In this document: positions 1 to 64,000 of the stretch, in pieces
Layout of the letters: every line of letters begins with the position of its first letter
Position numbering within the stretch: the stretch's first letter is position 1
Source of the DNA: Methanolobus sp. WCC4
Lineage (GTDB): Archaea > Halobacteriota > Methanosarcinia > Methanosarcinales > Methanosarcinaceae
Direction: 5' to 3'
NCBI RefSeq assembly: GCF_038022665.1
Contig: NZ_CP150629.1
Coordinates: forward strand, 2,772,480-2,836,479
Length of the DNA stretch: 64,000 nt
Made by a program: the position numbers and the translations under genes
Notes under the pieces: generated by a model
What the model was told of the DNA's origin: nothing
The model's input: the letters and a program-made list of their open reading frames with translations, nothing else
Database searches by the model: none

Positions 1-372
1 ATCATTACATACATTTTCTATTACTTCATCCCGCTTCCTGCTGAAAGGTGTGTAATCCCGGTTGAAGAAGACGGCATCTATTTCGTGATTTTTGGCAAGT
101 TCCTTGATTATATCATCAGGCATGCCGGAGAAAAGGAAAAGTTCACCATCCCTTGATCGTAATTGTTCTTTCAGGTCCTCAAGGGATCCCAGCAGGAACT
201 GGAACGCATTGTGATTGAAATGTTCTCGTTCCCTGTCCGCAAGTCTCGGGTCGAAGATAAAACATGGGACCACCTCATCGGACAGTTCCAGTGCCCGGTT
301 CAAGGCTGTATTGTCATCAAGGCGAAGGTCACGCCTGAATATGAACAGGGATGTTCTGTATTCCTTTGTCAT
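1..372 (-). CDS. Deoxyribodipyrimidine photolyase, N-terminal part (runs off the left edge)
   Basis: The reverse strand encodes about 124 residues opening MTKEYRTSLFIFRRDLRLDD, the N-terminal signature of the DNA photolyase/cryptochrome family (antenna-binding Rossmann-like domain: FIFRRDLRLDDN, then VVPCFIFDP). The family repairs UV pyrimidine dimers using FAD and light. The FAD-binding catalytic half lies outside the window, so class and activity cannot be judged. The ATG directly abuts the TGA of the upstream SOUL gene (TGA-ATG), so the two are probably co-transcribed leftward. A SOUL protein beside a photolyase is a plausible light/oxidative-stress pairing, but that is inference. Confidence 0.85.
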   Translation of the reverse strand, partial: MTKEYRTSLFIFRRDLRLDDNTALNRALELSDEVVPCFIFDPRLADREREHFNHNAFQFLLGSLEDLKEQLRSRDGELFLFSGMPDDIIKELAKNHEIDAVFFNRDYTPFSRKRDEVIENVCND

Positions 373-957
373 TCATTCCACCTCGATAGCGACCTCGTTG
401 TGCATAAGGGCAGGCGGCACCCACGGAGGATCATAACGCATCAGGAAATAGTCTCCCTTTGTGGAGACATCACTGGCAGCAAGTCTTTGATCGAGGATAG
501 AACGATACTTCTCAATGACATCATCATTTGCGTAGCCTGAGAATCCGATAACTGCAAGCTTTCTGGCAGGGATCGCATGAACCGAGACCCCGGAGTCATC
601 AGGGATTGGGGCATTGTCCAGACCATAAGCATCAGGAAGTACGAAGGACATATTGACAAAGTCCCCTTCCTCTGAAGAGAGAACAGGAGCTGTCATATCG
701 ATCTTTGCATCCTTATCATTTCCTCCATAAATATAAGATGCAAGTGAAGAGAACGCATCACCGGAGTCTTTTGCAACTGTTGAGATGACTGTCATTTCCC
801 CATACTGCCTGATCTCAACACCATCCCCTATATCATCAAGGACCTCATAAGCAACCCGTTCCGTTGTCATTGATACATACACCCCCGCAAAGAACCATGA
901 GCCTGCTGTTACGGCTGCCACTGTCAATAAAGCGAAGATCACCCCTGCTTTATCCAT
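373..957 (-). CDS. SOUL family heme-binding protein, membrane-anchored
   Basis: A 194-residue protein with an N-terminal hydrophobic segment (about residues 7-28) followed by a SOUL domain: YEVLDDIGDGVEIRQYGE near the start, the KIDMTAPV motif in the middle, and the characteristic FSGYANDD and LMRYDPPWVPP stretches toward the end. SOUL proteins bind heme or related tetrapyrroles; the physiological role in archaea is not settled. The membrane anchor places the domain outside the cell. It is the first gene of a two-gene unit with photolyase (TGA-ATG junction). It diverges from the HAD gene at 1104, with about 150 nt of AT-rich promoter region between them. Confidence 0.85.
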   Translation of the reverse strand: MDKAGVIFALLTVAAVTAGSWFFAGVYVSMTTERVAYEVLDDIGDGVEIRQYGEMTVISTVAKDSGDAFSSLASYIYGGNDKDAKIDMTAPVLSSEEGDFVNMSFVLPDAYGLDNAPIPDDSGVSVHAIPARKLAVIGFSGYANDDVIEKYRSILDQRLAASDVSTKGDYFLMRYDPPWVPPALMHNEVAIEVE

Positions 958-1103
958 AATTATAGATTACTTTGAAAATTAAAAGAGCCTTGTGGTCTGA
1001 GAATATCAGGCTTTTAGACCTTCCATCATACCTATATAGATAGTATAGTCCTATGTTATATTCCCAGATCAATTAGATATATTAACCAGACAAGTTCCTT
1101 AAT

Positions 1104-1754
1104 GTGATAGAAGCTCTGATATTTGATATGGACGGCGTGCTCATCGACTCGATGCATCTGCATTCAAAAGCCTGGAAGACTGCTTTCATGGAAGTCGGGA
1201 TAGATATCGATGAAAGAGATATATTCAGTCTTGAAGGGGAGAATGACCCGGGAATCGTGAAGATGGTACTGGACAGTAGCGGAAGTGATGCTGGCAGGTT
1301 CGATGAACTCATGAATTTGGTCCCGCATAGGAAGCATGAACTCTTTGACAGGGATGCTGTTACCATGTTCAGCGGTATCGATGAATGCCTGAAAGCATTG
1401 AAGGACAGATTCAGACTTGCTGTTGTTTCAGGTTCTGACAGAACTGTGGTCAAGGTGATGATGGACAGGTTCTTCCCCGGAGTTTTCGATGCCATTGTCA
1501 GCGGAGATGACACTGAGAAAGGAAAGCCAGAGCCAGACCCCTATAACAAAGCTGTGGAATTGCTGGGAGTTGAGAAGCAGAACTGCATCGTCGTGGAAAA
1601 TGCAAGACTTGGGGTCATGTCTGCGAAGAATGCAGGGATATTCACAGTTGGAATACCAACCTACCTTGAAAGGAAAGAGCTTGAACATGCAGACATAGTA
1701 CTGCATGACCACGAAGAGCTATTCAGGTTCTCAGGACTATTGCTTCGTACATGA
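1104..1754 (+). CDS. HAD-superfamily hydrolase (beta-phosphoglucomutase/phosphatase-like)
   Basis: A 216-residue HAD enzyme, GTG start. Visible motifs: motif I FDMDGVLIDS at the N terminus (nucleophile and acid/base Asp), motif II VVSGSD, motif III GKPEPDPY with its Lys, and a motif IV region VVENARLGVMSAKNAG. The usual VVEDS reads VVENA, a mild deviation. The helical cap between motifs I and II (about residues 15-85) is of the type-C1 beta-phosphoglucomutase/phosphoglycolate phosphatase kind. The substrate cannot be inferred. The gene converges on and overlaps by 18 nt the glycosyltransferase gene on the other strand. The start is close to a TATA-like stretch near 1075, so the mRNA leader is very short or absent. 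Confidence 0.85.
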   Translation: MIEALIFDMDGVLIDSMHLHSKAWKTAFMEVGIDIDERDIFSLEGENDPGIVKMVLDSSGSDAGRFDELMNLVPHRKHELFDRDAVTMFSGIDECLKALKDRFRLAVVSGSDRTVVKVMMDRFFPGVFDAIVSGDDTEKGKPEPDPYNKAVELLGVEKQNCIVVENARLGVMSAKNAGIFTVGIPTYLERKELEHADIVLHDHEELFRFSGLLLRT

Positions 1755-2882
1755 GAAAGCATATTTCTCAATTCTTTTTCTTATATATGCAGGTCCATCC
1801 AGGACCTGTGCCTGTTCTTTAAGTTCGGATGTCCTTGACCTGAATGACTCATCGTCTATCAATTGACGGATGGAATCAAGCAACTCCCCAGGGGTGGCAG
1901 AGTAAGTGAAGAAAAATCCGTACCCGTTCTTTTCCAGAAGGCGGGCATTGTTCTCCTGTTCATTATGACCCTGATCAGGGAAGGAGATGACAGGCAGACC
2001 GAAGCTTAATGACTCTGTGAGAGTACCGTGGCCTCCGGTACATATCACAAGGTCACTGGACCGATAGTAAGGAAATGGGTCAGGGATGAGTTTCTTTATG
2101 TCCACATTATCAGGTACGTTATCCAGCAGGCCATAGTCAAGGTCAGGGCCTCCTATCAAAGTATAATTGATGTTCAGGTCCATTTCCGCTGCCTTGAGGA
2201 TCATCCTGAATATCTGGAGCCGGTATCCGAATCCCCCTATACTGCAGAGTACATGAGGTCTTTTGACATCGTCCTTCGGGACAACTTCATCGAACCTTTT
2301 CCTGAGGACAGGACCTGTGAACTCCACTTTGTGCTCCACTCCTTTTGGAAATGACAGATTGGAGCCACATATGGTGGATGGTGGTTTGAAGTCCGGGACG
2401 AATATGATATCTATATTATTATAGATCCATGTGTAGAACATCCTCACGGCCGAACCTGCAAGAGCCACAGCTGGTCCTTTGCCTTTGAAGAACTCCTCCA
2501 TGCTGGACTGGTTGACTATCATACCCCGGTTTATGCCCCTCCTTTTAGCTGCGAGAATGCCGAGATAATAACCATCCGATATCACAAAATGCGGGTTTAC
2601 CTTTTTGACAAGGTCTGTGACATTTTTGATATTTCCGATAGAGATGGCGCCTGCTGTTGCCATTATGGAATTCCTGAGGTCCAGTGAACCGTTCTTTCCG
2701 TTGAGTTTCAGTTCCTGCGGGACCTCCATTACACTGAGACCTGACCTTTCGATGAGTTCCTTTGAGTATCCATAGGCTCCGATGGTCACATCATGACCTG
2801 CAGAGATCAGTTCATTTGCAAGGGAGATGCAGCGTCCGGTATGACCCAGACCTTCACCACAGACGAAGATAAGGAACCTCAT
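1737..2882 (-). CDS. MJ1255-type glycosyltransferase (GT-B fold)
   Basis: A 381-residue protein starting MRFLIFVCGEGLGHTGRC, the N-terminal signature of the MJ1255/VC2487 family (TIGR00661-like). These proteins resemble MurG/GT28 UDP-sugar transferases. The C-terminal half carries the donor-binding pattern ICTGGHGTLTESLSFGLPVISFPDQGHNEQENN. No signal peptide or membrane segment is evident, so it should act at the cytoplasmic membrane face on a nucleotide-sugar donor. A clear paralogue lies 1.3 kb away (4223-5353) across a PHP phosphoesterase, suggesting a shared surface-glycan or lipid-glycosylation role (inference). Acceptor and donor are unknown. Confidence 0.8.
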   Translation of the reverse strand: MRFLIFVCGEGLGHTGRCISLANELISAGHDVTIGAYGYSKELIERSGLSVMEVPQELKLNGKNGSLDLRNSIMATAGAISIGNIKNVTDLVKKVNPHFVISDGYYLGILAAKRRGINRGMIVNQSSMEEFFKGKGPAVALAGSAVRMFYTWIYNNIDIIFVPDFKPPSTICGSNLSFPKGVEHKVEFTGPVLRKRFDEVVPKDDVKRPHVLCSIGGFGYRLQIFRMILKAAEMDLNINYTLIGGPDLDYGLLDNVPDNVDIKKLIPDPFPYYRSSDLVICTGGHGTLTESLSFGLPVISFPDQGHNEQENNARLLEKNGYGFFFTYSATPGELLDSIRQLIDDESFRSRTSELKEQAQVLDGPAYIRKRIEKYAFSCTKQ

Positions 2883-3132
2883 GATATCACCATAAGATCA
2901 CATGGACCACATGGATCACATAAATCATAAAAAGAAGCGTCATTCAGGGCTGCAGCAGATAAAGAAGAGAGCATAAGAACAATTGCAGGTATTTTGTATA
3001 TAGAAGTTACTAATATAGAGTACAGTGATATATAGAGATATCAGATACGAATATAGATAATAGTGATAAAGTATTTATTTTAAACTTCCGACCTGCATAT
3101 ATAAAGAAAAAAATCAATGCGGGTGTGAGAAG

Positions 3133-4125
3133 TTGTTCTGTAATAAGATTAATTCGAAGCATAGGATACTTCCTTCAGAAAAGGCAGCAGAACTTATCGG
3201 GAAAGGATGGAATAAAGCAGACCTGCACGTACATACATCCTGCTCTTACGACGTACCCGCCAGCAAGTTCACCAGACCGGCCAACCTTATGCAAAAAGGG
3301 CTCAATGAAGGACTTGATCACATAACTTTTACAGATCATGATACAGTGAAGGCCTATGATATCATGGGATGGGACAGGGAAAGACTCACAACAGGGGTGG
3401 AGATATCCATCACGGACATGGAGAATGTGGGTCACACTATACACATCAATGCATTTGACTTCGACAGGAGACACTATGCAGAGATAGAACCTATAGTTCA
3501 GAAGGAACAGGACATCTACAGTCTGCTGGACTACTTTAGAAGCAATGACATACTTCACATGTATAACCACCCATTCTGGTTCAAACCGGGTGAAAAACCC
3601 AACCTTTTTGCAGTGCCGGAACTTGCGAAACAGTTCCCTGTGATAGAGTATAATATGCAGGACCTGACGCAGAAGAACTTCTTCTCAATGGTGCTGGCAC
3701 AGCGTTACAGGAAAGGGCTGGCTGTGACCACCGACAGCCACACAGGAAGGATCGGGAGGGTCTACACTGTGGCAAAAGGTGACACTTTCAGAGAGTATTT
3801 CAGGAACATCGAGAGGGGCAGGTCCTTCATGATGATAGACGAACCTATCTGGAAGCATATCAGCCATGAACTGAATGCATGGGTGGAGCTTATCTTCAAT
3901 ATGGAGAAACGCATGACAGAAGAGGGTGGCTACTCTACGGGTGTGGAGGTATTCGATAGGGTTGTCAGCCTCTTTGTCGATGAGAACAGGAAGAAACACC
4001 CGCACATCAGCAATGCAACCATGCATCTAGCACAGCATTTCTTCGGCTCCGGGCTGCCTTTCCTGTTATACAGGATATCGAAACAGCCACAGGTTTCCAG
4101 GATCGGTCGTGTCGTGAAAAATTGA
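3133..4125 (+). CDS. PHP-domain phosphoesterase
   Basis: A 330-residue protein beginning at a TTG codon; no in-frame ATG precedes the conserved N terminus. The PHP (polymerase and histidinol phosphatase) metal-binding motifs are visible: DLHVHTSCSYD at about residue 30, ITFTDHDT at about 67, the conserved MYNHPFWF near 155 and TTDSHTGRIG near 200. Such proteins are metal-dependent phosphoesterases acting on small phosphorylated molecules. A TATA box (3096-3106, catatataaag) lies about 27 nt upstream of the start, predicting a very short leader. It sits between two paralogous glycosyltransferases, pointing to a shared glycan or lipid pathway (inference). Substrate unknown. Confidence 0.82.
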   Translation: MFCNKINSKHRILPSEKAAELIGKGWNKADLHVHTSCSYDVPASKFTRPANLMQKGLNEGLDHITFTDHDTVKAYDIMGWDRERLTTGVEISITDMENVGHTIHINAFDFDRRHYAEIEPIVQKEQDIYSLLDYFRSNDILHMYNHPFWFKPGEKPNLFAVPELAKQFPVIEYNMQDLTQKNFFSMVLAQRYRKGLAVTTDSHTGRIGRVYTVAKGDTFREYFRNIERGRSFMMIDEPIWKHISHELNAWVELIFNMEKRMTEEGGYSTGVEVFDRVVSLFVDENRKKHPHISNATMHLAQHFFGSGLPFLLYRISKQPQVSRIGRVVKN

Positions 4126-4222
4126 ATATAGGAACTGGCCGGAACTGAGTGAAAGTATTTTTAAGAGATGCATACATATTTGCACCGTTGGTTCTTAGAG
4201 CCGGATGTTTTTTGGTGTTAAG

Positions 4223-5353
4223 ATGAAAGTTATGATCTTTGTTTGTGGTGAAGGGTTAGGACACACCAGCAGATGCATCTCTATTGGCAGGGAACTTGTG
4301 AATGCAGGCCATGATGTCCATTTTGGTGCTTACGGTTATTCCAGGGAACTTATCGAACGTAAGGGATTCATCACCCATGAAGTACCCTCGGAGATCACAC
4401 TTGTAGGCAAGGCCGGTTCCCTGAATATGAAGAGGTCCATTCTTGCAACATTCAAGAGAGGGCAGTTCCTCAGCCTGATAAAGATCCGCAGGTTGCTCAA
4501 GAGGAACAGACCCGATGTTGTTATATCTGACAGTTATTTCATGGGAATGATAAGCGCCAGAACACGCAACATCCCCTGCCACATGATAGTCAACCAGTCT
4601 AACATGGAGGAGTTCTTCAAGGGCAAGGGCGTGTCCAGCAAGATACTGGCAGAGATCGTGAAGAAGTCATACACCGGCATGTTCAAAGTGCCCGATAAGG
4701 TGATCATCCCGGATTATCCCCTGCCGCATACGGTGTGCAGGAAGAATCTGGAATTTAAGAAAAAGACATGGAAAAAGGTATTCTTCAGTGGTCCGCTCAT
4801 CGGAAAGACATATGATGAGACTACTGCACAGGAACTGGGACGCCCGCATGTACTCTGCACTGTTGGTGGTTTCGGTTACAGGGAACCTATCTTCAGGAAG
4901 GTGATAGAGGCGGCAGGCATGGATAGTTCCATCAATTATACCCTGCTCTCAGGTCCAAGCGTTGATCCCGAAAGTCTCGGGACCCTGCCGGAGAATGTGA
5001 CCATCCTGAAGTTCATCGATGACCAGTTCCCATACATGAAGGCCTCGGATGTGGTTATCGCACCCGGAGGCCACAGTACCATGATGGAAGCCCTGAGCTT
5101 CGGAGTTCCCATGATAAGCATCCCGGACCAGAAACACAGCGAGCAGCAGAACAATGCCCTTGTTATCGAAGAGGACGGCCTCGGGAAGAGACTGGACTAT
5201 TCCGCATCTCCCGAAGATATACTCCGAAATGTCAGGCTGCTGATCGATGATGAGAAATACGGGAACAAGCTTGCTGAGATGCGGGATATGGCCTCGGAGC
5301 TGAACGGACCGAAGGCTGTGAGATTGATGCTGGAAAGCTGCATCAGAACGTAA
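4223..5353 (+). CDS. MJ1255-type glycosyltransferase, paralogue of 1737-2882
   Basis: A 376-residue protein from the ATG at 4223 (MKVMIFVCGEGLGHTSRC), chosen because it aligns exactly with the start of its paralogue; an in-frame ATG at 4205 would add six residues. The N-terminal GEGLGHTSRC, central LCTVGGFGYREPIFRKV and C-terminal APGGHSTMMEALSFGVP and IPDQKHSEQQNN match the sister protein segment by segment. The pair therefore arose by duplication in this family of GT28-like enzymes. It probably transfers a sugar from a nucleotide donor in the cytoplasm. The HSTM triad replaces HGTL of the sister, which may reflect different specificity (inference). Confidence 0.8.
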   Translation: MKVMIFVCGEGLGHTSRCISIGRELVNAGHDVHFGAYGYSRELIERKGFITHEVPSEITLVGKAGSLNMKRSILATFKRGQFLSLIKIRRLLKRNRPDVVISDSYFMGMISARTRNIPCHMIVNQSNMEEFFKGKGVSSKILAEIVKKSYTGMFKVPDKVIIPDYPLPHTVCRKNLEFKKKTWKKVFFSGPLIGKTYDETTAQELGRPHVLCTVGGFGYREPIFRKVIEAAGMDSSINYTLLSGPSVDPESLGTLPENVTILKFIDDQFPYMKASDVVIAPGGHSTMMEALSFGVPMISIPDQKHSEQQNNALVIEEDGLGKRLDYSASPEDILRNVRLLIDDEKYGNKLAEMRDMASELNGPKAVRLMLESCIRT

Positions 5354-5564
5354 ATAATAAAGAAATCACTAAATCTTTTTACTCCTTTGTTTGGTAATTT
5401 ATATAATAATCATATAATATATTTTTTTAAATAGAAATCCATATAAATAGTGAACAATATACATTGTCTGCTTAGTGTAGAAATTAGCAGCTATACTAAC
5501 TGTTCACTTTACTTTTGTGAAAAACATCATACAATGGGCAGATCAATACCAAATGGTGGCCTGA

Positions 5565-7067
5565 ATGATATATGGAGAAATGGAATTTTTAGGGATCATT
5601 GATATTCCACGCATCAATACGATGTTCTATATAGATACCTCACGGTGGGATCAATGGAAAGTAACCCTTTACGATGACAACCTGGAGATCCAGACCTCAT
5701 GTAGTGTGCTATCTATTAATTTTAAAGATATATTGATCGTCGATCGGCCTTTACCGCAGGCTATTGTCAGTAAGATCCAGAACTCCAGCAGGCATGGTTC
5801 TGTGATGGCTATTGACTATAAGAAAAATGCAACCTTTGGTACTGGTGAAGTGGTAAATTCAATGATGCTTGCCGGTAAAAAGTCGGACATTTCCAATCTT
5901 AAATACATGCTGATGAGCCTTTTAGGATTGAAAGCTGACCCGCTGATCGGAGAGATGAAACCACAGGAGATCCATTTGTTGTTCCTTCTGGCTTCCGGAG
6001 TAAATAGTTCGGACATGCTGCTACCTATTTTTGATGGCGATGAAGAACTGATCAGAAGAACTTTTGTGTCTCTTAAAACAAAGAAACTTGTTGACGAATA
6101 TGCAAGTATCACCCCCCAGGGAGCCGAGTTAATAGAACGGATGAAAGAATTACAAGTTGATCCGCTAATTGAGAACCTTGGTCCAAAAGATGCGCGCTTG
6201 CTGTTTCTTTTAGCTTCGGGAGTAAAAAGCAAAGAAATGCTGCTACCTATTTTTGACGGAGACGAAGAGCTGATAAGCAAGATATACACATCCCTCAAAG
6301 CAAAGAAGTTAGTTGATGAATATGCCAATATCACTCCTCATGGAGCCGAAATTATAGCGAAGATGAAAGGTATCGATAAAAAGAAGCTTGGTTCCAGTGC
6401 CCAGAGAGAATTTGAAAAATTGTCTACTACATGGAACTATCTGGATACAATGGCTGCAGGCAGTGAAGACCTGATCAGGATAATATGGAAATGTGGCGAT
6501 TCATCATTGTGTGGAAACCTGGTGGTAACTGAAATTAAAAGGTTTATTAGTAGCAGCAACATCAGACAGATCAAAATTGAAAATCCTGAAAATACGCATT
6601 ATATAGATATCATTGTGAATGCTACAGATGATTCTAAAATGTTAATGAGGTCAAGGGACTACTCAACCCTTATTGCACTTTATGGGATGCTTAACAGAGA
6701 GGAAGATGCCCAGATCCGTATTCTCTTCTGCTTTTATCTTGGTTATACGATGGAACCGGATATACTGAAAATTCTGAATATACCCCGTTCCCACTATGAA
6801 AGACATTTCGCCATACTTGTATCAAGTAGCCTGGTCGACATGGATAGTAAAGAACTGACAAACGCAGGTGTAAAACTTATTTCAAGGAAGATCATTGGCG
6901 ATGTTTCTGTCCTCTTTGAATGGAACTCTTCTGACCTTAAAGATGAGAACTTTAAAAGAATGGAGGACAGTAAAAAGGCATGTGCAAAAAAGAAGGTTCT
7001 TGATATACTGCAAAGTAAATACGATAAAAGAAATAATCCCGAGGCAGAAGCCCGGGTTTCAAGATAG
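5565..7067 (+). CDS. CheF-like archaeal taxis protein (tentative)
   Basis: A 500-residue soluble protein. The first ~125 residues form a beta-rich, PH-like domain (ILIVDRPLPQAIVSKI, then AIDYKKN and LAGKKSDISNLKYML), the layout I associate with archaeal CheF, which couples CheY to the archaellum motor. Two near-duplicate ~65-residue winged-helix-type modules follow (LLFLLASGVNSSDMLLPIFDGDEELI and LLFLLASGVKSKEMLLPIFDGDEELI). A further module appears around residue 380, and a Lys-rich tail ends the protein. The start is supported by a GGTGG ribosome site 9 nt upstream. No other che or archaellum genes adjoin it, though a chemoreceptor lies at 54.9-59.7 kb. It could instead be an unrelated winged-helix regulator. 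Confidence 0.5.
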   Translation: MIYGEMEFLGIIDIPRINTMFYIDTSRWDQWKVTLYDDNLEIQTSCSVLSINFKDILIVDRPLPQAIVSKIQNSSRHGSVMAIDYKKNATFGTGEVVNSMMLAGKKSDISNLKYMLMSLLGLKADPLIGEMKPQEIHLLFLLASGVNSSDMLLPIFDGDEELIRRTFVSLKTKKLVDEYASITPQGAELIERMKELQVDPLIENLGPKDARLLFLLASGVKSKEMLLPIFDGDEELISKIYTSLKAKKLVDEYANITPHGAEIIAKMKGIDKKKLGSSAQREFEKLSTTWNYLDTMAAGSEDLIRIIWKCGDSSLCGNLVVTEIKRFISSSNIRQIKIENPENTHYIDIIVNATDDSKMLMRSRDYSTLIALYGMLNREEDAQIRILFCFYLGYTMEPDILKILNIPRSHYERHFAILVSSSLVDMDSKELTNAGVKLISRKIIGDVSVLFEWNSSDLKDENFKRMEDSKKACAKKKVLDILQSKYDKRNNPEAEARVSR

Positions 7068-7308
7068 ACAGTTCCTACAAATGTCTGTCTGATCTGTCGG
7101 TCAGATCTGTTTTTCAATGTATTACAAGCATCCGATGCTCTTTTTCGACCCCATAACCGCATAATAAAAGAAAAGGAGCCACCGGCATCTACCGGCGGCT
7201 TGTGGTGGTTGGTTGGTATATAGATAAAGAACCTACAGACCGATATCAAATGGCCTGTAATTCCCCATCTTCTTCATCTTCAATTCCCGGATGTTATGCC
7301 AGATAGCC

Positions 7309-8061
7309 TTATCCAATGTAGTAGGTGACCTGCACTGACATCGAGACAGTGGACTCTCCCGGCTGGATAGGTGTGGAGACTCCTGCTTCCTCCATCTCCA
7401 TTGCAGCATCCATTGCATAGTAGACCCTGTTGTTCCCGCCTTCGTTTATGGATGCGGTCTGCACGCCTTTTATCTTAAGACCAAGGCTGTCGGCAAGTAT
7501 CTCGGCCTTTGAGGATGCATCGGCTACTGCTTCATCCATGAGATCCTCACGAAGCTCTTCCTGCTGCTCGTCGGATACGGAGAAGGAGATGCTTCCTATC
7601 TGGTTTGCTCCGGCTGCGGCTGACCTGTCGATCACATCACTGAGGATGTCGAGGTCGGTGGTTGTGACCTCCACGCTGTTGGATGCGGAGTAACCTGTGA
7701 TGGTCCTGCCTTCATCATAGTTGTAGATAGGATACACGGACACATAGGAGGTCTGTATCTCTTTGTCCTCAAGCCCGAGTGCCTTCAGTTCTTCTATGAC
7801 CGCGCTCATGATTGCCGCGTTCTCACTGGCAGCCTCTTCCGAGGTGTCAGCCTGTACCACGGCACCTATGCTTATCTGCGCCGTGTCAGGAGTTACCTTC
7901 TGTTCTGCATACCCGCTCATGCTTATGGTGTCTGCTGTTCCTGTACCTGTTCCCGTTCCGCTCTGCGAGATGCCGTATATCGTCAACGACATCACCACCA
8001 GTACGACCGATAGTGCAATTATAGCGAAATAGGATCTATCGCTTTTGTTATCAGATGACAT
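7309..8061 (-). CDS. SIMPL-domain (DUF541) secreted/membrane-anchored protein
   Basis: About 250 residues, starting at the ATG that follows a GAGGAA ribosome site; an upstream GTG would add two residues. One N-terminal membrane anchor (about residues 10-32) and a Gly-Thr linker precede a SIMPL/DUF541 domain: the opening SMSGYAEQKVTPDTAQISIG is diagnostic, followed by ATDxS-like blocks and NGISFSV-type strands. The family includes BP26/Omp28-type periplasmic oligomeric proteins with no firm biochemical role. It is monocistronic, convergent with the CheF-like gene, with an AT-rich 5' region containing a TATA-like stretch. Confidence 0.82.
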   Translation of the reverse strand: MSSDNKSDRSYFAIIALSVVLVVMSLTIYGISQSGTGTGTGTADTISMSGYAEQKVTPDTAQISIGAVVQADTSEEAASENAAIMSAVIEELKALGLEDKEIQTSYVSVYPIYNYDEGRTITGYSASNSVEVTTTDLDILSDVIDRSAAAGANQIGSISFSVSDEQQEELREDLMDEAVADASSKAEILADSLGLKIKGVQTASINEGGNNRVYYAMDAAMEMEEAGVSTPIQPGESTVSMSVQVTYYIG

Positions 8062-8364
8062 ATTCACTTCCTCTTGTTCTTTGATCTCTAACCGGGGATT
8101 CTGACCGGTTATTGTGTAATATATAGAAGGCGTTGTACATATTAAAGAATTGTCTAAACTGCGAGTTGAGTTGTAGTTATAGATGGAAGGAGAGGGAGGG
8201 AGATGTTAGAAAGAATTAGATAATAAGGTTAGTTAATGAGAAAAAAATTGTTGGTAAACGAATTAACATATAAACTAAAAATATACTCATAAATATCAGA
8301 CCCTGTTGCAAGAGAAACACCAGAATGAAGTTGTGACACAAAATAAACCATAGAATAATTTAAT

Positions 8365-9462
8365 TCAGGCATCAATTGTTTCCTTTATCAGGAAAGTGGT
8401 TCTTTTGCTGTAAGTTAGAACATCAAACTTTAATGCATAATATCCTACATTCATTTCTGTACTGTTTATGTAAAATTCATATTCCCCATTTCCAAGGTAA
8501 ATACCACGCAAAATATTGTTTTCTACTGTATCATATTCTTCTTTGCTACCAAATTTTAGACTTGAAACCGGCACAAAAGATGGTTCGTTCTCTTTATACA
8601 AATACACAGTTAGATTGCCATTTAACCCATTAATTTTAACGTTTATGGGAATAGGAGATTCATCCAATTCGTAAACGGACTTCATATCCAAGTCAATACT
8701 TGATACTGGGATATTAAAATTTAAAAGTATAAACAATGAAAAAAGAAGAATTAGGTTAATCAGCGATATGGTAACTTTTTTATTATTTACATCATCACTG
8801 TTTTCATTGCTATCAATGTAAGCTTTTGAAAGAAATTCAACTAATAACAGAATAGATAAAGATAATAGTGAGGAAATTATTGCGATGGTGATGATTCTAT
8901 CAGGAGTACATGTGATACTACCATACACAACAAATAAAAAAACAGTGGAAAAAATAAATGTTAATAGATGAAATATTTGGTCAAACTCCTCATTCATAGA
9001 GTCAAGTCGAAGTTTGAATTCAATCCTAGCACTAGAAATAATAACTAAAGATATTGTCAAAAGCATAGAAAATATAGAAAAATCATCATCATTTAGTAAA
9101 GAAAGACAATAAACAAACAATACCATAATTAATGCTACATAAATAAAAAAGAAAGATGCATCATATAATGAAGAGCAAAACAAATTCATTTTCCTTTTGA
9201 GAGGAGATCCCATTTGATAAGAAAGTGCATACCCTTGAAGAAGAATAAACACTAGCAATGTGAAAATAATGACATATATACAAAGGTGAAGATAATATAA
9301 AACTAACCAAGTAGAACCTACTTTTTCAACAAAAAATTTAGGAATTACTGTATATAAAATTACAACAAATAGTCCTATTAAACTAATTGCAAAAGATAAT
9401 CTTTCCTTGTATTCGCCTGAACTAGGGGAATTGACATTATTTGAAGAATCTAATTCATCCAT
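8365..9462 (-). CDS. Unknown 7-TM membrane protein with C-terminal extracytoplasmic domain
   Basis: A 365-residue protein, not recognised. About seven hydrophobic helices span residues 24-255 (e.g. ISLIGLFVVILYTVI near the start and ISLINLILLFSLFILL last). A ~100-residue beta-type tail rich in polar residues follows (SIDLDMKSVYELDESPIPIN onward), ending with a pattern that could be an Ig-like domain. The gene is markedly more AT-rich than its left neighbours, hinting at acquisition. It lies just outside the left attachment repeat of the tRNA-Gly provirus, so by the repeat criterion it is not part of that element. Confidence 0.6.
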   Translation of the reverse strand: MDELDSSNNVNSPSSGEYKERLSFAISLIGLFVVILYTVIPKFFVEKVGSTWLVLYYLHLCIYVIIFTLLVFILLQGYALSYQMGSPLKRKMNLFCSSLYDASFFFIYVALIMVLFVYCLSLLNDDDFSIFSMLLTISLVIISSARIEFKLRLDSMNEEFDQIFHLLTFIFSTVFLFVVYGSITCTPDRIITIAIISSLLSLSILLLVEFLSKAYIDSNENSDDVNNKKVTISLINLILLFSLFILLNFNIPVSSIDLDMKSVYELDESPIPINVKINGLNGNLTVYLYKENEPSFVPVSSLKFGSKEEYDTVENNILRGIYLGNGEYEFYINSTEMNVGYYALKFDVLTYSKRTTFLIKETIDA

Positions 9463-9648
9463 TCACTTACATTCCTTATTAACACAAAACAATCCAAATT
9501 ATTTATGATAATCATTAAAGGGTTCATCTAATATTAGTATTATTCTTTTGCATAATAGAGCCTCACACCCCTTTACTTATGGAAAACAGCAGAAAAATCA
9601 TAAGAGTTTTAACTCTTTATCACAAAATTAAGCAAAAGAAAAGTTAAG

Positions 9649-9663
9649 TGCGCCGACCGGGAT
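9649..9663. repeat. Distal attachment site (attL) of provirus 1
   Basis: The 15 nt are identical to the 3' terminus of the tRNA-Gly gene at 21913-21927; sequence diverges immediately on both sides. This is the displaced tRNA 3' end expected from tyrosine-recombinase integration. Confidence 0.8.
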
Positions 9664-10053
9664 GTGATGTCTGAGAATCATCATAATGACTCCCAGAAAT
9701 CCCGCGCACCTTTCCGATTATAGCAATCTTGGAACCGTCCTGGTTCGATAGAAAAGACGGTTCATTTTTCATCCTGTTGGCGCAGGCTTGCCACATTAGA
9801 AGGTATTTGCTAATATCTATTGTGTCTATATATAAGTTTCATTCGTGTTTTTTTGGTACTATATACAACTGATTTGTTTTTTATATAGTGTTGCTGAAAT
9901 CCAAATGTTTAAATATAGGTCATTCTAATTTTTTTCTATTCAGGGTGTGGCAACTCTGATATAAACTTAAATGGTTCGATTGAAATGAAATTCATCAATA
10001 TTGTTAGCATTAGCTTTAGCTGTGCGCGCGCTTCCATGAAGGAGGCCTGACAC
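9664..10053. promoter_or_regulatory. Left-end regulatory region of provirus 1 (terminator hairpin plus promoters)
   Basis: No gene is seen here. A hairpin with perfect 8-bp arms (GAACCGTC at 9732-9739, GACGGTTC at 9756-9763) is followed by a T-run and looks like a terminator. Two TATA-like elements, around 9880 (tttatatag) and 9908-9918 (tttaaatatag), precede the AbrB-rep operon; the second implies a leader of roughly 110 nt. A strong GGAGG ribosome site at 10041-10045 serves the TTG start at 10054. Confidence 0.5.
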
Positions 10054-10233
10054 TTGGCTAGAACACATTATTCTGTACGTCAGAATGATAGAGGTTTGTC
10101 TGTCTGCATTCCCAAAGAGGCAGCTGTTGCTTTAGGTATTGTCGGCCTTGATGGTACTTTATTGCAGTCTGTTGTTAAAGTTGATCTCTCTCCTGATAGG
10201 TCATCTCTGACAATCAAGCCCTATTCATGCTGA
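10054..10233 (+). CDS. Small AbrB/SpoVT-like DNA-binding protein
   Basis: A 59-residue protein read from TTG, eight nt after a perfect GGAGG ribosome site; a preceding ATG (10036) meets a stop after four codons. The sequence TLARTHYSVRQNDRGLSVCI followed by PKEAAVALGI fits the swapped-hairpin AbrB/SpoVT fold (beta strand, RGLxVxIPKE turn, LGI). Such proteins bind DNA as dimers. Three bases separate its stop from the Rep start, so the two are co-transcribed. A role controlling Rep expression or lysogeny is inference. Confidence 0.65.
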   Translation: MARTHYSVRQNDRGLSVCIPKEAAVALGIVGLDGTLLQSVVKVDLSPDRSSLTIKPYSC

Positions 10234-10236
10234 CAT

Positions 10237-11553
10237 ATGCAGCCCGAATTAAGGTCTCCTACTCCTGATTGGGAAAATATCAATCAGGACAGAGCAAAAC
10301 AAACAAAACGACATAATCGAAAGATCTCTAAACTGCACTATCCTGCAGAGTCCATAGAGGACTTTGAACCCCCTGAAGAGCGATTCGATCCTCTTACTAC
10401 TCCCATGAATAAAGGTAACTTTACAATACCTGGTGAGGGGCAAAAGCCTTGTTATTGTCATACAAGGTCGTTAACCCACATGCATAAATCTGGTAACGGT
10501 GCCGCTTCAACCTTCAAGACATGTAAACTATTGCGCTGTCCTTGTTGTGGTCAATTCAAAACCGATTCTCTCACTTTTAAAAACTCTGTTCTTGTAGAAT
10601 GTTATGCCCTGGTAACTGGTGACCGTCCATTTCGTTACATCGGTTCGATGCACACTGATGTTCAGGATAACGTCACCTTAAAAGATATCCGCAATTTCAA
10701 ACGTAACGTAAAAGATCGTGTAAAACGCCAGGGTGTAACAGCTGGTATCCAAATATTCCACCCATTCAGGTTAAAAAAGCATGTACAAGATGCAATACGT
10801 GTTCTCAATGGCGAAAATACAACATCCGGAGGCTTCTGGAGCTATGTCAGGAACCCTTCTAATATTGAAAAAATAAATGCTTATCTTGGTACTGAATATC
10901 GAAACTGGCGTGATTGTTCCAACCTTTCAATACATGTTCATGGTCTTGGATTTCCCTCTCATCAAAAGATCACCGGTGACAAAAAAGTAGTCATTCGCAA
11001 ACTGCAGAAAAAAGACGGTACTTACACACTTGAAACAACAACTGACCTTGTAAAACATATCCGTTATCTGATGACCCATGCCGGCGCGTTAACAAATGTT
11101 GATGATGAATCCCGGATGCAGGCATGTACACCCTTTGGTGATCTCCACAACTGGAAACCTGAAGAATATCTTACACAAGAAGAGATCCAGGGAATACAGG
11201 CCGACGTCTTGCAGGTCCTGAACGAGAACAGGACAAAACCCTATACATTCAATGCAAAAGGCGAACTCTGTTATCTTGGAGATGAGGCCACATCTGACGA
11301 AAAACTAAAAGATCAGGGATATTATCCCTTACATGAATTATTTGATGCTTATGATGAATTCACTGCAGAGTGTCGACAAGGCTGGTTAAGCTCGATAACC
11401 AATGAGGCTAATCTTGAATATGTGCTGTATCTGATGAGCGAACGCTCTCGAATTCTGGATGATAAAACAATACCGCAAAAACTGCGGTGTCTTTTCCTGC
11501 AGGATCTTAAAGATCCCCCTGATAGTTTTGAGATCATCGAATTAGATTGGTGA
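10237..11553 (+). CDS. HUH-endonuclease rolling-circle replication initiator
   Basis: A 438-residue protein. The HUH metal-binding motif is LSIHVHGLGF (His233, His235). The catalytic-Tyr region is LVKHIRYLMTHAG (Tyr277), spaced about 40 residues downstream as in single-Tyr archaeal plasmid and virus Reps. A Cys-rich zinc-binding segment precedes it (PCYCHTR near 72; CKLLRCPCCGQ at 96-105). Such enzymes nick the plus strand at the double-strand origin and remain covalently attached by the Tyr. A candidate origin with hairpins lies at 13650-13760. It is essential for a ssDNA virus or plasmid lifestyle and fits the inovirus-like context; no helicase domain is visible. Confidence 0.82.
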   Translation: MQPELRSPTPDWENINQDRAKQTKRHNRKISKLHYPAESIEDFEPPEERFDPLTTPMNKGNFTIPGEGQKPCYCHTRSLTHMHKSGNGAASTFKTCKLLRCPCCGQFKTDSLTFKNSVLVECYALVTGDRPFRYIGSMHTDVQDNVTLKDIRNFKRNVKDRVKRQGVTAGIQIFHPFRLKKHVQDAIRVLNGENTTSGGFWSYVRNPSNIEKINAYLGTEYRNWRDCSNLSIHVHGLGFPSHQKITGDKKVVIRKLQKKDGTYTLETTTDLVKHIRYLMTHAGALTNVDDESRMQACTPFGDLHNWKPEEYLTQEEIQGIQADVLQVLNENRTKPYTFNAKGELCYLGDEATSDEKLKDQGYYPLHELFDAYDEFTAECRQGWLSSITNEANLEYVLYLMSERSRILDDKTIPQKLRCLFLQDLKDPPDSFEIIELDW

Positions 11554-11562
11554 GGCTGGCAT

Positions 11563-11697
11563 ATGATAGAAGAAAATAAGATATGTGAATGTGGAGCACC
11601 TGCTCGACATACAAGTAAGTCCTGGGATAGGACCGTGTATAGATGTGACGAATGTTATGAGAAATATCTATCTAAACATGGGGTAAAGTGGCATTGA
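11563..11697 (+). CDS. 44-residue zinc-ribbon protein
   Basis: The ATG is 10 nt after the Rep stop, preceded by gaggctgg as a weak ribosome site. The product has two Cys pairs, CECG and CDEC, spaced 19 residues apart, typical of a single zinc ribbon, and ends VKWH. Probably a small nucleic-acid-binding accessory of the replication module; function unknown. Confidence 0.6.
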   Translation: MIEENKICECGAPARHTSKSWDRTVYRCDECYEKYLSKHGVKWH

Positions 11698-11802
11698 GTT
11701 AATCCTAATAAAAATATTAACTTTTGAGCAGGCATGTTTCTTCTTACTACTTGGCAATCAATGATTTTTTCAGACATATCATCTTTTTCCATAGGTTCAA
11801 AA

Positions 11803-13560
11803 TCACAATTTTTCTTTTGATATTTCCTTGTACTTGCCATATGCCTGTAATGCTTCTTCCTTTCTACCAAGTTCATCAAGAACAAGACCTTTATTGTACC
11901 AGGCTAAAGCAAAATCAGGATTTGCAGTTGTTGCTTTCTCATATGCCATTAATGCCTCTTCCTTTCTGTTAAGGTCCTCAAGAACAAGACCTTTATTGTA
12001 CCAGGCTGAAGCATTATTAGGATCAATTGTTGTTGCTTTTTCATATGCCTGCAGTGCTTCTTCCTTTCTGCCAAGGCCCTCAAGAACAAGACCTTTATTG
12101 TACCAGGCTAAAGCAAAATCAGGATTTGCAGTTGTTGCTTTCTCATATGCCATTAATGCCTCTTCCTTTCTGTTAAGGTCTTCAAGAACAAGACCTTTAT
12201 TGTACCAGGCTGAAGCATTATTAGGATCAATTGTTGTTGCTTTTTCATATGCCTGCAGCGCTTCTTCCTTTCTGCCAAGATCCTCAAAAACAACACCTTT
12301 ATTGTGCCAAGCTGAAGCTCCATTAGGATCGATAGTTATTGCTTTGTCATATGCTTGCAGTGCTTCTTCCTTTCTGCCAAGGTCATTGAGAACATTGCCT
12401 TTATAGTGCCAGGCTGAAACATAATCCGGGTCGATGGTTATTGCTTTGTCATATGCTTGCAGTGCTTCTTCCTTTCTGCCAAGGTCATCAAGAACAAGAC
12501 CTTTATTGTACCAGGCTAAAACATAATCCGGGTCGATAGTTATTGCTTTGTCATATGCCTGCAGTGCTTCTTCCTTTCTGCCAAGTTCAGCAAGAACAAG
12601 ACCTTTATTGTGCCAGGCTGAAACACCATTAGGATCAATCGTTATTGCTTTTTCATATGCCTGCAGTGCTTCTTCTTTTCTATCAAGGTCATCAAGAACA
12701 ATACCTTTATTGTGCCAAGCTGAAGCATCATTAGGATCAATCGTTATTGCTTTATCATATGCCTGCAGTGCTTCTTCCTTTCTGCCAAGTTCATTGAGAA
12801 TATTGCCTTTATTGTACCAAGCTTTGCCAAAATAAGGGTCAATAGATATTGCTTTGTTATTTGCTTTTAATGATTCCTCTATTCTTCCAAGAGCACTAAG
12901 GACAACACTTTTACTGGACCAAACTGCAGCATTGGCATCATTAATTTTTAAAGCCTCTTCTATACAATAGAGTGCATCTTCAAAATTGTTTTTATAAAAT
13001 TTACTTGAAGCAAGATTTAGGTAATCTGTAAAATCGAGTTCATGTCCAAATGTTTTTAACAAATCCAGTGCAGGTATTGCCGAATCAAATTTATCAATTT
13101 TAGATATTATTTCTTTAGATGGCTTATCTTCAAGGGGAATCAGACCAACTACAGATTTTATTTTTTCAATGTAATCATCTGCAAAATTTAACTTGCTTTC
13201 TAATAATTCAGATAGTTTTTCAGTTTTTGTTTCTAGTTTTTTCCATTTCCTGTATTCAAAACCAAGAATAGCTCCACCGATAGTGAATAATATTGCAATT
13301 AATGCTATCAAAGCTGTTATTGCAGTAAGGATTGCGTTCAGTATTGACAAAGAACGATCCAGGTTTTGATTTGCTAATAACAAATATTGATTTTCATTAG
13401 TACTTTGTAGCCCTATATTATCTGAAGATGAAAATGAAATATTGCTGATATTTGAAGATAGATTTTCCTTATACGATGAATTATTATATGCTAGTGCAGA
13501 ATTCATGATAATTGATATAATTAAACATAAGATTACTGTCTTACATAAGGAAAATCTCAT
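11803..13560 (-). CDS. Membrane-anchored TPR-repeat protein
   Basis: A 585-residue protein with a signal-peptide-like N terminus (residues 1-24), an Asn/Ser-rich stretch, and a strong TM helix (about 78-105, ILTAITALIALIAILFTIGG). A charged coiled segment follows, then roughly twelve 34-residue tetratricopeptide repeats with the consensus AWYNKGLVLEDLGRKEEALQ. TPR arrays are protein-interaction scaffolds. Only the cytosolic or extracellular side of the array is uncertain; one TM after a cleaved signal would put the repeats inside. The C-terminal repeats show 204-bp units repeated almost perfectly in the DNA, meaning recent expansion. It is transcribed against the replication genes and is probably cargo or a host-interaction factor. 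Confidence 0.8.
   Translation of the reverse strand: MRFSLCKTVILCLIISIIMNSALAYNNSSYKENLSSNISNISFSSSDNIGLQSTNENQYLLLANQNLDRSLSILNAILTAITALIALIAILFTIGGAILGFEYRKWKKLETKTEKLSELLESKLNFADDYIEKIKSVVGLIPLEDKPSKEIISKIDKFDSAIPALDLLKTFGHELDFTDYLNLASSKFYKNNFEDALYCIEEALKINDANAAVWSSKSVVLSALGRIEESLKANNKAISIDPYFGKAWYNKGNILNELGRKEEALQAYDKAITIDPNDASAWHNKGIVLDDLDRKEEALQAYEKAITIDPNGVSAWHNKGLVLAELGRKEEALQAYDKAITIDPDYVLAWYNKGLVLDDLGRKEEALQAYDKAITIDPDYVSAWHYKGNVLNDLGRKEEALQAYDKAITIDPNGASAWHNKGVVFEDLGRKEEALQAYEKATTIDPNNASAWYNKGLVLEDLNRKEEALMAYEKATTANPDFALAWYNKGLVLEGLGRKEEALQAYEKATTIDPNNASAWYNKGLVLEDLNRKEEALMAYEKATTANPDFALAWYNKGLVLDELGRKEEALQAYGKYKEISKEKL
11884..12291. repeat. Two tandem 204-bp repeats inside the TPR gene
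   Basis: Units 11884-12087 and 12088-12291 match almost base for base, each encoding two TPR motifs (a PDFALAWYNKG and an IDPNNASAWYNKG type). Further, more diverged 102-bp units continue to about 12900. The near identity at silent sites indicates a recent duplication rather than selection for protein sequence alone. Confidence 0.8.
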
Positions 13561-13950
13561 ACCGACTAATAAACTTTGTATAATATATAAGTTATGAACT
13601 CTTATACTATCGAATACATCAATCCAAGTATTTCCAAAGTATCTAAAATCCTGTGGCTAGAAGCAGCTCATCATGTACCAATACATTAGCCACCTATCCC
13701 GTAACAATAGCAAGGGTGTGAGCGGAGAGGGGCCGACTGGCCGAGCCCCTCGGGAGCGGAACCCTGCCCGAAGTTTTTGCTAGCCCTGACCTTGCTTTAA
13801 ACTAAAATTCCTATTCAAAATTTAATCGTATATCCGTTCAGTTCATCATCCTTACAGTCCTTACTTTAATCGAACTCCCTTTACGCTTCTGTTTCTCATT
13901 CCTTCTAAACTCGTTTTGTGTGTGTAACTATACTCACATAAAAATTCATG
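13561..13950. promoter_or_regulatory. Gene-free region with two hairpins; candidate rolling-circle origin
   Basis: About 440 nt without a gene lie between the divergent TPR gene and the structural operon. Hairpin 1 has arms GTGGCTA (13653-13659) and TAGCCAC (13687-13693). Hairpin 2 has arms GAGGGGC (13727-13733) and GCCCCTC (13745-13751) in a GC-rich patch (about 13710-13790) unlike the AT-rich surroundings. A GC-rich structured block beside the structural genes of a ssDNA replicon is the expected look of a double-strand origin or packaging signal. The assignment is inference. Confidence 0.45.
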
Positions 13951-13993
13951 TTTAAATATCCCTTCTCTCAAACTCGTGATTACCCGAAGGAGG
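13951..13993 (+). promoter_or_regulatory. Promoter and ribosome site of the structural operon
   Basis: A TATA box tttaaatat lies at 13951-13959, followed about 30 nt later by a strong ribosome site (GGAGGG, 13988-13993) and the ATG at 13999. This predicts a leader of about 20 nt and one transcript through the 14-16.6 kb coat-type genes. Confidence 0.6.
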
Positions 13994-13998
13994 GTGAC

Positions 13999-14247
13999 AT
14001 GATGAAAGACAAAGAAGTTAAAACACTAGTTTTCATGGGCGGTTCCATTGACATAAAAGCCCAGGGTGAGTTCACCAACGATAAAAATGAGGTCGTTAAA
14101 TATGCTCCAAAAATAGACGTGAGCACCATTGTAGACCATAAAGGCATAATCAAGCCTGAGATCTTCAACAACATGCTCGATGCATTGAGCAAGGATACCG
14201 ATGCAAAACAGGCCATAAAAGAGCTTGCTTCCTGGAAACCCAACTAA
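13999..14247 (+). CDS. Small soluble protein, first gene of the structural operon
   Basis: An 82-residue protein from the ATG at 13999 (MM start, placed 5-8 nt after GGAGGG). It is acidic/basic mixed, with no TM: VKTLVFMGGSIDIKAQGEF, then VVKYAPKIDVSTIVD and a helical C terminus ending ASWKPN. Not recognised. Its position at the head of the operon matches where inoviruses encode the ssDNA-binding protein or a small regulator, but there is no sequence proof. Confidence 0.6.
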   Translation: MMKDKEVKTLVFMGGSIDIKAQGEFTNDKNEVVKYAPKIDVSTIVDHKGIIKPEIFNNMLDALSKDTDAKQAIKELASWKPN

Positions 14248-14271
14248 CTCCACCGATGAGAGGGCCACCGT

Positions 14272-15618
14272 ATGCCAACCATCAAACCTATACTCTTTTT
14301 TCTGGCCCTCTTACTCTTCATAGTTCCTGCATCTGCCAACGTTTTCCATAATGCTGATTTTAGTGCCGGAACATTGACTAATTGGTCTTCTTCAAGCTCA
14401 GGTTACACTGGGGGTTCTGTTGGTGTTATTTCTGGTTCAGCATACATTAACCACTATGCTGAAAGAACAGGAAGTTCTTCTAAATCAGGATATCATGAAA
14501 TATACCAACCTGTTGATTTTTCCAAAGTGACCGGAGATACATTAAGTTTTGATTTTAAATGTTCTGAGATCACATATGGCGGATACGGTAAATTCTATGT
14601 TTATGTTGGTACCACTTTAGTTTACTCTTATAGTTCTACTGTTTCGTGGACTCATGTAGATGTTGATCTAAGTCCTTATTCTTTCACAGGAACACAAAAC
14701 ATTAGATTCCAGTCTTATGGTTATTCTTCCTCATTATATGAGTCAGGAGGCATGAACAGTAATGTTGATAATGTTAATTTAGAAGGTACTCCATACGATG
14801 AGGAAGTACCTAATAACAACCTTGTAGAATTCGCCTATGATGAAGAACAGCCTGATACCTGGATAGATGTATCCTATTACATCGATGACCTGCAGGAAAG
14901 TACATCAGAATTTGATGGTTATGTAACTCTTGATCACGACTATTCCTATTATCTTGAATTCGACTATGACACCGAGCCTGTTCAGGTAACTTTACCTTTT
15001 ACCCTTAACTCTGCATCCGGTACGAAGCAGTTCCTGACCCCTGCATTTCCATCTTACCCTGACACAGTCGAGGTATCCCTGGTAGAGCTATACAGAGTAA
15101 CACAAACATGGTCCGGCCTCTCAACTGTCATAGAGGAAACTGAAACTACCCTGGCAACCGATACCCTGACCGTTACAACATCGGCAAACAACACGAACAA
15201 CGAGACATTACCCGAAGAACCTGAAGAACCAGAGGAACCTGAAGACCCTATACTTGATCCTCCGGAAATGCCTGATGATCCTTTCCAGGACGGAACAGAA
15301 GAGAACAACGAAACAGGGTCCTACAACTCCACATTCCTGAGCGGATATTATGGTTCTGTAGATTCCGTTGCTAACTACCTGTTCCAACCTACCGAGAACG
15401 GATTCACCTTTCTTATGTATCCGGTGAATGCCATTAACGATTCCATCAATAGTGCAAACACATACCTTCTATCCTCAACTGCTGAAATGCAGGGATACAA
15501 CCCTATTGTAGCCACCATATTTGCACCTGTAGTTAATTCAATGCCTCCAAAGGTTCAGGCTTTGATAACTTATAATCTGGTCTGGCTGATGGTTCTGATG
15601 ATCTTCAAGAGGAAATGA
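14272..15618 (+). CDS. Secreted, C-terminally anchored surface protein (pIII-like adsorption candidate)
   Basis: A 448-residue protein. The signal peptide is residues 1-22 (ILFFLALLLFIVPASA). A Ser/Tyr/Gly-rich beta domain (about 23-175) opens NVFHNADFSAGTLTNW, like jelly-roll carbohydrate-binding modules. A second beta domain (about 180-290) is followed by an acidic Pro/Glu linker (PEEPEEPEEPED near 308-320). The C-terminal hydrophobic anchor (LITYNLVWLMVLMIF) ends in a KRK tail. Signal, N-terminal receptor-binding modules, flexible linker and C-terminal anchor are the architecture of inovirus pIII. It overlaps the following gene by ATGA. Binding to a cell-surface glycan is inference. Confidence 0.7.
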   Translation: MPTIKPILFFLALLLFIVPASANVFHNADFSAGTLTNWSSSSSGYTGGSVGVISGSAYINHYAERTGSSSKSGYHEIYQPVDFSKVTGDTLSFDFKCSEITYGGYGKFYVYVGTTLVYSYSSTVSWTHVDVDLSPYSFTGTQNIRFQSYGYSSSLYESGGMNSNVDNVNLEGTPYDEEVPNNNLVEFAYDEEQPDTWIDVSYYIDDLQESTSEFDGYVTLDHDYSYYLEFDYDTEPVQVTLPFTLNSASGTKQFLTPAFPSYPDTVEVSLVELYRVTQTWSGLSTVIEETETTLATDTLTVTTSANNTNNETLPEEPEEPEEPEDPILDPPEMPDDPFQDGTEENNETGSYNSTFLSGYYGSVDSVANYLFQPTENGFTFLMYPVNAINDSINSANTYLLSSTAEMQGYNPIVATIFAPVVNSMPPKVQALITYNLVWLMVLMIFKRK

Positions 15619-15926
15619 CCATGAGCTTACTTGATATTGACTTTGAACAGTTCCTCAGTGAACTTCTGTATGCTCTCCTTTATCCCCTTAAGGTCATATT
15701 CAGCCATTTGACAAACATAATTCAGATCATAATAGGTTCTTTCGTTGGCCTCATAGATTCCCTCTTCACCTTCTTTGATTCCCTGTACTCTCTGGTCAGT
15801 ACCTTTGTCAGTCTCTGGATGCCTTCTCCCTGGATCCTTCTAATCCTGTTAATGCTCACTATTGTCTTTTTATTGCGTATCTACTGGTTCTTTAAGGACG
15901 TTGAGATACTGGGGAACAAGATATGA
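15615..15926 (+). CDS. Hydrophobic minor coat candidate (pVI-like)
   Basis: A 103-residue protein with three hydrophobic stretches (about 11-35, 37-60, 75-95). It starts at the ATG overlapping the upstream TGA; the ATG two codons later (15621) is equally placed after GAGG. It is nearly all membrane-embedded, with a short C-terminal tail FKDVEILGNKI. Directly downstream of the pIII-like gene is where pVI lies in filamentous phages. Translationally coupled at both ends (ATGA overlaps). No sequence family recognised. Confidence 0.6.
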   Translation: MTMSLLDIDFEQFLSELLYALLYPLKVIFSHLTNIIQIIIGSFVGLIDSLFTFFDSLYSLVSTFVSLWMPSPWILLILLMLTIVFLLRIYWFFKDVEILGNKI

Positions 15927-16117
15927 GCGACTTTCTGCTAGCATTTGGATTTTTCCTCAATGTTATTGTAATGCTCTTCCAGATGCTTGACAATGTCATC
16001 ATCTTTGATACTCATACAGTCCTTGACCTCTTACTCGCTTTTGAATTTGTAGGTGTCACCCTGTGGGGTATCTTTGAACTTATCGATGACAACTCGAAAC
16101 ATTCGGAGGACTCTTAA
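15923..16117 (+). CDS. 64-residue two-TM protein of the coat cluster
   Basis: Overlaps the upstream gene by ATGA and the next by TAATG. Two hydrophobic helices (FLLAFGFFLNVIVMLFQM and LLLAFEFVGVTLWGIFEL) and an acidic C terminus ending SKHSEDS. Probably a virion or assembly membrane protein; not recognised. Confidence 0.6.
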   Translation: MSDFLLAFGFFLNVIVMLFQMLDNVIIFDTHTVLDLLLAFEFVGVTLWGIFELIDDNSKHSEDS

Positions 16118-16278
16118 TGACCTTTCAACTCGCTGACAATCTCTTCAATTCAACTATTGCAACCTCATCCTATCCATGGGGTCAGGATGTGATCATCGCT
16201 TTACTGTTAGTGATAGCATTCTGTGAATTATTACAAACCTTCTACATGCTCTACAGGAGGACTTCTAACAATGACTAG
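16117..16278 (+). CDS. 53-residue single-TM coat-type protein
   Basis: Starts in a TAATG overlap, with GGAGG at 16105-16109 as ribosome site. A short polar N terminus (MTFQLADNLFNSTIATSSYP), one TM (VIIALLLVIAFCELLQTFYM) and a basic tail LYRRTSNND. This N-out, basic-C-in design is that of inovirus coat proteins. Its stop overlaps the next start by eight bases. Confidence 0.6.
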   Translation: MTFQLADNLFNSTIATSSYPWGQDVIIALLLVIAFCELLQTFYMLYRRTSNND

Positions 16279-16441
16279 TAACGTAATGCCGCTTATCTAT
16301 GATTTCCTTGGTACTCCTACATCAGATGTGACTTACATCATCTGCATGCTTGTAGCTGGCTGCTTCCTTGTTCTCGTCTTTGTAGGCGTAATTGATCTTT
16401 TCAAGCTCATTGGTTCACACATAGGAAATGGGGGGAGGTGA
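16271..16441 (+). CDS. 56-residue single-TM coat-type protein
   Basis: The ATG at 16271 has GGAGG at 16256-16260; an upstream in-frame ATG (16223) lies inside the previous gene and lacks a site. Short N terminus, TM YIICMLVAGCFLVLVFVGV, then DLFKLIGSHIGNGGR. Resembles pVIII-type major coat in size and topology; one of two best candidates with the next gene. Confidence 0.62.
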   Translation: MTSNVMPLIYDFLGTPTSDVTYIICMLVAGCFLVLVFVGVIDLFKLIGSHIGNGGR

Positions 16442-16450
16442 GAAAGTAGA

Positions 16451-16624
16451 ATGGGAACCCAAGAAATGCTCGATAACCTGTCAATAGTGATCATCTGGTT
16501 CATCGGTATTGCAACCGATGTAATGATGCTATTCCTTGAAATGCCTCTTGTCATTTTCACAGCTGCTGCAGTTGTTGGTATGGCATTTGCTCTTGTGCGT
16601 AAGTTCTTCAGAGCTAAGAAATAA
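16451..16624 (+). CDS. 57-residue single-TM protein, best major-coat (pVIII-like) candidate
   Basis: Preceded by GGGGGAGGTG (16431-16440). It has an acidic N terminus (MGTQEMLDNLS), a long hydrophobic core to about residue 46, and a basic C terminus ALVRKFFRAKK. The acidic start, membrane core and Lys/Arg tail that faces DNA are the hallmarks of filamentous major coat proteins such as pVIII. It is the last gene before a strong hairpin, so it would sit at the 3' end of a stabilised transcript, as pVIII does. No cleavable signal is apparent. Confidence 0.65.
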   Translation: MGTQEMLDNLSIVIIWFIGIATDVMMLFLEMPLVIFTAAAVVGMAFALVRKFFRAKK

Positions 16625-16722
16625 CGTCGGGTCATGTGGAACTCTTGAACCTTACTGATCATTTGGTTCTCGGGGTCTGCATGACCGACGTCAAAAGTCC
16701 AGGGCAATGTAAGCATTGCCCT
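16624..16722. terminator. Double hairpin between coat cluster and Zot gene
   Basis: The first structure has 12-bp arms with one bulged G: 16624-16636 against 16680-16691. The second is a perfect 9-bp stem with a 4-nt loop (AGGGCAATG at 16701-16709, CATTGCCCT at 16714-16722). There is no long T-run. It could end or attenuate the coat transcript, or be the hairpin packaging signal typical of filamentous ssDNA genomes. Confidence 0.6.
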
Positions 16723-16755
16723 AGACGTACTTAATATCCAATTTTAGGTGATGTT

Positions 16756-17475
16756 ATGATCTATATTTATTGGGCTCCTCCCAGGAAAGGTAAGACCTTT
16801 ACCTGTACTGCAGAAGCACTGCAGAGAATGGAAGAGGTCCACAAGAAGAGATTGAAAGACCCTGATTTTAAAGGTAGGGTATTCTCCAATTATCCCATTG
16901 AGCACTCTAAACTCGGCTTCTGTGATGTCTGGAAGCCTGAATATGTATATCTCCCTATCTATGATAGCTACATTTTCATAGACGAAGCATACAGGGACTT
17001 TAACAGCAGGAAACATAAGAGTTTCACAGATGATGAACACCTGTTCTTTTCCACCAATGGCCATAACGGAAATGACATAAACCTGATAGCTCAGAATCCT
17101 GCAAGGATCGATCTGGTCATACGTGAAATGACTGATACCTTCTTCTATGTAAAAAAGACCGAGATCCCCTTAATTGGTCGTCCTCTCTGGTTCACTATCG
17201 ATGCATACCTTACAGAAGATGACTTCAAACGCAGACACCAGGATAAAGAGGCCATGTATAACAGGTCTCGTTTAAGGTTCTCCGTCAAGGTTGCAAGGGC
17301 ATATGATACTCACTATTTCCGTAAAGAGTGCGATGAAGAACCAACCTTCCTTAATTGGTCTGAAGAATTGGGAATCGATCCAGGTAACAGGAAACCTGAA
17401 AGACCATTTTTGCAAAATGCTATCGGCAGAATAAAAGACAGGTTCTCTTCTCCGGAGCTGGTGACAGATGAATGA
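16756..17475 (+). CDS. Zot/pI-like morphogenesis ATPase
   Basis: A 239-residue protein. Walker A is WAPPRKGKT (residues 6-14); Walker B is SYIFIDEAYRDF (71-82, Asp76-Glu77). The following FSTNGHNGNDINLIAQNPARIDLVIRE matches the Zot domain pattern (R-H-x-G-D-I/ITQ region) of inovirus gene I proteins. Unlike most pI proteins it has no TM helix after the ATPase domain; the 77-residue TM protein just downstream may supply the membrane part. It drives coat extrusion at the membrane in filamentous phages. This is the strongest single marker that the provirus is inovirus-like. Confidence 0.8.
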   Translation: MIYIYWAPPRKGKTFTCTAEALQRMEEVHKKRLKDPDFKGRVFSNYPIEHSKLGFCDVWKPEYVYLPIYDSYIFIDEAYRDFNSRKHKSFTDDEHLFFSTNGHNGNDINLIAQNPARIDLVIREMTDTFFYVKKTEIPLIGRPLWFTIDAYLTEDDFKRRHQDKEAMYNRSRLRFSVKVARAYDTHYFRKECDEEPTFLNWSEELGIDPGNRKPERPFLQNAIGRIKDRFSSPELVTDE

Positions 17476-17566
17476 GGATCTTATGTTCTTACAAGGCCTC
17501 TGGCATCTCCTGTCTTTGACCTTTTCCGAGATATCGTTTAAAATTCGTTCTTACTGGAAGCGATGA
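17468..17566 (+). CDS. Possible 32-residue protein overlapping the end of the Zot gene
   Basis: The ATG lies inside the last codons of the Zot gene and the TGA ends one base before the next ATG. The product is MNEDLMFLQGLWHLLSLTFS followed by a basic tail ending SYWKR. Hydrophobic middle plus basic end fits the coat-type pattern, but the length makes it uncertain. Confidence 0.35.
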   Translation: MNEDLMFLQGLWHLLSLTFSEISFKIRSYWKR

Positions 17567-17567
17567 A

Positions 17568-17801
17568 ATGTATAATGCTACACTGAACACTACACTCGTA
17601 CAATATGGGAATGATTTCCTGATATCAAATGATCAGGTCTTTCTTTCCCATGCTTTTACTATGGAATACCTGAAGGTAATAATCTTCATGTTCCTGGTAG
17701 GTTTTGTCATGGGGTTAGGCCTGACTTCTATACTCCTGATCTATTCAGATGAGATAAAAGGAAAGATCAGTCATGTTAGAATGAAGTATGTTAATGTGTA
17801 A
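17568..17801 (+). CDS. 77-residue single-TM protein downstream of Zot
   Basis: About 30 polar N-terminal residues, then a strong TM (LKVIIFMFLVGFVMGLGLTS, about 34-56) and a basic cytoplasmic tail KGKISHVRMKYVNV. It is the gene nearest to the Zot ATPase and offers the membrane segment missing from it (inference). Not otherwise recognised. Confidence 0.55.
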   Translation: MYNATLNTTLVQYGNDFLISNDQVFLSHAFTMEYLKVIIFMFLVGFVMGLGLTSILLIYSDEIKGKISHVRMKYVNV

Positions 17802-17898
17802 TTGTCCTTGTTGCACAGCTACACCATTTAATCATGAAGCTCTAGAACAGATTGATAAATATGTGATTCTTTGGCTAGGTGAAAATGTAAATAAATGA
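17788..17898 (+). CDS. Possible 36-residue Cys-rich protein
   Basis: Overlaps the preceding gene by 14 nt. MLMCNCPCCTATPFNHEALE contains four Cys in CNCPCC, a compact metal-binding look. It ends 80 nt before the SIR2 gene. Weak evidence beyond composition. Confidence 0.3.
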   Translation: MLMCNCPCCTATPFNHEALEQIDKYVILWLGENVNK

Positions 17899-17980
17899 AT
17901 TACAGTAGATTATATGATACTATAACAAATAGTTATATATTAACAGCAACTTTTTTTATGAAAATAGATAGGGATCATCA

Positions 17981-19540
17981 ATGGAATCGGATATCAAAAA
18001 TGCACTTAGTAATCATTTTCAACAACTACCATCCTCTCCTTTTTTGTTTGTAGGTTCTGGTTTTTCCAGACGATATATAGGTTTAGAAGGATGGGAAGAG
18101 CTTTTGAGGCTTTTTTGTAAAAAACTAGATAAGCCTTATAAATATTACGTTTCAATTTCTGATGGTACATTACAAGATGTTGCGACACAAATGTCCCCAG
18201 ACTTTAATAATATGTGGTGGTCATCTCCTGATTTTAAAGAGGAAAGAGAACTATATACGAATCATATTTCTGGTCAATCTTCTGCTCTCAAAATCTCAAT
18301 TGCAAACTATATTAAAACGCTTACTGTGGATGAGATATCAGATTCTATGCTAAAAACTGAGATTGATTTACTGACAAACTCTAACATAGATGGTATTATA
18401 ACTACAAATTGGGATATCTTTCTAGAGCATCTCTTCCCAGAATATAAGGTTTATGTTGGACAAGAGGAACTCATAAGTTCATCTCCCCTTTCAATAGCTG
18501 AAATATATAAAATCCATGGATGTGTTTCTAGTCCTAATAGCTTGGTTTTGAATAGTTCAGATTACGAAGAGTTTAACAAAAAAAATGCATATCTTGCAGC
18601 TAAATTAATCACATTATTTATTGAACATCCAATTATTTTCATAGGCTATTCATTAAGTGATTCTAATATTGTTGACTTATTAAACTCTATAGTAAATTGT
18701 CTTACAGAAAGTGGGCTTGAAAAACTTAAAAATAACCTAATATTTGTTCAACGTCTAAAACCAGGAAGAGTTGAAGGTATTTCAGATACTATAATGGCAT
18801 TAGATGGTGTCAATCTTCCAATAAAGAGTGTAACTACAAGCAGTTTTGTTCCTGTGTACGAAGCAATTGGAACTATTGAAAGAAAAATACCTGCAAATAT
18901 TTTGCGTCATTGTAAAGACCAATTTTATACTTTGATAAAAGATAATGATCCTAATGGACAATTATCTGTTATTGACTATGACAATATTGAAAATTATGAT
19001 GATATTCAGTTTTTTGCAGGAATTGGTGTTTCAGATATAGTCTCTAACTTGGGTTATAGATCTATAAAAGCAGATGATATGTTCTTTGATTGGTTTGATG
19101 GTTCTGGTAATTTTGATTCCGACCAAATAATTGCAAATACTATTCCACAATTAAAGCCCGGTAGGTCATACCTACCAATCTATAAGTATTTGCATGATAG
19201 TGGTATTTGTTCTTATTCCGATTATGTGGCTTCAGATTTAGATTTTGAAAGTCTCCTAGCTCAAAATCATGAAAAATATCAAACTTCCCAAAAGAAGAGA
19301 AGTTATGAATTACATGCTCAAAATAAAACATTAGCACAAATCATTGATGAATTCGACGCAGATAAAGCATGTACCTATATTCCATTCTTGCCTACAGATC
19401 AGATTAATATTGATGTTCTTGTAGAATTCCTTGATGCAAACAGGCATCTAATAGAGCATAACACTCATAAAACTTATTATAGAAAGATGATCTGCTTGGC
19501 AGATTACCTTAAATATGGGTGGCCAACAACTGCAGCATGA
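17981..19540 (+). CDS. SIR2-domain protein, probable NAD-dependent antiviral effector (cargo)
   Basis: A 519-residue protein. The N-terminal SIR2 fold shows FLFVGSGFSRRY (Gly25-Ser-Gly27 nucleotide loop), GIITTNWD (141-145), YKIHGC with the likely catalytic His179, and FIGYSLSDSN (221-229). This SIR2_2-type domain is known in prokaryotic defence systems (NADase effectors such as those of DSR and Thoeris). The C-terminal ~220 residues are not recognised and may be the sensor. The gene is AT-rich with its own TATA-like promoter (about 17931-17940) and is followed by a strong hairpin at 19612, an independent cargo unit. Defence against competing viruses is inference. Confidence 0.78.
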   Translation: MESDIKNALSNHFQQLPSSPFLFVGSGFSRRYIGLEGWEELLRLFCKKLDKPYKYYVSISDGTLQDVATQMSPDFNNMWWSSPDFKEERELYTNHISGQSSALKISIANYIKTLTVDEISDSMLKTEIDLLTNSNIDGIITTNWDIFLEHLFPEYKVYVGQEELISSSPLSIAEIYKIHGCVSSPNSLVLNSSDYEEFNKKNAYLAAKLITLFIEHPIIFIGYSLSDSNIVDLLNSIVNCLTESGLEKLKNNLIFVQRLKPGRVEGISDTIMALDGVNLPIKSVTTSSFVPVYEAIGTIERKIPANILRHCKDQFYTLIKDNDPNGQLSVIDYDNIENYDDIQFFAGIGVSDIVSNLGYRSIKADDMFFDWFDGSGNFDSDQIIANTIPQLKPGRSYLPIYKYLHDSGICSYSDYVASDLDFESLLAQNHEKYQTSQKKRSYELHAQNKTLAQIIDEFDADKACTYIPFLPTDQINIDVLVEFLDANRHLIEHNTHKTYYRKMICLADYLKYGWPTTAA

Positions 19541-19766
19541 ATTTACTATAAAAGTAACATATTTTTATTTTTTATAATGTTGTCGCAAGAAAAATAGTTC
19601 AGTGCTCATGAGGGAGCCAGGCTTCAGCCTGGCTCCCCTATGCTCCTTATACCGAAGGATAATGCGACGTATAGATGATTGGTTATTTCAATTAAATAAC
19701 AAGTTTTTTATTTGTTGTGTATGTTGATTTAAATATAGAAGTTTTTAAAACGTTATGGCATAGAAA
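19541..19766. terminator. Strong hairpin (19612-19637) after the SIR2 gene, then a promoter
   Basis: Perfect 11-bp arms, gggagccaggc (19612-19622) and gcctggctccc (19627-19637), with a ttca loop; GC-rich against AT-rich flanks. It looks like a bacterial-type terminator stem without a T-run. A TATA-like stretch (about 19730, gatttaaatatag) precedes the next gene. No gene is seen in the 225 nt. Confidence 0.6.
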
Positions 19767-20828
19767 ATGATTAAATGGTTTTGTTCTTTTAGGAAAATAA
19801 TAGCTATTTTGACTATACTATTAATTTTTACTTTGTTTTGTTTTTCTGCAAATGCAAATAATTCTACGCCTATTAATGAATCAAAAACTGTGAGTGGAGT
19901 ATTAAATGAATCCATAGTTGATTCAATAGATAATAATACTGATTCTGCAAATAATTCTTCAATTTTACAACCTGATACATCTGAATCTCAGGGCAATATT
20001 GAAAATAGCAATTTTTGGACAGAAAATACTATTAATATGGCTACTTTTCTAACATCTATTGTTTCTCTTTTTACTTTGTATGAATTAAGAAAACAACGCA
20101 ACTTATCAAGTACTCCAAATATTCATGCTATATCAGAAAAAATGGTTGTTGAAGCAACATCTACTCCGCTAGGATCTTTTGATGGAGAACTCGTTCTTGA
20201 TTTAAAATGCAATTTATTCAAAATTCCTGAATATGAATTCATACCTATTTACAAAATTCCACTGAAAATAATCAATACTGGTTCAAGTCCTGCCATAGAT
20301 GTAAAAATAACCTGGAACTATGATTATGAAACTTTAAAGAAAACAGCATCTGACTTCAATAAATTAAGACCTAATTTTAAATGTAGACTTGCAAGGAAAT
20401 TTATAGATATTAGTTCAATTGATGGAAAATATAATTCAACTTACTTGACAGAATATAATTTTTCAGAACTTGGATATTTACTTCCTTTTTCAAGCGAGCA
20501 TGAGGAAATTACAGTAAACATGCCTAGAATTATTTCTGTATATCTTATTTTGAACTTAAATGCGATAACAAAATCAAATCTTGATCAGGATATTATTATT
20601 CACCCTTTGGACATAGTTATTGAATATTACGATAATCTAAACATATTCCATAAAGAAAACTATATTATGAAATTTAATCCCATGTTAGTAACTTCTAATA
20701 TTATAAAAGGTAAAAATGGGGAAAATATTGAAAATTTTAATAATATTAAATTCCTTATAGAATTGCAGAAAGTTAAAAAAAGCAAAATTTGGAAGAAAAA
20801 GATTGAACAAGTATTTAACATAAATTGA
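19767..20828 (+). CDS. Unknown single-TM protein with C-terminal domain (cargo)
   Basis: A 353-residue, AT-rich gene. The N terminus is a signal/anchor (ILTILLIFTLFCFSANA, residues 12-30), then an Asn/Ser-rich extracytoplasmic stretch and a second hydrophobic helix (about 90-110, NMATFLTSIVSLFTLYEL). A ~240-residue domain of alternating beta strands follows (LPLKIINTGSSPAIDVKITW-like, an Ig-type pattern). Not recognised. Its N-terminal plan (signal, Asn-rich, TM) repeats that of the TPR protein of the same provirus. Placed between the SIR2 gene and the integrase, it is cargo of unknown role. Confidence 0.6.
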   Translation: MIKWFCSFRKIIAILTILLIFTLFCFSANANNSTPINESKTVSGVLNESIVDSIDNNTDSANNSSILQPDTSESQGNIENSNFWTENTINMATFLTSIVSLFTLYELRKQRNLSSTPNIHAISEKMVVEATSTPLGSFDGELVLDLKCNLFKIPEYEFIPIYKIPLKIINTGSSPAIDVKITWNYDYETLKKTASDFNKLRPNFKCRLARKFIDISSIDGKYNSTYLTEYNFSELGYLLPFSSEHEEITVNMPRIISVYLILNLNAITKSNLDQDIIIHPLDIVIEYYDNLNIFHKENYIMKFNPMLVTSNIIKGKNGENIENFNNIKFLIELQKVKKSKIWKKKIEQVFNIN

Positions 20829-20865
20829 TATAATCATTGATTAACATGTCAGCAATTACATATTG

Positions 20866-21771
20866 CTATCTTGTTAATTCCGGAACACAAGACAGATATT
20901 CTTTCCTCACAAGTTCCGGGTCAAATTCCAGGTAATTATTAGCCCAGGTCTTTTTCTTTAATGAATCTCCCCTGAGCCATTTGATATAAACTTCCTGCAT
21001 CCCTGCTCTCTGCATCTGAGTGGTGAAAAAACCACGCAGACAATGAGAAGTTAAACGAGTGTGTAAAGGTCCGTGATGATCGTGTAAGCCTAAAGGTTTA
21101 GCATAGTGTTGGATAACTGCATTAACGTAGTCCTTGTGTATCCTGTAACCTGTTGTTGAGATCCACAAATAATCTGATCTTGGTTTCTGTTCTTCTCTCC
21201 AGATCAAGTACTGTTCGAGCAGATCATGTAATTCTTGATCAATAAAACCTATCCTTACCTTACGTTTCTTTTTAGATGGCCAGTATATCATATCTTTTCT
21301 AAGATCGATATCATCCTTCTTGAGTGCCAGGAACTCACCCTTTCGACCTGCAGTTTTAGCCAGGAACGTTACAATAGTTCTTTCTAATACGGATTCGTGT
21401 TCTATACTCGCTATCAATTGCCTCATTTCACGTAGTTCTGGTATTTGCCTGGACTCTGGCATTTCAGGCTGATTAAGATATCTTTTCCTGATCTGGCCTA
21501 CTGGGTTCACTCGTATCTTTTCGCAGAACAGCAAATAATCAAATAAGCCCGATATAGCTGCAAAATCACGTTTGATAGTACCTACTGTAATATCCTTAGT
21601 TTGCAGATGGCCTAAATAATCAAGTATCTCGTGTTTCGTGCATTTTGTCGGGTCTGGATACTCATCAAGGAACCTTTTTACACTGCCTCTGTAAGTTTGA
21701 ACTGTGCGCAACTCTAGTCCTCTGAGCTCACAATCCCTTACAAATTCATTAATTAGATCAATTTGCACCAT
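20866..21771 (-). CDS. Tyrosine integrase of provirus 1
   Basis: A 301-residue protein with an N-terminal SAM-like domain (residues 1-95) and a catalytic domain. Visible catalytic parts: AKTAGRKGEFLALK (Arg I), the HxxR box SHCLRGFFTTQ, and the C-terminal WLRGDS...NNYLEFD with the nucleophilic Tyr. It ends toward the interior and starts about 140 nt from the tRNA-Gly gene, the usual arrangement for integration at a tRNA 3' end. It should catalyse recombination between the 15-bp repeats and appears intact. Confidence 0.88.
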   Translation of the reverse strand: MVQIDLINEFVRDCELRGLELRTVQTYRGSVKRFLDEYPDPTKCTKHEILDYLGHLQTKDITVGTIKRDFAAISGLFDYLLFCEKIRVNPVGQIRKRYLNQPEMPESRQIPELREMRQLIASIEHESVLERTIVTFLAKTAGRKGEFLALKKDDIDLRKDMIYWPSKKKRKVRIGFIDQELHDLLEQYLIWREEQKPRSDYLWISTTGYRIHKDYVNAVIQHYAKPLGLHDHHGPLHTRLTSHCLRGFFTTQMQRAGMQEVYIKWLRGDSLKKKTWANNYLEFDPELVRKEYLSCVPELTR

Positions 21772-21911
21772 CTAAATGAAAATTAAAAAGAATTAACATA
21801 TAAAAATTGACTTTCTATAGATTCTATATAGGTAAATAAAGTACTTTCAACTACATAAAATTATAAAAAGTGTAAACTGCTTAGATTAACAGTGTAAGAA
21901 AAAAAGGAAAG

Positions 21912-21985
21912 ATGCGCCGACCGGGATTCGAACCCGGGTTTAAGGCTTGGAAGGCCTCAGTCATAGCCACTAAACCACCAGCGCA
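21912..21985 (-). tRNA. tRNA-Gly(UCC)
   Basis: The reverse-strand cloverleaf reads TGCGCTG/CGGCGCA for the acceptor stem and GAGGC/GCCTT for the anticodon stem, with loop CTTCCAA giving anticodon TCC. The T-arm CCGGG-TTCGAAT-CCCGG is perfect. CCA is not encoded. Its 3' 15 nt form the provirus attachment site, so the present 3' end was contributed by the virus. Confidence 0.92.
21913..21927. repeat. Proximal attachment site (attR) of provirus 1
   Basis: The 15-bp repeat equal to 9649-9663, lying in the acceptor stem and T-arm of tRNA-Gly. Confidence 0.8.
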
Positions 21986-22090
21986 CGATGGACAATCCAA
22001 TACACTGCTTTTACAAATATAATCTTTTCGCTTGATAATGAATCTTGCAAGGCATCCTATATAAATCGGGACGACATTCAACAATATCTA

Positions 22091-23113
22091 ATGAGCCAGG
22101 GAACAGATATTGCCATACGGACAGAGAGCATCAACAAGACTTTCGAGCAGGTAACTGCCGTGAAGGATATCAGCATCACGGTTGAGAAAGGCGAGCTTTT
22201 CGGGTTGCTCGGACCCAATGGAGCAGGGAAATCCACACTCATAGGCATGCTGTCCACCATGATAAGACCCACCGGCGGGAATGCGGAGGTCTGGGGATAT
22301 GACATACGTTCGCAGTCCACAGAGGTGCGCATGTCCATCGGGGTCGTGTTCCAGGGCACCACCCTTGACCAGAAGCTTACAGGGCGCGAGAACCTTGACA
22401 TCCATGGAAGACTCTACGGACTCGGGAAAAAAGAACGCCATGAGCGCATCCATGAAGTGCTGGAACTCGTGGAGCTCAGCGACTGGGCTGACGAGATCGT
22501 ACAGAAGTACTCAGGCGGAATGATGCGCAGGCTTGAGATCGCAAGGGGACTCATGCATCATCCTGACGTGCTCTTCCTTGACGAACCCACACTGGGACTC
22601 GACCCCCAGACAAGGAACCACATCTGGGAATACATCAAAAAGCTCAATCAGGAAAAGAACATCACAATGGTGCTCACCACACACTACATGGAAGAGGCCG
22701 ACATGCTCTGCAACCGAATCGCCATCATCGACCACGGCATGATAATCGCAGAAGGCACCCCCGCAGAGCTCAAGGCCGAACTCGGCGGGGACATCATCAC
22801 CCTGAACTTCAAGAGCGAGAACGAGGCTGCAAAGATGCTGGAACACTACAGCGACCGCGACTCTAGCACAAAGGAGATAACGACCGATGGCACATCAATC
22901 CGCATAACCGCCACCGACGGCGAGCGGACCATACCCGAGCTCATAAGGATTAGCACCGAACTCGACCTTCACATCGAATCCGTCAACCTGAGAAAACCAA
23001 CCCTCGATGACGTATTCCTTCACCACACCGGCAAGAACATAAGATACTCCGGCCCCGAGGACCGGAAAAGAAAACGTGGTATCCGGCGCATGGGCCGCCA
23101 CCCTAGAAAATAA
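22091..23113 (+). CDS. ABC transporter ATPase, drug-resistance (DrrA-like) family, no partner permease nearby
   Basis: A 340-residue ATPase. Walker A GPNGAGKS, Q-loop region, signature YSGGMMRRLEIARGL, Walker B LFLDEPTLGLD, and switch His in LTTHYMEEAD. The post-NBD extension (about 230-315) with RKPTLDDVFLHHTGKN is typical of DrrA/NodI/CcmA-type exporters. The C terminus is unusually basic (RKRKRGIRRMGRHPRK). No membrane permease lies on either side: uvrB converges from the right and the provirus lies left. It either pairs with a permease elsewhere or the permease was lost or separated when the provirus inserted. Confidence 0.88.
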   Translation: MSQGTDIAIRTESINKTFEQVTAVKDISITVEKGELFGLLGPNGAGKSTLIGMLSTMIRPTGGNAEVWGYDIRSQSTEVRMSIGVVFQGTTLDQKLTGRENLDIHGRLYGLGKKERHERIHEVLELVELSDWADEIVQKYSGGMMRRLEIARGLMHHPDVLFLDEPTLGLDPQTRNHIWEYIKKLNQEKNITMVLTTHYMEEADMLCNRIAIIDHGMIIAEGTPAELKAELGGDIITLNFKSENEAAKMLEHYSDRDSSTKEITTDGTSIRITATDGERTIPELIRISTELDLHIESVNLRKPTLDDVFLHHTGKNIRYSGPEDRKRKRGIRRMGRHPRK

Positions 23114-23120
23114 AGCTGAT

Positions 23121-25103
23121 TCAAAGAGAATACTGTTCCCGGAGTTCCTTTATCCTGTCACGAAGCTCCGCCGCCCTCTCGAATTCAAGATTCTTCGCCG
23201 CAAGGTGCATATCAGCCTCAAGGTCGATGATGATATCCGCAACCTCACGCACCGATGCATCCTCGGCAATGGCCATGACACCTGAAGCAGCCTGATACTT
23301 CTCACCCTCGATAAGTTCCTTCTGCAAAGCCTTTTGGATGGTGGTCGGCGTGATTCCGTGCTCCTCGTTGAACTCCATCTGAAGCTTCCTACGCCTCTCT
23401 GTCTCACCGATGGCTCGCTCCATGGAACCCGTCATATTATCCGCATACAGGATGACACGCCCCTCTGAATTTCTCGAGGCACGCCCGATGGTCTGGATGA
23501 GCGACCTCTCCGAACGCAGGAAACCCTCCTTGTCCGCATCCAGTATAGCCACGAAGGCAACCTCCGGGATATCAAGTCCCTCTCGCAGCAGGTTGATACC
23601 CACAAGCACATCGAAATCCCCCTTCCTCAGACCCCTGACAATCTGCGCCCTTTCAAGCGTATCGATATCCGAGTGCATATACCGTACCTTGATACCGAGT
23701 TCCAGCAGATAGTCCGTAAGGTCCTCTGCCATCCTCTTGGTCAGCGTGGTCACAAGCGTCCTGAAACCCTCAGCCGTCACCTTGCGTATCTCACCCATAA
23801 GGTCATCCACCTGATTCTCTACAGGCCTGATCTGCACCTCAGGATCCACAAGACCTGTAGGACGAATGATCTGCTCCACCACAGCCCTGCTTTTCTCAAG
23901 CTCATACTCCGCAGGAGTCGCCGATACATAGATCACATCATTTATCCGGCGCTCGAACTCATCATAGCGAAGCGGCCTGTTGTCCAGTGCTGAAGGCAAC
24001 CTGAAACCATACTCCACCAGCGACTGTTTCCTTGCCCTGTCACCATTGTGCATTCCCCTGACCTGTGGGATCGTCACATGGGACTCATCTATAACAAGTA
24101 AATAATCATCAGGGAAGAAATCCAGCAGTGACGAAGGAGGCTCGCCGGGACGGCGGCCGTCAAAATGTCTGGAATAGTTCTCGATACCACTGCAATAACC
24201 AAGCTCCCTTACCATTTCCATATCGAACTTGACCCTCTGTTCAAGCCTCTGTGCCTCCAGAAGCCTGTTCTCAGACCTCAGTTCAGCCAGCCTGTCAACA
24301 AGCTCTGCCTCAATGGTCTTGAGCGCACCCTCGATATACTCATCAGGCATGACGAAATGCTTTGCAGGATATATACCGATACTCTCACCCGCAAGCACCT
24401 CTTCCAGCACCTTACCAGTCACCGGGTCGAAGTACGCGATCCTGTCAACCTCATCCCCGAACAGCTCGATACGAATCCCGTTGTTCTCCTGCGCCGGGAA
24501 GATCTCTATGGTATCCCCACGCAAGCGGAACGTACCCTGTGTGAAATCAATGTCGTTCCTCTCATACTGTATGTTGATAAGTGACTCAAGGAACTCCGAC
24601 CGGTCGATCTCCATGCCCGGTGTCAGCATAACTGACATAGCCCTCCACTCATCAGGTGAACCCAGGTTGTAGATACATGATACACTGGAGACCACAATGA
24701 CATCCTTGCGTTCCAGCAGGGATTTTGTAGCCGAAAGCCTCAGACGGTCGATCTCCTCATTGACGGATGCATCCTTCTCAATGTAAGTGTCCGTTGTCGG
24801 CAGGTATGCCTCAGGCTGATAGTAATCATAATAACTGACGAAATATTCCACCGCATTGTCAGGGAAGAACTCACGGAACTCCGAGAAGAGCTGTGCTGCA
24901 AGAGTCTTATTGTGAGCTATCACAAGGGTCGGCTTCTGCACGTTCTGTATCACATTGGCTATGGTGAACGTCTTCCCCGAACCTGTCACACCAAGCAATG
25001 TCTGGTGTTTCTTCCCCGCCAGCATGCCTTCGGTAAGTTGGGCGATCGCCTTGGGCTGGTCACCCTTCGGACTGTATTCAGAGACTAGTTTGAACGGACG
25101 CAT
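23121..25103 (-). CDS. uvrB: Excinuclease ABC subunit B
   Basis: A 660-residue protein from the ATG giving [20 protein letters not shown], the canonical UvrB start; upstream in-frame codons would add 13 unconserved residues. Visible: Walker A GVTGSGKT, the [10 protein letters not shown] beta-hairpin that clamps DNA, DESH helicase box, motif V/VI ([19 protein letters not shown] and [12 protein letters not shown]), and the C-terminal UVR motif ([20 protein letters not shown]). It loads UvrC at damaged DNA handed over by UvrA. Methanosarcinales carry bacterial-type UvrABC, presumably by ancient transfer. uvrA and uvrC are not in this window. Its 3' end lies 8 nt from the convergent ABC gene. Confidence 0.96.
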
Positions 25104-25245
25104 CAATACCTTATTGGACCAAACGTGTATAAACGTATTCACAACCCCGATGCATGCGTATTACAGTCTTCGCGACAGCCATGCACATAGTCACAGGATC
25201 ACAGCTTAACCACAGTGTTTCAGACGATATGAAAAGCTCATGACA

Positions 25246-25575
25246 TCAGAACAGCAGGAAATACAACAACATAAGGATAATAGCCAGAATGATAAGGGTC
25301 TGAGCACTCTTGTTGTCCGACCCAATGATAATAGGGATCGGACCAAGCATTATGATGCCACCACCCCTGACATCCGTCCTGTTGTTCATCTGATTGGGTT
25401 CTGCCCCGGGGCCCGCAGCCTGCGAAGAGACACCAGAACCCTCAGATGATGAACGATATCCACGACCATCACGATCTTCCGAGCCGCCTGTTCCGAAGAA
25501 ACCGGATGCAAATATCAGCAAAATACCTGTGAATATCATGAGTATGCCGACGGTAACAAGAAAAATACCGACCAT
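25246..25575 (-). CDS. TIGR00304-family membrane protein
   Basis: 109 residues: TM1 (FLVTVGILMIFTGILLIFAS), a Gly/Ser-rich loop, the family motif GGIIMLGPIPIIIGSDN, and a C-terminal TM (TLIILAIILMLLYFLLF). The family is small, archaeal and functionally uncharacterised. It starts at the base where its paralogue ends, forming a two-gene unit. Confidence 0.75.
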   Translation of the reverse strand: MVGIFLVTVGILMIFTGILLIFASGFFGTGGSEDRDGRGYRSSSEGSGVSSQAAGPGAEPNQMNNRTDVRGGGIIMLGPIPIIIGSDNKSAQTLIILAIILMLLYFLLF

Positions 25576-25808
25576 CAGAGCCGCCTCCTTACAAGAAGAT
25601 ATATCACAGCAATAAGTGCACCTGCCCAGAACATCGATGATGTGATCTCAGGAGACGAACCGAAAGCTATCGGGATAGGACCTATGAGAATAACCCCTCC
25701 AAAGTCGCCACTACCGGAGAAGGACGAGCTGACCATCCCCATAATAACAAAGATGAATCCCAGAAATATAAGGATAAAACCTGATTTGAGGAAATCCTGC
25801 TGGCGCAT
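25575..25808 (-). CDS. TIGR00304-family membrane protein, shorter paralogue
   Basis: 77 residues with the same plan: TM (GFILIFLGFIFVIMGMVSSS), motif GGVILIGPIPIAFGSSPE, C-terminal TM ending LLVRRRL. Adjacent duplication with the 25246-25575 gene; one base shared between stop and start. Function unknown. Confidence 0.75.
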   Translation of the reverse strand: MRQQDFLKSGFILIFLGFIFVIMGMVSSSFSGSGDFGGVILIGPIPIAFGSSPEITSSMFWAGALIAVIYLLVRRRL

Positions 25809-25852
25809 AGGGAATGGTATAGAAAAGATAGGTAAAAAGCCTGTTCACCTGT

Positions 25853-26740
25853 TCAGTACTGGAGCCTGTGATAAACAGGTGCTTCAGAAGCCTCTTCCAT
25901 TCTGTATGTTGACTCAGGCTCATCAGCTATGTAGCGGTATTCACGCTGGGTCCTGTTACCCCTGCGCTCAAGAAGGTTCTTGCGATACATACGGGACAGG
26001 TAGGTTGATACCGTGCTCTGTTTAATAGTGCCGTAAACCCTTTCATAGTGCTGCTGGACATCCTGGGAAGAGAACCACACACGAGGATACTCATACCTGA
26101 GGAATAGCTCCAGTCTCTCGTTTATAGTGAGAGACTCGTTCATCCTTTCCTGCAGTCTTGGCGTCCTGCGCTGCATCGGCTGCTCAGGATAGGAGGCAGC
26201 CGGCTGGGTTTGCATGTTAGGATTTACAGGTTGGTGGACCGTAGATGGAGTTTGTTGTACCGGCTGCCCATATCCATATTGTTGCTGTCCTACTGGAGGT
26301 AGGTTTGGTTGCACTAATTGTGATTGTTGATAATTCTGTTGTACAGGCTGCGGAACATAGTTCTGCGGATATTGCAGCATTTGTTGTTGCTGCAATGGTG
26401 CCTGCTGGAACTGCTGTTGCTGATACACTGGTTGGACCTGTTGCTGCGGCGGTTGTACAGGCTGGACCTGTTGTACCGGAGCGGTCTGCTGAACCGGTTG
26501 TTGTATATCCTGTTGAATAGATGGTACCGGCTGCTGAACGACCGGAACTTGATGTCCACTCTGTTCAGCTATCGGAACCTCAGAATTAGATGAAATGGAC
26601 GAAGGTTCGGTCATGGTTGCGTTCTCGTCCTCGACATCGTCCAGAACTCCCAGAAGGCGCTTTTTCCAGTGCCTGCCGGAGAATTCGGAACTTTCAATGA
26701 TCTTGCCATCGTCATCGATGATCTCAAGCCGAACCTTCAT
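25853..26740 (-). CDS. Winged-helix protein with Gln/Pro-rich linker
   Basis: 295 residues in three parts. The N-terminal ~40 residues are charged (MKVRLEIIDDDGKIIESSEF). A ~165-residue low-complexity linker is rich in Gln, Pro and Val (about 45-205). The C-terminal winged helix (about 208-280) carries WFSSQDVQQHYERVYG, IKQSTVSTYLSRM and ERRGNRTQREYRY. It probably binds DNA. A Gln-rich disordered linker is unusual in methanogens and resembles eukaryotic activation domains only in composition. It diverges from the PAN gene across a 620-nt region with a dyad that could be its operator (inference). Confidence 0.65.
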   Translation of the reverse strand: MKVRLEIIDDDGKIIESSEFSGRHWKKRLLGVLDDVEDENATMTEPSSISSNSEVPIAEQSGHQVPVVQQPVPSIQQDIQQPVQQTAPVQQVQPVQPPQQQVQPVYQQQQFQQAPLQQQQMLQYPQNYVPQPVQQNYQQSQLVQPNLPPVGQQQYGYGQPVQQTPSTVHQPVNPNMQTQPAASYPEQPMQRRTPRLQERMNESLTINERLELFLRYEYPRVWFSSQDVQQHYERVYGTIKQSTVSTYLSRMYRKNLLERRGNRTQREYRYIADEPESTYRMEEASEAPVYHRLQY

Positions 26741-27359
26741 CCTTTTTGCCTCTTTGCGGATCCATTTACATCCCCTCAGATATTGATGGATTCACAAAAC
26801 CATTCAATCCCCTCAGATCTATGGTGTTGCTCTGTTTAATCGTGATCCGTTGTTTTGTGAACACATCTGGAACACAATGTTTCTGTGTGCTTCACAATTA
26901 CATACATGTTTTTAATATTATATAAATATTTGCTCTAATAATAGTCTGCAAATGTAGGAACCAGAATCTAAACCTTCTAAGAGCTTATTTTCCAGTATTA
27001 ACACATAGATACAGACCATGTATGTTGTGATATGTTGCTGGAACACACCTGCAATGTAAGAATTGTAATTATGGTTAATAAATATTTCGTTATTTGACGA
27101 TTTTTACAGATTTTAAACTGCAATTGTCGAATAAATACAGAATTTAAGCCTACTATATACAAAATAAGACTTAAAAACAGTTATTTTTTAATTTAAAGGA
27201 TTTATAATACAGAAAATTACAGTTTTCAGTGATCAGGGCAAAAATGTAAAAACACCCACATTCAGGTAAACGAGTGAAGAAAAAAGACATGCAGCAAACA
27301 AATACGTCACCTGTCAACGCAGTGGGTTTTATATCCAATGATAGCCATACTAAGTCCCT
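26741..27359. promoter_or_regulatory. Long AT-rich intergenic region between winged-helix gene and PAN
   Basis: No gene is seen. There is an imperfect dyad TTGTGAACACA (26855-26865) and TGTGTGCTTCACAA (26884-26897), and two copies of ctggaacaca (near 26867 and 27039). Several TATA-like stretches occur (e.g. near 26930, 27180). A bidirectional regulatory region is likely; specific sites are unproven. Confidence 0.4.
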
Positions 27360-28595
27360 ATGTCAAATAGCAGTGCTGAATCACCAATTGACACAATTAG
27401 TTCAAAGATCAAGACGCAGATCGAGTCTGACAGTCTTGACGAAAAAGATGTAGAATCATTACTTCACGAGATAGAATTACTTAAAGTCAATAACGAGAAC
27501 ATGCGCGCCAAGCTGCTTGAAGCTAGCATGCTGGCGAACAATTACCTTGAAGAGACGAGCAAGCTCAAGAGACAGATAGAGCAACTTACCACCCCACCAC
27601 TATTCATCGCCACGGTCATGGAAGTAGACAATGGCCAGGCACTTATCAGACAGCATGGAAACAACCAGGAGGTTGTGACGAAGATACCCACCAACATCAA
27701 TGTTGAGGCAGGAATGAGGGTCTGCGTGAATGCCGCATTCTCTATTATATCTATAATATCCAGAGCTGCGGACGTGCGCGCGCAGATCATGGAACTCATC
27801 AACTCCCCGGGAGTGGACTATGATATGATAGGCGGCCTTGACGATGTGCTGAAAGAGGTCATCGAATCCGTGGAACTACCACTTATCGAGCCCGAGCTCT
27901 TTGAGAAGATAGGCATCGAACCACCTACTGGCGTACTGATGTACGGCGCGCCGGGAACTGGTAAGACACTTATCGCAAAGGCTGTTGCCTCAAGGGCGAA
28001 TGCCACGTTCATCAGGATGTCCGGTTCCGACCTTGTGCAGAAGTTCGTAGGAGAGGGCGCGCGCCTTGTGAAGGACGTGTTCCAGATGGCCCGCGACAAG
28101 TCACCATCCATCCTTTTCATAGATGAGATAGATGCAGTGGGCGGCATGCGTACCCACGACGGCACCACAGGTTCCGCAGAAGTGAACCGTACCATGCTCC
28201 AGTTACTCGCCGAGATGGACGGTTTTGACGCAACCCAGAATGTGAAGGTCATTGCGGCAACCAACAGGATAGACCTGCTGGATCCTGCCCTTCTCCGTCC
28301 GGGACGTTTCGACCGTGTGATAGAGGTCCCACTCCCCGATGAGAAGGGACGCACGGAGATCTTCAAGATCCACACCCGCAAGATGAACCTTGCCGATGAT
28401 GTTGACTTCGAGAAGCTGGCAACCATGACCAACGGCCTCAGTGGCGCAGATATCAAGGTCATCACAAAGGAAGCCGGTATGTTCGTCCTGAGAAGACGCG
28501 GCGAGCACATCACCATGAAGGACCTCATGGACGCCTACGACAAGGTAGTCTCAGAGGAAGAGGAAACAACTTTACCACATAGTATGTTTGTTTAA
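27360..28595 (+). CDS. psmR: Proteasome-activating nucleotidase (PAN)
   Basis: A 411-residue AAA+ ATPase: N-terminal coiled coil (about 20-75), OB domain, Walker A GAPGTGKT, pore loop FVGEGARLV, Walker B ILFIDEIDAVGG, sensor/Arg-finger block NRIDLLDPALLRPGRFDR. It forms a hexamer that unfolds substrates into the 20S proteasome. The C terminus ends HSMFV; the usual HbYX docking motif would be hydrophobic-Tyr-X, so here Phe replaces Tyr. That may weaken gate opening, or mark this as one of several PAN paralogues. It is immediately upstream of tRNA-Glu. Confidence 0.95.
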   Translation: MSNSSAESPIDTISSKIKTQIESDSLDEKDVESLLHEIELLKVNNENMRAKLLEASMLANNYLEETSKLKRQIEQLTTPPLFIATVMEVDNGQALIRQHGNNQEVVTKIPTNINVEAGMRVCVNAAFSIISIISRAADVRAQIMELINSPGVDYDMIGGLDDVLKEVIESVELPLIEPELFEKIGIEPPTGVLMYGAPGTGKTLIAKAVASRANATFIRMSGSDLVQKFVGEGARLVKDVFQMARDKSPSILFIDEIDAVGGMRTHDGTTGSAEVNRTMLQLLAEMDGFDATQNVKVIAATNRIDLLDPALLRPGRFDRVIEVPLPDEKGRTEIFKIHTRKMNLADDVDFEKLATMTNGLSGADIKVITKEAGMFVLRRRGEHITMKDLMDAYDKVVSEEEETTLPHSMFV

Positions 28596-28680
28596 AACAA
28601 CAAACATACACTTTTTCACCCGGACGAAAGCTTTATATTCTTTAAGTGACTTTCAAGGGTGCTGTTAGGCAATTCAGAAT

Positions 28681-28755
28681 GCTCCGATAGTGTAGCACGG
28701 CCAATCATGCAGGACTCTCACTCCTGCGACTGGGGTTCGAATCCCCATCGGAGCA
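28681..28755 (+). tRNA. tRNA-Glu(CUC)
   Basis: Acceptor GCTCCGA/TCGGAGC, anticodon stem CAGGA/TCCTG with loop CTCTCAC giving anticodon CTC, T-arm TGGGG-TTCGAAT-CCCCA, discriminator A. CCA is not encoded here, but the displaced original 3' end at 50561-50590 reads gcaCCA. The 3' 27 nt form the attachment repeat of element 2. Confidence 0.93.
28729..28755. repeat. attL of element 2 (27 bp, tRNA-Glu 3' end)
   Basis: Identical over 27 nt to 50561-50587; spans the last anticodon-arm bases, T-arm, acceptor strand and discriminator base of tRNA-Glu. Confidence 0.92.
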
Positions 28756-28865
28756 TACGACCCTTTTCTTTTTACTCAATGCGAATATCATTTTGATACT
28801 ACACAAGTTACCCCAGTCACGTCAATATATAAAATTTTATATAATATCATGACGGATTTTTATGT

Positions 28866-29048
28866 ATGGGAATACTCAACGATCTTACTATCAAAATGGT
28901 GAACGACCCACTAAATGAATACTTCAGTGTACAAATCGCCGGAATAATAGCTACATTTTTACTGGCAATCTATATTCTTATTTTGTTGTATGAAAAAGCG
29001 GTCGAAGTACACGAAAAAGACAAAGCCAAGAAAGAAAACAATAATTAA
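28866..29048 (+). CDS. 60-residue single-TM protein, first gene of element 2
   Basis: TM at about residues 22-42 (IAGIIATFLLAIYILILLYE) followed by a strongly charged tail (EKAVEVHEKDKAKKENNN). A TATA-like stretch (near 28825-28845) precedes it. Not recognised. Confidence 0.55.
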   Translation: MGILNDLTIKMVNDPLNEYFSVQIAGIIATFLLAIYILILLYEKAVEVHEKDKAKKENNN

Positions 29049-29111
29049 AACATTTGTATATATAAGCAACATATACACACTTTTATACTATTGGATATAT
29101 TTATACAAGTC

Positions 29112-30152
29112 ATGAAGTGTCAGTATAGCAAAGAACAAAAAACTGTATTAGAAGAGTTCTGGCTAGACTGCGAATGTCGAGATTTCCACCAGCGTACTAG
29201 AGAAACTTACCGATCGAATGTCAGATACTTTCTTAATTTCACGAAGGTAGACATCAATTCTATTTTTGAAAATTTCTATATTGAAACAAATTTCGATGAA
29301 CTGAAGAAGTTCCTGCTGCATCTGAGAAGAAGAAAACTTTCCCAAAGTACAATCAATGGTTATTTTGCTGCATTATCGACCTTCTTTGGATTCCTTCATG
29401 AATATGATAAAACGAACAAGAACATTATCCCGGATTTTCGAAAAAGATACGTGAGGATGAAGAAGAAGTTCAATCACCAGAGTGAAAGACAGATAATTGA
29501 TGTCCCTACAATGGTACGTTTAATCGACGAACCATTGAGAACAAAAGCAGGACAAGTGATAAAAGATTATTGTCGAACGGTTCCAGAGAGGGACCGTGCT
29601 ATAATGACCCTGCTTGCAAAGACAGGACTTAGAAGAGAAGAACTTCGACTTTTAGAGATCAATGATATTGACATAGAAAATGGGATTATCTACATCAACC
29701 CTGAATTCTCAAAGAGAACCAACTGTATGGGATTCTTTGACCAAGAAGCCAAGATGATACTTAAGGAATATCTCCGGTGGAGAAGCAGCATTGTGAGAAG
29801 TGATAACAGAAAACTGTTTGTGACTCACACAGGTGCAAAGCTAAGAAAGGATGATATCTACTACATTGTTACCTATTACGCTAAAAGAATTGGAATCCAT
29901 GACCCACATGGACCTACGATGAAGAAATACACTCCAATATGCTTCAGACATTGGTTCACTACCTGGCTTAGAAGGAACGGGATGTCAAGGGAGTTCAGGA
30001 AATGGTTGCGTGGAGATGCACCTGAAGGAGCAGACGATTGGTATGACCATGTATTTGCTGAGAATGTCAAACCTGCATATCTTAAACTTATTCCAAAATT
30101 TGATGAGTTCAGGACTAAAGCATGTGAAACACCTGTTCAATGTTGCATATAA
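29112..30152 (+). CDS. Tyrosine integrase of element 2
   Basis: About 346 residues from the ATG at 29112; a TTG at 29091 would add seven residues but overlaps a TATA-like sequence. N-terminal SAM-like domain (about 10-115), catalytic domain with AKTGLRREELRLLE (Arg I) and the C-terminal WLRGDAPEGADDWYDHVF (nucleophilic Tyr). The HxxR box reads TPICFRHWFTTW: the expected His is Ile, while a His follows the Arg directly. The 301-residue integrase of provirus 1 keeps SHCLR. The enzyme may use a substitute residue or be weakened. Unusually the gene is separated from the tRNA by a small TM gene. Confidence 0.85.
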   Translation: MKCQYSKEQKTVLEEFWLDCECRDFHQRTRETYRSNVRYFLNFTKVDINSIFENFYIETNFDELKKFLLHLRRRKLSQSTINGYFAALSTFFGFLHEYDKTNKNIIPDFRKRYVRMKKKFNHQSERQIIDVPTMVRLIDEPLRTKAGQVIKDYCRTVPERDRAIMTLLAKTGLRREELRLLEINDIDIENGIIYINPEFSKRTNCMGFFDQEAKMILKEYLRWRSSIVRSDNRKLFVTHTGAKLRKDDIYYIVTYYAKRIGIHDPHGPTMKKYTPICFRHWFTTWLRRNGMSREFRKWLRGDAPEGADDWYDHVFAENVKPAYLKLIPKFDEFRTKACETPVQCCI

Positions 30153-30862
30153 ACAAAACGTCTATTGATATCGATTTTGTATTTATTGCTCATATGCGAA
30201 GAATTAAATATAGTTTTGTGAAAACGCTTATATAATAGTATTTTCATAAAAGAATTTACAACGTTGCTACTGATATCTTATAATAAAAATCTTATAAAAA
30301 TACCCCATACGAACAAATATTTTTAAAAAAACGATATCCAGAGATACTGATTAAAAAAATGTAAAATACGAACAATCTCGGCAAACGGACATGTCTATTT
30401 TCAATGTCCCCATAGCGAAAAGCGTTGTTTTTAGCGCAAAAAAATGTCCATATTCAATCTTATCTACAAGATAGGGACATTTTTTGAACGCTCGGTCGTT
30501 CCTCCTCGCTCCGCCTGGTCGTCACTTCCCTCGCGAGCCATGGATGAAGACCGGGAAGCTAGCCACCTGCTACGTGAGCCGATCGTTCAGTTGTCGCCAG
30601 TACCGGATAGCTGCGCTACTTTCCCCGCACACCGTTTTTTGCTTAATCGCTTCGCTGACAAAAAACGATATGCAGGATAAAGCATCCGGCACAAACGACT
30701 GCCCTCTCTAAGCTGTTGAGGGAGTGCCTCTATGGGTGGGTGGTTCCCTGGATCGCACCGGCCAAGTTAGCCAAGTTAGCCAACTGCGCACATTAATTTA
30801 TTTCAACAGTTATTTAATAAAAACGATATCAGTAGCCACACACACCTTTATATAGTAGTAGA
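30153..30862. promoter_or_regulatory. Gene-free region of element 2: iterons and hairpins, candidate replication origin
   Basis: About 700 nt without a credible gene. Three copies of the core aaaacgatat occur at about 30327-30337, 30661-30671 and 30820-30829, the first and third continuing as cgatatc. Hairpin A has 11-bp perfect arms (AAAAAATGTCC at 30439-30449, complement at 30475-30485) with an inner 5-bp stem. Hairpin B has arms CGTTTTTTG (30633-30641) and CAAAAAACG (30659-30667), the latter fused to an iteron. A 9-bp tandem ccaagttag repeats near 30762-30780. The block 30486-30740 is notably GC-rich compared with its flanks. This clustering suggests an origin; that function is inference. 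Confidence 0.5.
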
Positions 30863-30880
30863 TACTAGTATATACTAGTA
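30847..30880 (+). promoter_or_regulatory. TATA box with 18-bp palindromic operator
   Basis: A TATA box (tttatatag, 30848-30856) is followed at 30863-30880 by a perfect 18-bp palindrome TACTAGTATATACTAGTA, placed at the expected start-site region, 34 nt before the first gene of the 30914-33254 operon. A bound dimer would block initiation. The operon encodes an RHH protein (32943-33092), a natural candidate repressor (inference). Confidence 0.6.
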
Positions 30881-30913
30881 AGCAATTATAACTTACTAGG
30901 ATGTTGGCACATC

Positions 30914-31486
30914 ATGAAAGAAGATCTAATAACAATAGGAAGAAAGAACGAAGTTTATAGACCATGTTATATAAAAATAAATAACAAGGAATACCAAATC
31001 GAAAAAATACACATTTTCAATAAAGAAGGAATTCTTTATTCTACATATTCCGGCTGGTTTGAAAAGTACATCGGAATTTATCTATCTGAAGATATTACAG
31101 AATTCACACTTAATGATGTAGTACTTAAAAGAAAGATAAATTACAACCTAGAAACAAATTTCATTATTTCACTAGGTAAAGATGATTACAGTAATGAAAA
31201 ACTATGTGAATTGTATATTCACGATGCAACAGTACAAACAATAAAAAAACAGGTTGTCAAACTGGAAACCAACACAACAACCACATACCACGATATTAAA
31301 AAAATAACATTGAATGAACTTGAATTTAATGTAAGTGATAATATCACAATACAAGATACTGACTTTGGTATCAAGGTTAAACAGTTTGAAAAGATGTTCA
31401 AAGATGATAATATTGATATCAATAGATACCATATTCAAAAAATATTGGAATTGTACAATATAGAAAAAAAAGAAGGTGGTAACTAA
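30914..31486 (+). CDS. Unknown 190-residue soluble protein
   Basis: AT-rich, Lys/Ile/Asn-rich protein, no TM. Starts with beta-like segments (YRPCYIKINNKEYQIEKIHI) and ends in helical charged sequence (YNIEKKEGGN). Not recognised. First gene of the rightward operon; its TAA shares the A with the next ATG (TAATG). Confidence 0.65.
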   Translation: MKEDLITIGRKNEVYRPCYIKINNKEYQIEKIHIFNKEGILYSTYSGWFEKYIGIYLSEDITEFTLNDVVLKRKINYNLETNFIISLGKDDYSNEKLCELYIHDATVQTIKKQVVKLETNTTTTYHDIKKITLNELEFNVSDNITIQDTDFGIKVKQFEKMFKDDNIDINRYHIQKILELYNIEKKEGGN

Positions 31487-32010
31487 TGCCACTTTCAACC
31501 GCTATTGAGATAATCAACGACCTTAAAGAGCACTTCAAAGCAATTGATAACAATTTTGTTAAGATCATCGATGAGAAAGAGACCGAGATGATCAGAACAG
31601 GCATGCATAAGACACAGATAGCTTATGCACTGGCCGACAGCAGCCTGCAGATAGTCAACGCAATGACCACAGATACAACTCACAGACTGCTTCTTGAAAT
31701 GGGAATTCTTGATAATGTCGACATGACAGACGAAGAAACGGAAATATGGGGAGAAACTGTCACAAAGGCAGAAGAGACATTTAAAAAGTGGGAAATACTC
31801 CACTTAAAAAATGATGCTGAGAAGCTACTTTTCAAAACCTGTAAAGAATGGATGCATGATAATAATAAAAGATTGATCAAGGCCGGAAAAAGTAAGGATG
31901 AACTGGAATTGGTCAATAAGCTCTTTGACTCGATACACGAACATCCCAGGCACGTTAAGAGCCTTGTGAGCATTTGCATGAAAGTAGATATGTGCGAGGT
32001 GGAAAATTGA
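31486..32010 (+). CDS. Unknown 174-residue all-helical protein
   Basis: Starts in a TAATG overlap with GGTGG as ribosome site. Predominantly helical and acidic (ATTIEIINDLKEHFKAIDNN-like start, KTCKEWMHDNNKRLIKAGKS in the middle). No motif recognised. Translationally coupled to its neighbours. Confidence 0.62.
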   Translation: MPLSTAIEIINDLKEHFKAIDNNFVKIIDEKETEMIRTGMHKTQIAYALADSSLQIVNAMTTDTTHRLLLEMGILDNVDMTDEETEIWGETVTKAEETFKKWEILHLKNDAEKLLFKTCKEWMHDNNKRLIKAGKSKDELELVNKLFDSIHEHPRHVKSLVSICMKVDMCEVEN

Positions 32011-32228
32011 ACACCTCCAACAAGCAACTTTTTAAAATTAATCAACTGGTATGGTACAAAAACCAAGTATGGAAAATAGCGGACCATTGGAAACCTGAAA
32101 ACAGCGACATGCACCTTTATGCACTATGGTCTCAAGACGAAAAAACCGAGGTTGATGGATGGATACCACAGCCAGAATTAAAAAAATATCAAATACACGC
32201 ATTAGGATTTAGCAGAGCAGATTATTAA
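32007..32228 (+). CDS. 73-residue SH3-like small protein
   Basis: The TTG start (32007) overlaps the upstream TGA (TTGA) with gaggtgg before it; a longer reading from 31974 would overlap the upstream gene by 37 nt. Segment INQLVWYKNQVWKIADHWKP suggests a small beta-barrel (KOW/SH3-like). Role unknown. Confidence 0.55.
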   Translation: MNTSNKQLFKINQLVWYKNQVWKIADHWKPENSDMHLYALWSQDEKTEVDGWIPQPELKKYQIHALGFSRADY

Positions 32229-32244
32229 TTTTTCAGGTGATAAA

Positions 32245-32514
32245 ATGACAGACGGAAATGATCTTTTATTGAATGGAACAGAGAAAACCGACATAATAAA
32301 AGAATGGAATGATACTGTAAATCTGCATGTAAATGATGTATGGATTGGATTAGTAGACCTTGAAACAACAAGAGAGAAAGGCAACTATGCTTTTTTTAAA
32401 TATGTCAAGGAAATAAAGCAAACCAGCGGATCACTTGATATATTTATAGAGATACCCGAGTGGATAGCAGAGATGGACCAGGAAGAAAAGGACAAGGCAG
32501 GAGTGGGAAGATGA
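32245..32514 (+). CDS. Unknown 89-residue acidic protein
   Basis: Ribosome site ggtga upstream of the ATG. Acidic, with VNDVWIGLVDLETTREKGNY in the middle; no TM. Ends in an ATGA overlap with the next gene. Not recognised. Confidence 0.55.
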   Translation: MTDGNDLLLNGTEKTDIIKEWNDTVNLHVNDVWIGLVDLETTREKGNYAFFKYVKEIKQTSGSLDIFIEIPEWIAEMDQEEKDKAGVGR

Positions 32515-32915
32515 TAACATTAGGCCAAACTCCCAGAATAACCCTTTTAAAACTTGTCTTTGAAATGCCTTCGGAAGAAATCAAACGATATCTTTTAGAC
32601 TATCTCAGCCAGGAAGAACAAACCGAAATAAAAAGAATAGCAAGAGAAGCAAGAACCAATGAAAAAAACAAGCTATTCCAAGATATCAAAGGATTCCAGG
32701 ACATACCTGAAGAAAGACAAATTGAATTTGTAAAGGCAGCTGTCAGTTATGCAATTGCTCAAGGTGGTGCAAGTGCTGCCAATCAGAAAATAATCAGTGT
32801 GGAACAATGCCAGGAAGATATTAGAAAATACGGTCCAACTGCATTAAGAATGCATTTGATGCATGGATTTACACCAGGATATCAATTAATCATCAATGGT
32901 AGATACGGATACTGA
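32511..32915 (+). CDS. Unknown 134-residue helical protein
   Basis: Start chosen at the ATG overlapping the previous TGA (ATGA); a longer in-frame reading from 32460 lies inside the neighbour. Helical, charged: MPSEEIKRYLLDYLSQEEQT, later AVSYAIAQGGASAANQKI. Not recognised. Confidence 0.58.
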   Translation: MITLGQTPRITLLKLVFEMPSEEIKRYLLDYLSQEEQTEIKRIAREARTNEKNKLFQDIKGFQDIPEERQIEFVKAAVSYAIAQGGASAANQKIISVEQCQEDIRKYGPTALRMHLMHGFTPGYQLIINGRYGY

Positions 32916-32942
32916 TATATACCAGTGTGCAAAGGTGATACT

Positions 32943-33092
32943 ATGGCATCATGGAAAGGATCCGTATCTCTACCCAAAGAACTGAGAGAAAGAGTAGACA
33001 AGTACAACAAAGAAAACCCTGCAAGGAAACTTAATTTAAGTGCGATACTTCAGGCAGGAGTTGAAGAAATCTTAACAGAAGAAGGTTATTGA
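32943..33092 (+). CDS. 49-residue ribbon-helix-helix (CopG/Arc-type) regulator
   Basis: MASWKGSVSLPKELRERVDK begins with the N-terminal strand and first helix typical of RHH proteins; the second helix is LNLSAILQAGVEEILTEEG. Such dimers insert a beta ribbon into the DNA major groove, often at short palindromes. The 18-bp palindrome at 30863-30880 at the head of this operon is its probable target, giving negative autoregulation (inference). Ribosome site aaaggtg 6 nt upstream. Confidence 0.75.
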   Translation: MASWKGSVSLPKELRERVDKYNKENPARKLNLSAILQAGVEEILTEEGY

Positions 33093-33095
33093 AAT

Positions 33096-33254
33096 ATGGT
33101 TAATCGTCGTGTACAATGCCCGGATAGTTTTAAAAGCGGTACTTGCAGATTCATGAACACTGCATATATACAGAAAAGAAATGATGAAGGCAAGCTATCA
33201 CTTATCAAAATAGGATATTATTGTACTGAATGTGGTAAGTTTACACCATTGTAA
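33096..33254 (+). CDS. 52-residue zinc-ribbon-like protein
   Basis: Three nt after the RHH gene. Cys residues at CPDSFKSGTC and CTECG form a likely four-Cys zinc site; ends GKFTPL. Last gene of the rightward operon. Confidence 0.6.
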   Translation: MVNRRVQCPDSFKSGTCRFMNTAYIQKRNDEGKLSLIKIGYYCTECGKFTPL

Positions 33255-33556
33255 TAGACTACAGATATCCACAGTCTTAGACCTCTCTGCAGGGAAGTAA
33301 TAGACTAACCTGCAGATTTTTTCCTCGGTCCCATTCGGGAAACTGGGTCTACCTGAAGATAGACCGAATTACTTTTTTACCTTTAACACTTTGTTGGCAT
33401 TGCTGCCTGCCGATGTGCCAACGTCCGAGACAGTTATTTTAATTAACTGTTGGCAGGTAGCCAATTATCCTTTTTGTTTTTCATCGGGATCAGTGGTGGA
33501 GTTCTTATCACCCCCTGTAACTTCACACAACCGCATAATTTCAACAAATTCATCAA
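33255..33556. terminator. Convergent intergenic region with terminator hairpins
   Basis: No gene is seen. Stem GGTCTA (33346-33351) and TAGACC (33360-33365) followed by a T-run at 33371-33377 suits rightward termination. A second hairpin (gttggca/tgccaac, about 33393-33421) and T-rich tract at 33317-33322 lie nearby. Right and left operons end here. Confidence 0.55.
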
Positions 33557-33997
33557 TCAGGCATCAATGTATGTCACGTTCTCTTTTGATGTCTCAACGA
33601 CCGTCTGAGCAGCCACGGAGACAGTATCTATCGTACCGTCCAGGTCAGATACTGCGTTGTACAACATCTGGACCATGAAGAGTCTGCCATCGCCCAGGGT
33701 GTAAGCATATGCAATGTCTATAGCTGAGAGCAGACCAAGTATAATGATGACAGCAGCCAACAAAGTTGTGATATTTGACCGGATAGCCATCTCATACAGG
33801 GTCTTCATCTTCTCGGATATCGCCTGACACAGGTAAACTAATACGACATAGGTGTAGATCTTCCAAATTGACAACTGAATAACTGTGAGGTCAACAGATG
33901 TTCCCAGAACATCAACTAAAAAGGGAATCAGGTCATGCCTGACGATGACAGCCAGGACGACCCATGAAGCAAAGAATATCTGCCGGAAAGTGACCAT
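33557..33997 (-). CDS. Four-TM small membrane protein
   Basis: About 146 residues from the ATG five bases after the upstream TGA; a TTG at 34021 would overlap the neighbour. Hydrophobic helices at roughly 5-25, 35-60 (IWKIYTYVVLVYLCQAI) and 75-100 (TTLLAAVIIILGLLSAIDIA), with a polar C terminus. Last gene of the leftward operon; probable virion or assembly membrane protein. Confidence 0.6.
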   Translation of the reverse strand: MVTFRQIFFASWVVLAVIVRHDLIPFLVDVLGTSVDLTVIQLSIWKIYTYVVLVYLCQAISEKMKTLYEMAIRSNITTLLAAVIIILGLLSAIDIAYAYTLGDGRLFMVQMLYNAVSDLDGTIDTVSVAAQTVVETSKENVTYIDA

Positions 33998-34001
33998 ATA
34001 A

Positions 34002-34349
34002 TCATCTCTTGCTGGAAGCAAGGTTCTTCATGGTATTGTATGCACCCTGCTTGCTATAGCCTCTATTCATGAGTTTTGCCATACCAAGTCTGAAGCCACG
34101 GAGAGAAATTCTTTTACTGGATTTCTTACCGGAAGAACCGAAAAATTCGTTAATGCTGCGATTCTTGCCATATCCCGGCTTTTTGTTAGGTGCCTTCTTT
34201 TCTTTCTTTTTCAAATATTGCAACCGCCTGTGATAAGTGGCCTTAGTTATGTTACCTTCTTTCCAGTCCTCTTTTAGCTGGTTCATCTGAACACGATAAT
34301 CGTCTTTTGAACCAGGAACAGGTCGATAGACCCTTTTACCTTTTACCAT
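34002..34349 (-). CDS. Very basic 115-residue protein, probable DNA-binding virion or packaging protein
   Basis: Lys/Arg throughout (RRLQYLKKKEKKAPNKKPG; KKSSKRISLRGFRLGMAK), no TM, ends NLASSKR. Start at the ATG (34349), three codons inside a possible TTG start. Basic small proteins in archaeal membrane viruses condense the genome (for example VP2-type proteins of spindle-shaped viruses), but no family is recognised. Confidence 0.58.
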   Translation of the reverse strand: MVKGKRVYRPVPGSKDDYRVQMNQLKEDWKEGNITKATYHRRLQYLKKKEKKAPNKKPGYGKNRSINEFFGSSGKKSSKRISLRGFRLGMAKLMNRGYSKQGAYNTMKNLASSKR

Positions 34350-34359
34350 CAATATCAAC

Positions 34360-34542
34360 TCACTTTATTTGCCGTGCTCCGGCAGTAACAATAATTCCAC
34401 CAACGATGAGGACCGCAGGTCCTACGTCTTCAGGCAAGAAGGTCACAAGTCCCGTTGAAACCATAATCGCACCAAATACCATGACAGTATCTCTCATGAC
34501 CTTCTTGCTGTTCTTTTCGATGTCAGTCCTATCAAGGTTCAT
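34360..34542 (-). CDS. 60-residue two-TM hairpin protein
   Basis: Charged N terminus (MNLDRTDIEKNSKKVMRDT), TM1 VMVFGAIMVSTGLVTFL, turn PEDVGP, TM2 AVLIVGGIIVTAG, basic end ARQIK. The hairpin of two short TMs is the architecture of spindle-shaped-virus coat proteins and of many small membrane-virion proteins; assignment is inference. ATGA overlap with the upstream gene. Confidence 0.58.
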   Translation of the reverse strand: MNLDRTDIEKNSKKVMRDTVMVFGAIMVSTGLVTFLPEDVGPAVLIVGGIIVTAGARQIK

Positions 34543-35123
34543 TCCTTTTTCCTCCGGGCTAGCACAATACCCACGAGCAGGACCAACACGAGAGATATAA
34601 CAGCCGAGCCGGTAAGAACGGCTGCGTTAAAGTCAATTTCATCGACAGGACTTTCGCTGTCATCAGGTTCATCGTAATCAGCAGGGTCGATAACCGTTAT
34701 GGACAATTCAAAGGTGTTCGGGCTGTCACGGATGGAGTCATAACGTCCATCTGCTTCTTTGACCTCCATTGTTATCTCGACTTCGTACTGTTCACCGACA
34801 TCACCATAGACAGTCAGAGGGAACGTTCCTTCGACAGTTTCATCGGCTGAGATGGAAAACGGTGTCAGGTATTTATCATCCCTGTCTCGCTGGGAACCGT
34901 CCCAGTCTATCGCGATCCTGGCACTGGTGTCTTCAGGTATGTAGGGTTCCCAGTAGTCATCATAGGTATATTTGTACGGTATCTGCACAGTTTCACCGGC
35001 AGGCAGTTCTACTGACTGATCACCGGTAAGCATGGTGAACTCTGTTGATGTGAGCAGCATGAACAGTGCCACAAGCAGAAAACCGACCATGACCGGATTG
35101 AATTTACTTGTCATCTTTCTCAC
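34539..35123 (-). CDS. Secreted, C-terminally anchored 194-residue surface protein
   Basis: Signal-like N terminus (VMVGFLLVALFMLLTSTEFT), beta-rich ectodomain (about 35-150: ETVQIPYKYTYDDYWEPYIP, then TFPLTVYGDVGEQYEVEITM), acidic linker YDEPDDSESPVDE, and C-terminal TM ending RRKKE. It overlaps the upstream gene by 20 nt. Architecture of a virion surface or spike protein; not recognised. Confidence 0.6.
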   Translation of the reverse strand: MRKMTSKFNPVMVGFLLVALFMLLTSTEFTMLTGDQSVELPAGETVQIPYKYTYDDYWEPYIPEDTSARIAIDWDGSQRDRDDKYLTPFSISADETVEGTFPLTVYGDVGEQYEVEITMEVKEADGRYDSIRDSPNTFELSITVIDPADYDEPDDSESPVDEIDFNAAVLTGSAVISLVLVLLVGIVLARRKKE

Positions 35124-36333
35124 CTTTCTTGTAGAATATCAACAGGACTATCAGTAAGAGTATCAGGAACAATGGCAGGCCGAAGGCAACAACAGCAACC
35201 AGACCAAGTGAAACTGCCAATTCAACCAGTAATTCTGCTATACTCTTACCATCCTCGTCATCACCATCAAGGATATCCTCAATGATATCTTCAGGATCAG
35301 GGACAGAAGGAATATCATTATCCGGGTCATCATAGCCACTGGAACCATCCTCTTTTGTTTCATCGGTGATACCATAGATAATGTAGTTGCAGGTATTGAT
35401 GTCAGAATCAAGTTCTACCTCGCCGTCATCATAGTCATAGCCGAACTGTGCCGGATAAGCATCATTGAAAAATGTTTCATAGTCATCAGCAAGTACCTTT
35501 ACAGAATATCGGCCAAATGGGAGGTTTTCAAAGGTCTTCGTACCGTCACTGCCGAGATAAACGGACTGTTGATACACCTGACCATCTTTGAGCAATTGAA
35601 CGGAACAGGGTAAAGCCTTCAGGTTGTCAAGGACCGTTACGGTCAGGGTTGCAGTGGTAGCACCTGGATCAGGTATAGTGACATGAACAAAAGCCCTGTC
35701 AGTATCATAGAACACCTGATCGGTTGGTATCGGAGAATCTATACCGAGTGATTCCTGAACAGTATAATCATACGTGTTACCAGCCTCGATACCCCACCCA
35801 CTTGGATAATATCTCAGTGTGGTGGTCCACGTTTCCCCATAGTCCCAGTTTCCAGAAACTGTCTGTTTCGTCTTGTAGGAATCAAGTAGACCGAAATCAG
35901 TATCATCGGATTCAGGCAGGCCATTGTACATCACAAGTCTTGCCTTTGTGACCTCCGGGTATTTGTTCCAAATACTATCAGGGAAATACAGGTCATTCTG
36001 CTGTTTGAAGGTTATTTCCTTATATTCAGATAGATAGTCAATGGTAAAACTGATGTCGTTGGATTGAGAGGAACCTTCTATACCATAGATGTTCATTGCA
36101 GAGCCGGTATCCTTGAAATAATACCATGGATAGTCAATGACGTGCATCCTGACACCCTGCTCATCCGTGACCATCTTGTGAATAGGACCAAAAAGGCCAT
36201 CACGATAAACTATGTCTACCTCGGTATCGCCTGAAGGAACATAAGACTGTACAGAAAGAGAAGGCAGCACAATGGATGCCACTAAAAGGACAAGTAGTAA
36301 TTTTACAATTCCCTGACGCTTTTTTGCATCCAT
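35104..36333 (-). CDS. Large secreted, C-terminally anchored spike-type protein
   Basis: 409 residues from the ATG at 36333, preceded by GGAG and one base from the upstream stop; a 43-residue upstream extension overlaps the neighbour and lacks support. Signal peptide (IVKLLLVLLVASIVLPSLSV), a ~230-residue beta domain, a carboxypeptidase-regulatory/PEGA-like module (about 245-310: KALPCSVQLLKDGQVYQQS and FGRYSVKVLADDYE), acidic linker, TM, basic tail KKGEKDDK. Together with the 194-residue neighbour it looks like a two-component virion surface complex (inference). Confidence 0.62.
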   Translation of the reverse strand: MDAKKRQGIVKLLLVLLVASIVLPSLSVQSYVPSGDTEVDIVYRDGLFGPIHKMVTDEQGVRMHVIDYPWYYFKDTGSAMNIYGIEGSSQSNDISFTIDYLSEYKEITFKQQNDLYFPDSIWNKYPEVTKARLVMYNGLPESDDTDFGLLDSYKTKQTVSGNWDYGETWTTTLRYYPSGWGIEAGNTYDYTVQESLGIDSPIPTDQVFYDTDRAFVHVTIPDPGATTATLTVTVLDNLKALPCSVQLLKDGQVYQQSVYLGSDGTKTFENLPFGRYSVKVLADDYETFFNDAYPAQFGYDYDDGEVELDSDINTCNYIIYGITDETKEDGSSGYDDPDNDIPSVPDPEDIIEDILDGDDEDGKSIAELLVELAVSLGLVAVVAFGLPLFLILLLIVLLIFYKKGEKDDK

Positions 36334-36334
36334 G

Positions 36335-36547
36335 TTAATTCTCCAGTGCGAATTTACCGGCAATGAGCAATTCGACCGAATTAAGGACGGAATCACCAAG
36401 GAGATTAGCCATATCGCCCACAATTGGGACATTGGCAACTGTACTATCGGCAGCCAGTTCAAGCAGGACGGCTACAATGAAAACACCAAGCAAGAATTTT
36501 TCCTGCCGGTCTATCTTACCTTCACTTTTCTTCTTATCTGTCATCAT
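36335..36547 (-). CDS. 70-residue small membrane protein
   Basis: Start set at the MM pair overlapping the CPBP stop. Charged N terminus (MMTDKKKSEGKIDRQEK), TM FLLGVFIVAVLLELAADS, then a second amphipathic segment NLLGDSVLNSVELLIAGKF. Similar size and charge layout to the other small proteins of the operon; possible coat component. Confidence 0.55.
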   Translation of the reverse strand: MMTDKKKSEGKIDRQEKFLLGVFIVAVLLELAADSTVANVPIVGDMANLLGDSVLNSVELLIAGKFALEN

Positions 36548-37188
36548 ATGACCCCCAGAATGGTAAGGGAACCAGCTATCACTACTACATTCCATGAAGT
36601 GTGAAGACCGGCTGAAGCAAGGGGATATCCTTTGTCCCAGATGTACTGCATGGCAAGTGCAAAGAAGAATGCAGTTATCAGGAAAGTTATGTTAAAATCG
36701 GAAACCCAGACATGGAACAGGGAAAAGGCAATTGCTGAGAACAATCGAGCGTTGCCTTCGGTCATCTTCATCTTGCCTGTCTGGAAGGCTTTAACGATGG
36801 CACCCCTGAAGGTGAGTTCTTCGTTCAGGCCGATGATCGTCTCAGCGATTATGAGAAGGCCAAGTGTACCAAAACCTGCAAGATTGCTTGACCCACTTAT
36901 ACCAAATTCGGAGAATATGAAAAGACCGGCAACGAAACCGACACCCCACTGTATCAGGCCATCTAAAAGGCTGATATCATAGAGTGGGTTCTTCTGGTCG
37001 AGTACGCTGAACGAGAATGACATCATCAGGAAGTAAACCATGAACATCATGGTTATAGAATCATCGTGCCAGAGATGGTCAGCAGAGACAAGGAAGAAGA
37101 GCATACCCACTACCAGAAAAGCGGCTATGCTTACCCTGTCAAGTCTCTTCAGGGAGAATACTTCACGATAGTAGGATGTGATACTCAT
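36544..37188 (-). CDS. CPBP-family intramembrane protease (CAAX/ABI-type)
   Basis: 214 residues, six or more TM helices. The glutamate-type protease motifs are present: NEELTFRG (EExxxR), FSLFHVW and SAGLHTSWN (HxxxN/B). In cells such enzymes cleave prenylated or membrane proteins or act in bacteriocin immunity. Here it lies inside the block encoding the probable virion membrane proteins and overlaps both neighbours, so processing of virion proteins or superinfection immunity is possible (inference). Catalytic residues look intact. Confidence 0.8.
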   Translation of the reverse strand: MSITSYYREVFSLKRLDRVSIAAFLVVGMLFFLVSADHLWHDDSITMMFMVYFLMMSFSFSVLDQKNPLYDISLLDGLIQWGVGFVAGLFIFSEFGISGSSNLAGFGTLGLLIIAETIIGLNEELTFRGAIVKAFQTGKMKMTEGNARLFSAIAFSLFHVWVSDFNITFLITAFFFALAMQYIWDKGYPLASAGLHTSWNVVVIAGSLTILGVI

Positions 37189-37355
37189 GCAGCAAGACCC
37201 TCGATTACTATGCCGATGACCAGCCAGAGAATGAAACTCAAGACGACGAATTCGACGGGTTTGACATGCTCTTCTTTAAAACCAATTTCTAAGATCAGGT
37301 CTTCTACTGGATTCTTAGAGGTTTTATTTTTAGTAACAGTTCTTTTCTTACTCAA
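37185..37355 (-). CDS. 56-residue single-TM protein
   Basis: TTG start overlapping the end of the upstream gene (TTGAGTAA) and stop overlapping the next ATG (ATGA), so it fills the gap exactly. Basic N terminus (MSKKRTVTKNKTSKN), C-terminal TM FVVLSFILWLVIGIVIE ending GLAA. Tail-anchored small protein; coat-type candidate. Confidence 0.55.
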   Translation of the reverse strand: MSKKRTVTKNKTSKNPVEDLILEIGFKEEHVKPVEFVVLSFILWLVIGIVIEGLAA

Positions 37356-38688
37356 CGACGATCGCCCCCGACCAATCTACTATGTCAAAACCGATCATAT
37401 CAGATAATCCAAGGTGGATACCTGAAGCGATTGGAATACGGAGCCAGCCACGAGTTGCCATCTTGAAGATACCAGGAACATGTTCCGCTTCATAGGACTC
37501 TTCGACCCCATCGACAACCTTCTCGACATCCTCGGATATCTGCTCGAGGTCTTCGGTTATCTTCTCGACAAGCTCATCAATTGTATTGATAGGACCATCA
37601 GAAGGAGATGACGAATCATTATCGTCATCATCGTTTTCATCGGATGGAGATGAATAGGAACCACCTGAAGAACTATCGTCGCCACTATCAGAAGGTGGTA
37701 TATAAGGATTGTAAATTGTTGATCCAAAAGGTGCTGCTTCGATTATTCCACCAGAATCAATACAAAGGAATCCACCACCCTTACATGTTGCATATACCAA
37801 ACCATCGTCAGCAACCACAACGTCTAAAAACCAATTTCTATAATCATTATATGGTTCTGCACCGGCACCCGAATATGTCAATAAATTCGTGATAGAAGTA
37901 GTTGACGAATTACGATACTCAACTACACTTAAAGGGGATGAACTGAACGATTTTGCCATCTCATAAACATAATCACCATTAGTCAATTGAATAGCATGAG
38001 CGGTATCGTCTGGATAAGTAGATGTATATGTTTTCAAAGTATCAGCAACAGATGAAGATGTTAGATTATATTCAATTAAACTAATATCTGAATTAGAAGT
38101 AGAAAACATACCAGCAAGAATCAAACCATCTTGGTATAGTGACAAACGATAACTTGGCTCACTTGAATACAAAGCAGGCAAACCAGCAGTTATCTGAGAA
38201 GATGTATAATAAGGAGATGACAATTTGAATATTTTTTTATTAGAACCCGATGCATATATATTATCGTTGGCATCAACAACAATATCGACAACACCGGCAT
38301 CAAGAGTATAAAGTGTTTCAAAGTATGAACTGTCGGTATAATAATCAAGTTCAGATGTGAAACGATCAACCATCGTAACATTACCATTAGAAAAACCCAA
38401 AACAATGTTACCATCCATCGTCAATCCAACGTCTACCAAACCGGTCATGTTAGTTATCAGCAATTCCTTCGTGGCATCTTCAACCGGTAACGCTGGATAA
38501 AAAGCCCATACCTCATCTGTGCCCTCATTTGTATAGATGATTCTAGAATCATCATAATCATAGACCATATCAACAGCAGCTTCCCCGCTAAAATATGTCA
38601 AATATGATACTCCACCGCCTGTCGAATAACCGGCTGATGCAACCGGAACAAGCATCGTCAACAAAACTAAAAACATGACATTCTTCAA
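37348..38688 (-). CDS. Secreted beta-propeller-like surface protein
   Basis: 446 residues. Signal peptide (VMFLVLLTMLVPVASA). Residues about 20-320 carry repeated strand patterns (GLVDVGLTMDGNIVLGFSNG; AGVVDIVVDANDNIYASGSN; VVADDGLVYATCKGG) like a WD40/YVTN propeller. An Asp/Ser-rich linker (about 330-365), a short coiled coil (DELVEKITEDLEQISEDVEK) and an amphipathic C terminus follow. No classical TM at the end, so it may be tethered through partners. The codons are more AT-rich than in neighbours. A receptor-binding or surface virion protein is inferred. Confidence 0.6.
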   Translation of the reverse strand: MKNVMFLVLLTMLVPVASAGYSTGGGVSYLTYFSGEAAVDMVYDYDDSRIIYTNEGTDEVWAFYPALPVEDATKELLITNMTGLVDVGLTMDGNIVLGFSNGNVTMVDRFTSELDYYTDSSYFETLYTLDAGVVDIVVDANDNIYASGSNKKIFKLSSPYYTSSQITAGLPALYSSEPSYRLSLYQDGLILAGMFSTSNSDISLIEYNLTSSSVADTLKTYTSTYPDDTAHAIQLTNGDYVYEMAKSFSSSPLSVVEYRNSSTTSITNLLTYSGAGAEPYNDYRNWFLDVVVADDGLVYATCKGGGFLCIDSGGIIEAAPFGSTIYNPYIPPSDSGDDSSSGGSYSSPSDENDDDDNDSSSPSDGPINTIDELVEKITEDLEQISEDVEKVVDGVEESYEAEHVPGIFKMATRGWLRIPIASGIHLGLSDMIGFDIVDWSGAIVVE

Positions 38689-38723
38689 ATCACCAGCTCC
38701 TATCTTCCAGTAATTGAATCAAC

Positions 38724-38756
38724 AAAAAAATGGAAGGGAGAGGGGATAATCCTCTC
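38724..38756 (-). terminator. Terminator after the 255-residue structural gene
   Basis: On the minus strand, arms GAGAGG and CCTCTC (plus-strand 38738-38743 and 38751-38756) are followed by a seven-T run (38724-38730). It directly follows the stop at 38755, isolating this gene's transcript from the rest of the operon. Confidence 0.6.
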
Positions 38757-39522
38757 AGATAGCTTCTATCCTGATAAGGTTCACAGTGAACTTTTCTTCA
38801 TCAGCACCTTCGACATTTACAGTGACCGGGATGCTGCTGAGGTCATCCATCTTGATGACACCACCAGTTGAAACATTCCAGGACACTTCTATGCTTCTGG
38901 TACCGGTTGAAGTTGTCCATTCGTACTTCTCACTGTCTTCCTCGCCATCGACATAGACCACCGGATTGTCGGTGTCGGTTGTCCTGACGACGATTGGATA
39001 GTATTCATCGCCGGATGCATCGGCAAGACCAGATGCAGCGGCTGTGATAAGTGAATGACCGACATCCTGGGTGGATGAGAAACTACCGTCGTCCTCGGCT
39101 GTGATGGTCATGACGAACTCAATGGATTCGTCGTCAGATGGTGTTGTCAGTACACCGGTATTGGTGAAGTTGAGAAGTTCGACAGAGTTACCTGCTGTAT
39201 CCTTTGTCTTCAGGAGGAAGGTGGATGTTGAACCATCGTCGGATACTTCAGCATCGACAGGAATTGATATCACACCATCGTCCTTATCGAAGTTATTATC
39301 AGCATCCGCAAGGGTGTTATTATCTGCGACGACACTAACGAAAGCACTGTCAAGTGCCATATCTACGCTCATTACCGATCCCGCTTCGGTTGCCTTTGAC
39401 AGGTCGATATGTCCTGTATAGACACCGGCAGCAAATAGACCAACAACGATTATTACCAGCCATGCCTTACCAGACAGGCCAAAATAAACTGTTTCTTCAT
39501 CTTTGTTTCCTTTAGGTGACAT
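38755..39522 (-). CDS. Signal-anchored beta-rich protein, leading candidate for the major virion protein
   Basis: 255 residues from the ATG giving MSPKGNKDEETVYFG, with an AAAGGAG ribosome site; a 29-residue upstream reading has no site. One N-terminal TM (AWLVIIVVGLFAAGVYTGHI), then a ~215-residue Asp/Ser/Thr-rich, Cys-free ectodomain of regular beta strands (AGSVMSVDMALDSAFVSVVA; VEVSWNVSTGG-like ending EEKFTVNLIRIEAI). Uniquely in the operon it has its own spacing on both sides: a TATA-like element near 39566-39577, a strong ribosome site, and a terminator right after the stop. This suggests very high expression. No family recognised. Confidence 0.6.
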   Translation of the reverse strand: MSPKGNKDEETVYFGLSGKAWLVIIVVGLFAAGVYTGHIDLSKATEAGSVMSVDMALDSAFVSVVADNNTLADADNNFDKDDGVISIPVDAEVSDDGSTSTFLLKTKDTAGNSVELLNFTNTGVLTTPSDDESIEFVMTITAEDDGSFSSTQDVGHSLITAAASGLADASGDEYYPIVVRTTDTDNPVVYVDGEEDSEKYEWTTSTGTRSIEVSWNVSTGGVIKMDDLSSIPVTVNVEGADEEKFTVNLIRIEAI

Positions 39523-39621
39523 AAGTACACTCCTTTTAGAGTTCTTACACCTAATTGAACATGAGATAATAAATACTAGAAGTGTGACAGAATGGTGCCA
39601 AACTGTCACAGCATAGCGATT

Positions 39622-40259
39622 TTAAGAAGAAGATTTAAACTGACTATCTATCAAAGGGAACAGTTCTTCGAACAGTCCTCGAGGTATCCTTGCACGTTCT
39701 ACGGATCCTGGCAAACCCTGCGTACCAGTCTTGCTACCTCTTGGAGCACGTTCATGATGACAATCAGGATTGCCATTTCTACATGACTTTGAATTCCAGT
39801 CTCGTAGGTTGGTCCAGACCCATGTAGGTTTAGCTCGGGTATCCCCATACTGGCAATACCAGACATTGTGTCTGATGGCTTCGTAAGAGGAAAGGAACCA
39901 CGAAAGGCGACCGTGTGGATTCTCAATGAAGTAGATAGCTTCTGGATGGTCAGCTATCACACGCTTGCAGACATCGACTATCTGCAAGGAGATATGAGCA
40001 TCAAGGGTCTTAGGTCTGCGGTGGCAGTCCCAGTGAGTATTCCCTGAACCCATGCTGAAGCACCGGCATTCAGGAGACATCCATATGATATCGGCTTCGG
40101 CAAGTTTCCGTTCCAGAATATCAGGGAACGGCTTTGTGAGGTCGTGGACCAGATCGGGATGATGGATAGGGTCATTATCCACTGTGAACGTGGAATGACC
40201 AAGTATCCTGGCATATCCGAGAAGGATTCATCCCCGGAGAACAATTCAACGGTATTCAT
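39622..40259 (-). pseudogene. Phage-type C5-cytosine DNA methylase, frameshifted
   Basis: The reading starts MNTVELFSGDESFSDM (motif I, SAM site) from 40259 and is lost after about 16 codons. One base shift restores ARILGHSTFTVDNDPIHHPD and continues to 39622 with SPECRCFS (the PC motif region, here with SPEC), FIENPHGRLS (ENV-like motif), WTNL and the C-terminal ARIPRGLFEEL. The total of about 212 residues is normal for phage-borne C5 methylases. The break lies near 40205-40215 and looks like loss of one base. It is a pseudogene, a sequencing error or a programmed shift. Its ATG overlaps the previous stop. Confidence 0.75.
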
Positions 40260-40423
40260 TATTCATCCACCAGTTCAAAATCTGATTCATTCTCAATAGG
40301 ACAAACAAGGTCAGGATCATCCAATCTGACGAACTGCGTATAGCAACAATATTTAGACCTATCACCAGTATCACGATTCACATAAGTTGCAGTATGTCTG
40401 CAATGAGGACAATGTTTATTCAT
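40259..40423 (-). CDS. 54-residue zinc-binding protein
   Basis: MNKHCPHCRHTATYVNRDTG followed by KYCCYTQF and a later Cys; a CxxC...CC zinc-finger look. Its TAA overlaps the methylase ATG and its start overlaps the next upstream gene by eight nt. Confidence 0.55.
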   Translation of the reverse strand: MNKHCPHCRHTATYVNRDTGDRSKYCCYTQFVRLDDPDLVCPIENESDFELVDE

Positions 40424-40610
40424 CTTTCACTACCCCAATTCCCGATATATTGACGTCTGGCAAAGGACAATGCGAAGGAATAACATGTGGCAAACAACAA
40501 CCACTCGCTCCAAGTTCCCTATCATTTTTCGTACAATAAGGAACCCTCACTGACATATACCGTCCAAATGGACAAGAAACACAACTTCTAATCTCAAGAA
40601 CTCTTACCAT
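40416..40610 (-). CDS. 64-residue Cys-rich zinc-type protein
   Basis: Three Cys pairs: SCVSCPFG, YCTKN and GCCLPH with SHCP; a probable multi-zinc small protein. Three bases from the Hel308 stop. Function unknown. Confidence 0.55.
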   Translation of the reverse strand: MVRVLEIRSCVSCPFGRYMSVRVPYCTKNDRELGASGCCLPHVIPSHCPLPDVNISGIGVVKDE

Positions 40611-40613
40611 ATT

Positions 40614-42767
40614 TCACACCTTTACCTTCATTTTGTTCTTCATGGAGATATCATCAAAGACCTTGATAGCGAGGTTAGGACCTATCAAGGCGGTGATGGT
40701 ATCCATTCCGGCAGTTTCCACATCGTCGATGTTCTGGAAACCGGATTCGTAGAGGACACGGGCACGTGAGCGACCGATTCCCCGGATATCTACGAGGTCC
40801 TTGAGTTCTGGGCGTATTCCGTACTGTAGTCGCTTCTCAAGAAGTGGTGTGACATCTGGCCATTTGATGTCAGGGAGGGTCGAGAGGACTGATATAGCGT
40901 GCATGAGCCAGCAGGCTATTCCTGCAAAGACATGGACATCACCTTCGCCTACGTTGTATTTGCGAGTGATGTATTCGACCGAGCGTTCGTTTATCCAGTC
41001 AAGGACGAGCACGGCAGTCTTTACTTCGGCAAGGAAGAACTCATAGTCAGTGGCCTTGAAGGGACTGGGGATATCGACAAGCTCATCTTTGTGCTCGATC
41101 ACAAAATCATTGAGTCCTTCATAGTCCTTTGAGCGCAGGTAGAGAAGTCTCATATCGGGCGTACGGCAGACAAGATGCAGTAATGTGAGGTCGGTGACGT
41201 ATCGGGCTTTTTCAAGACCTTCGACGATGAGAGCAGCCGACAGAGGGTCGATATAGAGGGTAGTTACCATCTTACCGAGTGAGGTAGGAACAAATCCTTT
41301 ATCGCCCTGGTCGTCGAGCATTCGGTGTTCTACAAGGAAATCAAGGCATTCATCAACTATTGCCTTCAGGTCATCAGTACCGTTCTGATGAGCGAAGAAG
41401 GTCGAACCCATGAAAGACATGAGTCCGTCACGAGTACCGGCTATACCGTGTACTATCGTGGATAACACATGAGTACGCAGGGCGTTCTCGGTGCCGAGCT
41501 TGGAGGTTATGTCTTCGGCATCTGCATGTATATAGTTGGCAAAGAGTGACTTGACCTCATCTTCTGACCTTGCCATGATCACGGATTCACCATAGGGGTC
41601 AAGATGAGGACGACCGGCACGGCCTGCCATCTGTTTATAATCGAGTACCGGTATGGGTTCCATACCGAAGTTAGGGTCATATCTTTTGTAGTTCCTGACA
41701 ATAACCCTTCTGGCAGGCAGGTTAAGACCGGCTGCAAGGGTAGGGGTACTACATATGACCTTGATGAGGTTGTCCTTGAAACCGTTCTCGACTATCCGTC
41801 GATGTTTGACGTTAAGACCGGCATGATGGAAGGCTACGCCGTTCCTGACACACTCGGCAAGACTATATGTGATATCGGACTCGCCAAATTCTATTATCTG
41901 AAGTACAAGGTCCTCAAGTGCTTTACTGGTTTCAGGATCAAGGGTTTCAGCTACCACAGGTCCGGCTTTTTTAGCAAAGCCCACACAGTTACGACGGCTG
42001 CTTTCAAAGACAAGGCACTGACCATCGTCTGACAGAGTATCGAGCAGGACGTTGAGAGAGCTATCGTCTGTCCTGGCTTCTATTGCCTTGAAGGAGTTAC
42101 GAAAATCGATACCACTGCCATAGAACACACCTTCGTGCAGTGTTGTGGGTCGCCATTCACTGATAACAAGGCCAGCATCGAGCCAGTCAGCTATATCACC
42201 GGCATTACCTACTGTTGCAGAGAGAGCTATTATCTGGCATTCAGGGTTAAGTTCCATGAGCTTTGTGAGTGTGATCTCAAGGGTAGGACCACGGTTAGCA
42301 GAATTGAGCAAATGGACCTCATCGACGACAATTGTTGTGATATCCGACATCCATGATGTCCGATTGCGTAGGAGAGAGTCGGTTTTTTCTGACGTAGCTA
42401 CTATGATATCGTTGGAACCCAACCATTCATCACGATAATCGAAGTCACCTGTTGATATGCCTACCCGGATACCATTCTCTTTTATCCCTATAGAGGAAAA
42501 TTCCCGGAACCTGTTATACTTCTCGCTTGCCAGTGCCCGAAGCGGTACTATGTAGAGAGCTTTGCCACCTTTTGAGATAGACTTGAGCATTGCCAGTTCT
42601 GCAAGCAAGGTCTTCCCGGATGCAGTGGGTATGGCTGCAAGTACGTTCCAGCCATTAAGAAGGCCGCTTTCTATGGCTTCAGACTGTGGAGGATAGAGTT
42701 CTTCTATACCAGAATCTATGTAGAAGTTCCTGACATCTGCAGGAAGGTCTAGAGACTTAATCAGCAT
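40614..42767 (-). CDS. Hel308-type superfamily 2 DNA helicase carried by the element
   Basis: 717 residues from the ATG giving [16 protein letters not shown]. Motif [10 protein letters not shown], motif Ia [10 protein letters not shown], motif [10 protein letters not shown] (DEVH), motif III SATVGN, motif [17 protein letters not shown]-like, motif [11 protein letters not shown]. The winged-helix/ratchet region is present, as is the C-terminal helix-hairpin-helix [19 protein letters not shown]. Hel308 unwinds forked DNA 3'-5' at stalled forks in archaea. Hosts keep a chromosomal copy, so an element copy likely serves its own replication. It overlaps the UVR-motif gene by 11 nt. Complete domains and no frame breaks. 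Confidence 0.9.
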
Positions 42768-43047
42768 TGGAATCACCACAATTGAAATATCCACGAATAT
42801 CATCCAATATACGAGAAACCCTAGCAAGTTCATCTATACGTCTACGGAGATCCCCGGCACGTTCGAAATCACCGTCTTCACATGCAACAATTAATAGAAA
42901 CAACAATCTTTTCCTTTCACGACCAACAGACTGCAGAACACTATTATAATCATCTAGAGTTACACTATCAAAGATAGAATCCGTTAGAGGAGAACCATCA
43001 TAAACTATAGCAGATTCAGAATCATAATCACATTCCATGATAACCAC
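42757..43047 (-). CDS. 96-residue protein with a UVR motif
   Basis: The C-terminal half has [20 protein letters not shown], the UvrB/UvrC interaction (UVR) helical hairpin. The N-terminal half is unrecognised. UVR motifs mediate protein-protein contact with UvrB, UvrC or Clp partners. Coupled to Hel308 by an 11-nt overlap, so a helicase adaptor or host-repair decoy is possible (inference). Host uvrB lies 18 kb away. Confidence 0.6.
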
Positions 43048-43395
43048 CTAAAAGATATTCTGTTCCATGACGAGACATATTGTTCGAAGATTGCTGAAGG
43101 TTGCCAGCAGACCTATCATCATTACGGAGTTCTTTGTGAATCGCCAGTATCCAGGATAGTTCCTACACATCCGATAAACGATGTAGAACAATACCATGAA
43201 CAGTGCTTTCAGGAATACCAATGCGATATACCCGAAATGGTCGAAGATGCAGCAAAGGACCGGATTGCCTTCATAGAACATACCTGTCCACAGGGCAGTG
43301 ATTGTGGTTGCAGTATCACCGTAAATGAATAATACAAATATGAACCATATCTCACTGAGGAAATCACTGTTTTTGATTTGTGCCAGCAGGTACAT
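43048..43395 (-). CDS. Three-TM membrane protein (DUF5658-like)
   Basis: About 115 residues; the start shown is the second Met (MYLLAQIKNS), since the first (43407) lies deeper in the upstream gene. TMs around residues 15-32, 45-75 and 90-108. The segment GDTATTITALWTGMFYEGNP resembles the DUF5658 opening (D-x-x-T-T, then E-x-N-P). Function unknown. Abuts the UVR gene. Confidence 0.55.
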   Translation of the reverse strand: MYLLAQIKNSDFLSEIWFIFVLFIYGDTATTITALWTGMFYEGNPVLCCIFDHFGYIALVFLKALFMVLFYIVYRMCRNYPGYWRFTKNSVMMIGLLATFSNLRTICLVMEQNIF

Positions 43396-43630
43396 CTTCA
43401 CCACCATTACCGAATATCATTTTTTTGAACTCTTCCACTGCTTCAAGACCTAGGTCCCTCTTCTCACGGTGTCGGGGAGGTATTTCACCAAGCTCTACGA
43501 GATGATTAGTGTAGAATTCCACAGACCTGATTATTGCATCAGTACCGGTTATGTTCTTAGATACAGCTATCCTGTCAATATCCTCGTGTGTGCCGTCTGG
43601 AAGACGGACATGTTTTCTATCATTCGCCAT
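43364..43630 (-). CDS. Small RHH-like DNA-binding protein
   Basis: 88 residues from the Met giving MANDRKHVRLPDGTHEDIDR; an upstream start would add ten. The pattern KHVRLPDGTHEDIDRIAVSK then GTDAIIRSVEFYTNHL matches ribbon-helix-helix (strand, helix, helix) followed by an acidic tail. A possible regulator of the leftward operon. Confidence 0.6.
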   Translation of the reverse strand: MANDRKHVRLPDGTHEDIDRIAVSKNITGTDAIIRSVEFYTNHLVELGEIPPRHREKRDLGLEAVEEFKKMIFGNGGEDVPAGTNQKQ

Positions 43631-44381
43631 CGTCAGACCACCCATCGAAATTTTCATCATATTTTGGATTATTAACTTGCTTAATTACCGGAGCAACTGA
43701 CTCAATGCGCTTCAAAGATTCAACGGCAACATCGATCTTATTGTGCAGGCTGTTAAAACCGGCATGAGAGTGTACAAGGTCAACCATACGATTGAATCCG
43801 TTCTGATACGAATTCGAGAGTACTGTGTAATACTCGACCTGGGCAGAATTTATGGCAGACTCCTTATCAAGACCATTTTTAAAGCAGGAACTGACCTGAT
43901 CACCGAGCAGCACGAGCTTAGTACCGGGTCTGAATATCATACCGTGTGGAATTGAACGTGGTTTGAACTCTGTACGAATCAAGCGGTCCTGACCGACCTC
44001 TACTACATGGTCCTTCGGACAGACAATTGCGATATTTCCTTCATAGACCAGACCATCATGATTACAGCCGTTCCCATAGTAGATATTGAAAGAAAGAACT
44101 CCGGCATGTGTGCTGTGGGTGATGCCTGACCAGGAGAAGGTACCTTTCTCGGTCAGTAGCTGGGGTGACATCCTTCTGCAATAGTCCTCTATATCCTCTT
44201 CATCCTCATGAAAATGAAGGAAGAGAAGCCAGAAGCATGAACCTATGGTAGCCCATGTGATGAGCTTGTCAGTGAGTATGAGAGGAAGGTCAGCACGGAA
44301 CAGACCTATCAGACCCCAGTAGTAGGCAAGGACTGCTAATGAGATGTTCTTTCCACTGAACTCAGGTAGTTGCAGGGACAT
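43620..44381 (-). CDS. Unknown 253-residue membrane protein
   Basis: Two N-terminal TM helices (ISLAVLAYYWGLIGLF and ITWATIGSCFWLLFLHF), then a ~195-residue domain with beta strands (YGNGCNHDGLVYEGNIAIVC) and helices (SNSYQNGFNRMVDLVHSHAG). Ends in an acidic tail. Not recognised. Overlaps both neighbours. Confidence 0.58.
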   Translation of the reverse strand: MSLQLPEFSGKNISLAVLAYYWGLIGLFRADLPLILTDKLITWATIGSCFWLLFLHFHEDEEDIEDYCRRMSPQLLTEKGTFSWSGITHSTHAGVLSFNIYYGNGCNHDGLVYEGNIAIVCPKDHVVEVGQDRLIRTEFKPRSIPHGMIFRPGTKLVLLGDQVSSCFKNGLDKESAINSAQVEYYTVLSNSYQNGFNRMVDLVHSHAGFNSLHNKIDVAVESLKRIESVAPVIKQVNNPKYDENFDGWSDDGE

Positions 44382-44823
44382 CCGGTATCACCACTCCGGT
44401 ATCAAGTATGAGTTCGTCAGGAACGTTAGCAAAGATGACACAGCCTTTTGGCATCTTGAAAGGTACTGTCCTGGGCAACGGTATTACATCACCGATAACC
44501 CATCCGTAAAGTCCGGGTCGGAAGTGTCTGACATCAAGACAGTGTTCCAACTGGTAGGACATGAATATCTCAAGGGTATCGAGCTTGATACAGTCCTTTA
44601 TCTCAATGAGGGATGTGATCTCACCGAAGACAAGGTCATCGACAGATACATCGAACCCGAGTTCGTACCTGAAATAATCATATTCGTCAGGATCAGGCTT
44701 ACTAAGACTATTATACAAACCAAGATAACCACGGAAACCTGTAGGAGTGCTCCGCACTTCAATGGTTTTGTGATTACCATCGATGAGATAAGGCCATGGA
44801 CGACGGACAGCGAGGATTTTCAT
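44362..44823 (-). CDS. ASCH-domain protein
   Basis: 153 residues opening MKILAVRRPWPYLIDGNHKT, a signature of ASCH domains (PUA-related RNA-binding beta-barrel; some members hydrolyse modified cytidines). GYLGLYNS follows at about residue 33. Phages often carry ASCH proteins beside nucleotide- or DNA-modification genes; a cytosine methylase is in this operon. Role unknown. Confidence 0.72.
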   Translation of the reverse strand: MKILAVRRPWPYLIDGNHKTIEVRSTPTGFRGYLGLYNSLSKPDPDEYDYFRYELGFDVSVDDLVFGEITSLIEIKDCIKLDTLEIFMSYQLEHCLDVRHFRPGLYGWVIGDVIPLPRTVPFKMPKGCVIFANVPDELILDTGVVIPDVPATT

Positions 44824-45002
44824 TCAGAATCCTCCACTTCACGACCAGGACAATTAAACAATGAATCATAAAATGAACATGCGAAAAATCCAATTGAAAA
44901 ACCAATCAGAAATATACCGACATAAGGATATCTAGCTGCATGAAAAACACCAAACATGAAAATACCCACATTAAAGAGCAAAACAATATCATAACGGTCC
45001 AT
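44820..45002 (-). CDS. 60-residue two-TM hairpin protein
   Basis: Start chosen at MDRYDIVLLFNVG, four bases after the upstream TGA, rather than the overlapping longer reading. TM1 IVLLFNVGIFMFGVFHAA, turn RYPY, TM2 VGIFLIGFSIGFFACSFY, acidic tail. Resembles the 34360-34542 protein in design; ATGA overlap with ASCH gene. Confidence 0.55.
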   Translation of the reverse strand: MDRYDIVLLFNVGIFMFGVFHAARYPYVGIFLIGFSIGFFACSFYDSLFNCPGREVEDSE

Positions 45003-45006
45003 AAAA

Positions 45007-45312
45007 TCAGACACGCTCCGGGTAAGCATTAGCATATTCACTTTTCAACGATTCTAAATCGGAAATTATCAAATCGACTTTGCCATTGAAGCGACCTTTA
45101 GGAAGGTCCTTAGAATAAGAATGGTGGATATACCCAAGGTCATCCATATCATTCAATATCATGGTTATCTTAATCAATATCTGACTGTCAGATTCATCAA
45201 TACCCCTCAACCGATATCTGATATTGAAATAAGTGTTCCTAACAGGTTCAACAAGAACAATGGCAAACAAAGCAGTAGCCACGACAAGGGCAACAAAACT
45301 AAGGTCTATCAT
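45007..45312 (-). CDS. 101-residue protein with N-terminal TM
   Basis: TM FVALVVATALFAIVLVEPV near the N terminus, followed by a ~75-residue charged cytoplasmic domain (SDSQILIKITMILNDMDDLG). The helix-strand pattern recalls a small winged helix tethered to the membrane. Not recognised. Confidence 0.55.
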   Translation of the reverse strand: MIDLSFVALVVATALFAIVLVEPVRNTYFNIRYRLRGIDESDSQILIKITMILNDMDDLGYIHHSYSKDLPKGRFNGKVDLIISDLESLKSEYANAYPERV

Positions 45313-45316
45313 GATA

Positions 45317-46561
45317 TCAATCCCTCAAATCATCGTTCATGACAGGGATATCCATGCTAAGGTCGGATGGTCCCATTGGTGGATATGGTGAAGGAGGATG
45401 TTGTGGATAGTCACCGTCATCGTCTTTATCCTTGACAATACCCCAATCATACCTCTTATGATAAGCAACACCAAGACCAACTACAACCCAAATACCCCAG
45501 AAACGGATGTACCAAGGTTCTTCATCTTCTTCATCTTCTTCTTCGTCATCATCTGCTTTTTTATACACGACTTCTTCTTCAGGCTGCTCATTATCATCTG
45601 ACTTCAGTTCAGACACTGCAACCTGAAGGTCTGTGACGGAATCTGTTAAAGTGTTGATATCTTCCTGTAATGCATCCACATCTGCGATACCTGGATCGGA
45701 GGAAACTTTCAGGCCGTTGAGTTCTGCGAACTCTACCAGATAGGCAGGCATTTCTTCAGGATCGGATGTTGTGTAGGTGGTGTCTTCTGATGCAAGAACC
45801 ACTTCAAAGGTCAGGTCCTTTGAATCGATGACATCACGAGTATCCCAGTCGATAAGGTCTATGGTGACACGGTTTGTACCAAGCTGGAAGTAGACACCGC
45901 TTATCCACTGTTCGACCTCAGATGAGCGACCGGCTTTAACAAGGACATCATCATCGAAGTCAAGGACATTGTTAGATATTTCCCATCTGAATTTATGGGA
46001 AACGGTGTCATCGTTCTCTATATCAAATACAACCTTGACATCCTTATCAAGTTCGACCGTTTTAATGTTCATGACATCTGACGTAGTTTCTATGTGTACA
46101 TCCTCCAGGCTGACATACCATGATATGTCTTCAGAATCGGATGTGTCATCATATTCAGGCTGAGTGAAGCCAAGATAAAGTATTTCAGAGGGATTGTTAG
46201 AATAGTCGAATGCACGAAACCCGGCAACGTGATAACCGGCTTCAAGGTCTGTTGCAGTGTAGTTAAAAGAAGTTGTTCCAGTGGCAGTTACCCATGACCT
46301 TTGGTCAATTTTGACCTCTACTCTGGATATCCCGGCTGATACATTGGCATCGTTGGAGGAATCCCACGCAGTACCGGAGAGCTTTGCAGTGTCATCATCA
46401 AAATTGTTGATGTTTCCGAGAATATTAGGTGACACTGTGTCGGATGCTGAAGCTACTGGAAGTGTAAGGGTCAGAAGCACAAAGAGACTTGTGTAGATGA
46501 CAGCCAGAAAAACGATGTTTCTAGCGAAGGTATCACGTGAATTATTTGTGAGGTCTATCAT
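45317..46561 (-). CDS. Large surface protein with Ig-like domains, coiled coil and C-terminal TM
   Basis: 414 residues. Signal/anchor (FLAVIYTSLFVLLTLTLPVASA), an Ig-like domain (about 45-140: SRVEVKIDQRSWVTATGTTS), a CARDB-like beta domain (about 170-275), a coiled coil (ALQEDINTLTDSVTDLQVAV), an acidic linker, a TM (WGIWVVVGLGVAYHK) and a Pro/Asp-rich tail. A membrane-anchored, coiled-coil stalk protein; spike-type virion candidate. Start in an ATGA overlap. Confidence 0.62.
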   Translation of the reverse strand: MIDLTNNSRDTFARNIVFLAVIYTSLFVLLTLTLPVASASDTVSPNILGNINNFDDDTAKLSGTAWDSSNDANVSAGISRVEVKIDQRSWVTATGTTSFNYTATDLEAGYHVAGFRAFDYSNNPSEILYLGFTQPEYDDTSDSEDISWYVSLEDVHIETTSDVMNIKTVELDKDVKVVFDIENDDTVSHKFRWEISNNVLDFDDDVLVKAGRSSEVEQWISGVYFQLGTNRVTIDLIDWDTRDVIDSKDLTFEVVLASEDTTYTTSDPEEMPAYLVEFAELNGLKVSSDPGIADVDALQEDINTLTDSVTDLQVAVSELKSDDNEQPEEEVVYKKADDDEEEDEEDEEPWYIRFWGIWVVVGLGVAYHKRYDWGIVKDKDDDGDYPQHPPSPYPPMGPSDLSMDIPVMNDDLRD

Positions 46562-46926
46562 GCTTCAACCTCACCGAGATTACATTCAGGAGCATAGTCG
46601 CTGCATCGGCAGGAGTTCTGCCAGAGACTGAGTGAGCCATCAGGTGATATCTTGCAATCATAGGCAGCACCACATTCACAGGTGACAGTTCCAGCCCGGA
46701 AGGGTACACTTAATTCCCCTTTGCAGATAACACATTCAAGAGTACGGATATCACCGAAGTAAGATATCTTCGATTCTGAAGATGGACGTTCTCGATGCCA
46801 GGGTGTTCTGCGAAGGGATACATTATCATCTTCACGAATGACGTTGTATTCAGCACCACAGTCACATTCTACTACTTCATCACCGGGGAAGACATCCACT
46901 GAGCGACGGCAATCATGACAGAGCAA
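46558..46926 (-). CDS. Double zinc-ribbon protein
   Basis: 122 residues with two similar modules, MLCHDCRRSVDVFPGDEVVE...CDCG and ECVICKGELSVPF...CECG, plus a Cys-rich C terminus (SCRCSDYAPEC). Internal duplication of a rubredoxin-like ribbon. Unknown function. Confidence 0.6.
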   Translation of the reverse strand: MLCHDCRRSVDVFPGDEVVECDCGAEYNVIREDDNVSLRRTPWHRERPSSESKISYFGDIRTLECVICKGELSVPFRAGTVTCECGAAYDCKISPDGSLSLWQNSCRCSDYAPECNLGEVEA

Positions 46927-46937
46927 TTTAATGCTGA

Positions 46938-47099
46938 TCAGGATACCAACCCCATAGCTGCAAGGGCTTTTTCATTTGTGCTCAATTGAGCGTTAATCTG
47001 TCGATACTCAATGAGATCATCAGCATCTTCAAGACGCTTGACAAGTCGGTCGTGCTCTTCTAAGAGGTTGACCTTGTATTGGGTCATGCCTGGAATCAT
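46938..47099 (-). CDS. 53-residue coiled-coil protein
   Basis: Helical, with heptad-like Leu spacing: KVNLLEEHDRLVKRLEDADD, ends AAMGLVS. Start four bases after the upstream stop, end 11 bases before the next gene; alternative Met four codons inside. Not recognised. Confidence 0.5.
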   Translation of the reverse strand: MIPGMTQYKVNLLEEHDRLVKRLEDADDLIEYRQINAQLSTNEKALAAMGLVS

Positions 47100-47102
47100 G
47101 AG

Positions 47103-47387
47103 TCAGCGCCCCTTAGAATATTTCTTGAAACAGGAGAGATAATCCTCTTCATCCCTGACATCATCACCGATACCACAATGGAACTTTCCATTTACAAAGA
47201 GATTCCATCCGATGTGCTGGAATTTCATACCACCGTGTTCGAACTCATAAGTAACAGGAATCTCATCTAAAGAAGGACACCCGACATCCATATCAAAGTC
47301 ATCAGGCATGTCGGCCTCACAGACATTAATTGAAAGAATATTTCTATTGAAACACTTCAAGCAAATATCATTAAAGTATTTACACAT
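47103..47387 (-). CDS. Unknown 94-residue protein with Cys pairs
   Basis: N terminus MCKYFNDICLKCFNRNILSI has C-x-x-C type Cys, followed by acidic segment EADMPDDFDMDVGCP and a basic end KKYSKGR. Perhaps zinc-binding. Not recognised. Confidence 0.5.
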   Translation of the reverse strand: MCKYFNDICLKCFNRNILSINVCEADMPDDFDMDVGCPSLDEIPVTYEFEHGGMKFQHIGWNLFVNGKFHCGIGDDVRDEEDYLSCFKKYSKGR

Positions 47388-47423
47388 AACACCACCATCC
47401 GAGAAAAAAGGAGGAAATTAGGC

Positions 47424-47975
47424 TTAGTAGCCTACGTCCTCATCGAGTTCACGCTGCTCTATCTCCTTCTGAAGAGCTACGTAATAGCTGACGGCTGTCC
47501 TGTTGGCTTCGAGCACTTTCGTGATGTAATTGTTCAGCTTGATAAGCTGAAGGATATTGATAGAAATGCTCTTCTTCCAGTCATTTGGGTCGGTGAAGGT
47601 AATGTTTGCAGGAAGTGCTACATGTGGTTTGTAGATATCCTTACCCTCTTTATCCTTCTCACCGGTCTTGAAGTTACCAGCTCTCATGTTCAGGCCGATA
47701 CCGAGCTTTGGTGGTGCATATGGGAAGAATGAACCATCGTTCTTCTCACTACCAAAAGAGTCGAGATTCCTGTCAATACTGCCGAGCATGACATCAAGTT
47801 TGTCTCGGGTAGCCTGTCCCATTAGGGCAAGGTTCTGAACTGCAGTGCTGTGAGCATCGAATGTTACTTCAGGTCCATCGACCTTTTCAGTCTCTTCGAG
47901 TTTCCTGTTGTTCACTGGCTGTTCTGTTGTCTTGTTTCCTGTCTTATCCACCGTTTCAGTTTCCTTATTTACCAT
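47424..47975 (-). CDS. Unknown 183-residue soluble protein
   Basis: Disordered, charged N terminus (~35 residues), then a compact domain (GIGLNMRAGNFKTGEKDKEG; NDWKKSISINILQLIKLNNY) and an acidic tail QRELDEDVGY. The acidic tail after a folded core is reminiscent of single-stranded-DNA-binding proteins, but there is no sequence proof. Directly follows the putative replication initiator. Confidence 0.55.
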   Translation of the reverse strand: MVNKETETVDKTGNKTTEQPVNNRKLEETEKVDGPEVTFDAHSTAVQNLALMGQATRDKLDVMLGSIDRNLDSFGSEKNDGSFFPYAPPKLGIGLNMRAGNFKTGEKDKEGKDIYKPHVALPANITFTDPNDWKKSISINILQLIKLNNYITKVLEANRTAVSYYVALQKEIEQRELDEDVGY

Positions 47976-48008
47976 TTTATTTACTCCTTAATTGTTGCAT
48001 AGATCACA

Positions 48009-49856
48009 CTATGATTGTAACAATTCGTCTGTGGTCGGTTTGCTGCTGCAAGCAAGCGACTGACGAGCTAAAAGATATGCAGGGACGGCATCATGTATGA
48101 GGCGATATCGTCCATGAGATATCTTTTTGAAAATAGGGTCCTCACGTACCCTGCTGCGATACTTACGTTCGCTGAGATTCTGGAAGAATGCCTTTGTGAG
48201 ATATTCCTGATCAACAAGGGAATCAAACAGGTCAACGTCCTTCAGCCATTGTGGAAGGTCATCAAATGAATCGAGTACACCCTGTAAGACCTCACGTTTG
48301 AGTTCATCATCGATGAGATGGTCATCATTGAGCCAGTTGTAGTATCCGTGGTCGAGTAAGCCGTTTATCTGGTCATATCTGCGATGCAGTTTGAAGAAGA
48401 GATATTTCTTGATGAGGTCAAGGTCCTCAAGGAAATAATCTGAAAGAGAAGGCATTGAAAGTGTGAACTGGATGTCACGGATACCGAGTATGTCTATTCT
48501 GTTCTTCAGTTCGCCTTTTAGAATTATTTCAGAACGCAGTATTTTCTTTGATTTGCGATATTCCTTATGAATATACCTTAATCTGGTAGCATCGACATCT
48601 GACCGGAACTCAGTTACCAAGAGAGGGGTATCTGCATCTATCTGGGGATTCAGGCCAACGGACCTTAACCGGTCATATTTGAGCCATAGGTGAGTACCTG
48701 GATCAACTGGCATAGGTTGATTCCAGCATACTTCACACTGGAGTATCCTGAACTGCTTCTTTACGTGAGCAACACCGGTGAAGCCGTTATGCTCCATCAT
48801 TTTAATGAAGACCTGATTAGCCTTCATGACAGCAGCATCGAATACTCTTTTTTCATATTCCTTGTAAAGATGAACGCATTCAGTAGGAATGAAGTTGCTT
48901 TCCTTCAGGAATTCCGCATCATAGAGGTCAGCATATTCCGGGTGGTCCTTTACTATTTCCAGCCAGACACTGCGTTGCATGTTGACATGCATCATAAGCG
49001 AGACTGGACGACCTTTAGGTGGACGATAGTTGTAACGGTATATCGCACCCTCTTCACGCCATACATAGGACCAGCCGGAGCCGTCACGGGTCTTCTTAGG
49101 TTTTGATGTGAGAGAACAAAGGGAAAGTACTGACCTGTTCTTAACGAAGTCGAACTGTTCGTCAAGATTGACAGGACAGTACATGTCTACCTCTTCAGGA
49201 GAGTAACCAGCATCGAGATAATCACGCCTTGTGTATTCGGCACGGTCGATATCGATACTGAAAGAGAATTTAGAGTCTTCGATTATCTTCTGTACATCCT
49301 TTTTGAAGGTGAAGTACTCTTCAGAGAATACCATTATTTCAACACGGTCGAGCATGAGGTCAGGGAAGTCGAATTCTTTCCAGACACTTTGAAATGCAAG
49401 GGCTGTCCTGGCTTCCTCATATTCAATATAATTCGTCCTGATAATATCCCTGCGTTTCATTGCAAGACGTTGACGATGATTGCGCCTGATGTTATCGATC
49501 TCGATGCCAAGGCCGTTATCTTCAAGGAACTTCTCAAGACGATAGTTCAGGGAACCTATATCGTATTGGTCAAAGTTCTGTTTTTCAAGGAATGGTACTA
49601 CATCTTCAAGCTCAAGGTTAAGATGTTGGGATATTTCCCTCTTGAGAGGGTCATAGAAGTCGTATTCGTTTGCCAAGGTTGCCAAGCGAAGTAGAGTAGT
49701 GTACTGTAATTCGGTGGTACTGAACTGAAGGATGTCGTTCTCTATGCGCTTCCAGAACTCTACTGGCAGAGAGTAAGCCATCCTGTCGTACACTGGTATC
49801 CTGTCAGCATCTTTGAAGAGCCTGCCAATGATAGTCTCTACTTCGCTGGATGACAT
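48009..49856 (-). CDS. Large soluble protein, possible rolling-circle-type replication initiator
   Basis: 615 residues, the largest unidentified product of element 2 after the helicase. The segment at about 422-450, TRLRYIHKEYRKSKKILRSE then IILKGEL, resembles the (y)LRiYdKg...lRxExxLkg core of Rep_trans and gpII-type initiators. Upstream, FRILQCEVCWNQP (about 369-381) resembles their strand with an acidic residue. No HUH motif is seen. The C-terminal third is helical (ILGIRDIQFTLSMPSLSDYF onward). It heads the leftward operon. If not Rep, it is an unclassified early protein. Confidence 0.45.
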   Translation of the reverse strand: MSSSEVETIIGRLFKDADRIPVYDRMAYSLPVEFWKRIENDILQFSTTELQYTTLLRLATLANEYDFYDPLKREISQHLNLELEDVVPFLEKQNFDQYDIGSLNYRLEKFLEDNGLGIEIDNIRRNHRQRLAMKRRDIIRTNYIEYEEARTALAFQSVWKEFDFPDLMLDRVEIMVFSEEYFTFKKDVQKIIEDSKFSFSIDIDRAEYTRRDYLDAGYSPEEVDMYCPVNLDEQFDFVKNRSVLSLCSLTSKPKKTRDGSGWSYVWREEGAIYRYNYRPPKGRPVSLMMHVNMQRSVWLEIVKDHPEYADLYDAEFLKESNFIPTECVHLYKEYEKRVFDAAVMKANQVFIKMMEHNGFTGVAHVKKQFRILQCEVCWNQPMPVDPGTHLWLKYDRLRSVGLNPQIDADTPLLVTEFRSDVDATRLRYIHKEYRKSKKILRSEIILKGELKNRIDILGIRDIQFTLSMPSLSDYFLEDLDLIKKYLFFKLHRRYDQINGLLDHGYYNWLNDDHLIDDELKREVLQGVLDSFDDLPQWLKDVDLFDSLVDQEYLTKAFFQNLSERKYRSRVREDPIFKKISHGRYRLIHDAVPAYLLARQSLACSSKPTTDELLQS

Positions 49857-49858
49857 GC

Positions 49859-50005
49859 TTAATTACCAGATGTAGAAGAGTAAGCACGTCCACAACTGAG
49901 GGGAGGTATCGGTTCATAGGAAGCGTTGAATTCCCGGAACTGACCCATAGAACATATCAGACAACCGTAGTTGTCATGATTGCAATCTGTACAGGTACTC
50001 AGCAT
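49859..50005 (-). CDS. 48-residue Cys-rich protein
   Basis: MLSTCTDCNHDNYGCLICSM has two CxxC pairs, a zinc-knuckle look; the tail is polar. Its ATG overlaps the stop of the 25-codon ORF. Its stop is three bases from the next start. Confidence 0.45.
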   Translation of the reverse strand: MLSTCTDCNHDNYGCLICSMGQFREFNASYEPIPPLSCGRAYSSTSGN

Positions 50006-50076
50006 CCTGCACCCCCGGATGGCATGATGAACTTTATAGACGGTCTACCGGTGTTACTCATGTAGAATATCTTCAT
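49999..50076 (-). CDS. Possible 25-residue peptide
   Basis: MKIFYMSNTGRPSIKFIMPS plus GGAGC. It sits in the chain of overlaps between the 72-residue and the 48-residue genes, which is its only support; it may simply be a translational-coupling leader. Confidence 0.3.
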   Translation of the reverse strand: MKIFYMSNTGRPSIKFIMPSGGAGC

Positions 50077-50291
50077 AGTTCAATGCCTCCGAGGTCACAG
50101 GGAAAGGAGGGTTCGTCTGTACAGTCGAGAATGTCAGCAGCCATCTCCCTGAATGAGAGAGGTTCGACATCATCAAAATTAAAGCGTTCAAAGATATTGC
50201 CAATCGTGATATTGGCATTTGCACTGCTGTCTGGTAAATCAGCAGAGCTACTGCTATGGTTTGTTATAGGGTTCATGTTACGATTATCCAA
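50073..50291 (-). CDS. 72-residue acidic protein, first gene of the leftward operon
   Basis: Ser/Asn-rich N terminus (MDNRNMNPITNHSSSSADLP), then IFERFNFDDVEPLSFREMAA and an acidic end. No TM or known motif. Nearest gene to the promoter at 50292-50460. Confidence 0.5.
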   Translation of the reverse strand: MDNRNMNPITNHSSSSADLPDSSANANITIGNIFERFNFDDVEPLSFREMAADILDCTDEPSFPCDLGGIEL

Positions 50292-50560
50292 ATTGTTTTA
50301 TCTGAACTTCTGGTAAAATTCAGACAAATTCAAAAAGACATAGCAAGTATATAAACTTTGCTAAATTATGTTACTAAACTGCGCTGACACGGTAACTGTT
50401 ATATAAGTATATCGCATTTTAACAATTGCGCCAAAATGACAGTGTACGTGCTGGTAACACGTCATAACTGAACTGTGTAAATGATTTTCAAATCGGTTAT
50501 CCAAAACACAGTTCGGAAATCACTATCAGTGGTCGTATGTGAGGATGGGACCCCATTAAA
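50292..50560 (-). promoter_or_regulatory. Promoter region of the leftward operon
   Basis: No gene is seen. On the minus strand a TATA-like stretch (agtttatatact, plus 50346-50357) lies about 60 nt before the start at 50291. A second AT-rich block (gttatataagtatatc, about 50397-50413) may be an additional promoter. The region ends at the attachment repeat. Confidence 0.45.
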
Positions 50561-50587
50561 ACTGGGGTTCGAATCCCCATCGGAGCA
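50561..50587. repeat. attR of element 2, displaced tRNA-Glu 3' end
   Basis: 27 nt identical to 28729-28755. The next three bases are CCA, so this copy reads ...cggagcaCCA: the original gene end probably encoded CCA. It is not a second tRNA, since no D-arm or anticodon arm precedes it. Confidence 0.9.
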
Positions 50588-50732
50588 CCATTCTACTTTT
50601 CTACAAAATAATTAAGCGGTTCACTTAAAGTACCGTATGACTTTTTGATATGGTTAGTAAAACCATCTTTGATGTCTATTTCTGGTCCAAAATGAGATAC
50701 GTAGAGGTCCAGAGGTTATACCCTCATCCGGA

Positions 50733-51134
50733 ATGGTGGTGGAAAGTCAGAAGGACAATAATCTTCCAGAGGAAGCTCAGAAGAAAGCTAAGAGGAAGCA
50801 ACTTGAGAGATATGTGCATCCTACTCCTGCACAGCTGGAGAATGTCCTGGACTATTTTTTTAAGAATAAAAGGCCACCTTCACGATCTGCCTGGAACGAG
50901 AACCTTTTGAGATGGGCTGAGAGAGCTGACCTAGACCCATTGGGGATGAGTAGTAAGACCACCAGGAAAAGTATAGAATCCTGGATGATTACTGCAGATA
51001 TTCCTCTTAATGTGATTTGTCTTCGCCAGGGACATGATAGTTTGACTTCAATGATGCATTACCAAAGCCTGCCTTTCACGGTATTGTGCCCATTTTTGTC
51101 TATTAACAAATTTCCAATTCAAATTGTTTTTTAG
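50733..51134 (+). pseudogene. C-terminal remnant of a tyrosine integrase
   Basis: The longest reading gives 133 residues; the first part (to about residue 45) includes LERYVHPTPAQLENVLDYFF. The rest carries SKTTRKSIESWMI and CLRQGHDSLTSMMHYQSLPF, the region around the HxxR box, the GH motif and the nucleophilic Tyr of a tyrosine recombinase. The N-terminal DNA-binding half and the first catalytic Arg are missing. It lies 150 nt outside the attR of element 2, so an older element used the same tRNA-Glu site. Confidence 0.65.
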
Positions 51135-51262
51135 TACCCAATCCAATTGAGAATGGTAAGCTAATTTTTTCTTCCAGTACCAACAAGATCCAAAAAAATG
51201 GTATTATGATTCCTCCAGTTTCAAAAAAGGATTATCACAATACCTCTACCTGATTAAATAAT
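51135..51262. other. Short gene-free stretch between integrase remnant and Ala-rich protein
   Basis: 128 nt, AT-rich, converging gene ends; no clear terminator hairpin seen. Confidence 0.4.
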
Positions 51263-53008
51263 TTACTTCGCATCAGCATCCTCCTCAGCAGCAGCCATCC
51301 CAGCAACAACCTCCTCAGCAGCAGCCATCCCAGCAGCCATCCCAGCAGCCATCTCTGTAGCTTTCTCCTCATCAGCAGCCTTCTTAGCAGCATCAGCAGC
51401 ATCATCAGCAGCCTTCTTAGCATCCTTAGCAGCATCAGCAGCATCAGCAGCAGCCTTCTTAGCATCCTTAGCAGCATCAGCAGCATCAGCATCATCAGCA
51501 GCCTTCATAGCAGCTTCGGCAGCATCAGCAGCCTTCGCAGCAGCTTCAGCAGCAGCTTTCGCATCAGCAGCTTTCTCAGCAGCCGACTTAGCATCATCAG
51601 CAACCTTCTTAGCAGCTTCGGCAGCAGCTTTCGCATCAGCAGCCTCCTTAGCAGCATTCACAGCAACATCCTTCGCAGCTATCCCCACATTATAAGCCAT
51701 CACAGCAGCTTCCTTCTTGAACAATTCATGATGCATCTTGCTACTCAACTTCCTTGATTGCAGTTCATTATCCACATGTCCCAGCTTTGTCAAGGTATTG
51801 GCAGCTATTATCTTTCCTTCATTTGCATCTGCAAGGATGTAACTGACCACACTACCACCAAAGTAAGTCATATGGGGTGACTTGAACCAACGTTTACTCC
51901 TGAGCTTTTCACCACTATTGGAAACAATTGTTGCATAAAGCAAATGACTTATCCCCAACTCCAAAATTTTCTCACGCAAAACAGCGAGATGTAGTGGAGA
52001 AGCAGTTTGACCATCGGCGACGGTACATAGTGTTTTATTGAATTCGTCAAAGCCAGTTATCAGGGATTTTGACTGCGCAACAAATCCTTCTGCAGCTACT
52101 TTATCGATTTTCAAGTTCTTTAATTCTATATTCTGATCTTGAATTTGAGAAGGACCATCAGTCTGCACATTGGCAGAATCAGCTTTCTGCGCATTGGAAG
52201 ATTCACTTTCCATTTTCTTGATTTCCTCTTCTAACGTAGTTATTTTTTTGTCAAGACCAACAATAAGATTGTTAAATAAATATACCTGACTTTGTAAGTT
52301 CCATCGTTTGGCAAACAGTTTACTAAGTTTAGTGATAATAGAATCTTTTGAAGCTTCTGAATCTTTTAGAAAGTAGAAATCAGGTAAATAGACTGATAAG
52401 CCTACCTTTTCGATTTTCCCTGCAATCAAGGCCCGCAATGCTGTATCTGATAACGAGATATCTTTGCTTTCAAGGATGTACTCTGATTTGAATAGCTTCG
52501 CAAGGTCTGTCACAGCTCCGACAGCACTTGTTACGGTTTCCAGTGGTGAACCGATAATGGTGCCTATAATTTGTTCTATGACGGTTTTTTCTTTTTCCTC
52601 CTTAGGTACTTCTTCTTCTTCTTCTTCCTCCTTAGGTTCTTCTTCCTTGGTTTTTCCTTTCTCCGTTGCCGGAGTTAAATGCTCTTCAAGGTATTTGTTA
52701 TTCTCTTTAATTTGATTATCCAGTGCTAAATGCACTTCACCCAGCTGCTTTATTACTTGCAGTCGGGGAATATCTTTAGCCGCCATGTTCAGGTCATCTA
52801 CCAAAAGAATTTTACTGCTCGTCCCAAAACCCTCTTTACCAATCTGAGATACTACCGTAGTCACCAATTCACTTACCTGATAGGGTAAAGTATTGTAGGC
52901 TACCAGCCCTGTCATGGAACCAGACTTATTATCGGTAGTAGTGGTGGTTTCTTCTTCACTGGTGGTTTCTTCTTCTTCGTTGGTGGCTTCTTCATCACTC
53001 ATTTTCAT
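51263..53008 (-). CDS. Ala-rich coiled-coil protein of unknown function
   Basis: About 581 residues. Glu/Thr-rich N terminus (TNEEEETTSEEETTTTTDNK); a ~380-residue domain beginning GLVAYNTLPYQVSELVTTVV with ILLVDDLNMAAKDIPRLQ and a Glu-rich linker; a helical region with ITTLEEEIKKMESESS. The last ~165 residues are almost only Ala, Lys, Asp and Glu in heptad-like order (AADAKAAAEAAKKVADDAKS), ending in AAGMAA repeats. The C-terminal DNA is correspondingly a gca/gcc-rich imperfect repeat. No signal or TM, so it is cytoplasmic. Not recognised. Confidence 0.6.
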   Translation of the reverse strand: MKMSDEEATNEEEETTSEEETTTTTDNKSGSMTGLVAYNTLPYQVSELVTTVVSQIGKEGFGTSSKILLVDDLNMAAKDIPRLQVIKQLGEVHLALDNQIKENNKYLEEHLTPATEKGKTKEEEPKEEEEEEEVPKEEKEKTVIEQIIGTIIGSPLETVTSAVGAVTDLAKLFKSEYILESKDISLSDTALRALIAGKIEKVGLSVYLPDFYFLKDSEASKDSIITKLSKLFAKRWNLQSQVYLFNNLIVGLDKKITTLEEEIKKMESESSNAQKADSANVQTDGPSQIQDQNIELKNLKIDKVAAEGFVAQSKSLITGFDEFNKTLCTVADGQTASPLHLAVLREKILELGISHLLYATIVSNSGEKLRSKRWFKSPHMTYFGGSVVSYILADANEGKIIAANTLTKLGHVDNELQSRKLSSKMHHELFKKEAAVMAYNVGIAAKDVAVNAAKEAADAKAAAEAAKKVADDAKSAAEKAADAKAAAEAAAKAADAAEAAMKAADDADAADAAKDAKKAAADAADAAKDAKKAADDAADAAKKAADEEKATEMAAGMAAGMAAAEEVVAGMAAAEEDADAK

Positions 53009-53479
53009 CACTCCACATTCTAAAGAAAAATATACAAGCTTAGATATCTTCTAAATTATGTTCCTATGCAAACAGTTGGATTTTTATTTCATCAGTCTAG
53101 CAGATACATATAATAGTTAACACAAAAAACAATGTCAACCAACATAGATTCGTCTATTCAATCTAATCTCATTAAATACACTCAACCAAACAACGAATAA
53201 ATCTGAGCAAACACTCCCTTTATCCAGATTTATTCATAATATTATATTTAGTTTCGAACTATTTAACTATGGCGTAATATATATTCATAGATTTACGAAT
53301 TTATAAAAATTAGTATGTAGTTTAATTAATATTGAACAATAAAAATTAAAAAAGAAAATATTTTTTCGCACCTTCTAATGCTAACGCAATAATCTCACTA
53401 ATCAAAAGGTGCTGCTATTGCCCCATACTTGCCCACATAGCAAATATATTTTACTTTATATATGCATGTGTATTTAAAC
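53009..53479. other. AT-rich intergenic region, no gene seen
   Basis: About 470 nt upstream of the Ala-rich gene. Contains TATA-like runs (e.g. near 53276) and an inverted repeat GCACCTT (53368-53374) and AAGGTGC (53406-53412) without a usable T-run. Nothing else supported. Confidence 0.4.
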
Positions 53480-54451
53480 TTAGAAATAAATGAAATAAAT
53501 GTTATCATACCTCTCTGGAGGAGAGATACAATCTTCTTGCGGTTCAATAAACAAGACTTCCATCATGTCCGTGACTACAACGTTAATTGCATGACCATAT
53601 GTTTCCTCATTTTCATCAAGACCTTCTCCCCAGAGAATTCCTAAACAGTGAGGATATCTTCTTGCTCCATCTAAATATGCATCCTTAATAAATTCATATT
53701 TAAGCGATAAAGCAAAGTCATCACAATCATATTTTTCAATGACCCAGTCTAATTTATCAGTTCTGTTATGAACCAATCTATCAATATCACTTATTGGACT
53801 GCAATAATAAGTATCATCAGCAAACAGGAATTTGCACCCTTCGTTCAGTTTATTACCTAACTTGTCTCTCAGAAGACTTTTTACTTCATTACTATTCAGA
53901 AGTTTATATTTATCTAGATTCGAAATTGTTCCGAAACTTACAGTTCCATCTTTATACCAGGCATAACAATGATTGTTAGTTTCAGCAATTCCCATACCTA
54001 CAATATCACTAGGACATTTTCCGGCAGGTAATGAATATTCAGACCTATTTATGCATTTACCTAAATTCGAACTTGTTCCGGAACTTACAGTTCCATCTTT
54101 ATACCAGGCATAACAATAATCCTCAGATCCGGCAATTCCCATATCTACGATGTCAGTAGGAGATTTTCCATCAGGTAATGCGTATTTAGACCTTCCGTCT
54201 ATATCTAAATCCGAAATTGTTCCGGAGCTTACAGTTCCATCTTTATACCAAGCATAACAATAATCGTTAGTTTCAGCAATTCCCATACCTACAATGTCAG
54301 TAGGACGTTTTCCGGCAGGTAATGAATATTCAGACCTTCCGTCTTTATCTCTATCCCAAATTGTTCCAGAACTTACAGTTCCATCTTTATGCCAGGCATA
54401 ACAACGATCATCTCGTCCAGCAATTCCCATACCAACAATTTCACTATCCAA
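53480..54451 (-). CDS. Repeat protein with C-terminal cysteine-peptidase-like domain
   Basis: 323 residues, TTG start (a GGGGGT ribosome site 10 nt upstream). Residues 1-190 are four ~46-residue repeats of IVGMGIAETNDYCYAWYKDG then TVSSGTISDLDIDGRSKY, probably beta-propeller or tachylectin-like blades. The C-terminal ~130 residues have KYDCDDFALSLKYEF and YGHAINVVV, then FIEPQED. Such Cys, His and Glu/Asp-containing domains occur in transglutaminase-like and lectin-associated folds. Catalysis is inferred only from these residues. No signal peptide. A recognition module plus a hydrolase suggests a toxin or defence role (speculative). Confidence 0.6.
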   Translation of the reverse strand: MDSEIVGMGIAGRDDRCYAWHKDGTVSSGTIWDRDKDGRSEYSLPAGKRPTDIVGMGIAETNDYCYAWYKDGTVSSGTISDLDIDGRSKYALPDGKSPTDIVDMGIAGSEDYCYAWYKDGTVSSGTSSNLGKCINRSEYSLPAGKCPSDIVGMGIAETNNHCYAWYKDGTVSFGTISNLDKYKLLNSNEVKSLLRDKLGNKLNEGCKFLFADDTYYCSPISDIDRLVHNRTDKLDWVIEKYDCDDFALSLKYEFIKDAYLDGARRYPHCLGILWGEGLDENEETYGHAINVVVTDMMEVLFIEPQEDCISPPERYDNIYFIYF

Positions 54452-54829
54452 TTTTATACCCCCTTTAATTACCTCATAATATTTTCTCCACGAAAATAAT
54501 TATGAGCGGTTATTTATATGTTTTTTTAGGAGATATTTCTTTTGAAAACTAAGTTACTGAAAAGATTTAATGCTCAAAAATATTATTTCAAAGTTGGAAA
54601 CTGTATTTTGTTATTTAAAAACACAACTGTTTACATAATTACAATAGTATGTATGACCCAAAAGACTTAAACACTCACGGATGGGTGGAAGGTCGAGATT
54701 AGAAGAAGATTGACAGAGTGGAACTGACACAGGACAAATAGTTTAGAGATGAATCTCTTGGTATTCTGGAAGGTTTTATGATAATACTGAAGAGAATCTT
54801 CAATTGAAGTTATAAAAAGAAAAACAATA
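54452..54829. other. Intergenic region with no supported gene
   Basis: About 375 nt, AT-rich. A short reading near 54653 (YDPKDLNTHGWVEGRD) stops quickly and may be a gene remnant; nothing else is seen. Confidence 0.35.
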
Positions 54830-54848
54830 CAGCCCTTCAAAAGAGCTG
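54830..54848 (-). terminator. Terminator of the chemoreceptor gene
   Basis: On the minus strand a stem (CAGCTCTT with AAGGGCTG, loop ttg) is followed by a T-rich tract (plus 54811-54826), 34 nt beyond the stop of the receptor gene. Confidence 0.65.
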
Positions 54849-54881
54849 CATCAACACATCGATTTTAAGGACCCTACAACA

Positions 54882-57800
54882 TCAGACCAATGCATTCTTC
54901 GGAAACTCTGAATCCGTCTCTTCCGTTTCTGAAGAGAATGAACACTCCACATCCCCATCGAACGTATCTTTAGATACTACTGAGCCACCGGCCACAGAAT
55001 CCAGCTTGAACTTGGACACCACCAGCTGCATATTGGCTGCCACATCTGCGAGTTCCTGAGCAGATCTTGATAGTTCCTGCATGGAAGCGGTCTGTTCCTG
55101 AACCGAGGCGGAAGCCTGCTGGGCACCGGCTGCGGACTCTTCTGATATCGTAGATACTTCCTCCACAGAGGAGGTTACCTCTTCTATTGAAGCGGATTGT
55201 TCTTCCGCGGCTGCAGCGATCTCCTGAACCATCTTCACAATGGTATTTCCGGCCACTACCACATCATCCACTGCAAGGACGGACTTCTCAAGGGATATCG
55301 CACCGGCATCAACCTCATCTGCACCCTTCCTCATAGAGGAAACCGCATCCCGGGTTCCGTTCTGTATCTGAGCTATAAGATCGGCGATCTGCTGGGCAGC
55401 ATCACCTGATTCCTCAGCAAGTTTTCTGACCTCGTCCGCTACAACAGCAAATCCACGTCCGTGTTCACCTGCCCTTGCAGCCTCAATAGCCGCGTTAAGG
55501 GCAAGCAGGTTGGTCTGGTCCGCAATGTTTGTGATAAGATTGACAATCTCACCTATCTGAGCTGACTTCGCATCCAGATCATTGATCACATCCGAAGACT
55601 CATTGACAGCAGATCTTATACCATCCATCATCACCTTGAGGTCCTTTGACATCTCACCAAGTCCCTGTATCAGAGTATTGGATTCCACAGCATTCTGCGC
55701 TGCATTCTCTGAGTTGGCAGCCACTTCCTGCACCGTACGACCCATATCGGCCATTGCACTTGCCACATCCTCAGCCTTGCCGGACTGGAGCTGTGTACCG
55801 TCCGATATCTCGGCCACAGTGCTGGTTATCTCCTCAGCAGTAGCTGTCAGCTCCTCGGTTGATGATGACATTTCCTGAGCAGTGGATGCAATAGCCTCGG
55901 AATTCTCCATCACAAGAGATACCACATCGTTCAAAGAACGTCTGCAGTTCTCCACACCTTCAGTGAGCTGTATGAAATCCCCAACACCATGAACGCGTAC
56001 TTCCCGCGTCAGGTCATTGGATGATATCGAACTAAGAACCTCACAGGAATCACCAATGATACCCTGCAGAGTATCTCCAAAGCCATCCAGGGTATCACCC
56101 AGTACCTTGAAGTCACCCCTGGCATCAATAGCGACCCTGGCATCAAGATCACCCTCTGAATAGGCGGTGATGATCCTTGAAGCCTCGTTCACCGGACCTA
56201 CAACTGCATCCAGACAGTTGTTCACACCTTCAACGATCCTGAGATAATCTCCCTGATGCTTTGAAGCATCTGCACGAGTGGAAAGTTCACCACTGACACC
56301 GGCCTGTGCAAGCATATCTGCATCTGCCACCAGATTATTAATGGCATCGATACAGGTGTTAAGATTGTCTTTGATAGCATTGAAATCACCATTGTAGCTA
56401 TCTGTGATCTTTTCAGGAATATCACCCTTTGATATCCTGTCCATATGTTCCGCAGCTACATTCAGTGGACCAATGACCGCATCAAGAGTATTGTTGACCC
56501 CTTCCACCACCTTACGATAGTCGCCTTCATGCCTTGAAGCATCGGCACGGGTATCGAGCCTGCCTTCAACAGCTGCAACAGCAAGCATATCCGCATCAGT
56601 TATCAAACTGGAGATCGCTGCTGCCACACCATCCAGTGATGAATATATCTGTGAGAAATTACCGTGTTGGACAGCAGTGTACTCATTGGCATCTGCGATG
56701 TTCGAGTCAATATCCAGATTACCGGATGCAATGTTCTCAAGGTTACCAACAAGACGCTTGATCTCATTTTCAGTATACACTGCATTTACCCTGGAAGCTG
56801 AGATATTCTGAACTACCTCGATATGACCTATCTTCTCGCCCTGGGCGTCATAGATGTACGAGTTGTCAGCCTGGAAGTACCTATCCTCTCCATCCTTTCC
56901 GGGCTGGTCGAACAATGTGATAGGTTCCCCGGCATTCAGCCTGCATACACCACAGTTCTCCGTGCCACATATACTGGCCCCCCATTGACTGCACTGGGTG
57001 CCAAGAATATCCGCACGTTTCAGACCTATAGCCTTCTCGGCGGACCTGTTAATGAATGTCCAGTTCAGATCATTATCAGTTACTGATACAGGGAACGGGA
57101 TGTTATCAAGAATGGAATTATACCAGTAGACCTTGTTGACGACCGAGTCCAGTGTACGGTTCACACCATCGACGATATCACGGAATTTACCGTCGTGTTT
57201 AGATACATCGGCACGAGTATCGAACTCTTCGTTAGTGGCTGCAATGGCCAGCATCTCCGAATCGGAGATCAGTTCATTCACGGCATCTACACACTGATTC
57301 AAATTGTTCTTGATAAGGTTGAAATCACCCTGATACTCATCAGTGATCGCTTCAGGCATATCGCCTTTGGAAATGCGGTCAATATATTCTGCAGCCACAT
57401 TTAGTGGACCAATGACAGCATCAAGAGTATCATTAACACCTTCAACGATAGCCTTATAGTCACCGTGATGCTTTGACGCATCTGCGCGAGTATCAAGTTT
57501 ACCCTCGACTGCTGCAACTGAAAGCATATTGGCATCAGAAACTAACGTATTGATAGCATCGATACACTGGTTAAGGTTGTTCTTGATCTCATTGAAATCA
57601 CCACTGTAATCATCAGTGATATGCTGAGGGATATCACCATGGGCGATACGGTCAACATATTCAGCAGCAACGTTCAGCGGGCCGATAACAGCATCAAGAG
57701 TTCCATTGACACCCTCAACGATAGCGCGATAATCACCAAAGTGCTTTGAAGCATCGGCACGAGTGTCAAGCCTGCCCTCAACAGCAGCCACAGACAGCAT

Positions 57801-59678
57801 ATTGGCATCAGAAACTAAAGCACCGATGGCATCGATACACCGATTAAGGTTATCCTTGATCTCATTGAAGTCACCACTATAATCATCAGTGATATGCTGA
57901 GGAATATCACCATGGGCAATACGGTCAACATATTCAGCTGCAACGTTCAGAGGACCGATGACAGCATCGAGAGTATCATTCACGCCTTCAACGATAGCCC
58001 TGTAGTCACCATTATGCCGGGAAGCATCAGCACGAGTATCAAGTTTACCATCAACAGCAGCAATAGACAGCATATTGGCATCGTCAACAAGAGCGTTTAT
58101 TGAAGCGATACAGGTATTGAGATTGTTCTTGATCTCATTGAAATCACCACTGTAATCATCTGTGATCGCAGGCGGGATGTCCCCATGAGCGATACGGTCA
58201 ACATATTCGGCAGCGACATTCAACGGACCGATGACAGCATCAAGAGTGTCATTAACACCTTCAACAATAGCCCTATAGTCACCACTATGCCTGGAAGCAT
58301 CGGCACGAGTATCAAGCTTTCCTTCGACTGCTGCAACTGAAAGCATATTAGCATCAGCAACCAGTGCATTGATCGAACCGATACACTGGTTAAGGTTGTT
58401 CTTGATAGTATTGAAATCACCGTGATACTCATCCGTGATCACAGGCGGGATGTCACCCTTAGAGATACGGTCAACGTAGTCAGCAGCCACATTCAAAGGA
58501 CTGATAACTGCATCCAGCACCTGATTGAAACCTCTGGGGATCGCCTCGAAATCGATTGCCACATCAGTGTTTGCCCTTTTGTCGAGCTTACCCTGAAGAG
58601 TAGCATTTGAAATATCATCGAAATCATCAACGATCTTTCGTATACCTCCGGAAATAGACCTGCTTATCAGTAATGAGATAATACACCCAAGTATCACAAA
58701 GATAAGAACAGCACCTACTATACTATTCCTGATAGCCATCAAAGGACCTTCGAACTCTTCTGAATAACTACTTGATACAATGATCCAGTCATTTGGTTCG
58801 TAGTAAGTGAAACCCGCTATCTTATCCCGGCCTTCCCAATCATAATGTATAACGCCCTCTTTTGTGTTGATGATATCTTTTACAAAATCATTCTCATAGA
58901 TATTCTCACCTTCCATATTGGGATGGAGTACCAGGTTACCCTCGGAATCCATTACGTAGATGTATCCGGTCTCACCTACGACTATCTCAGCCATATGATC
59001 CCTTATTGTATTGATGAATGGGTCCTCTAATACACCCACATAGAGAATACCTATGACATCTCCTGAACTGTCTTTTATAGGCTCGTATGCGGTCAGGTAC
59101 CATGCATTGACCACCCATGCCTGTCCATAGAAGGTCTCTCCTTTGTTGACAACCGCATCATAGACCGGCTGTGACACAGTAGTACCTATTGCCCTGTCCC
59201 CGTCATCTTTGATCACATTCGTGGAAATACGCACAGCTTCGCCATCGATGACCTGGAACACAGTGGCAGTTCCCCCCACCATGGACTGGATGTTGTCAAC
59301 GATCTCATAATTATAATTTACAACGTGTCCGCCTTCAATGGAAAACTTTCCGTCGACTATCTCAAGATGACCATTTGTTATGGATTCATCTCCAAGGACC
59401 ATCTTACCATCAACGATAGCAGGGTCACCATTTCCATAAAATAGTGATCTTGCAACCCCAAGGTCACTATTGACCTTATCCTGTGCAAGAGAAAAAGTAG
59501 AATCAACATAATCCTTCTCGATGAAAACCTGGTCCTCCAGATTATCTTCTAACTGGCTTCTGATACCGACCGCGGTCTGCTCATAAGCATAGAATCCAAC
59601 AATAGCAACCGGTAAGATAGTAAGCAGTAAACATACTGCAATTAATTTTTGACTTATAGTTATCTTATTAAGATCCAT
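54882..59678 (-). CDS. Giant methyl-accepting chemotaxis protein with tandem HAMP repeats and PAS
   Basis: About 1,598 residues from the Met giving [12 protein letters not shown]; upstream Met residues would add 5 or 35. Order: TM1 ([20 protein letters not shown]), a Cache_3/Cache_2-type sensor domain (about 59.6-58.75 kb), TM2 near 58.7 kb, then five near-identical 91-residue units ([20 protein letters not shown]), each two HAMP-like modules. A PAS domain follows with a Cys cluster ([17 protein letters not shown]), then three more units and the MCP signalling domain with its hairpin tip ([20 protein letters not shown]). It senses an extracytoplasmic ligand and a cytoplasmic PAS signal, controlling CheA. 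The HAMP stack is exceptionally long. The PAS Cys suggest redox or metal sensing (inference). Confidence 0.93.
57140..58505. repeat. Five tandem ~273-bp repeats encoding HAMP pairs
   Basis: The coding DNA for the 91-residue units repeats with high nucleotide identity (e.g. recurring gtcaccactgtaatcatc-type blocks about 273 nt apart), most closely between the second and fourth units. Indicates expansion by unequal recombination. Confidence 0.75.
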
Positions 59679-59783
59679 TCGAACACGTCCCATGCACACA
59701 TATTGACCAGGGAATTCATCATGAGAACTATACTCGTCCAGCAGAAAACCCGATCGTGTAACATACTTAATTGAACTTGACAA

Positions 59784-60258
59784 TAATAGCGATATTTTGT
59801 AAACCTCATTTTAATGGAGAAACTTTTTACTCAGAAGCCATCAGAGAATAGCCATTATCCATAAATGCACCATTGAACGACAAATTTTGCAGGAATTGTG
59901 AAAGATATCAGATCTAAGAGAGATAGTGAAGAGGATACGACAATACCCAATGCCTACAGTTTACATGTAAAAACTTTACATCCCGCAAATATAATTAGCC
60001 TCCATTCTCATTAATATACTACTGTGAAAGCACTCACTTTAATAAGAAATATGTAATAGTATATAATTGTATTTATGCAGAAATATAAATTAGACTTACA
60101 TATAATATGCAGATGCCAGCATTTCAAATTGACCTAAATACATAATGCAATATCCTCGTACTGATACTTGGAACATATATCCTGAAAAGTCCAATGTTGA
60201 CCAGACATACACTAATGAACACAAAAAATATTGATCGTATTACTTTATTTTACAACCA
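59784..60258. promoter_or_regulatory. Divergent promoter region between MCP and FmdE genes
   Basis: About 475 nt with no gene. Several AT-rich TATA-like stretches, e.g. near 60056-60068 and 60100; a small dyad (tacatgtaaaaactttaca, about 59963-59981). No defined operator can be assigned. Confidence 0.35.
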
Positions 60259-60267
60259 GTGATTACC

Positions 60268-60894
60268 ATGATAAACATATCACCGAGAGAGACCACAACA
60301 AGAAAGATCCCTACATTTGAAGAGGCTGCAAAATTCCACGGGCATGTCTGCCCGGGACTCACTATCGGCTACATCGCTGCAAAAGCAGGTATCGAAAAAC
60401 TCGAAGCTGAAAGGGACGTTGATGAAGAACTTGTGACTATTGTGGAAAATGATGCATGTGGAGTAGATGCAGTACAGGTACTTACCGGATGTACCATAGG
60501 AAAAGGTAACCTGATCTACAGGGATCATGCTAAACAGGTTTTCACATTCATATGCAGAAACAGTGGCAAGGCAGTAAGGGTTGCACTAAGGGCAAGTTTC
60601 AGCATCGATGCCATCGACCCCGAAGTAAACAAACTGCGTCCTAAGGTAATGTCAGGAACAGCCAGTGAAGAAGAGGAAAAGGAATTCAGGGAACGAATGG
60701 ACGGAATATCAAAAACTATGAGAGAGACACCTGTTGATGATATGTTCAAGGTCGAATTCGTTGATGTAGAGATTCCACGTAAAGCAAGGATATTCAACTC
60801 GCTCAAGTGTGTCAAATGCGGAGAGATGATGGCAGAATCACGGGCAAGAGTACAGAACGGAGAATATGTCTGTATCCCCTGCTACGAGGAATAA
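60268..60894 (+). CDS. FmdE-family protein
   Basis: 208 residues from the ATG at 60268 (a GTG three codons earlier is possible). The FmdE fold signature is FHGHVCPGLTIGYIAAKAG, followed by ENDACGVDAVQVLTGCTIGK and a C-terminal zinc ribbon (LKCVKCGEMMAESR and YVCIPCYEE). FmdE was first found as an extra subunit of formylmethanofuran dehydrogenase in a methanogen; most homologues are of unknown role and probably bind metal. The gene stands alone here, away from fmd/fwd genes, so a separate role in molybdenum/tungsten enzyme function is plausible but unproven. Confidence 0.85.
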   Translation: MINISPRETTTRKIPTFEEAAKFHGHVCPGLTIGYIAAKAGIEKLEAERDVDEELVTIVENDACGVDAVQVLTGCTIGKGNLIYRDHAKQVFTFICRNSGKAVRVALRASFSIDAIDPEVNKLRPKVMSGTASEEEEKEFRERMDGISKTMRETPVDDMFKVEFVDVEIPRKARIFNSLKCVKCGEMMAESRARVQNGEYVCIPCYEE

Positions 60895-60985
60895 CAAGAG
60901 AATGAAAAATACATCCATGACCCATGTTCCACAAAGGTGAAGAGCTAGCAAGATTTAAAAAAAGCTTACCGGCATTAAACAATCA

Positions 60986-61504
60986 TCAAATATCCACTTC
61001 ATGATCAGGGAAGACACTTTCCATGATCCTTTTGGCGACATGGACCACTTTATCCTTCCTGCCAACTTTGATAGTATGGTCTGCGAATGACCGGTAAAGT
61101 ACAGTCCTTTCTTCATACAGGCCATTCAATCCTTTTTCCTTTAAACCCACAACACCCCTCGTTGAAAGATTTGACAAACGAGATACTATGGTCCCAAATG
61201 GAACATCCAGATAAACTATGGTCGATCGTTCCTTAAAGAACTGCATCGCCTTTTCAGAATAGACCACACTTCCACCCGTTGCAATAATACAGTCGTCTTT
61301 CAGGTCAAGTCCGAGTATGCTCTGCTCCTCCGCCCGGACAAGGGCCATGTCACCCAGGTCATTGACAATGTTCTGTAACCCGGTACCAGACCCATCTATA
61401 ACAAGCTTATCCGTATCGATGAACTCATAACCAAGCATAGATGCAAGTTTCTGTCCGGCAGAACTCTTGCCTGCCCCGGGCATACCGATAAGAGTGATTA
61501 TCAT
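60986..61504 (-). CDS. Shikimate-kinase-like P-loop kinase
   Basis: 172 residues: Walker A GMPGAGKSSAG, EFIDTDKLV (shikimate-site DxD), ATGGSVVYS (GG motif), and RGVVGL in the lid region. This AroK-like architecture is bacterial; most archaea use a GHMP shikimate kinase, so this paralogue may phosphorylate another small alcohol. Length matches AroK. Located between FmdE and UPF0210; no aro genes are nearby. Confidence 0.75.
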   Translation of the reverse strand: MIITLIGMPGAGKSSAGQKLASMLGYEFIDTDKLVIDGSGTGLQNIVNDLGDMALVRAEEQSILGLDLKDDCIIATGGSVVYSEKAMQFFKERSTIVYLDVPFGTIVSRLSNLSTRGVVGLKEKGLNGLYEERTVLYRSFADHTIKVGRKDKVVHVAKRIMESVFPDHEVDI

Positions 61505-61556
61505 ACGGCCACTTCCTTCCTGTATAATATAGTAGTCAGCTATTGTTTACTCATGA

Positions 61557-62918
61557 TCAGTTAGTAAGGGACTGTATCGGAGCAGGTATCCTTCCACCCC
61601 TTGAGATGAACTGCTCAGAGCTGAATTCATGTACCGGCATCACCGGTGCACTTCCAAGAAGACCGCCGAACTCGATCATATCCCCTACCCTGGTTCCCGG
61701 AGCAGGAATAACTCTCACAGCAGTTGTCTTCTTGTTTATCATACCTATTGCCATCTCATCTGCAATGATAGCAGCCAGGGTCGATGATGAAGTGGCACCC
61801 GGAACAGCTATCATGTCCAGACCAACAGAGCAAACGCTGGTCATCGCCTCGAGCTTATCAAGTGAAAGTGAACCTCTTTGTACAGCCTTGATCATACCCT
61901 CATCCTCACTTACAGGGATGAAAGCGCCGCTTAAGCCTCCGACTGAAGATGAAGCCATAGCACCTCCTTTCTTGACCGCATCGTTGAGTAATGCGAGTGC
62001 AGCGGTAGTTCCATGAGTACCACAACTTTCCAGACCCATGGCTTCCAGAATAGCCGCAACACTATCACCTATTGCAGGGGTTGGGGCAAGGGACAGGTCG
62101 AGCACACCGAATTGCGCATGAAGCCTGCGTGCAACCTCATTACCCACCATCTCACCCATTCTGGTGATCTTGAAAGCAGTCTTCTTTATGCATTCCGAGA
62201 TATCACCAAGTGTAGGTTCTTTGAGAGCGCGCACCGCAGAATTGACAACACCGGGACCACTGACACCTACATTGATAACGCAATCCGGCTCACCTACACC
62301 GTGGAAAGCACCCGCCATAAATGGATTATCCTCAGGTGCATTGGCAAAGACAACAAGTTTGGCACAGCCGATACCTGAATTATCCTTTGTCAACTCGGCA
62401 GTCTCTTTGATCACCTTGCCCATCAGGGCAACAGCATCCATATTAATTCCGGCTTTGGTGGTTGCCACATTGACAGATGAACAGACCTTCTGTGTGCTTG
62501 CAAGTGCCCGGGGGATCGAGTTGATAAGCTTGAGATCACCTGGGGTCATTCCCTTCTGAACAAGAGCACTGAAACCACCTATAAAGTCAACACCTGCATC
62601 CTCGGCGGCCCTGTCAAGTGTCTGAGCAACGGATGTCAGGTCCGTAGCATCACAACTCTCGGCAACGATAGCAATTGGCGTAACTGATATCCTCTTATTG
62701 ATCACAGGGATGCCATAGAGGTTCTGAATATCATTGGTGGTCTTTACAAGGTCCTTAGCATAATACATGATCCTGTCATAGACATTCTCATTGAAAGTAT
62801 CTATATCAGGATGGCTGCAACCTCGCAGGCTGATACCCATGGTGACGGTCCTTATGTCAAGGTTCTCATTACTCACCATATTGATGGTTTCAAGGATCTC
62901 TTCAGGATGGATCATCAT
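61557..62918 (-). CDS. UPF0210 (DUF711) family protein
   Basis: 453 residues from the Met giving [15 protein letters not shown] (AGGTG ribosome site 7 nt upstream; an earlier ATG at 62933 would add five). Motifs seen: [45 protein letters not shown]-like, and [19 protein letters not shown]. The family is related to glycyl-radical (PFL-like) folds but has no radical Gly motif I can identify. In many genomes it is paired with an ACT regulator, as here. Role unknown. Confidence 0.85.
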
Positions 62919-62929
62919 GGACATACACC

Positions 62930-63208
62930 TCATATCCTGTGCATGAAGCGGAACACATCTTCGTGCTGGACCTTTACCTCGACTCCCAGCTCAGAACCTT
63001 TTTCCGACATAGCCTGCTGGAAAGCCGAATGATCGAAGCTCTCATCTTTCACCTGTGCAAGCATTATCATGGTGAACAGGTCATCCATAATGGTCTGGCT
63101 GATGTCTACAATATTAACGTTGTATTGCGCCATGACCTGAGTGATACCTGCAACAATACCAACTTTATCAATACCAATAACAGTGATCATAAAACGATTG
63201 GATGACAT
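62930..63208 (-). CDS. ACT-domain protein (UPF0237 family)
   Basis: 92 residues from the Met giving [20 protein letters not shown] with AAGGAA 7 nt upstream. The single ACT domain (betaalphabeta, [20 protein letters not shown]) binds small ligands, typically amino acids. Its stop falls just before the UPF0210 start, so the two are a two-gene operon with likely linked function. Confidence 0.85.
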
Positions 63209-63651
63209 GGATATTTCCTTCATATATAGATGATTTAGAGATAATAAGATAGCATAATAGAAGAGATACTATTTTGACTTTGCCGGTGATAATTTCTGTT
63301 GAATGAACAACATGATACATATAGATATATTACATAGGCAATTATAAAATAATAGCAGAAGCCTCATAAGCAAATGGCACAGGCATAGAGTAATATAATA
63401 CTAATTTAACACTATATGTGAAAAATAGAGTATTAAGAGAAGTATGCAAGAATAAATATCCACAATCCATCACAATAATATACAATTTGGAAAATATTGA
63501 TGCAAATATATATTAACCTCGGAAAATGTTAGAGGGTTACCAAGTCCAAGGAACTCAAGAGCAACAAGGTTTATATAGAATTTTCATAATCATTATTATG
63601 ATGATGGTTTGAACGGCTAAGTTCAGATGATTCAAACAATCAGGAGATACA
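63209..63651 (+). promoter_or_regulatory. Intergenic region with promoter of the DUF5371-like gene
   Basis: About 440 nt, no gene. A clear TATA box (tttatatag, 63570-63578) lies about 75 nt before the start, with ribosome site ggag at 63644. The left part has only AT-rich sequence serving the ACT operon. Confidence 0.5.
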
Positions 63652-63858
63652 ATGGTTAAAATTGTACATGCACAAACCGTACTCACGGAAGATGAACTTG
63701 CGGCTTTAAAGAAGAAATGTAATGAGTCGTCAACGAAAGAAGCCCTGAGCATGGCGGTGCAACATTATCTCGAGTGTGAGTATACTGACCTCGATGATAA
63801 AATGTGGACCAAGAAGCTTGAAAAAGTGGTCCAGAAAAAAAAGCAAAAGAAATTATAG
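63652..63858 (+). CDS. DUF5371-like small protein
   Basis: 68 residues: VHAQTVLTEDELAALKKKCN followed by SSTKEALSMAVQHYLECEY and a Lys-rich tail ending KKKQKKL. This resembles DUF5371, a small archaeal family of unknown role; the helical start resembles RHH-type helices. A cytosolic protein; it lies just before the pilin. Confidence 0.55.
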   Translation: MVKIVHAQTVLTEDELAALKKKCNESSTKEALSMAVQHYLECEYTDLDDKMWTKKLEKVVQKKKQKKL

Positions 63859-63882
63859 CTTTTGAACAAGAGAGGAACAACT

Positions 63883-64000
63883 ATGAGCAAAGCAAACCAA
63901 TTCTTAGATGAGGATGCAGTATCCCCGGTCATCGGTGTAATCCTGATGGTCGCAATCACTGTGATCCTTGCTGCAGTAATCGCAGCATTCGTATTCGGCA
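63883..64000 (+). CDS. Archaeal type IV pilin-like protein, N-terminal part (runs off the right edge)
   Basis: About 39 residues visible: a short prepilin leader, then DEDAVSPVIGVILMVAITVI, the signature of archaeal pilins with the N-terminal pilin domain (DUF1628 type). Cleavage by PibD would precede the hydrophobic stretch. The rest lies outside. Ribosome site agagg upstream. Confidence 0.85.
   Translation, partial: MSKANQFLDEDAVSPVIGVILMVAITVILAAVIAAFVFG

Follow-up and report, generated by a model that had tools for sequence, protein, structure and literature searches.

A mobile genetic element of about 21.9 kb was found integrated in the tRNA-Glu(CTC) gene of Methanolobus sp. WCC4, and a diverged sister element was found in another species of the genus. 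The best reading of these data is that the two elements form an apparently undescribed family, known from its genes alone, which would work like the pleolipoviruses, pR1SE (compared here by description) or pT26-2, with no demonstrated membership in any of these. To our knowledge, few viruses or transferable elements have been described for this methanogen group.

Integration site and layout of the element

The analyzed stretch of DNA (the window, 64 kb) belongs to a complete genome of 2.85 Mb in which MCR alpha was found. The 27-bp direct repeat ACTGGGGTTCGAATCCCCATCGGAGCA is present exactly at 28729 and 50561, and the window holds these 2 copies only. No third full-length exact copy was found genome-wide, where the other tRNA-like matches reached 78-79%. 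This attachment-site footprint demonstrates site-specific insertion at tRNA-Glu(CTC), and the integrase is intact. About 34 genes are arranged in two convergent operons, a short one on the plus strand (28866-33254) and a long one on the minus strand (33557-49856). The G+C content of the element (0.425) is about equal to that of the flanks (0.417 and 0.425). The tRNA, the repeat and the gene calls confirm the size, the perfect att repeats and the two convergent operons given in the preliminary description. The stretch between the putative replication gene and attR is a candidate origin or promoter region. All features are listed in Table 1.

Table 1 Features of the tRNA-Glu element and of the second provirus, in positions of the window.
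Feature	Position	Strand	Evidence or relation to sister element
tRNA-Glu(CTC), integration target	28680-28756	+	ARAGORN; Rfam RF00005
attL, 27-bp repeat within tRNA-Glu 3' end	28729-28755	+	perfect match to attR
60-aa single-TM protein adjoining integrase	28866-29048	+	
Tyrosine recombinase/integrase, intact, beside attL	29091-30152	+	PF00589 E=1.9e-15; 58% to sister integrase
Two cargo genes, 190 and 174 aa	30914-32010	+	absent from sister
Three-gene block: 89 aa, 151 aa, 55-aa RHH-like	32245-33092	+	sister identity 79-87%
146-aa three-TM protein	33557-33997	-	relative in another genus E=6e-15
Very basic protein, pI 10.7	34002-34358	-	sister pI 10.9
194 aa: N-terminal TM, beta ectodomain, C-terminal TM	34539-35123	-	sister 44%
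409 aa: signal peptide, beta-rich ectodomain, C-terminal TM	35104-36333	-	sister 45-51%
70-aa TM protein	36335-36547	-	sister 66%
CPBP/Rce1-like membrane protease	36544-37188	-	PF02517 E=1.7e-9 and 3e-11; sister 59%
446 aa, secreted, propeller-like head	37348-38688	-	
255-aa signal-anchored beta-rich protein	38755-39522	-	sister 46-49%
DNA methyltransferase-like gene, split over two frames, cargo	39622-40259	-	phrog_757 E=1.1e-17
Hel308-type DEAD helicase, cargo	40614-42833	-	PF00270, PF21280; phrog_6819 E=9e-119; absent from sister
DUF5658 membrane protein	43048-43407	-	also in other integrated elements of genus
98-aa RHH-like protein	43364-43660	-	sister 40%
253 aa: N-terminal hydrophobic hairpin, conserved cytosolic domain (GNGCNxDGLVYxGNxAIVCP)	43620-44381	-	sister 40%
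ASCH-like protein, cargo	44362-44823	-	phrog_3193 E=2.5e-15; also in other elements of genus
414 aa: signal peptide, Ig-like domain, coiled coil, C-terminal membrane segment	45317-46561	-	sister 40%
Zinc-ribbon protein and small proteins	46558-47387	-	partly conserved in sister
183-aa soluble protein after putative Rep	47424-47975	-	sister 24%
615-aa putative replication initiator	48009-49856	-	sister 51%; 30-33% in two solo copies near another integrase
Region without conserved gene, ~700 bp, putative Rep to attR	49860-50560		
attR, perfect copy of 27-bp repeat	50561-50587	+	
Inovirus-like provirus: Rep-like protein	10237-11553		
Inovirus-like provirus: secreted adhesin	14272-15618		
Inovirus-like provirus: small TM proteins	15615-16117		
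Inovirus-like provirus: Zot/pI-type ATPase	16756-17475		
Inovirus-like provirus: integrase	20866-21771		

In this genus the tRNA-Glu(CTC) gene, next to which a gene for a PAN-like ATPase lies, is a hot spot of integration, and related integrases with quite different elements were found there in G058, G061 and G043. A clean empty site was not found by joined-flank search because the right flank is the remnant of another element. A frame-disrupted integrase-like gene lies just outside attR (50650-51134); a longer uninterrupted version of it forms the far hot-spot border in G058, and DNA matches were found in G043 and G060.

The window also carries a second provirus, inovirus-like, at tRNA-Gly(TCC) (about 9900-21985), which was identified by inspection of its sequences. 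G043:C10 (L068/L069) has a close relative of it. Further tRNA-anchored elements of the genus (L076/L077, L067, L074) encode a TGSGKT ATPase of 311-317 aa with companions of 120-150 aa, and L076 encodes a 115-aa coat-like protein. The tRNA-Gly-anchored element or elements of G046 (L070/L071, 12165-29430) encode a 416-aa ATPase, a secreted propeller-like protein of 860 aa and a Rep-like protein of 455 aa, and have ASCH, DUF5658 and the 89-aa gene of the three-gene block in common with the tRNA-Glu element.

The sister element and the conserved core

When 112 genomes of the family were searched with the 615-aa protein, three relatives were found, all in the same genus. The sister element is about 20.3 kb long and lies in G060 (L009+L010), a different species of the genus, at the same tRNA-Glu gene; its right border is a shorter copy of the tRNA end. 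Tblastn and profile searches showed that the integrase and the three-gene block are kept, at the amino acid identities given in Table 1. A further 14 genes of the leftward operon are collinear at about 24-66% identity. The homologues follow in the order 33557, 34002 (weak), 34539, 35104, 36335, 36544, 37348, 38755, 43364, 43620, 45317, 46558, 47103, 47424 and 48009, and the core pairs agree in topology and charge between the two elements. The helicase, the methyltransferase and ASCH are missing from the sister, which carries instead a DnaQ-like exonuclease, an ArdC-type antirestriction protein and an IS200 transposase. The cargo differs while the membrane and secreted block stays, which indicates that the block is the selected function and the functional core. 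The block is present in 2 of the 27 genomes of the genus and is therefore accessory.

The search for the same gene order in other methanogens, proposed in the preliminary description, yielded this sister and, outside the genus, one relative of the three-TM protein. The latter (L038, 10170-10565) is located at a contig end beside purQ, with a partial second copy. This locus is possibly a third, more distant element.

Five secreted or anchored proteins, starting at 34539, 35104, 37348, 38755 and 45317, were judged beta-rich from their sequence, in line with the earlier count of at least four; the very basic protein, the RHH protein (here two RHH-type proteins) and the integrase (PF00589) named with them were likewise recovered. 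The three-TM protein is the candidate main membrane protein of a particle, and the basic protein is a candidate for binding or condensing DNA. The 409-aa protein, in which Pfam detects a weak CarboxypepD_reg/PEGA-like stretch, is a candidate spike, and the 414-aa protein is a candidate second spike. The distant matches of the 414-aa protein were not taken as relatives, as all of them are confined to a single Ig-like domain within large proteins. In the 446-aa protein the head is poorly conserved between the two elements and the C-terminal 62 aa are 55% identical. A changing head on a constant anchor is what a receptor-binding protein would show, and this protein is a candidate for host recognition. 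The AF2 model of the 255-aa protein (2-row alignment) had a pLDDT of 30 and gave no usable fold. The RHH-type proteins at 32925-33092 and 43364-43660 were assigned by sequence only, without a Pfam match, and the three-gene block at the end of the rightward operon probably encodes regulators.

The 615-aa protein is probably a replication protein, as suggested by our motif reading and by its gene neighborhood. Its stretch K-x-Y-x-K....LR-x-E recalls, as we read it, rolling-circle initiators of the Phage_CRI/Rep_trans type. G062 and G063 also carry the gene, close to a different integrase and with no membrane block, and G039 has a fragment of it; such occurrence apart from the block is more in keeping with replication initiation than with a structural role. 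The AF2 model (4-row alignment) was poor, with a pLDDT of 55, and Foldseek against the PDB gave nothing below E=0.08. Tblastn against phages and plasmids gave no match. In three genomes, the solo copies and the fragment (L011 6373-8265, L013 4849-6666, L129) have CRISPR arrays at a distance of about 10-15 kb.

Searches for hallmark genes and relatives

Pfam and PHROGs recognized the integrase, the Hel308-type helicase, the methyltransferase fragment, the phrog_3193 protein, DUF5658 and the CPBP protease; no other element protein reached a convincing score. The earlier statement that most genes are unrecognized has to be amended for the helicase, the methyltransferase, the ASCH-like protein and the CPBP protease. 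The name ASCH is our own reading of the phrog_3193 match. The methyltransferase-like gene has its N-terminus in one frame and the remainder in a second overlapping frame; it is broken, frame-shifted or affected by a sequencing error. A reading as a defense island was rejected: the PADLOC matches were to the generic helicase only, plus a marginal match to Cmr5.

No capsid, terminase, portal or packaging ATPase was found in the element by Pfam or PHROGs, as previously described, and no relaxase, VirD4 or VirB4 by Pfam. For nearly all element proteins, both databases were negative for Caudoviricetes terminase, portal and HK97 capsid. A Zot-type ATPase was found neither in the element nor in the sister by Pfam/PHROGs and a Walker A search, and that search gave no plausible packaging ATPase in either; the pattern was strict, misses the helicase and matched solely an acidic linker of the 409-aa protein. 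Without the protease and the integrase, the core had no match in Pfam, PHROGs, PDB, phage records or IMG/VR. No relative was found in viral contigs scanned with six queries or in genome contigs scanned with two, and the concatenated core gave no tblastn match to phages. PDB sequence profiles were negative as well. Among 223 CRISPR spacers from seven genomes of the genus, none scored clearly above the reversed-spacer control (best 75% vs 71%).

Known families and the possible mode of spread

An integrative family of methanogen elements that spreads in membrane-bound particles is the reading we lean towards, with slightly better than even confidence. A released membrane particle was ranked first because the conserved genes encode surface and membrane proteins, without recognizable genes for lysis, conjugation or a packaging motor, and because one conserved surface protein has a variable head. 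The points against it are the lack of a recognizable virion or vesicle homologue, of a packaging ATPase and of a spacer match. The more specific proposal, held only tentatively, is that methanogens have a new family of membrane-bound archaeal viruses, or of virus-like vesicle elements, which would package DNA without an ATPase encoded by the element and whose structural proteins would have no kinship with those of any known archaeal virus.

The pR1SE-like elements of haloarchaea (apHPVs) are similar in being integrating and non-conjugative, with membrane and secreted clusters around variable cargo, a core peptidase, and a protein with variable head and conserved tail. Their ORF6 homologues have a variable, often propeller-type N-terminus and a conserved C-terminus, and their core (ORF6-9 and ORF17-25) includes the ORF7 S8 protease and the ORF25 packaging-type ATPase (PMC10818511). 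In contrast, the element here has a CPBP membrane protease and, by Pfam, no S8 protease or packaging ATPase; pR1SE was compared by description only. The inovirus-like proviruses of Methanolobus (Roux 2019, PMC6813254) share Methanosarcinaceae hosts, tRNA insertion, related integrases and secreted adhesins, but have a Zot/pI ATPase and a single-TM coat protein (30-90 aa), neither of which is present in the element.

An integrative plasmid of the pT26-2 type, whose membrane block would be a device for DNA secretion or transfer at cell contact with no released particle, is unlikely. The pT26-2 plasmids of Thermococcales and Methanococcales measure 17-38 kb, insert in tRNA genes and have a membrane-protein-rich block with a variable Rep/cargo region, and one of their core proteins has a carboxypeptidase-regulatory domain (PMC6972569). 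The element agrees in size (~22 kb), tRNA insertion and general plan, and that domain is weakly seen in the 409-aa protein. However, all pT26-2 members have an AAA+ ATPase (t26-14p) among their seven core genes (PMC6972569), which is absent here and in the sister, and the best hhalign probability of the core pairs against all pMEFER01 proteins was 5%. The preliminary description had named a conjugation gene set or homology to a known plasmid family as evidence against its view; no such gene set was detected, and the comparison with pMEFER01 gave no sign of homology to the pT26-2 family. An archaeal virus of a known type, spindle-shaped or other, with structural proteins diverged past recognition, is improbable. 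Such viruses do have small TM and anchored beta-rich proteins, and an integrase with a tRNA target is typical of them. The Pleolipoviridae in particular resemble the element in a small multi-TM protein, in spikes with signal peptide and C-terminal TM, and in the integrase of some members, but have a VP8-type AAA ATPase that Pfam/PHROGs and the Walker A search did not find here. The Fuselloviridae and Halspiviridae have a hydrophobic two-TM major capsid protein; small TM proteins are present in the element, and no profile match to SSV1 or His1 was obtained. By hhalign, the core pairs reached at best 7.4% against the proteins of SSV1, His1, His2, HRPV-1 and HHPV4, and no PHROGs or phage match was found.

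The same method, applied as a control between pleolipovirus genera, linked spikes, ATPases and ORF7 at 88-99.8% (spikes 99.5-99.8%) and ORF6 at 46%, and missed VP3 (0.9%). Homology to the pleolipovirus spike and ATPase is therefore excluded at that depth, and a VP3-like role of the three-TM protein stays compatible with the null result. No homologue of VP3, VP4, ORF6, ORF7 or VP8 was found in the core by hhalign, to which VP3 is undetectable even in the control. The least probable reading is a defective element or fitness island, in which mobility was lost and the block is kept for host benefit as surface coat or for adhesion. It would agree with the frame-split cargo gene, with the missing spacer matches and with the integrated pT26-2 copies that keep their core after losing replication genes (PMC6972569). 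Against it stand the perfect att repeats, the integrase and putative Rep intact here and in the sister, and the presence of the membrane block in just 2 of 27 genomes.

The syntenic, diverged sister and the lack of homology to any searched virus or plasmid support an undescribed family, as the preliminary description had claimed. Its further step, that the family is viral, is not demonstrated, with no recognizable capsid protein, packaging ATPase or spacer match and with uninformative structure predictions. The same anatomy fits pR1SE-type plasmid-vesicle elements and pT26-2 plasmids.

If the family does spread in membrane-bound particles, the integrase would excise a 21.8-kb circle, the 615-aa protein would initiate its replication, and the RHH-type proteins would govern the switch. 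Handling or condensation of the DNA may fall to the basic protein and to the 183-aa protein, and the host membrane would be decorated by the three-TM protein together with the beta-rich proteins, four or five in number, that are secreted or anchored. As no element-coded packaging motor was seen, DNA entry would occur by condensation or membrane association. Circle and membrane would then bud without lysis as a pleomorphic particle, either a virion or a plasmid vesicle, and the variable-headed secreted protein of 446 aa would bind the next cell.

The half-diverged second copy turns an orphan gene list into a defined core that is open to expression, imaging and deletion. The element poses the question of how membrane particles could transfer DNA when no packaging motor is at hand, at the border between virus and plasmid.

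Follow-up and report, generated by a model that had tools for sequence, protein, structure and literature searches.

A gene with private, conserved transcription signals encoding a candidate abundant surface or coat protein in an integrated element of a methanogen

A gene for a 255-aa protein, set within a 16.7-kb block of closely packed genes in an integrated element of a methanogen, has its own promoter-like and terminator-like signals, and these are kept in a divergent element of a congener. We give about an even chance to the reading that its product is abundant, carries an N-terminal membrane anchor and serves as a coat or surface protein of a particle that is enveloped and non-lytic. Few viruses of methanogens, and of the Methanosarcinaceae especially, have been described; should the 255-aa protein prove to coat a particle, an archaeal virus lineage that lacks recognisable genes for a capsid or for packaging would be added to them, and were it no more than a lysogen surface protein, it would still mark a new integrative element. 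The finding also pinpoints one gene to tag, to delete and to seek in proteomes.

The integrated element and its relative in a congener

The window, by which we mean the whole stretch of 64,000 nucleotides that was analysed, corresponds to positions 2772480-2836479 of a single-contig genome of 2.85 Mb. The genome contains an mcr operon and the host is therefore a methanogen, probably a member of the Methanosarcinaceae; its McrA scored best against PDB chains 1e6y and 8gf5, which we take to be Methanosarcina enzymes. A tRNA-Glu(CTC) gene lies at 28680-28756, and its last 27 nt are repeated perfectly at 50561-50587. The att repeats flanking the element at this tRNA gene, together with the integrase, identify an integrated mobile element, either a provirus or an integrative plasmid, in which a few plus-strand genes are followed by a minus-strand block (33557-50291). 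Its anatomy is provirus-like, with tRNA-Glu att sites, an integrase, a module of membrane and surface proteins and a very basic protein of DNA-binding type. The features of the element are as follows.

28729..50587, strand not applicable: whole integrated element, 21.9 kb between 27-nt perfect att repeats
28729-28755: left att repeat, 3' end of tRNA-Glu(CTC)
29091..30152, plus strand: tyrosine integrase (Pfam PF00589, E 1.9e-15)
33557..34000, minus strand: multi-TM protein, 147 aa (from hydropathy; homologue in G001)
34002..34346, minus strand: very basic protein, 114 aa, net +25, DNA-binding type
34360..34542, minus strand: 60-aa protein with two hydrophobic segments
34539..35114, minus strand: exported protein, 191 aa, N-terminal hydrophobic segment and C-terminal TM
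35104..36330, minus strand: spike-like protein, 408 aa, N-terminal hydrophobic segment and C-terminal TM
36544..37188, minus strand: CPBP/Rce1-like intramembrane protease, in both elements (Pfam PF02517, E 1.7e-9)
37348..38688, minus strand: exported protein, 446 aa, 3' of the terminator, codon adaptation low
40614-42833: Hel308-type helicase
45317..46561, minus strand: acidic exported protein, 414 aa, N-terminal hydrophobic segment
47424..47975, minus strand: soluble protein, 183 aa, top codon adaptation in both elements
48009..49856, minus strand: 615-aa probable replication protein, homologues adjoining an integrase in G023 and G025
50561-50587: right att repeat, perfect copy, 21.8 kb from the tRNA-Glu copy

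One congener (G001) carries a distant, syntenic relative of the whole element, inserted at the same tRNA-Glu gene. Common to the two are the integrase, three small early genes (79-87% identical), the membrane or exported proteins of 147, 60, 191, 408, 70, 56 and 446 aa, the CPBP protease, and the 255-aa, 253-aa, exported 414-aa, 183-aa and 615-aa proteins. Two small, adjacent basic proteins in G001 (L003 11728-12303) stand at the place of the basic protein of the window (34002-34346); tblastn missed them, and they were thus paired only by position and by a common C-terminal pattern, approximately F..GMA..M..G.SK..AY. The helicase and a dcm-like remnant are without counterpart in the G001 element. 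This remnant consists of two overlapping frames (39622-40259) that look like a frameshifted gene for a single dcm-like DNA methyltransferase, the name being given by eye because there was no Pfam match. The helicase was considered as a defence gene and rejected, as the many defence models that match it recognise nothing beyond a generic helicase of Hel308 type. In two further congeners (G023 and G025) the 615-aa protein has homologues that adjoin an integrase and are without any other element genes, an arrangement which suggests a role in replication. In two congeners the homologues (L011 4798-6690 and L013 6373-8265; 30-31% identical) lie together with an integrase close by CRISPR-cas genes, and these loci resemble a minimal integrated plasmid.

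Transcription signals and codon adaptation

The first-pass annotation had singled out the 255-aa gene as isolated within its operon and strongly expressed, with a TATA-like element, a strong ribosome site and a terminator hairpin followed by a T-run. The isolation is real: alone among the genes of the block it is flanked by clear non-coding DNA at both ends, with 66 nt separating it from the gene downstream and 99 nt from the coding remnant upstream (64 nt and 166 nt for the G001 homologue). In the rest of the block neighbouring genes overlap or are at most about 36 nt apart, and two apparent gaps of 159 and 176 nt hold small ORFs of 56 aa (kept in G001) and 53 aa. The features of the unit are as follows.

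38704..38736, minus strand: second hairpin, sequence-conserved, CTTCCA-T7...TGGAAG, adjoining the ribosome site (GGAG) of the next gene
38724..38730, minus strand: T7 tract, the sole minus-strand T7 in the block
38738..38756, minus strand: terminator hairpin 1, GAGAGG-ATTATCC-CCTCTC
38755..39522, minus strand: CDS, 255 aa, proposed abundant surface/coat protein (ORF; ATG 39522, stop 38755)
39415..39465, minus strand: predicted transmembrane anchor, codons for residues 20-36 (hydropathy 2.23 over 17 residues)
39530..39535, minus strand: Shine-Dalgarno AAGGAG, ordinary strength
39567..39575, minus strand: TATA-like box TATTTATTA, 53 nt 5' of the ATG
39583..39610, strand not applicable: inverted repeat with 8-nt perfect arms, TGTGACAG / CTGTCACA, just 5' of the TATA-like box

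On the 5' side, the TATA-like element was found again as TATTTATTA at 39567-39575 and has a counterpart in G001, TATTTATT, 56 nt before the ATG of the homologue; TATTTATT occurs 53-56 nt before the ATG in both elements. At the place of the inverted repeat G001 carries one of other sequence, GTCCGTAC...GTACGGAC, and this repeat is a candidate for either the terminator of the upstream unit or an operator. The ribosome site is not the strong one that had been claimed, its anti-SD pairing of -7.6 kcal/mol being mid-range among 26 element genes. The upstream neighbour of the gene differs, a dcm-like remnant in the window versus a ribbon-helix-helix-like gene in G001, and it speaks for a private transcription unit that the promoter- and terminator-like signals are kept in two divergent elements despite this.

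On the 3' side, a GAGAGG/CCTCTC stem followed by TTCCATTTTTTT agrees with the terminator described at first pass. G001 has an equivalent hairpin of other sequence in which the pairing is kept, followed by an identical TTCCATTTTTTTG. The order is the same in both elements: a hairpin directly at the stop, an identical CTCCCTTCCATTTTTTTG and then CTGGAAGATAGGAG, which contains the ribosome site of the following gene. The hairpin changed in sequence while its pairing was kept, which points to function and not simply to common descent, in what is a comparison of two sequences that allows no formal covariation test. Hairpin 1 together with the second hairpin gave a z of -2.8 against shuffles. Between the window and G001 the 3' spacer shares 82% identity over some 71 nt. 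Only four stretches came out of a DNA-level search of the 6.8-kb region in G001, of which the spacer is one, and in 60-nt blocks it equals the best coding block (46/60). The ribosome site of the 446-aa gene comes directly after the second hairpin (38704-38736; 1841.6 kb of G001), and in the predicted fold of G001 its GGAG pairs with CTCC, so that translation of this downstream gene may also be held down.

Codon adaptation was scored against the ribosomal-protein and mcr genes of the same genome, with the same reference set applied to G001, and z values are relative to synonymous resampling from the element's own codon pool. The 255-aa gene has a CAI of 0.651, which places it at the 95th percentile among 55 host ORFs, and the G001 homologue has one of 0.659, with z values of +2.7 and +3.2 respectively. 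With some 24 genes of the window tested, one z of 2.7 is modest on its own, and it is the replication in G001 that carries weight. The 446-aa gene directly past the terminator is the worst adapted of the block (z -3.4 in the window and -3.5 in G001), and we propose that its product is a minor or rare component. The claim of strong expression thus has the support of conserved private signals and of codon adaptation in two orthologues, and is to be read as a prediction from sequence. It should be noted that the 183-aa gene scores above the 255-aa gene in both elements (z 3.0 in the window and 4.4 in G001), and high expression alone is therefore not enough to identify the 255-aa protein as the coat; the 183-aa protein, which is only 27% identical between the two elements, is a second candidate for an abundant protein. 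The 414-aa gene is level with the 255-aa gene in the window (z +2.8) and falls to +0.5 in G001.

Taken together, we propose that transcription would start at the 255-aa gene's own TATA-type promoter and would largely stop at the hairpin/T7 terminator, with the genes behind it fed by some readthrough or by a separate start; the outcome would be much 255-aa protein relative to the downstream surface proteins. In filamentous phages the major-coat gene VIII is followed by a terminator that precedes the minor gene III. The element would resemble this arrangement in having a strongly expressed coat-type gene, a terminator and a weakly expressed surface-protein gene, whereas protein size, sequence and host domain are unrelated, so that the analogy is one of gene-dosage control only. 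One gene of a polycistronic block that has retained its own promoter and terminator through deep divergence would represent a testable instance of dosage control in an archaeal element.

The same signature could be given by a cell-surface protein expressed in the lysogen. Prophage moron genes often have their own promoter and terminator, and such anatomy would allow the 255-aa protein to be made while the element is silent and to act on the lysogen surface, for example in blocking superinfection or changing adhesion, and not in a particle. We consider this unlikely, though deserving of serious attention: the promoter- and terminator-like signals are independent of the operon, the protein has a membrane anchor, and the upstream inverted repeat could be an operator. 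Morons, however, usually differ between related proviruses, whereas the 255-aa gene and the adjoining surface-protein genes are syntenic in both elements and it is the cargo around them that is exchangeable.

The 255-aa protein

The 255-aa protein has one homologue, 49% identical, in G001, the only one among 186 genomes of the order, and a phylum-wide sample of 394 genomes, which overlaps the 186, yielded no further homologue. No family match above noise was obtained in Pfam, PHROGs, NCBIfam or PDB sequences, and no relatives in IMG/VR (five queries), GTDB genome contigs (two queries) or, by tblastn, phage and plasmid records. The anchor and the Asp/Thr-rich ectodomain reported at first pass were both recovered, as one hydrophobic segment at residues 20-36 and an exterior that is rich in Asp, Ser, Thr and Val, cysteine-free and of pI 4.05. 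Positive residues before the segment in G001 suggest an N-in, C-out topology. Of three N-glycosylation sequons those at 68 and 216 recur in G001. The protein would accordingly be expected to insert by its N-terminal anchor with an acidic, possibly glycosylated domain outside. Its hydrophobic periodicity leans towards beta (z 1.3 for one homologue and 2.1 for the other). That it is unlike known capsid families holds at the sequence level; as to fold, single-sequence prediction for the full protein and for residues 46-255 gave pLDDT values of 31 and 32, too low for fold searches.

A hydrophobic segment at the N-terminus with an apparently beta-leaning domain behind it would also suit a pilin, or a component of a conjugation or secretion machine. 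The alignment, inspected by eye, revealed no K/R-G class III signal-peptide motif before the hydrophobic segment in either homologue, and the shared core has no P-loop ATPase that could serve as a type IV pilin assembly ATPase, which makes such a role very improbable.

Particle, vesicle and the closest archaeal viruses

That the 255-aa protein is a major virion protein, as first annotated, is plausible, but no recognised virion hallmark was detected in the element. Among the element proteins scanned there were no PHROG or Pfam families for capsid, portal or terminase (HK97/Caudoviricetes), nor any conjugation families. Among the GK[ST] motifs of both elements the one convincing P-loop was that of Hel308, which G001 lacks, and nothing equivalent to the putative NTPase of the pleolipovirus morphogenetic block was found. 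A core without a P-loop ATPase, and without capsid, portal or terminase matches in the proteins scanned, speaks against a capsid-first virus and against a conjugative element, and the absence of these and of conjugation families would fit budding better than pre-formed capsids or conjugation. When 64 CRISPR spacers of one congener were compared there was no match beyond 15 nt.

In anatomy the closest known systems are the pleomorphic and spindle-shaped archaeal viruses. On record in methanogens are pleomorphic proviruses (PMC10919331) and a Methanosarcina spindle virus family (PMC12451623). Like the Pleolipoviridae and Thalassapleoviridae (HRPV-like viruses and AvPV1), the element is provirus-like, integrated at a tRNA gene, comparable in size and bounded by 27-nt att repeats (PMC10919331), has membrane and exported proteins and, as we propose, a non-lytic life style. 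Unlike the Pleolipoviridae it has no detectable VP4-like or NTPase protein. For a VP3-like protein the 147-aa multi-TM protein would be a candidate, with no profile match to the AvPV1 VP3-like protein (two-sequence profiles, which are weak), and profiles of the 408-, 414-, 446- and 255-aa and other proteins had none to the AvPV1 VP4-like/spike-like proteins (hhalign with two-sequence profiles of limited sensitivity), the AvPV1 comparison yielding probabilities of at most 11%. Pleolipovirus spikes are C-terminally anchored, in contrast to the N-terminal anchor of the 255-aa protein. With His1 (Halspiviridae) the element shares a very small protein with two hydrophobic segments encoded near genes for proteins with a signal sequence and a C-terminal anchor (His1 annotation), but the element profiles did not match His1 proteins, the 60-aa protein finding none, the 73-aa two-TM ORF21 included (two-sequence profiles, weak). 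The Eurekaviridae (Methanosarcina spindle virus PQ167755) belong to the same spindle group, of which the profile comparison covered His1 only.

The lack of a virion hallmark, the many exported proteins and the combination of a probable replication protein with an integrase would also be consistent with an integrative plasmid that spreads in vesicles, like the haloarchaeal pR1SE, with the 255-aa protein as an abundant vesicle-membrane protein. Plasmid vesicles of the pR1SE type have been described (PMC10818511). This mechanism works almost like that of an enveloped particle and is hard to tell apart from it by sequence; the 255-aa and 615-aa proteins had no sequence match in plasmid records, and we regard it as improbable.

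Our preferred reading remains the enveloped particle, in which the 255-aa protein of an active element would be an abundant membrane-embedded coat or surface protein and the particle would leave the cell without lysis. In its favour, the gene travels with a block of exported, membrane and basic proteins whose mobility is marked by the integrase and att sites; against it are the missing virion hallmark, the higher adaptation of the 183-aa gene, the lack of a match among the 64 CRISPR spacers of one congener and the fact that only two copies are known. More tentatively, and with considerable doubt, the two elements may represent a so far undescribed virus family of Methanosarcinaceae-type methanogens, enveloped, non-lytic and lacking a packaging ATPase, with the N-anchored, acidic 255-aa protein, of undescribed fold, as the main protein of the surface.

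Two sets of matches to other element proteins were set aside. A weak spike-like match in another genus (G102) is surrounded by chromosomal genes and is probably a repeat-domain match, and those of the 414-aa profile elsewhere span only about 55-120 residues of the N-terminal half and look like a common Ig-like repeat; the 414-aa protein itself has, by eye, a possible coiled coil and a C-terminal hydrophobic stretch. Outside the element, just beyond the right att site, there is a fragment of a second integrase (50733-51134), whose positional counterpart in G001 (1849834-1850844) is intact. Further out, 51263-53011 encodes a repetitive alanine/lysine/aspartate-rich protein and 53480-54451 one in which a unit of about 48 residues occurs four times.
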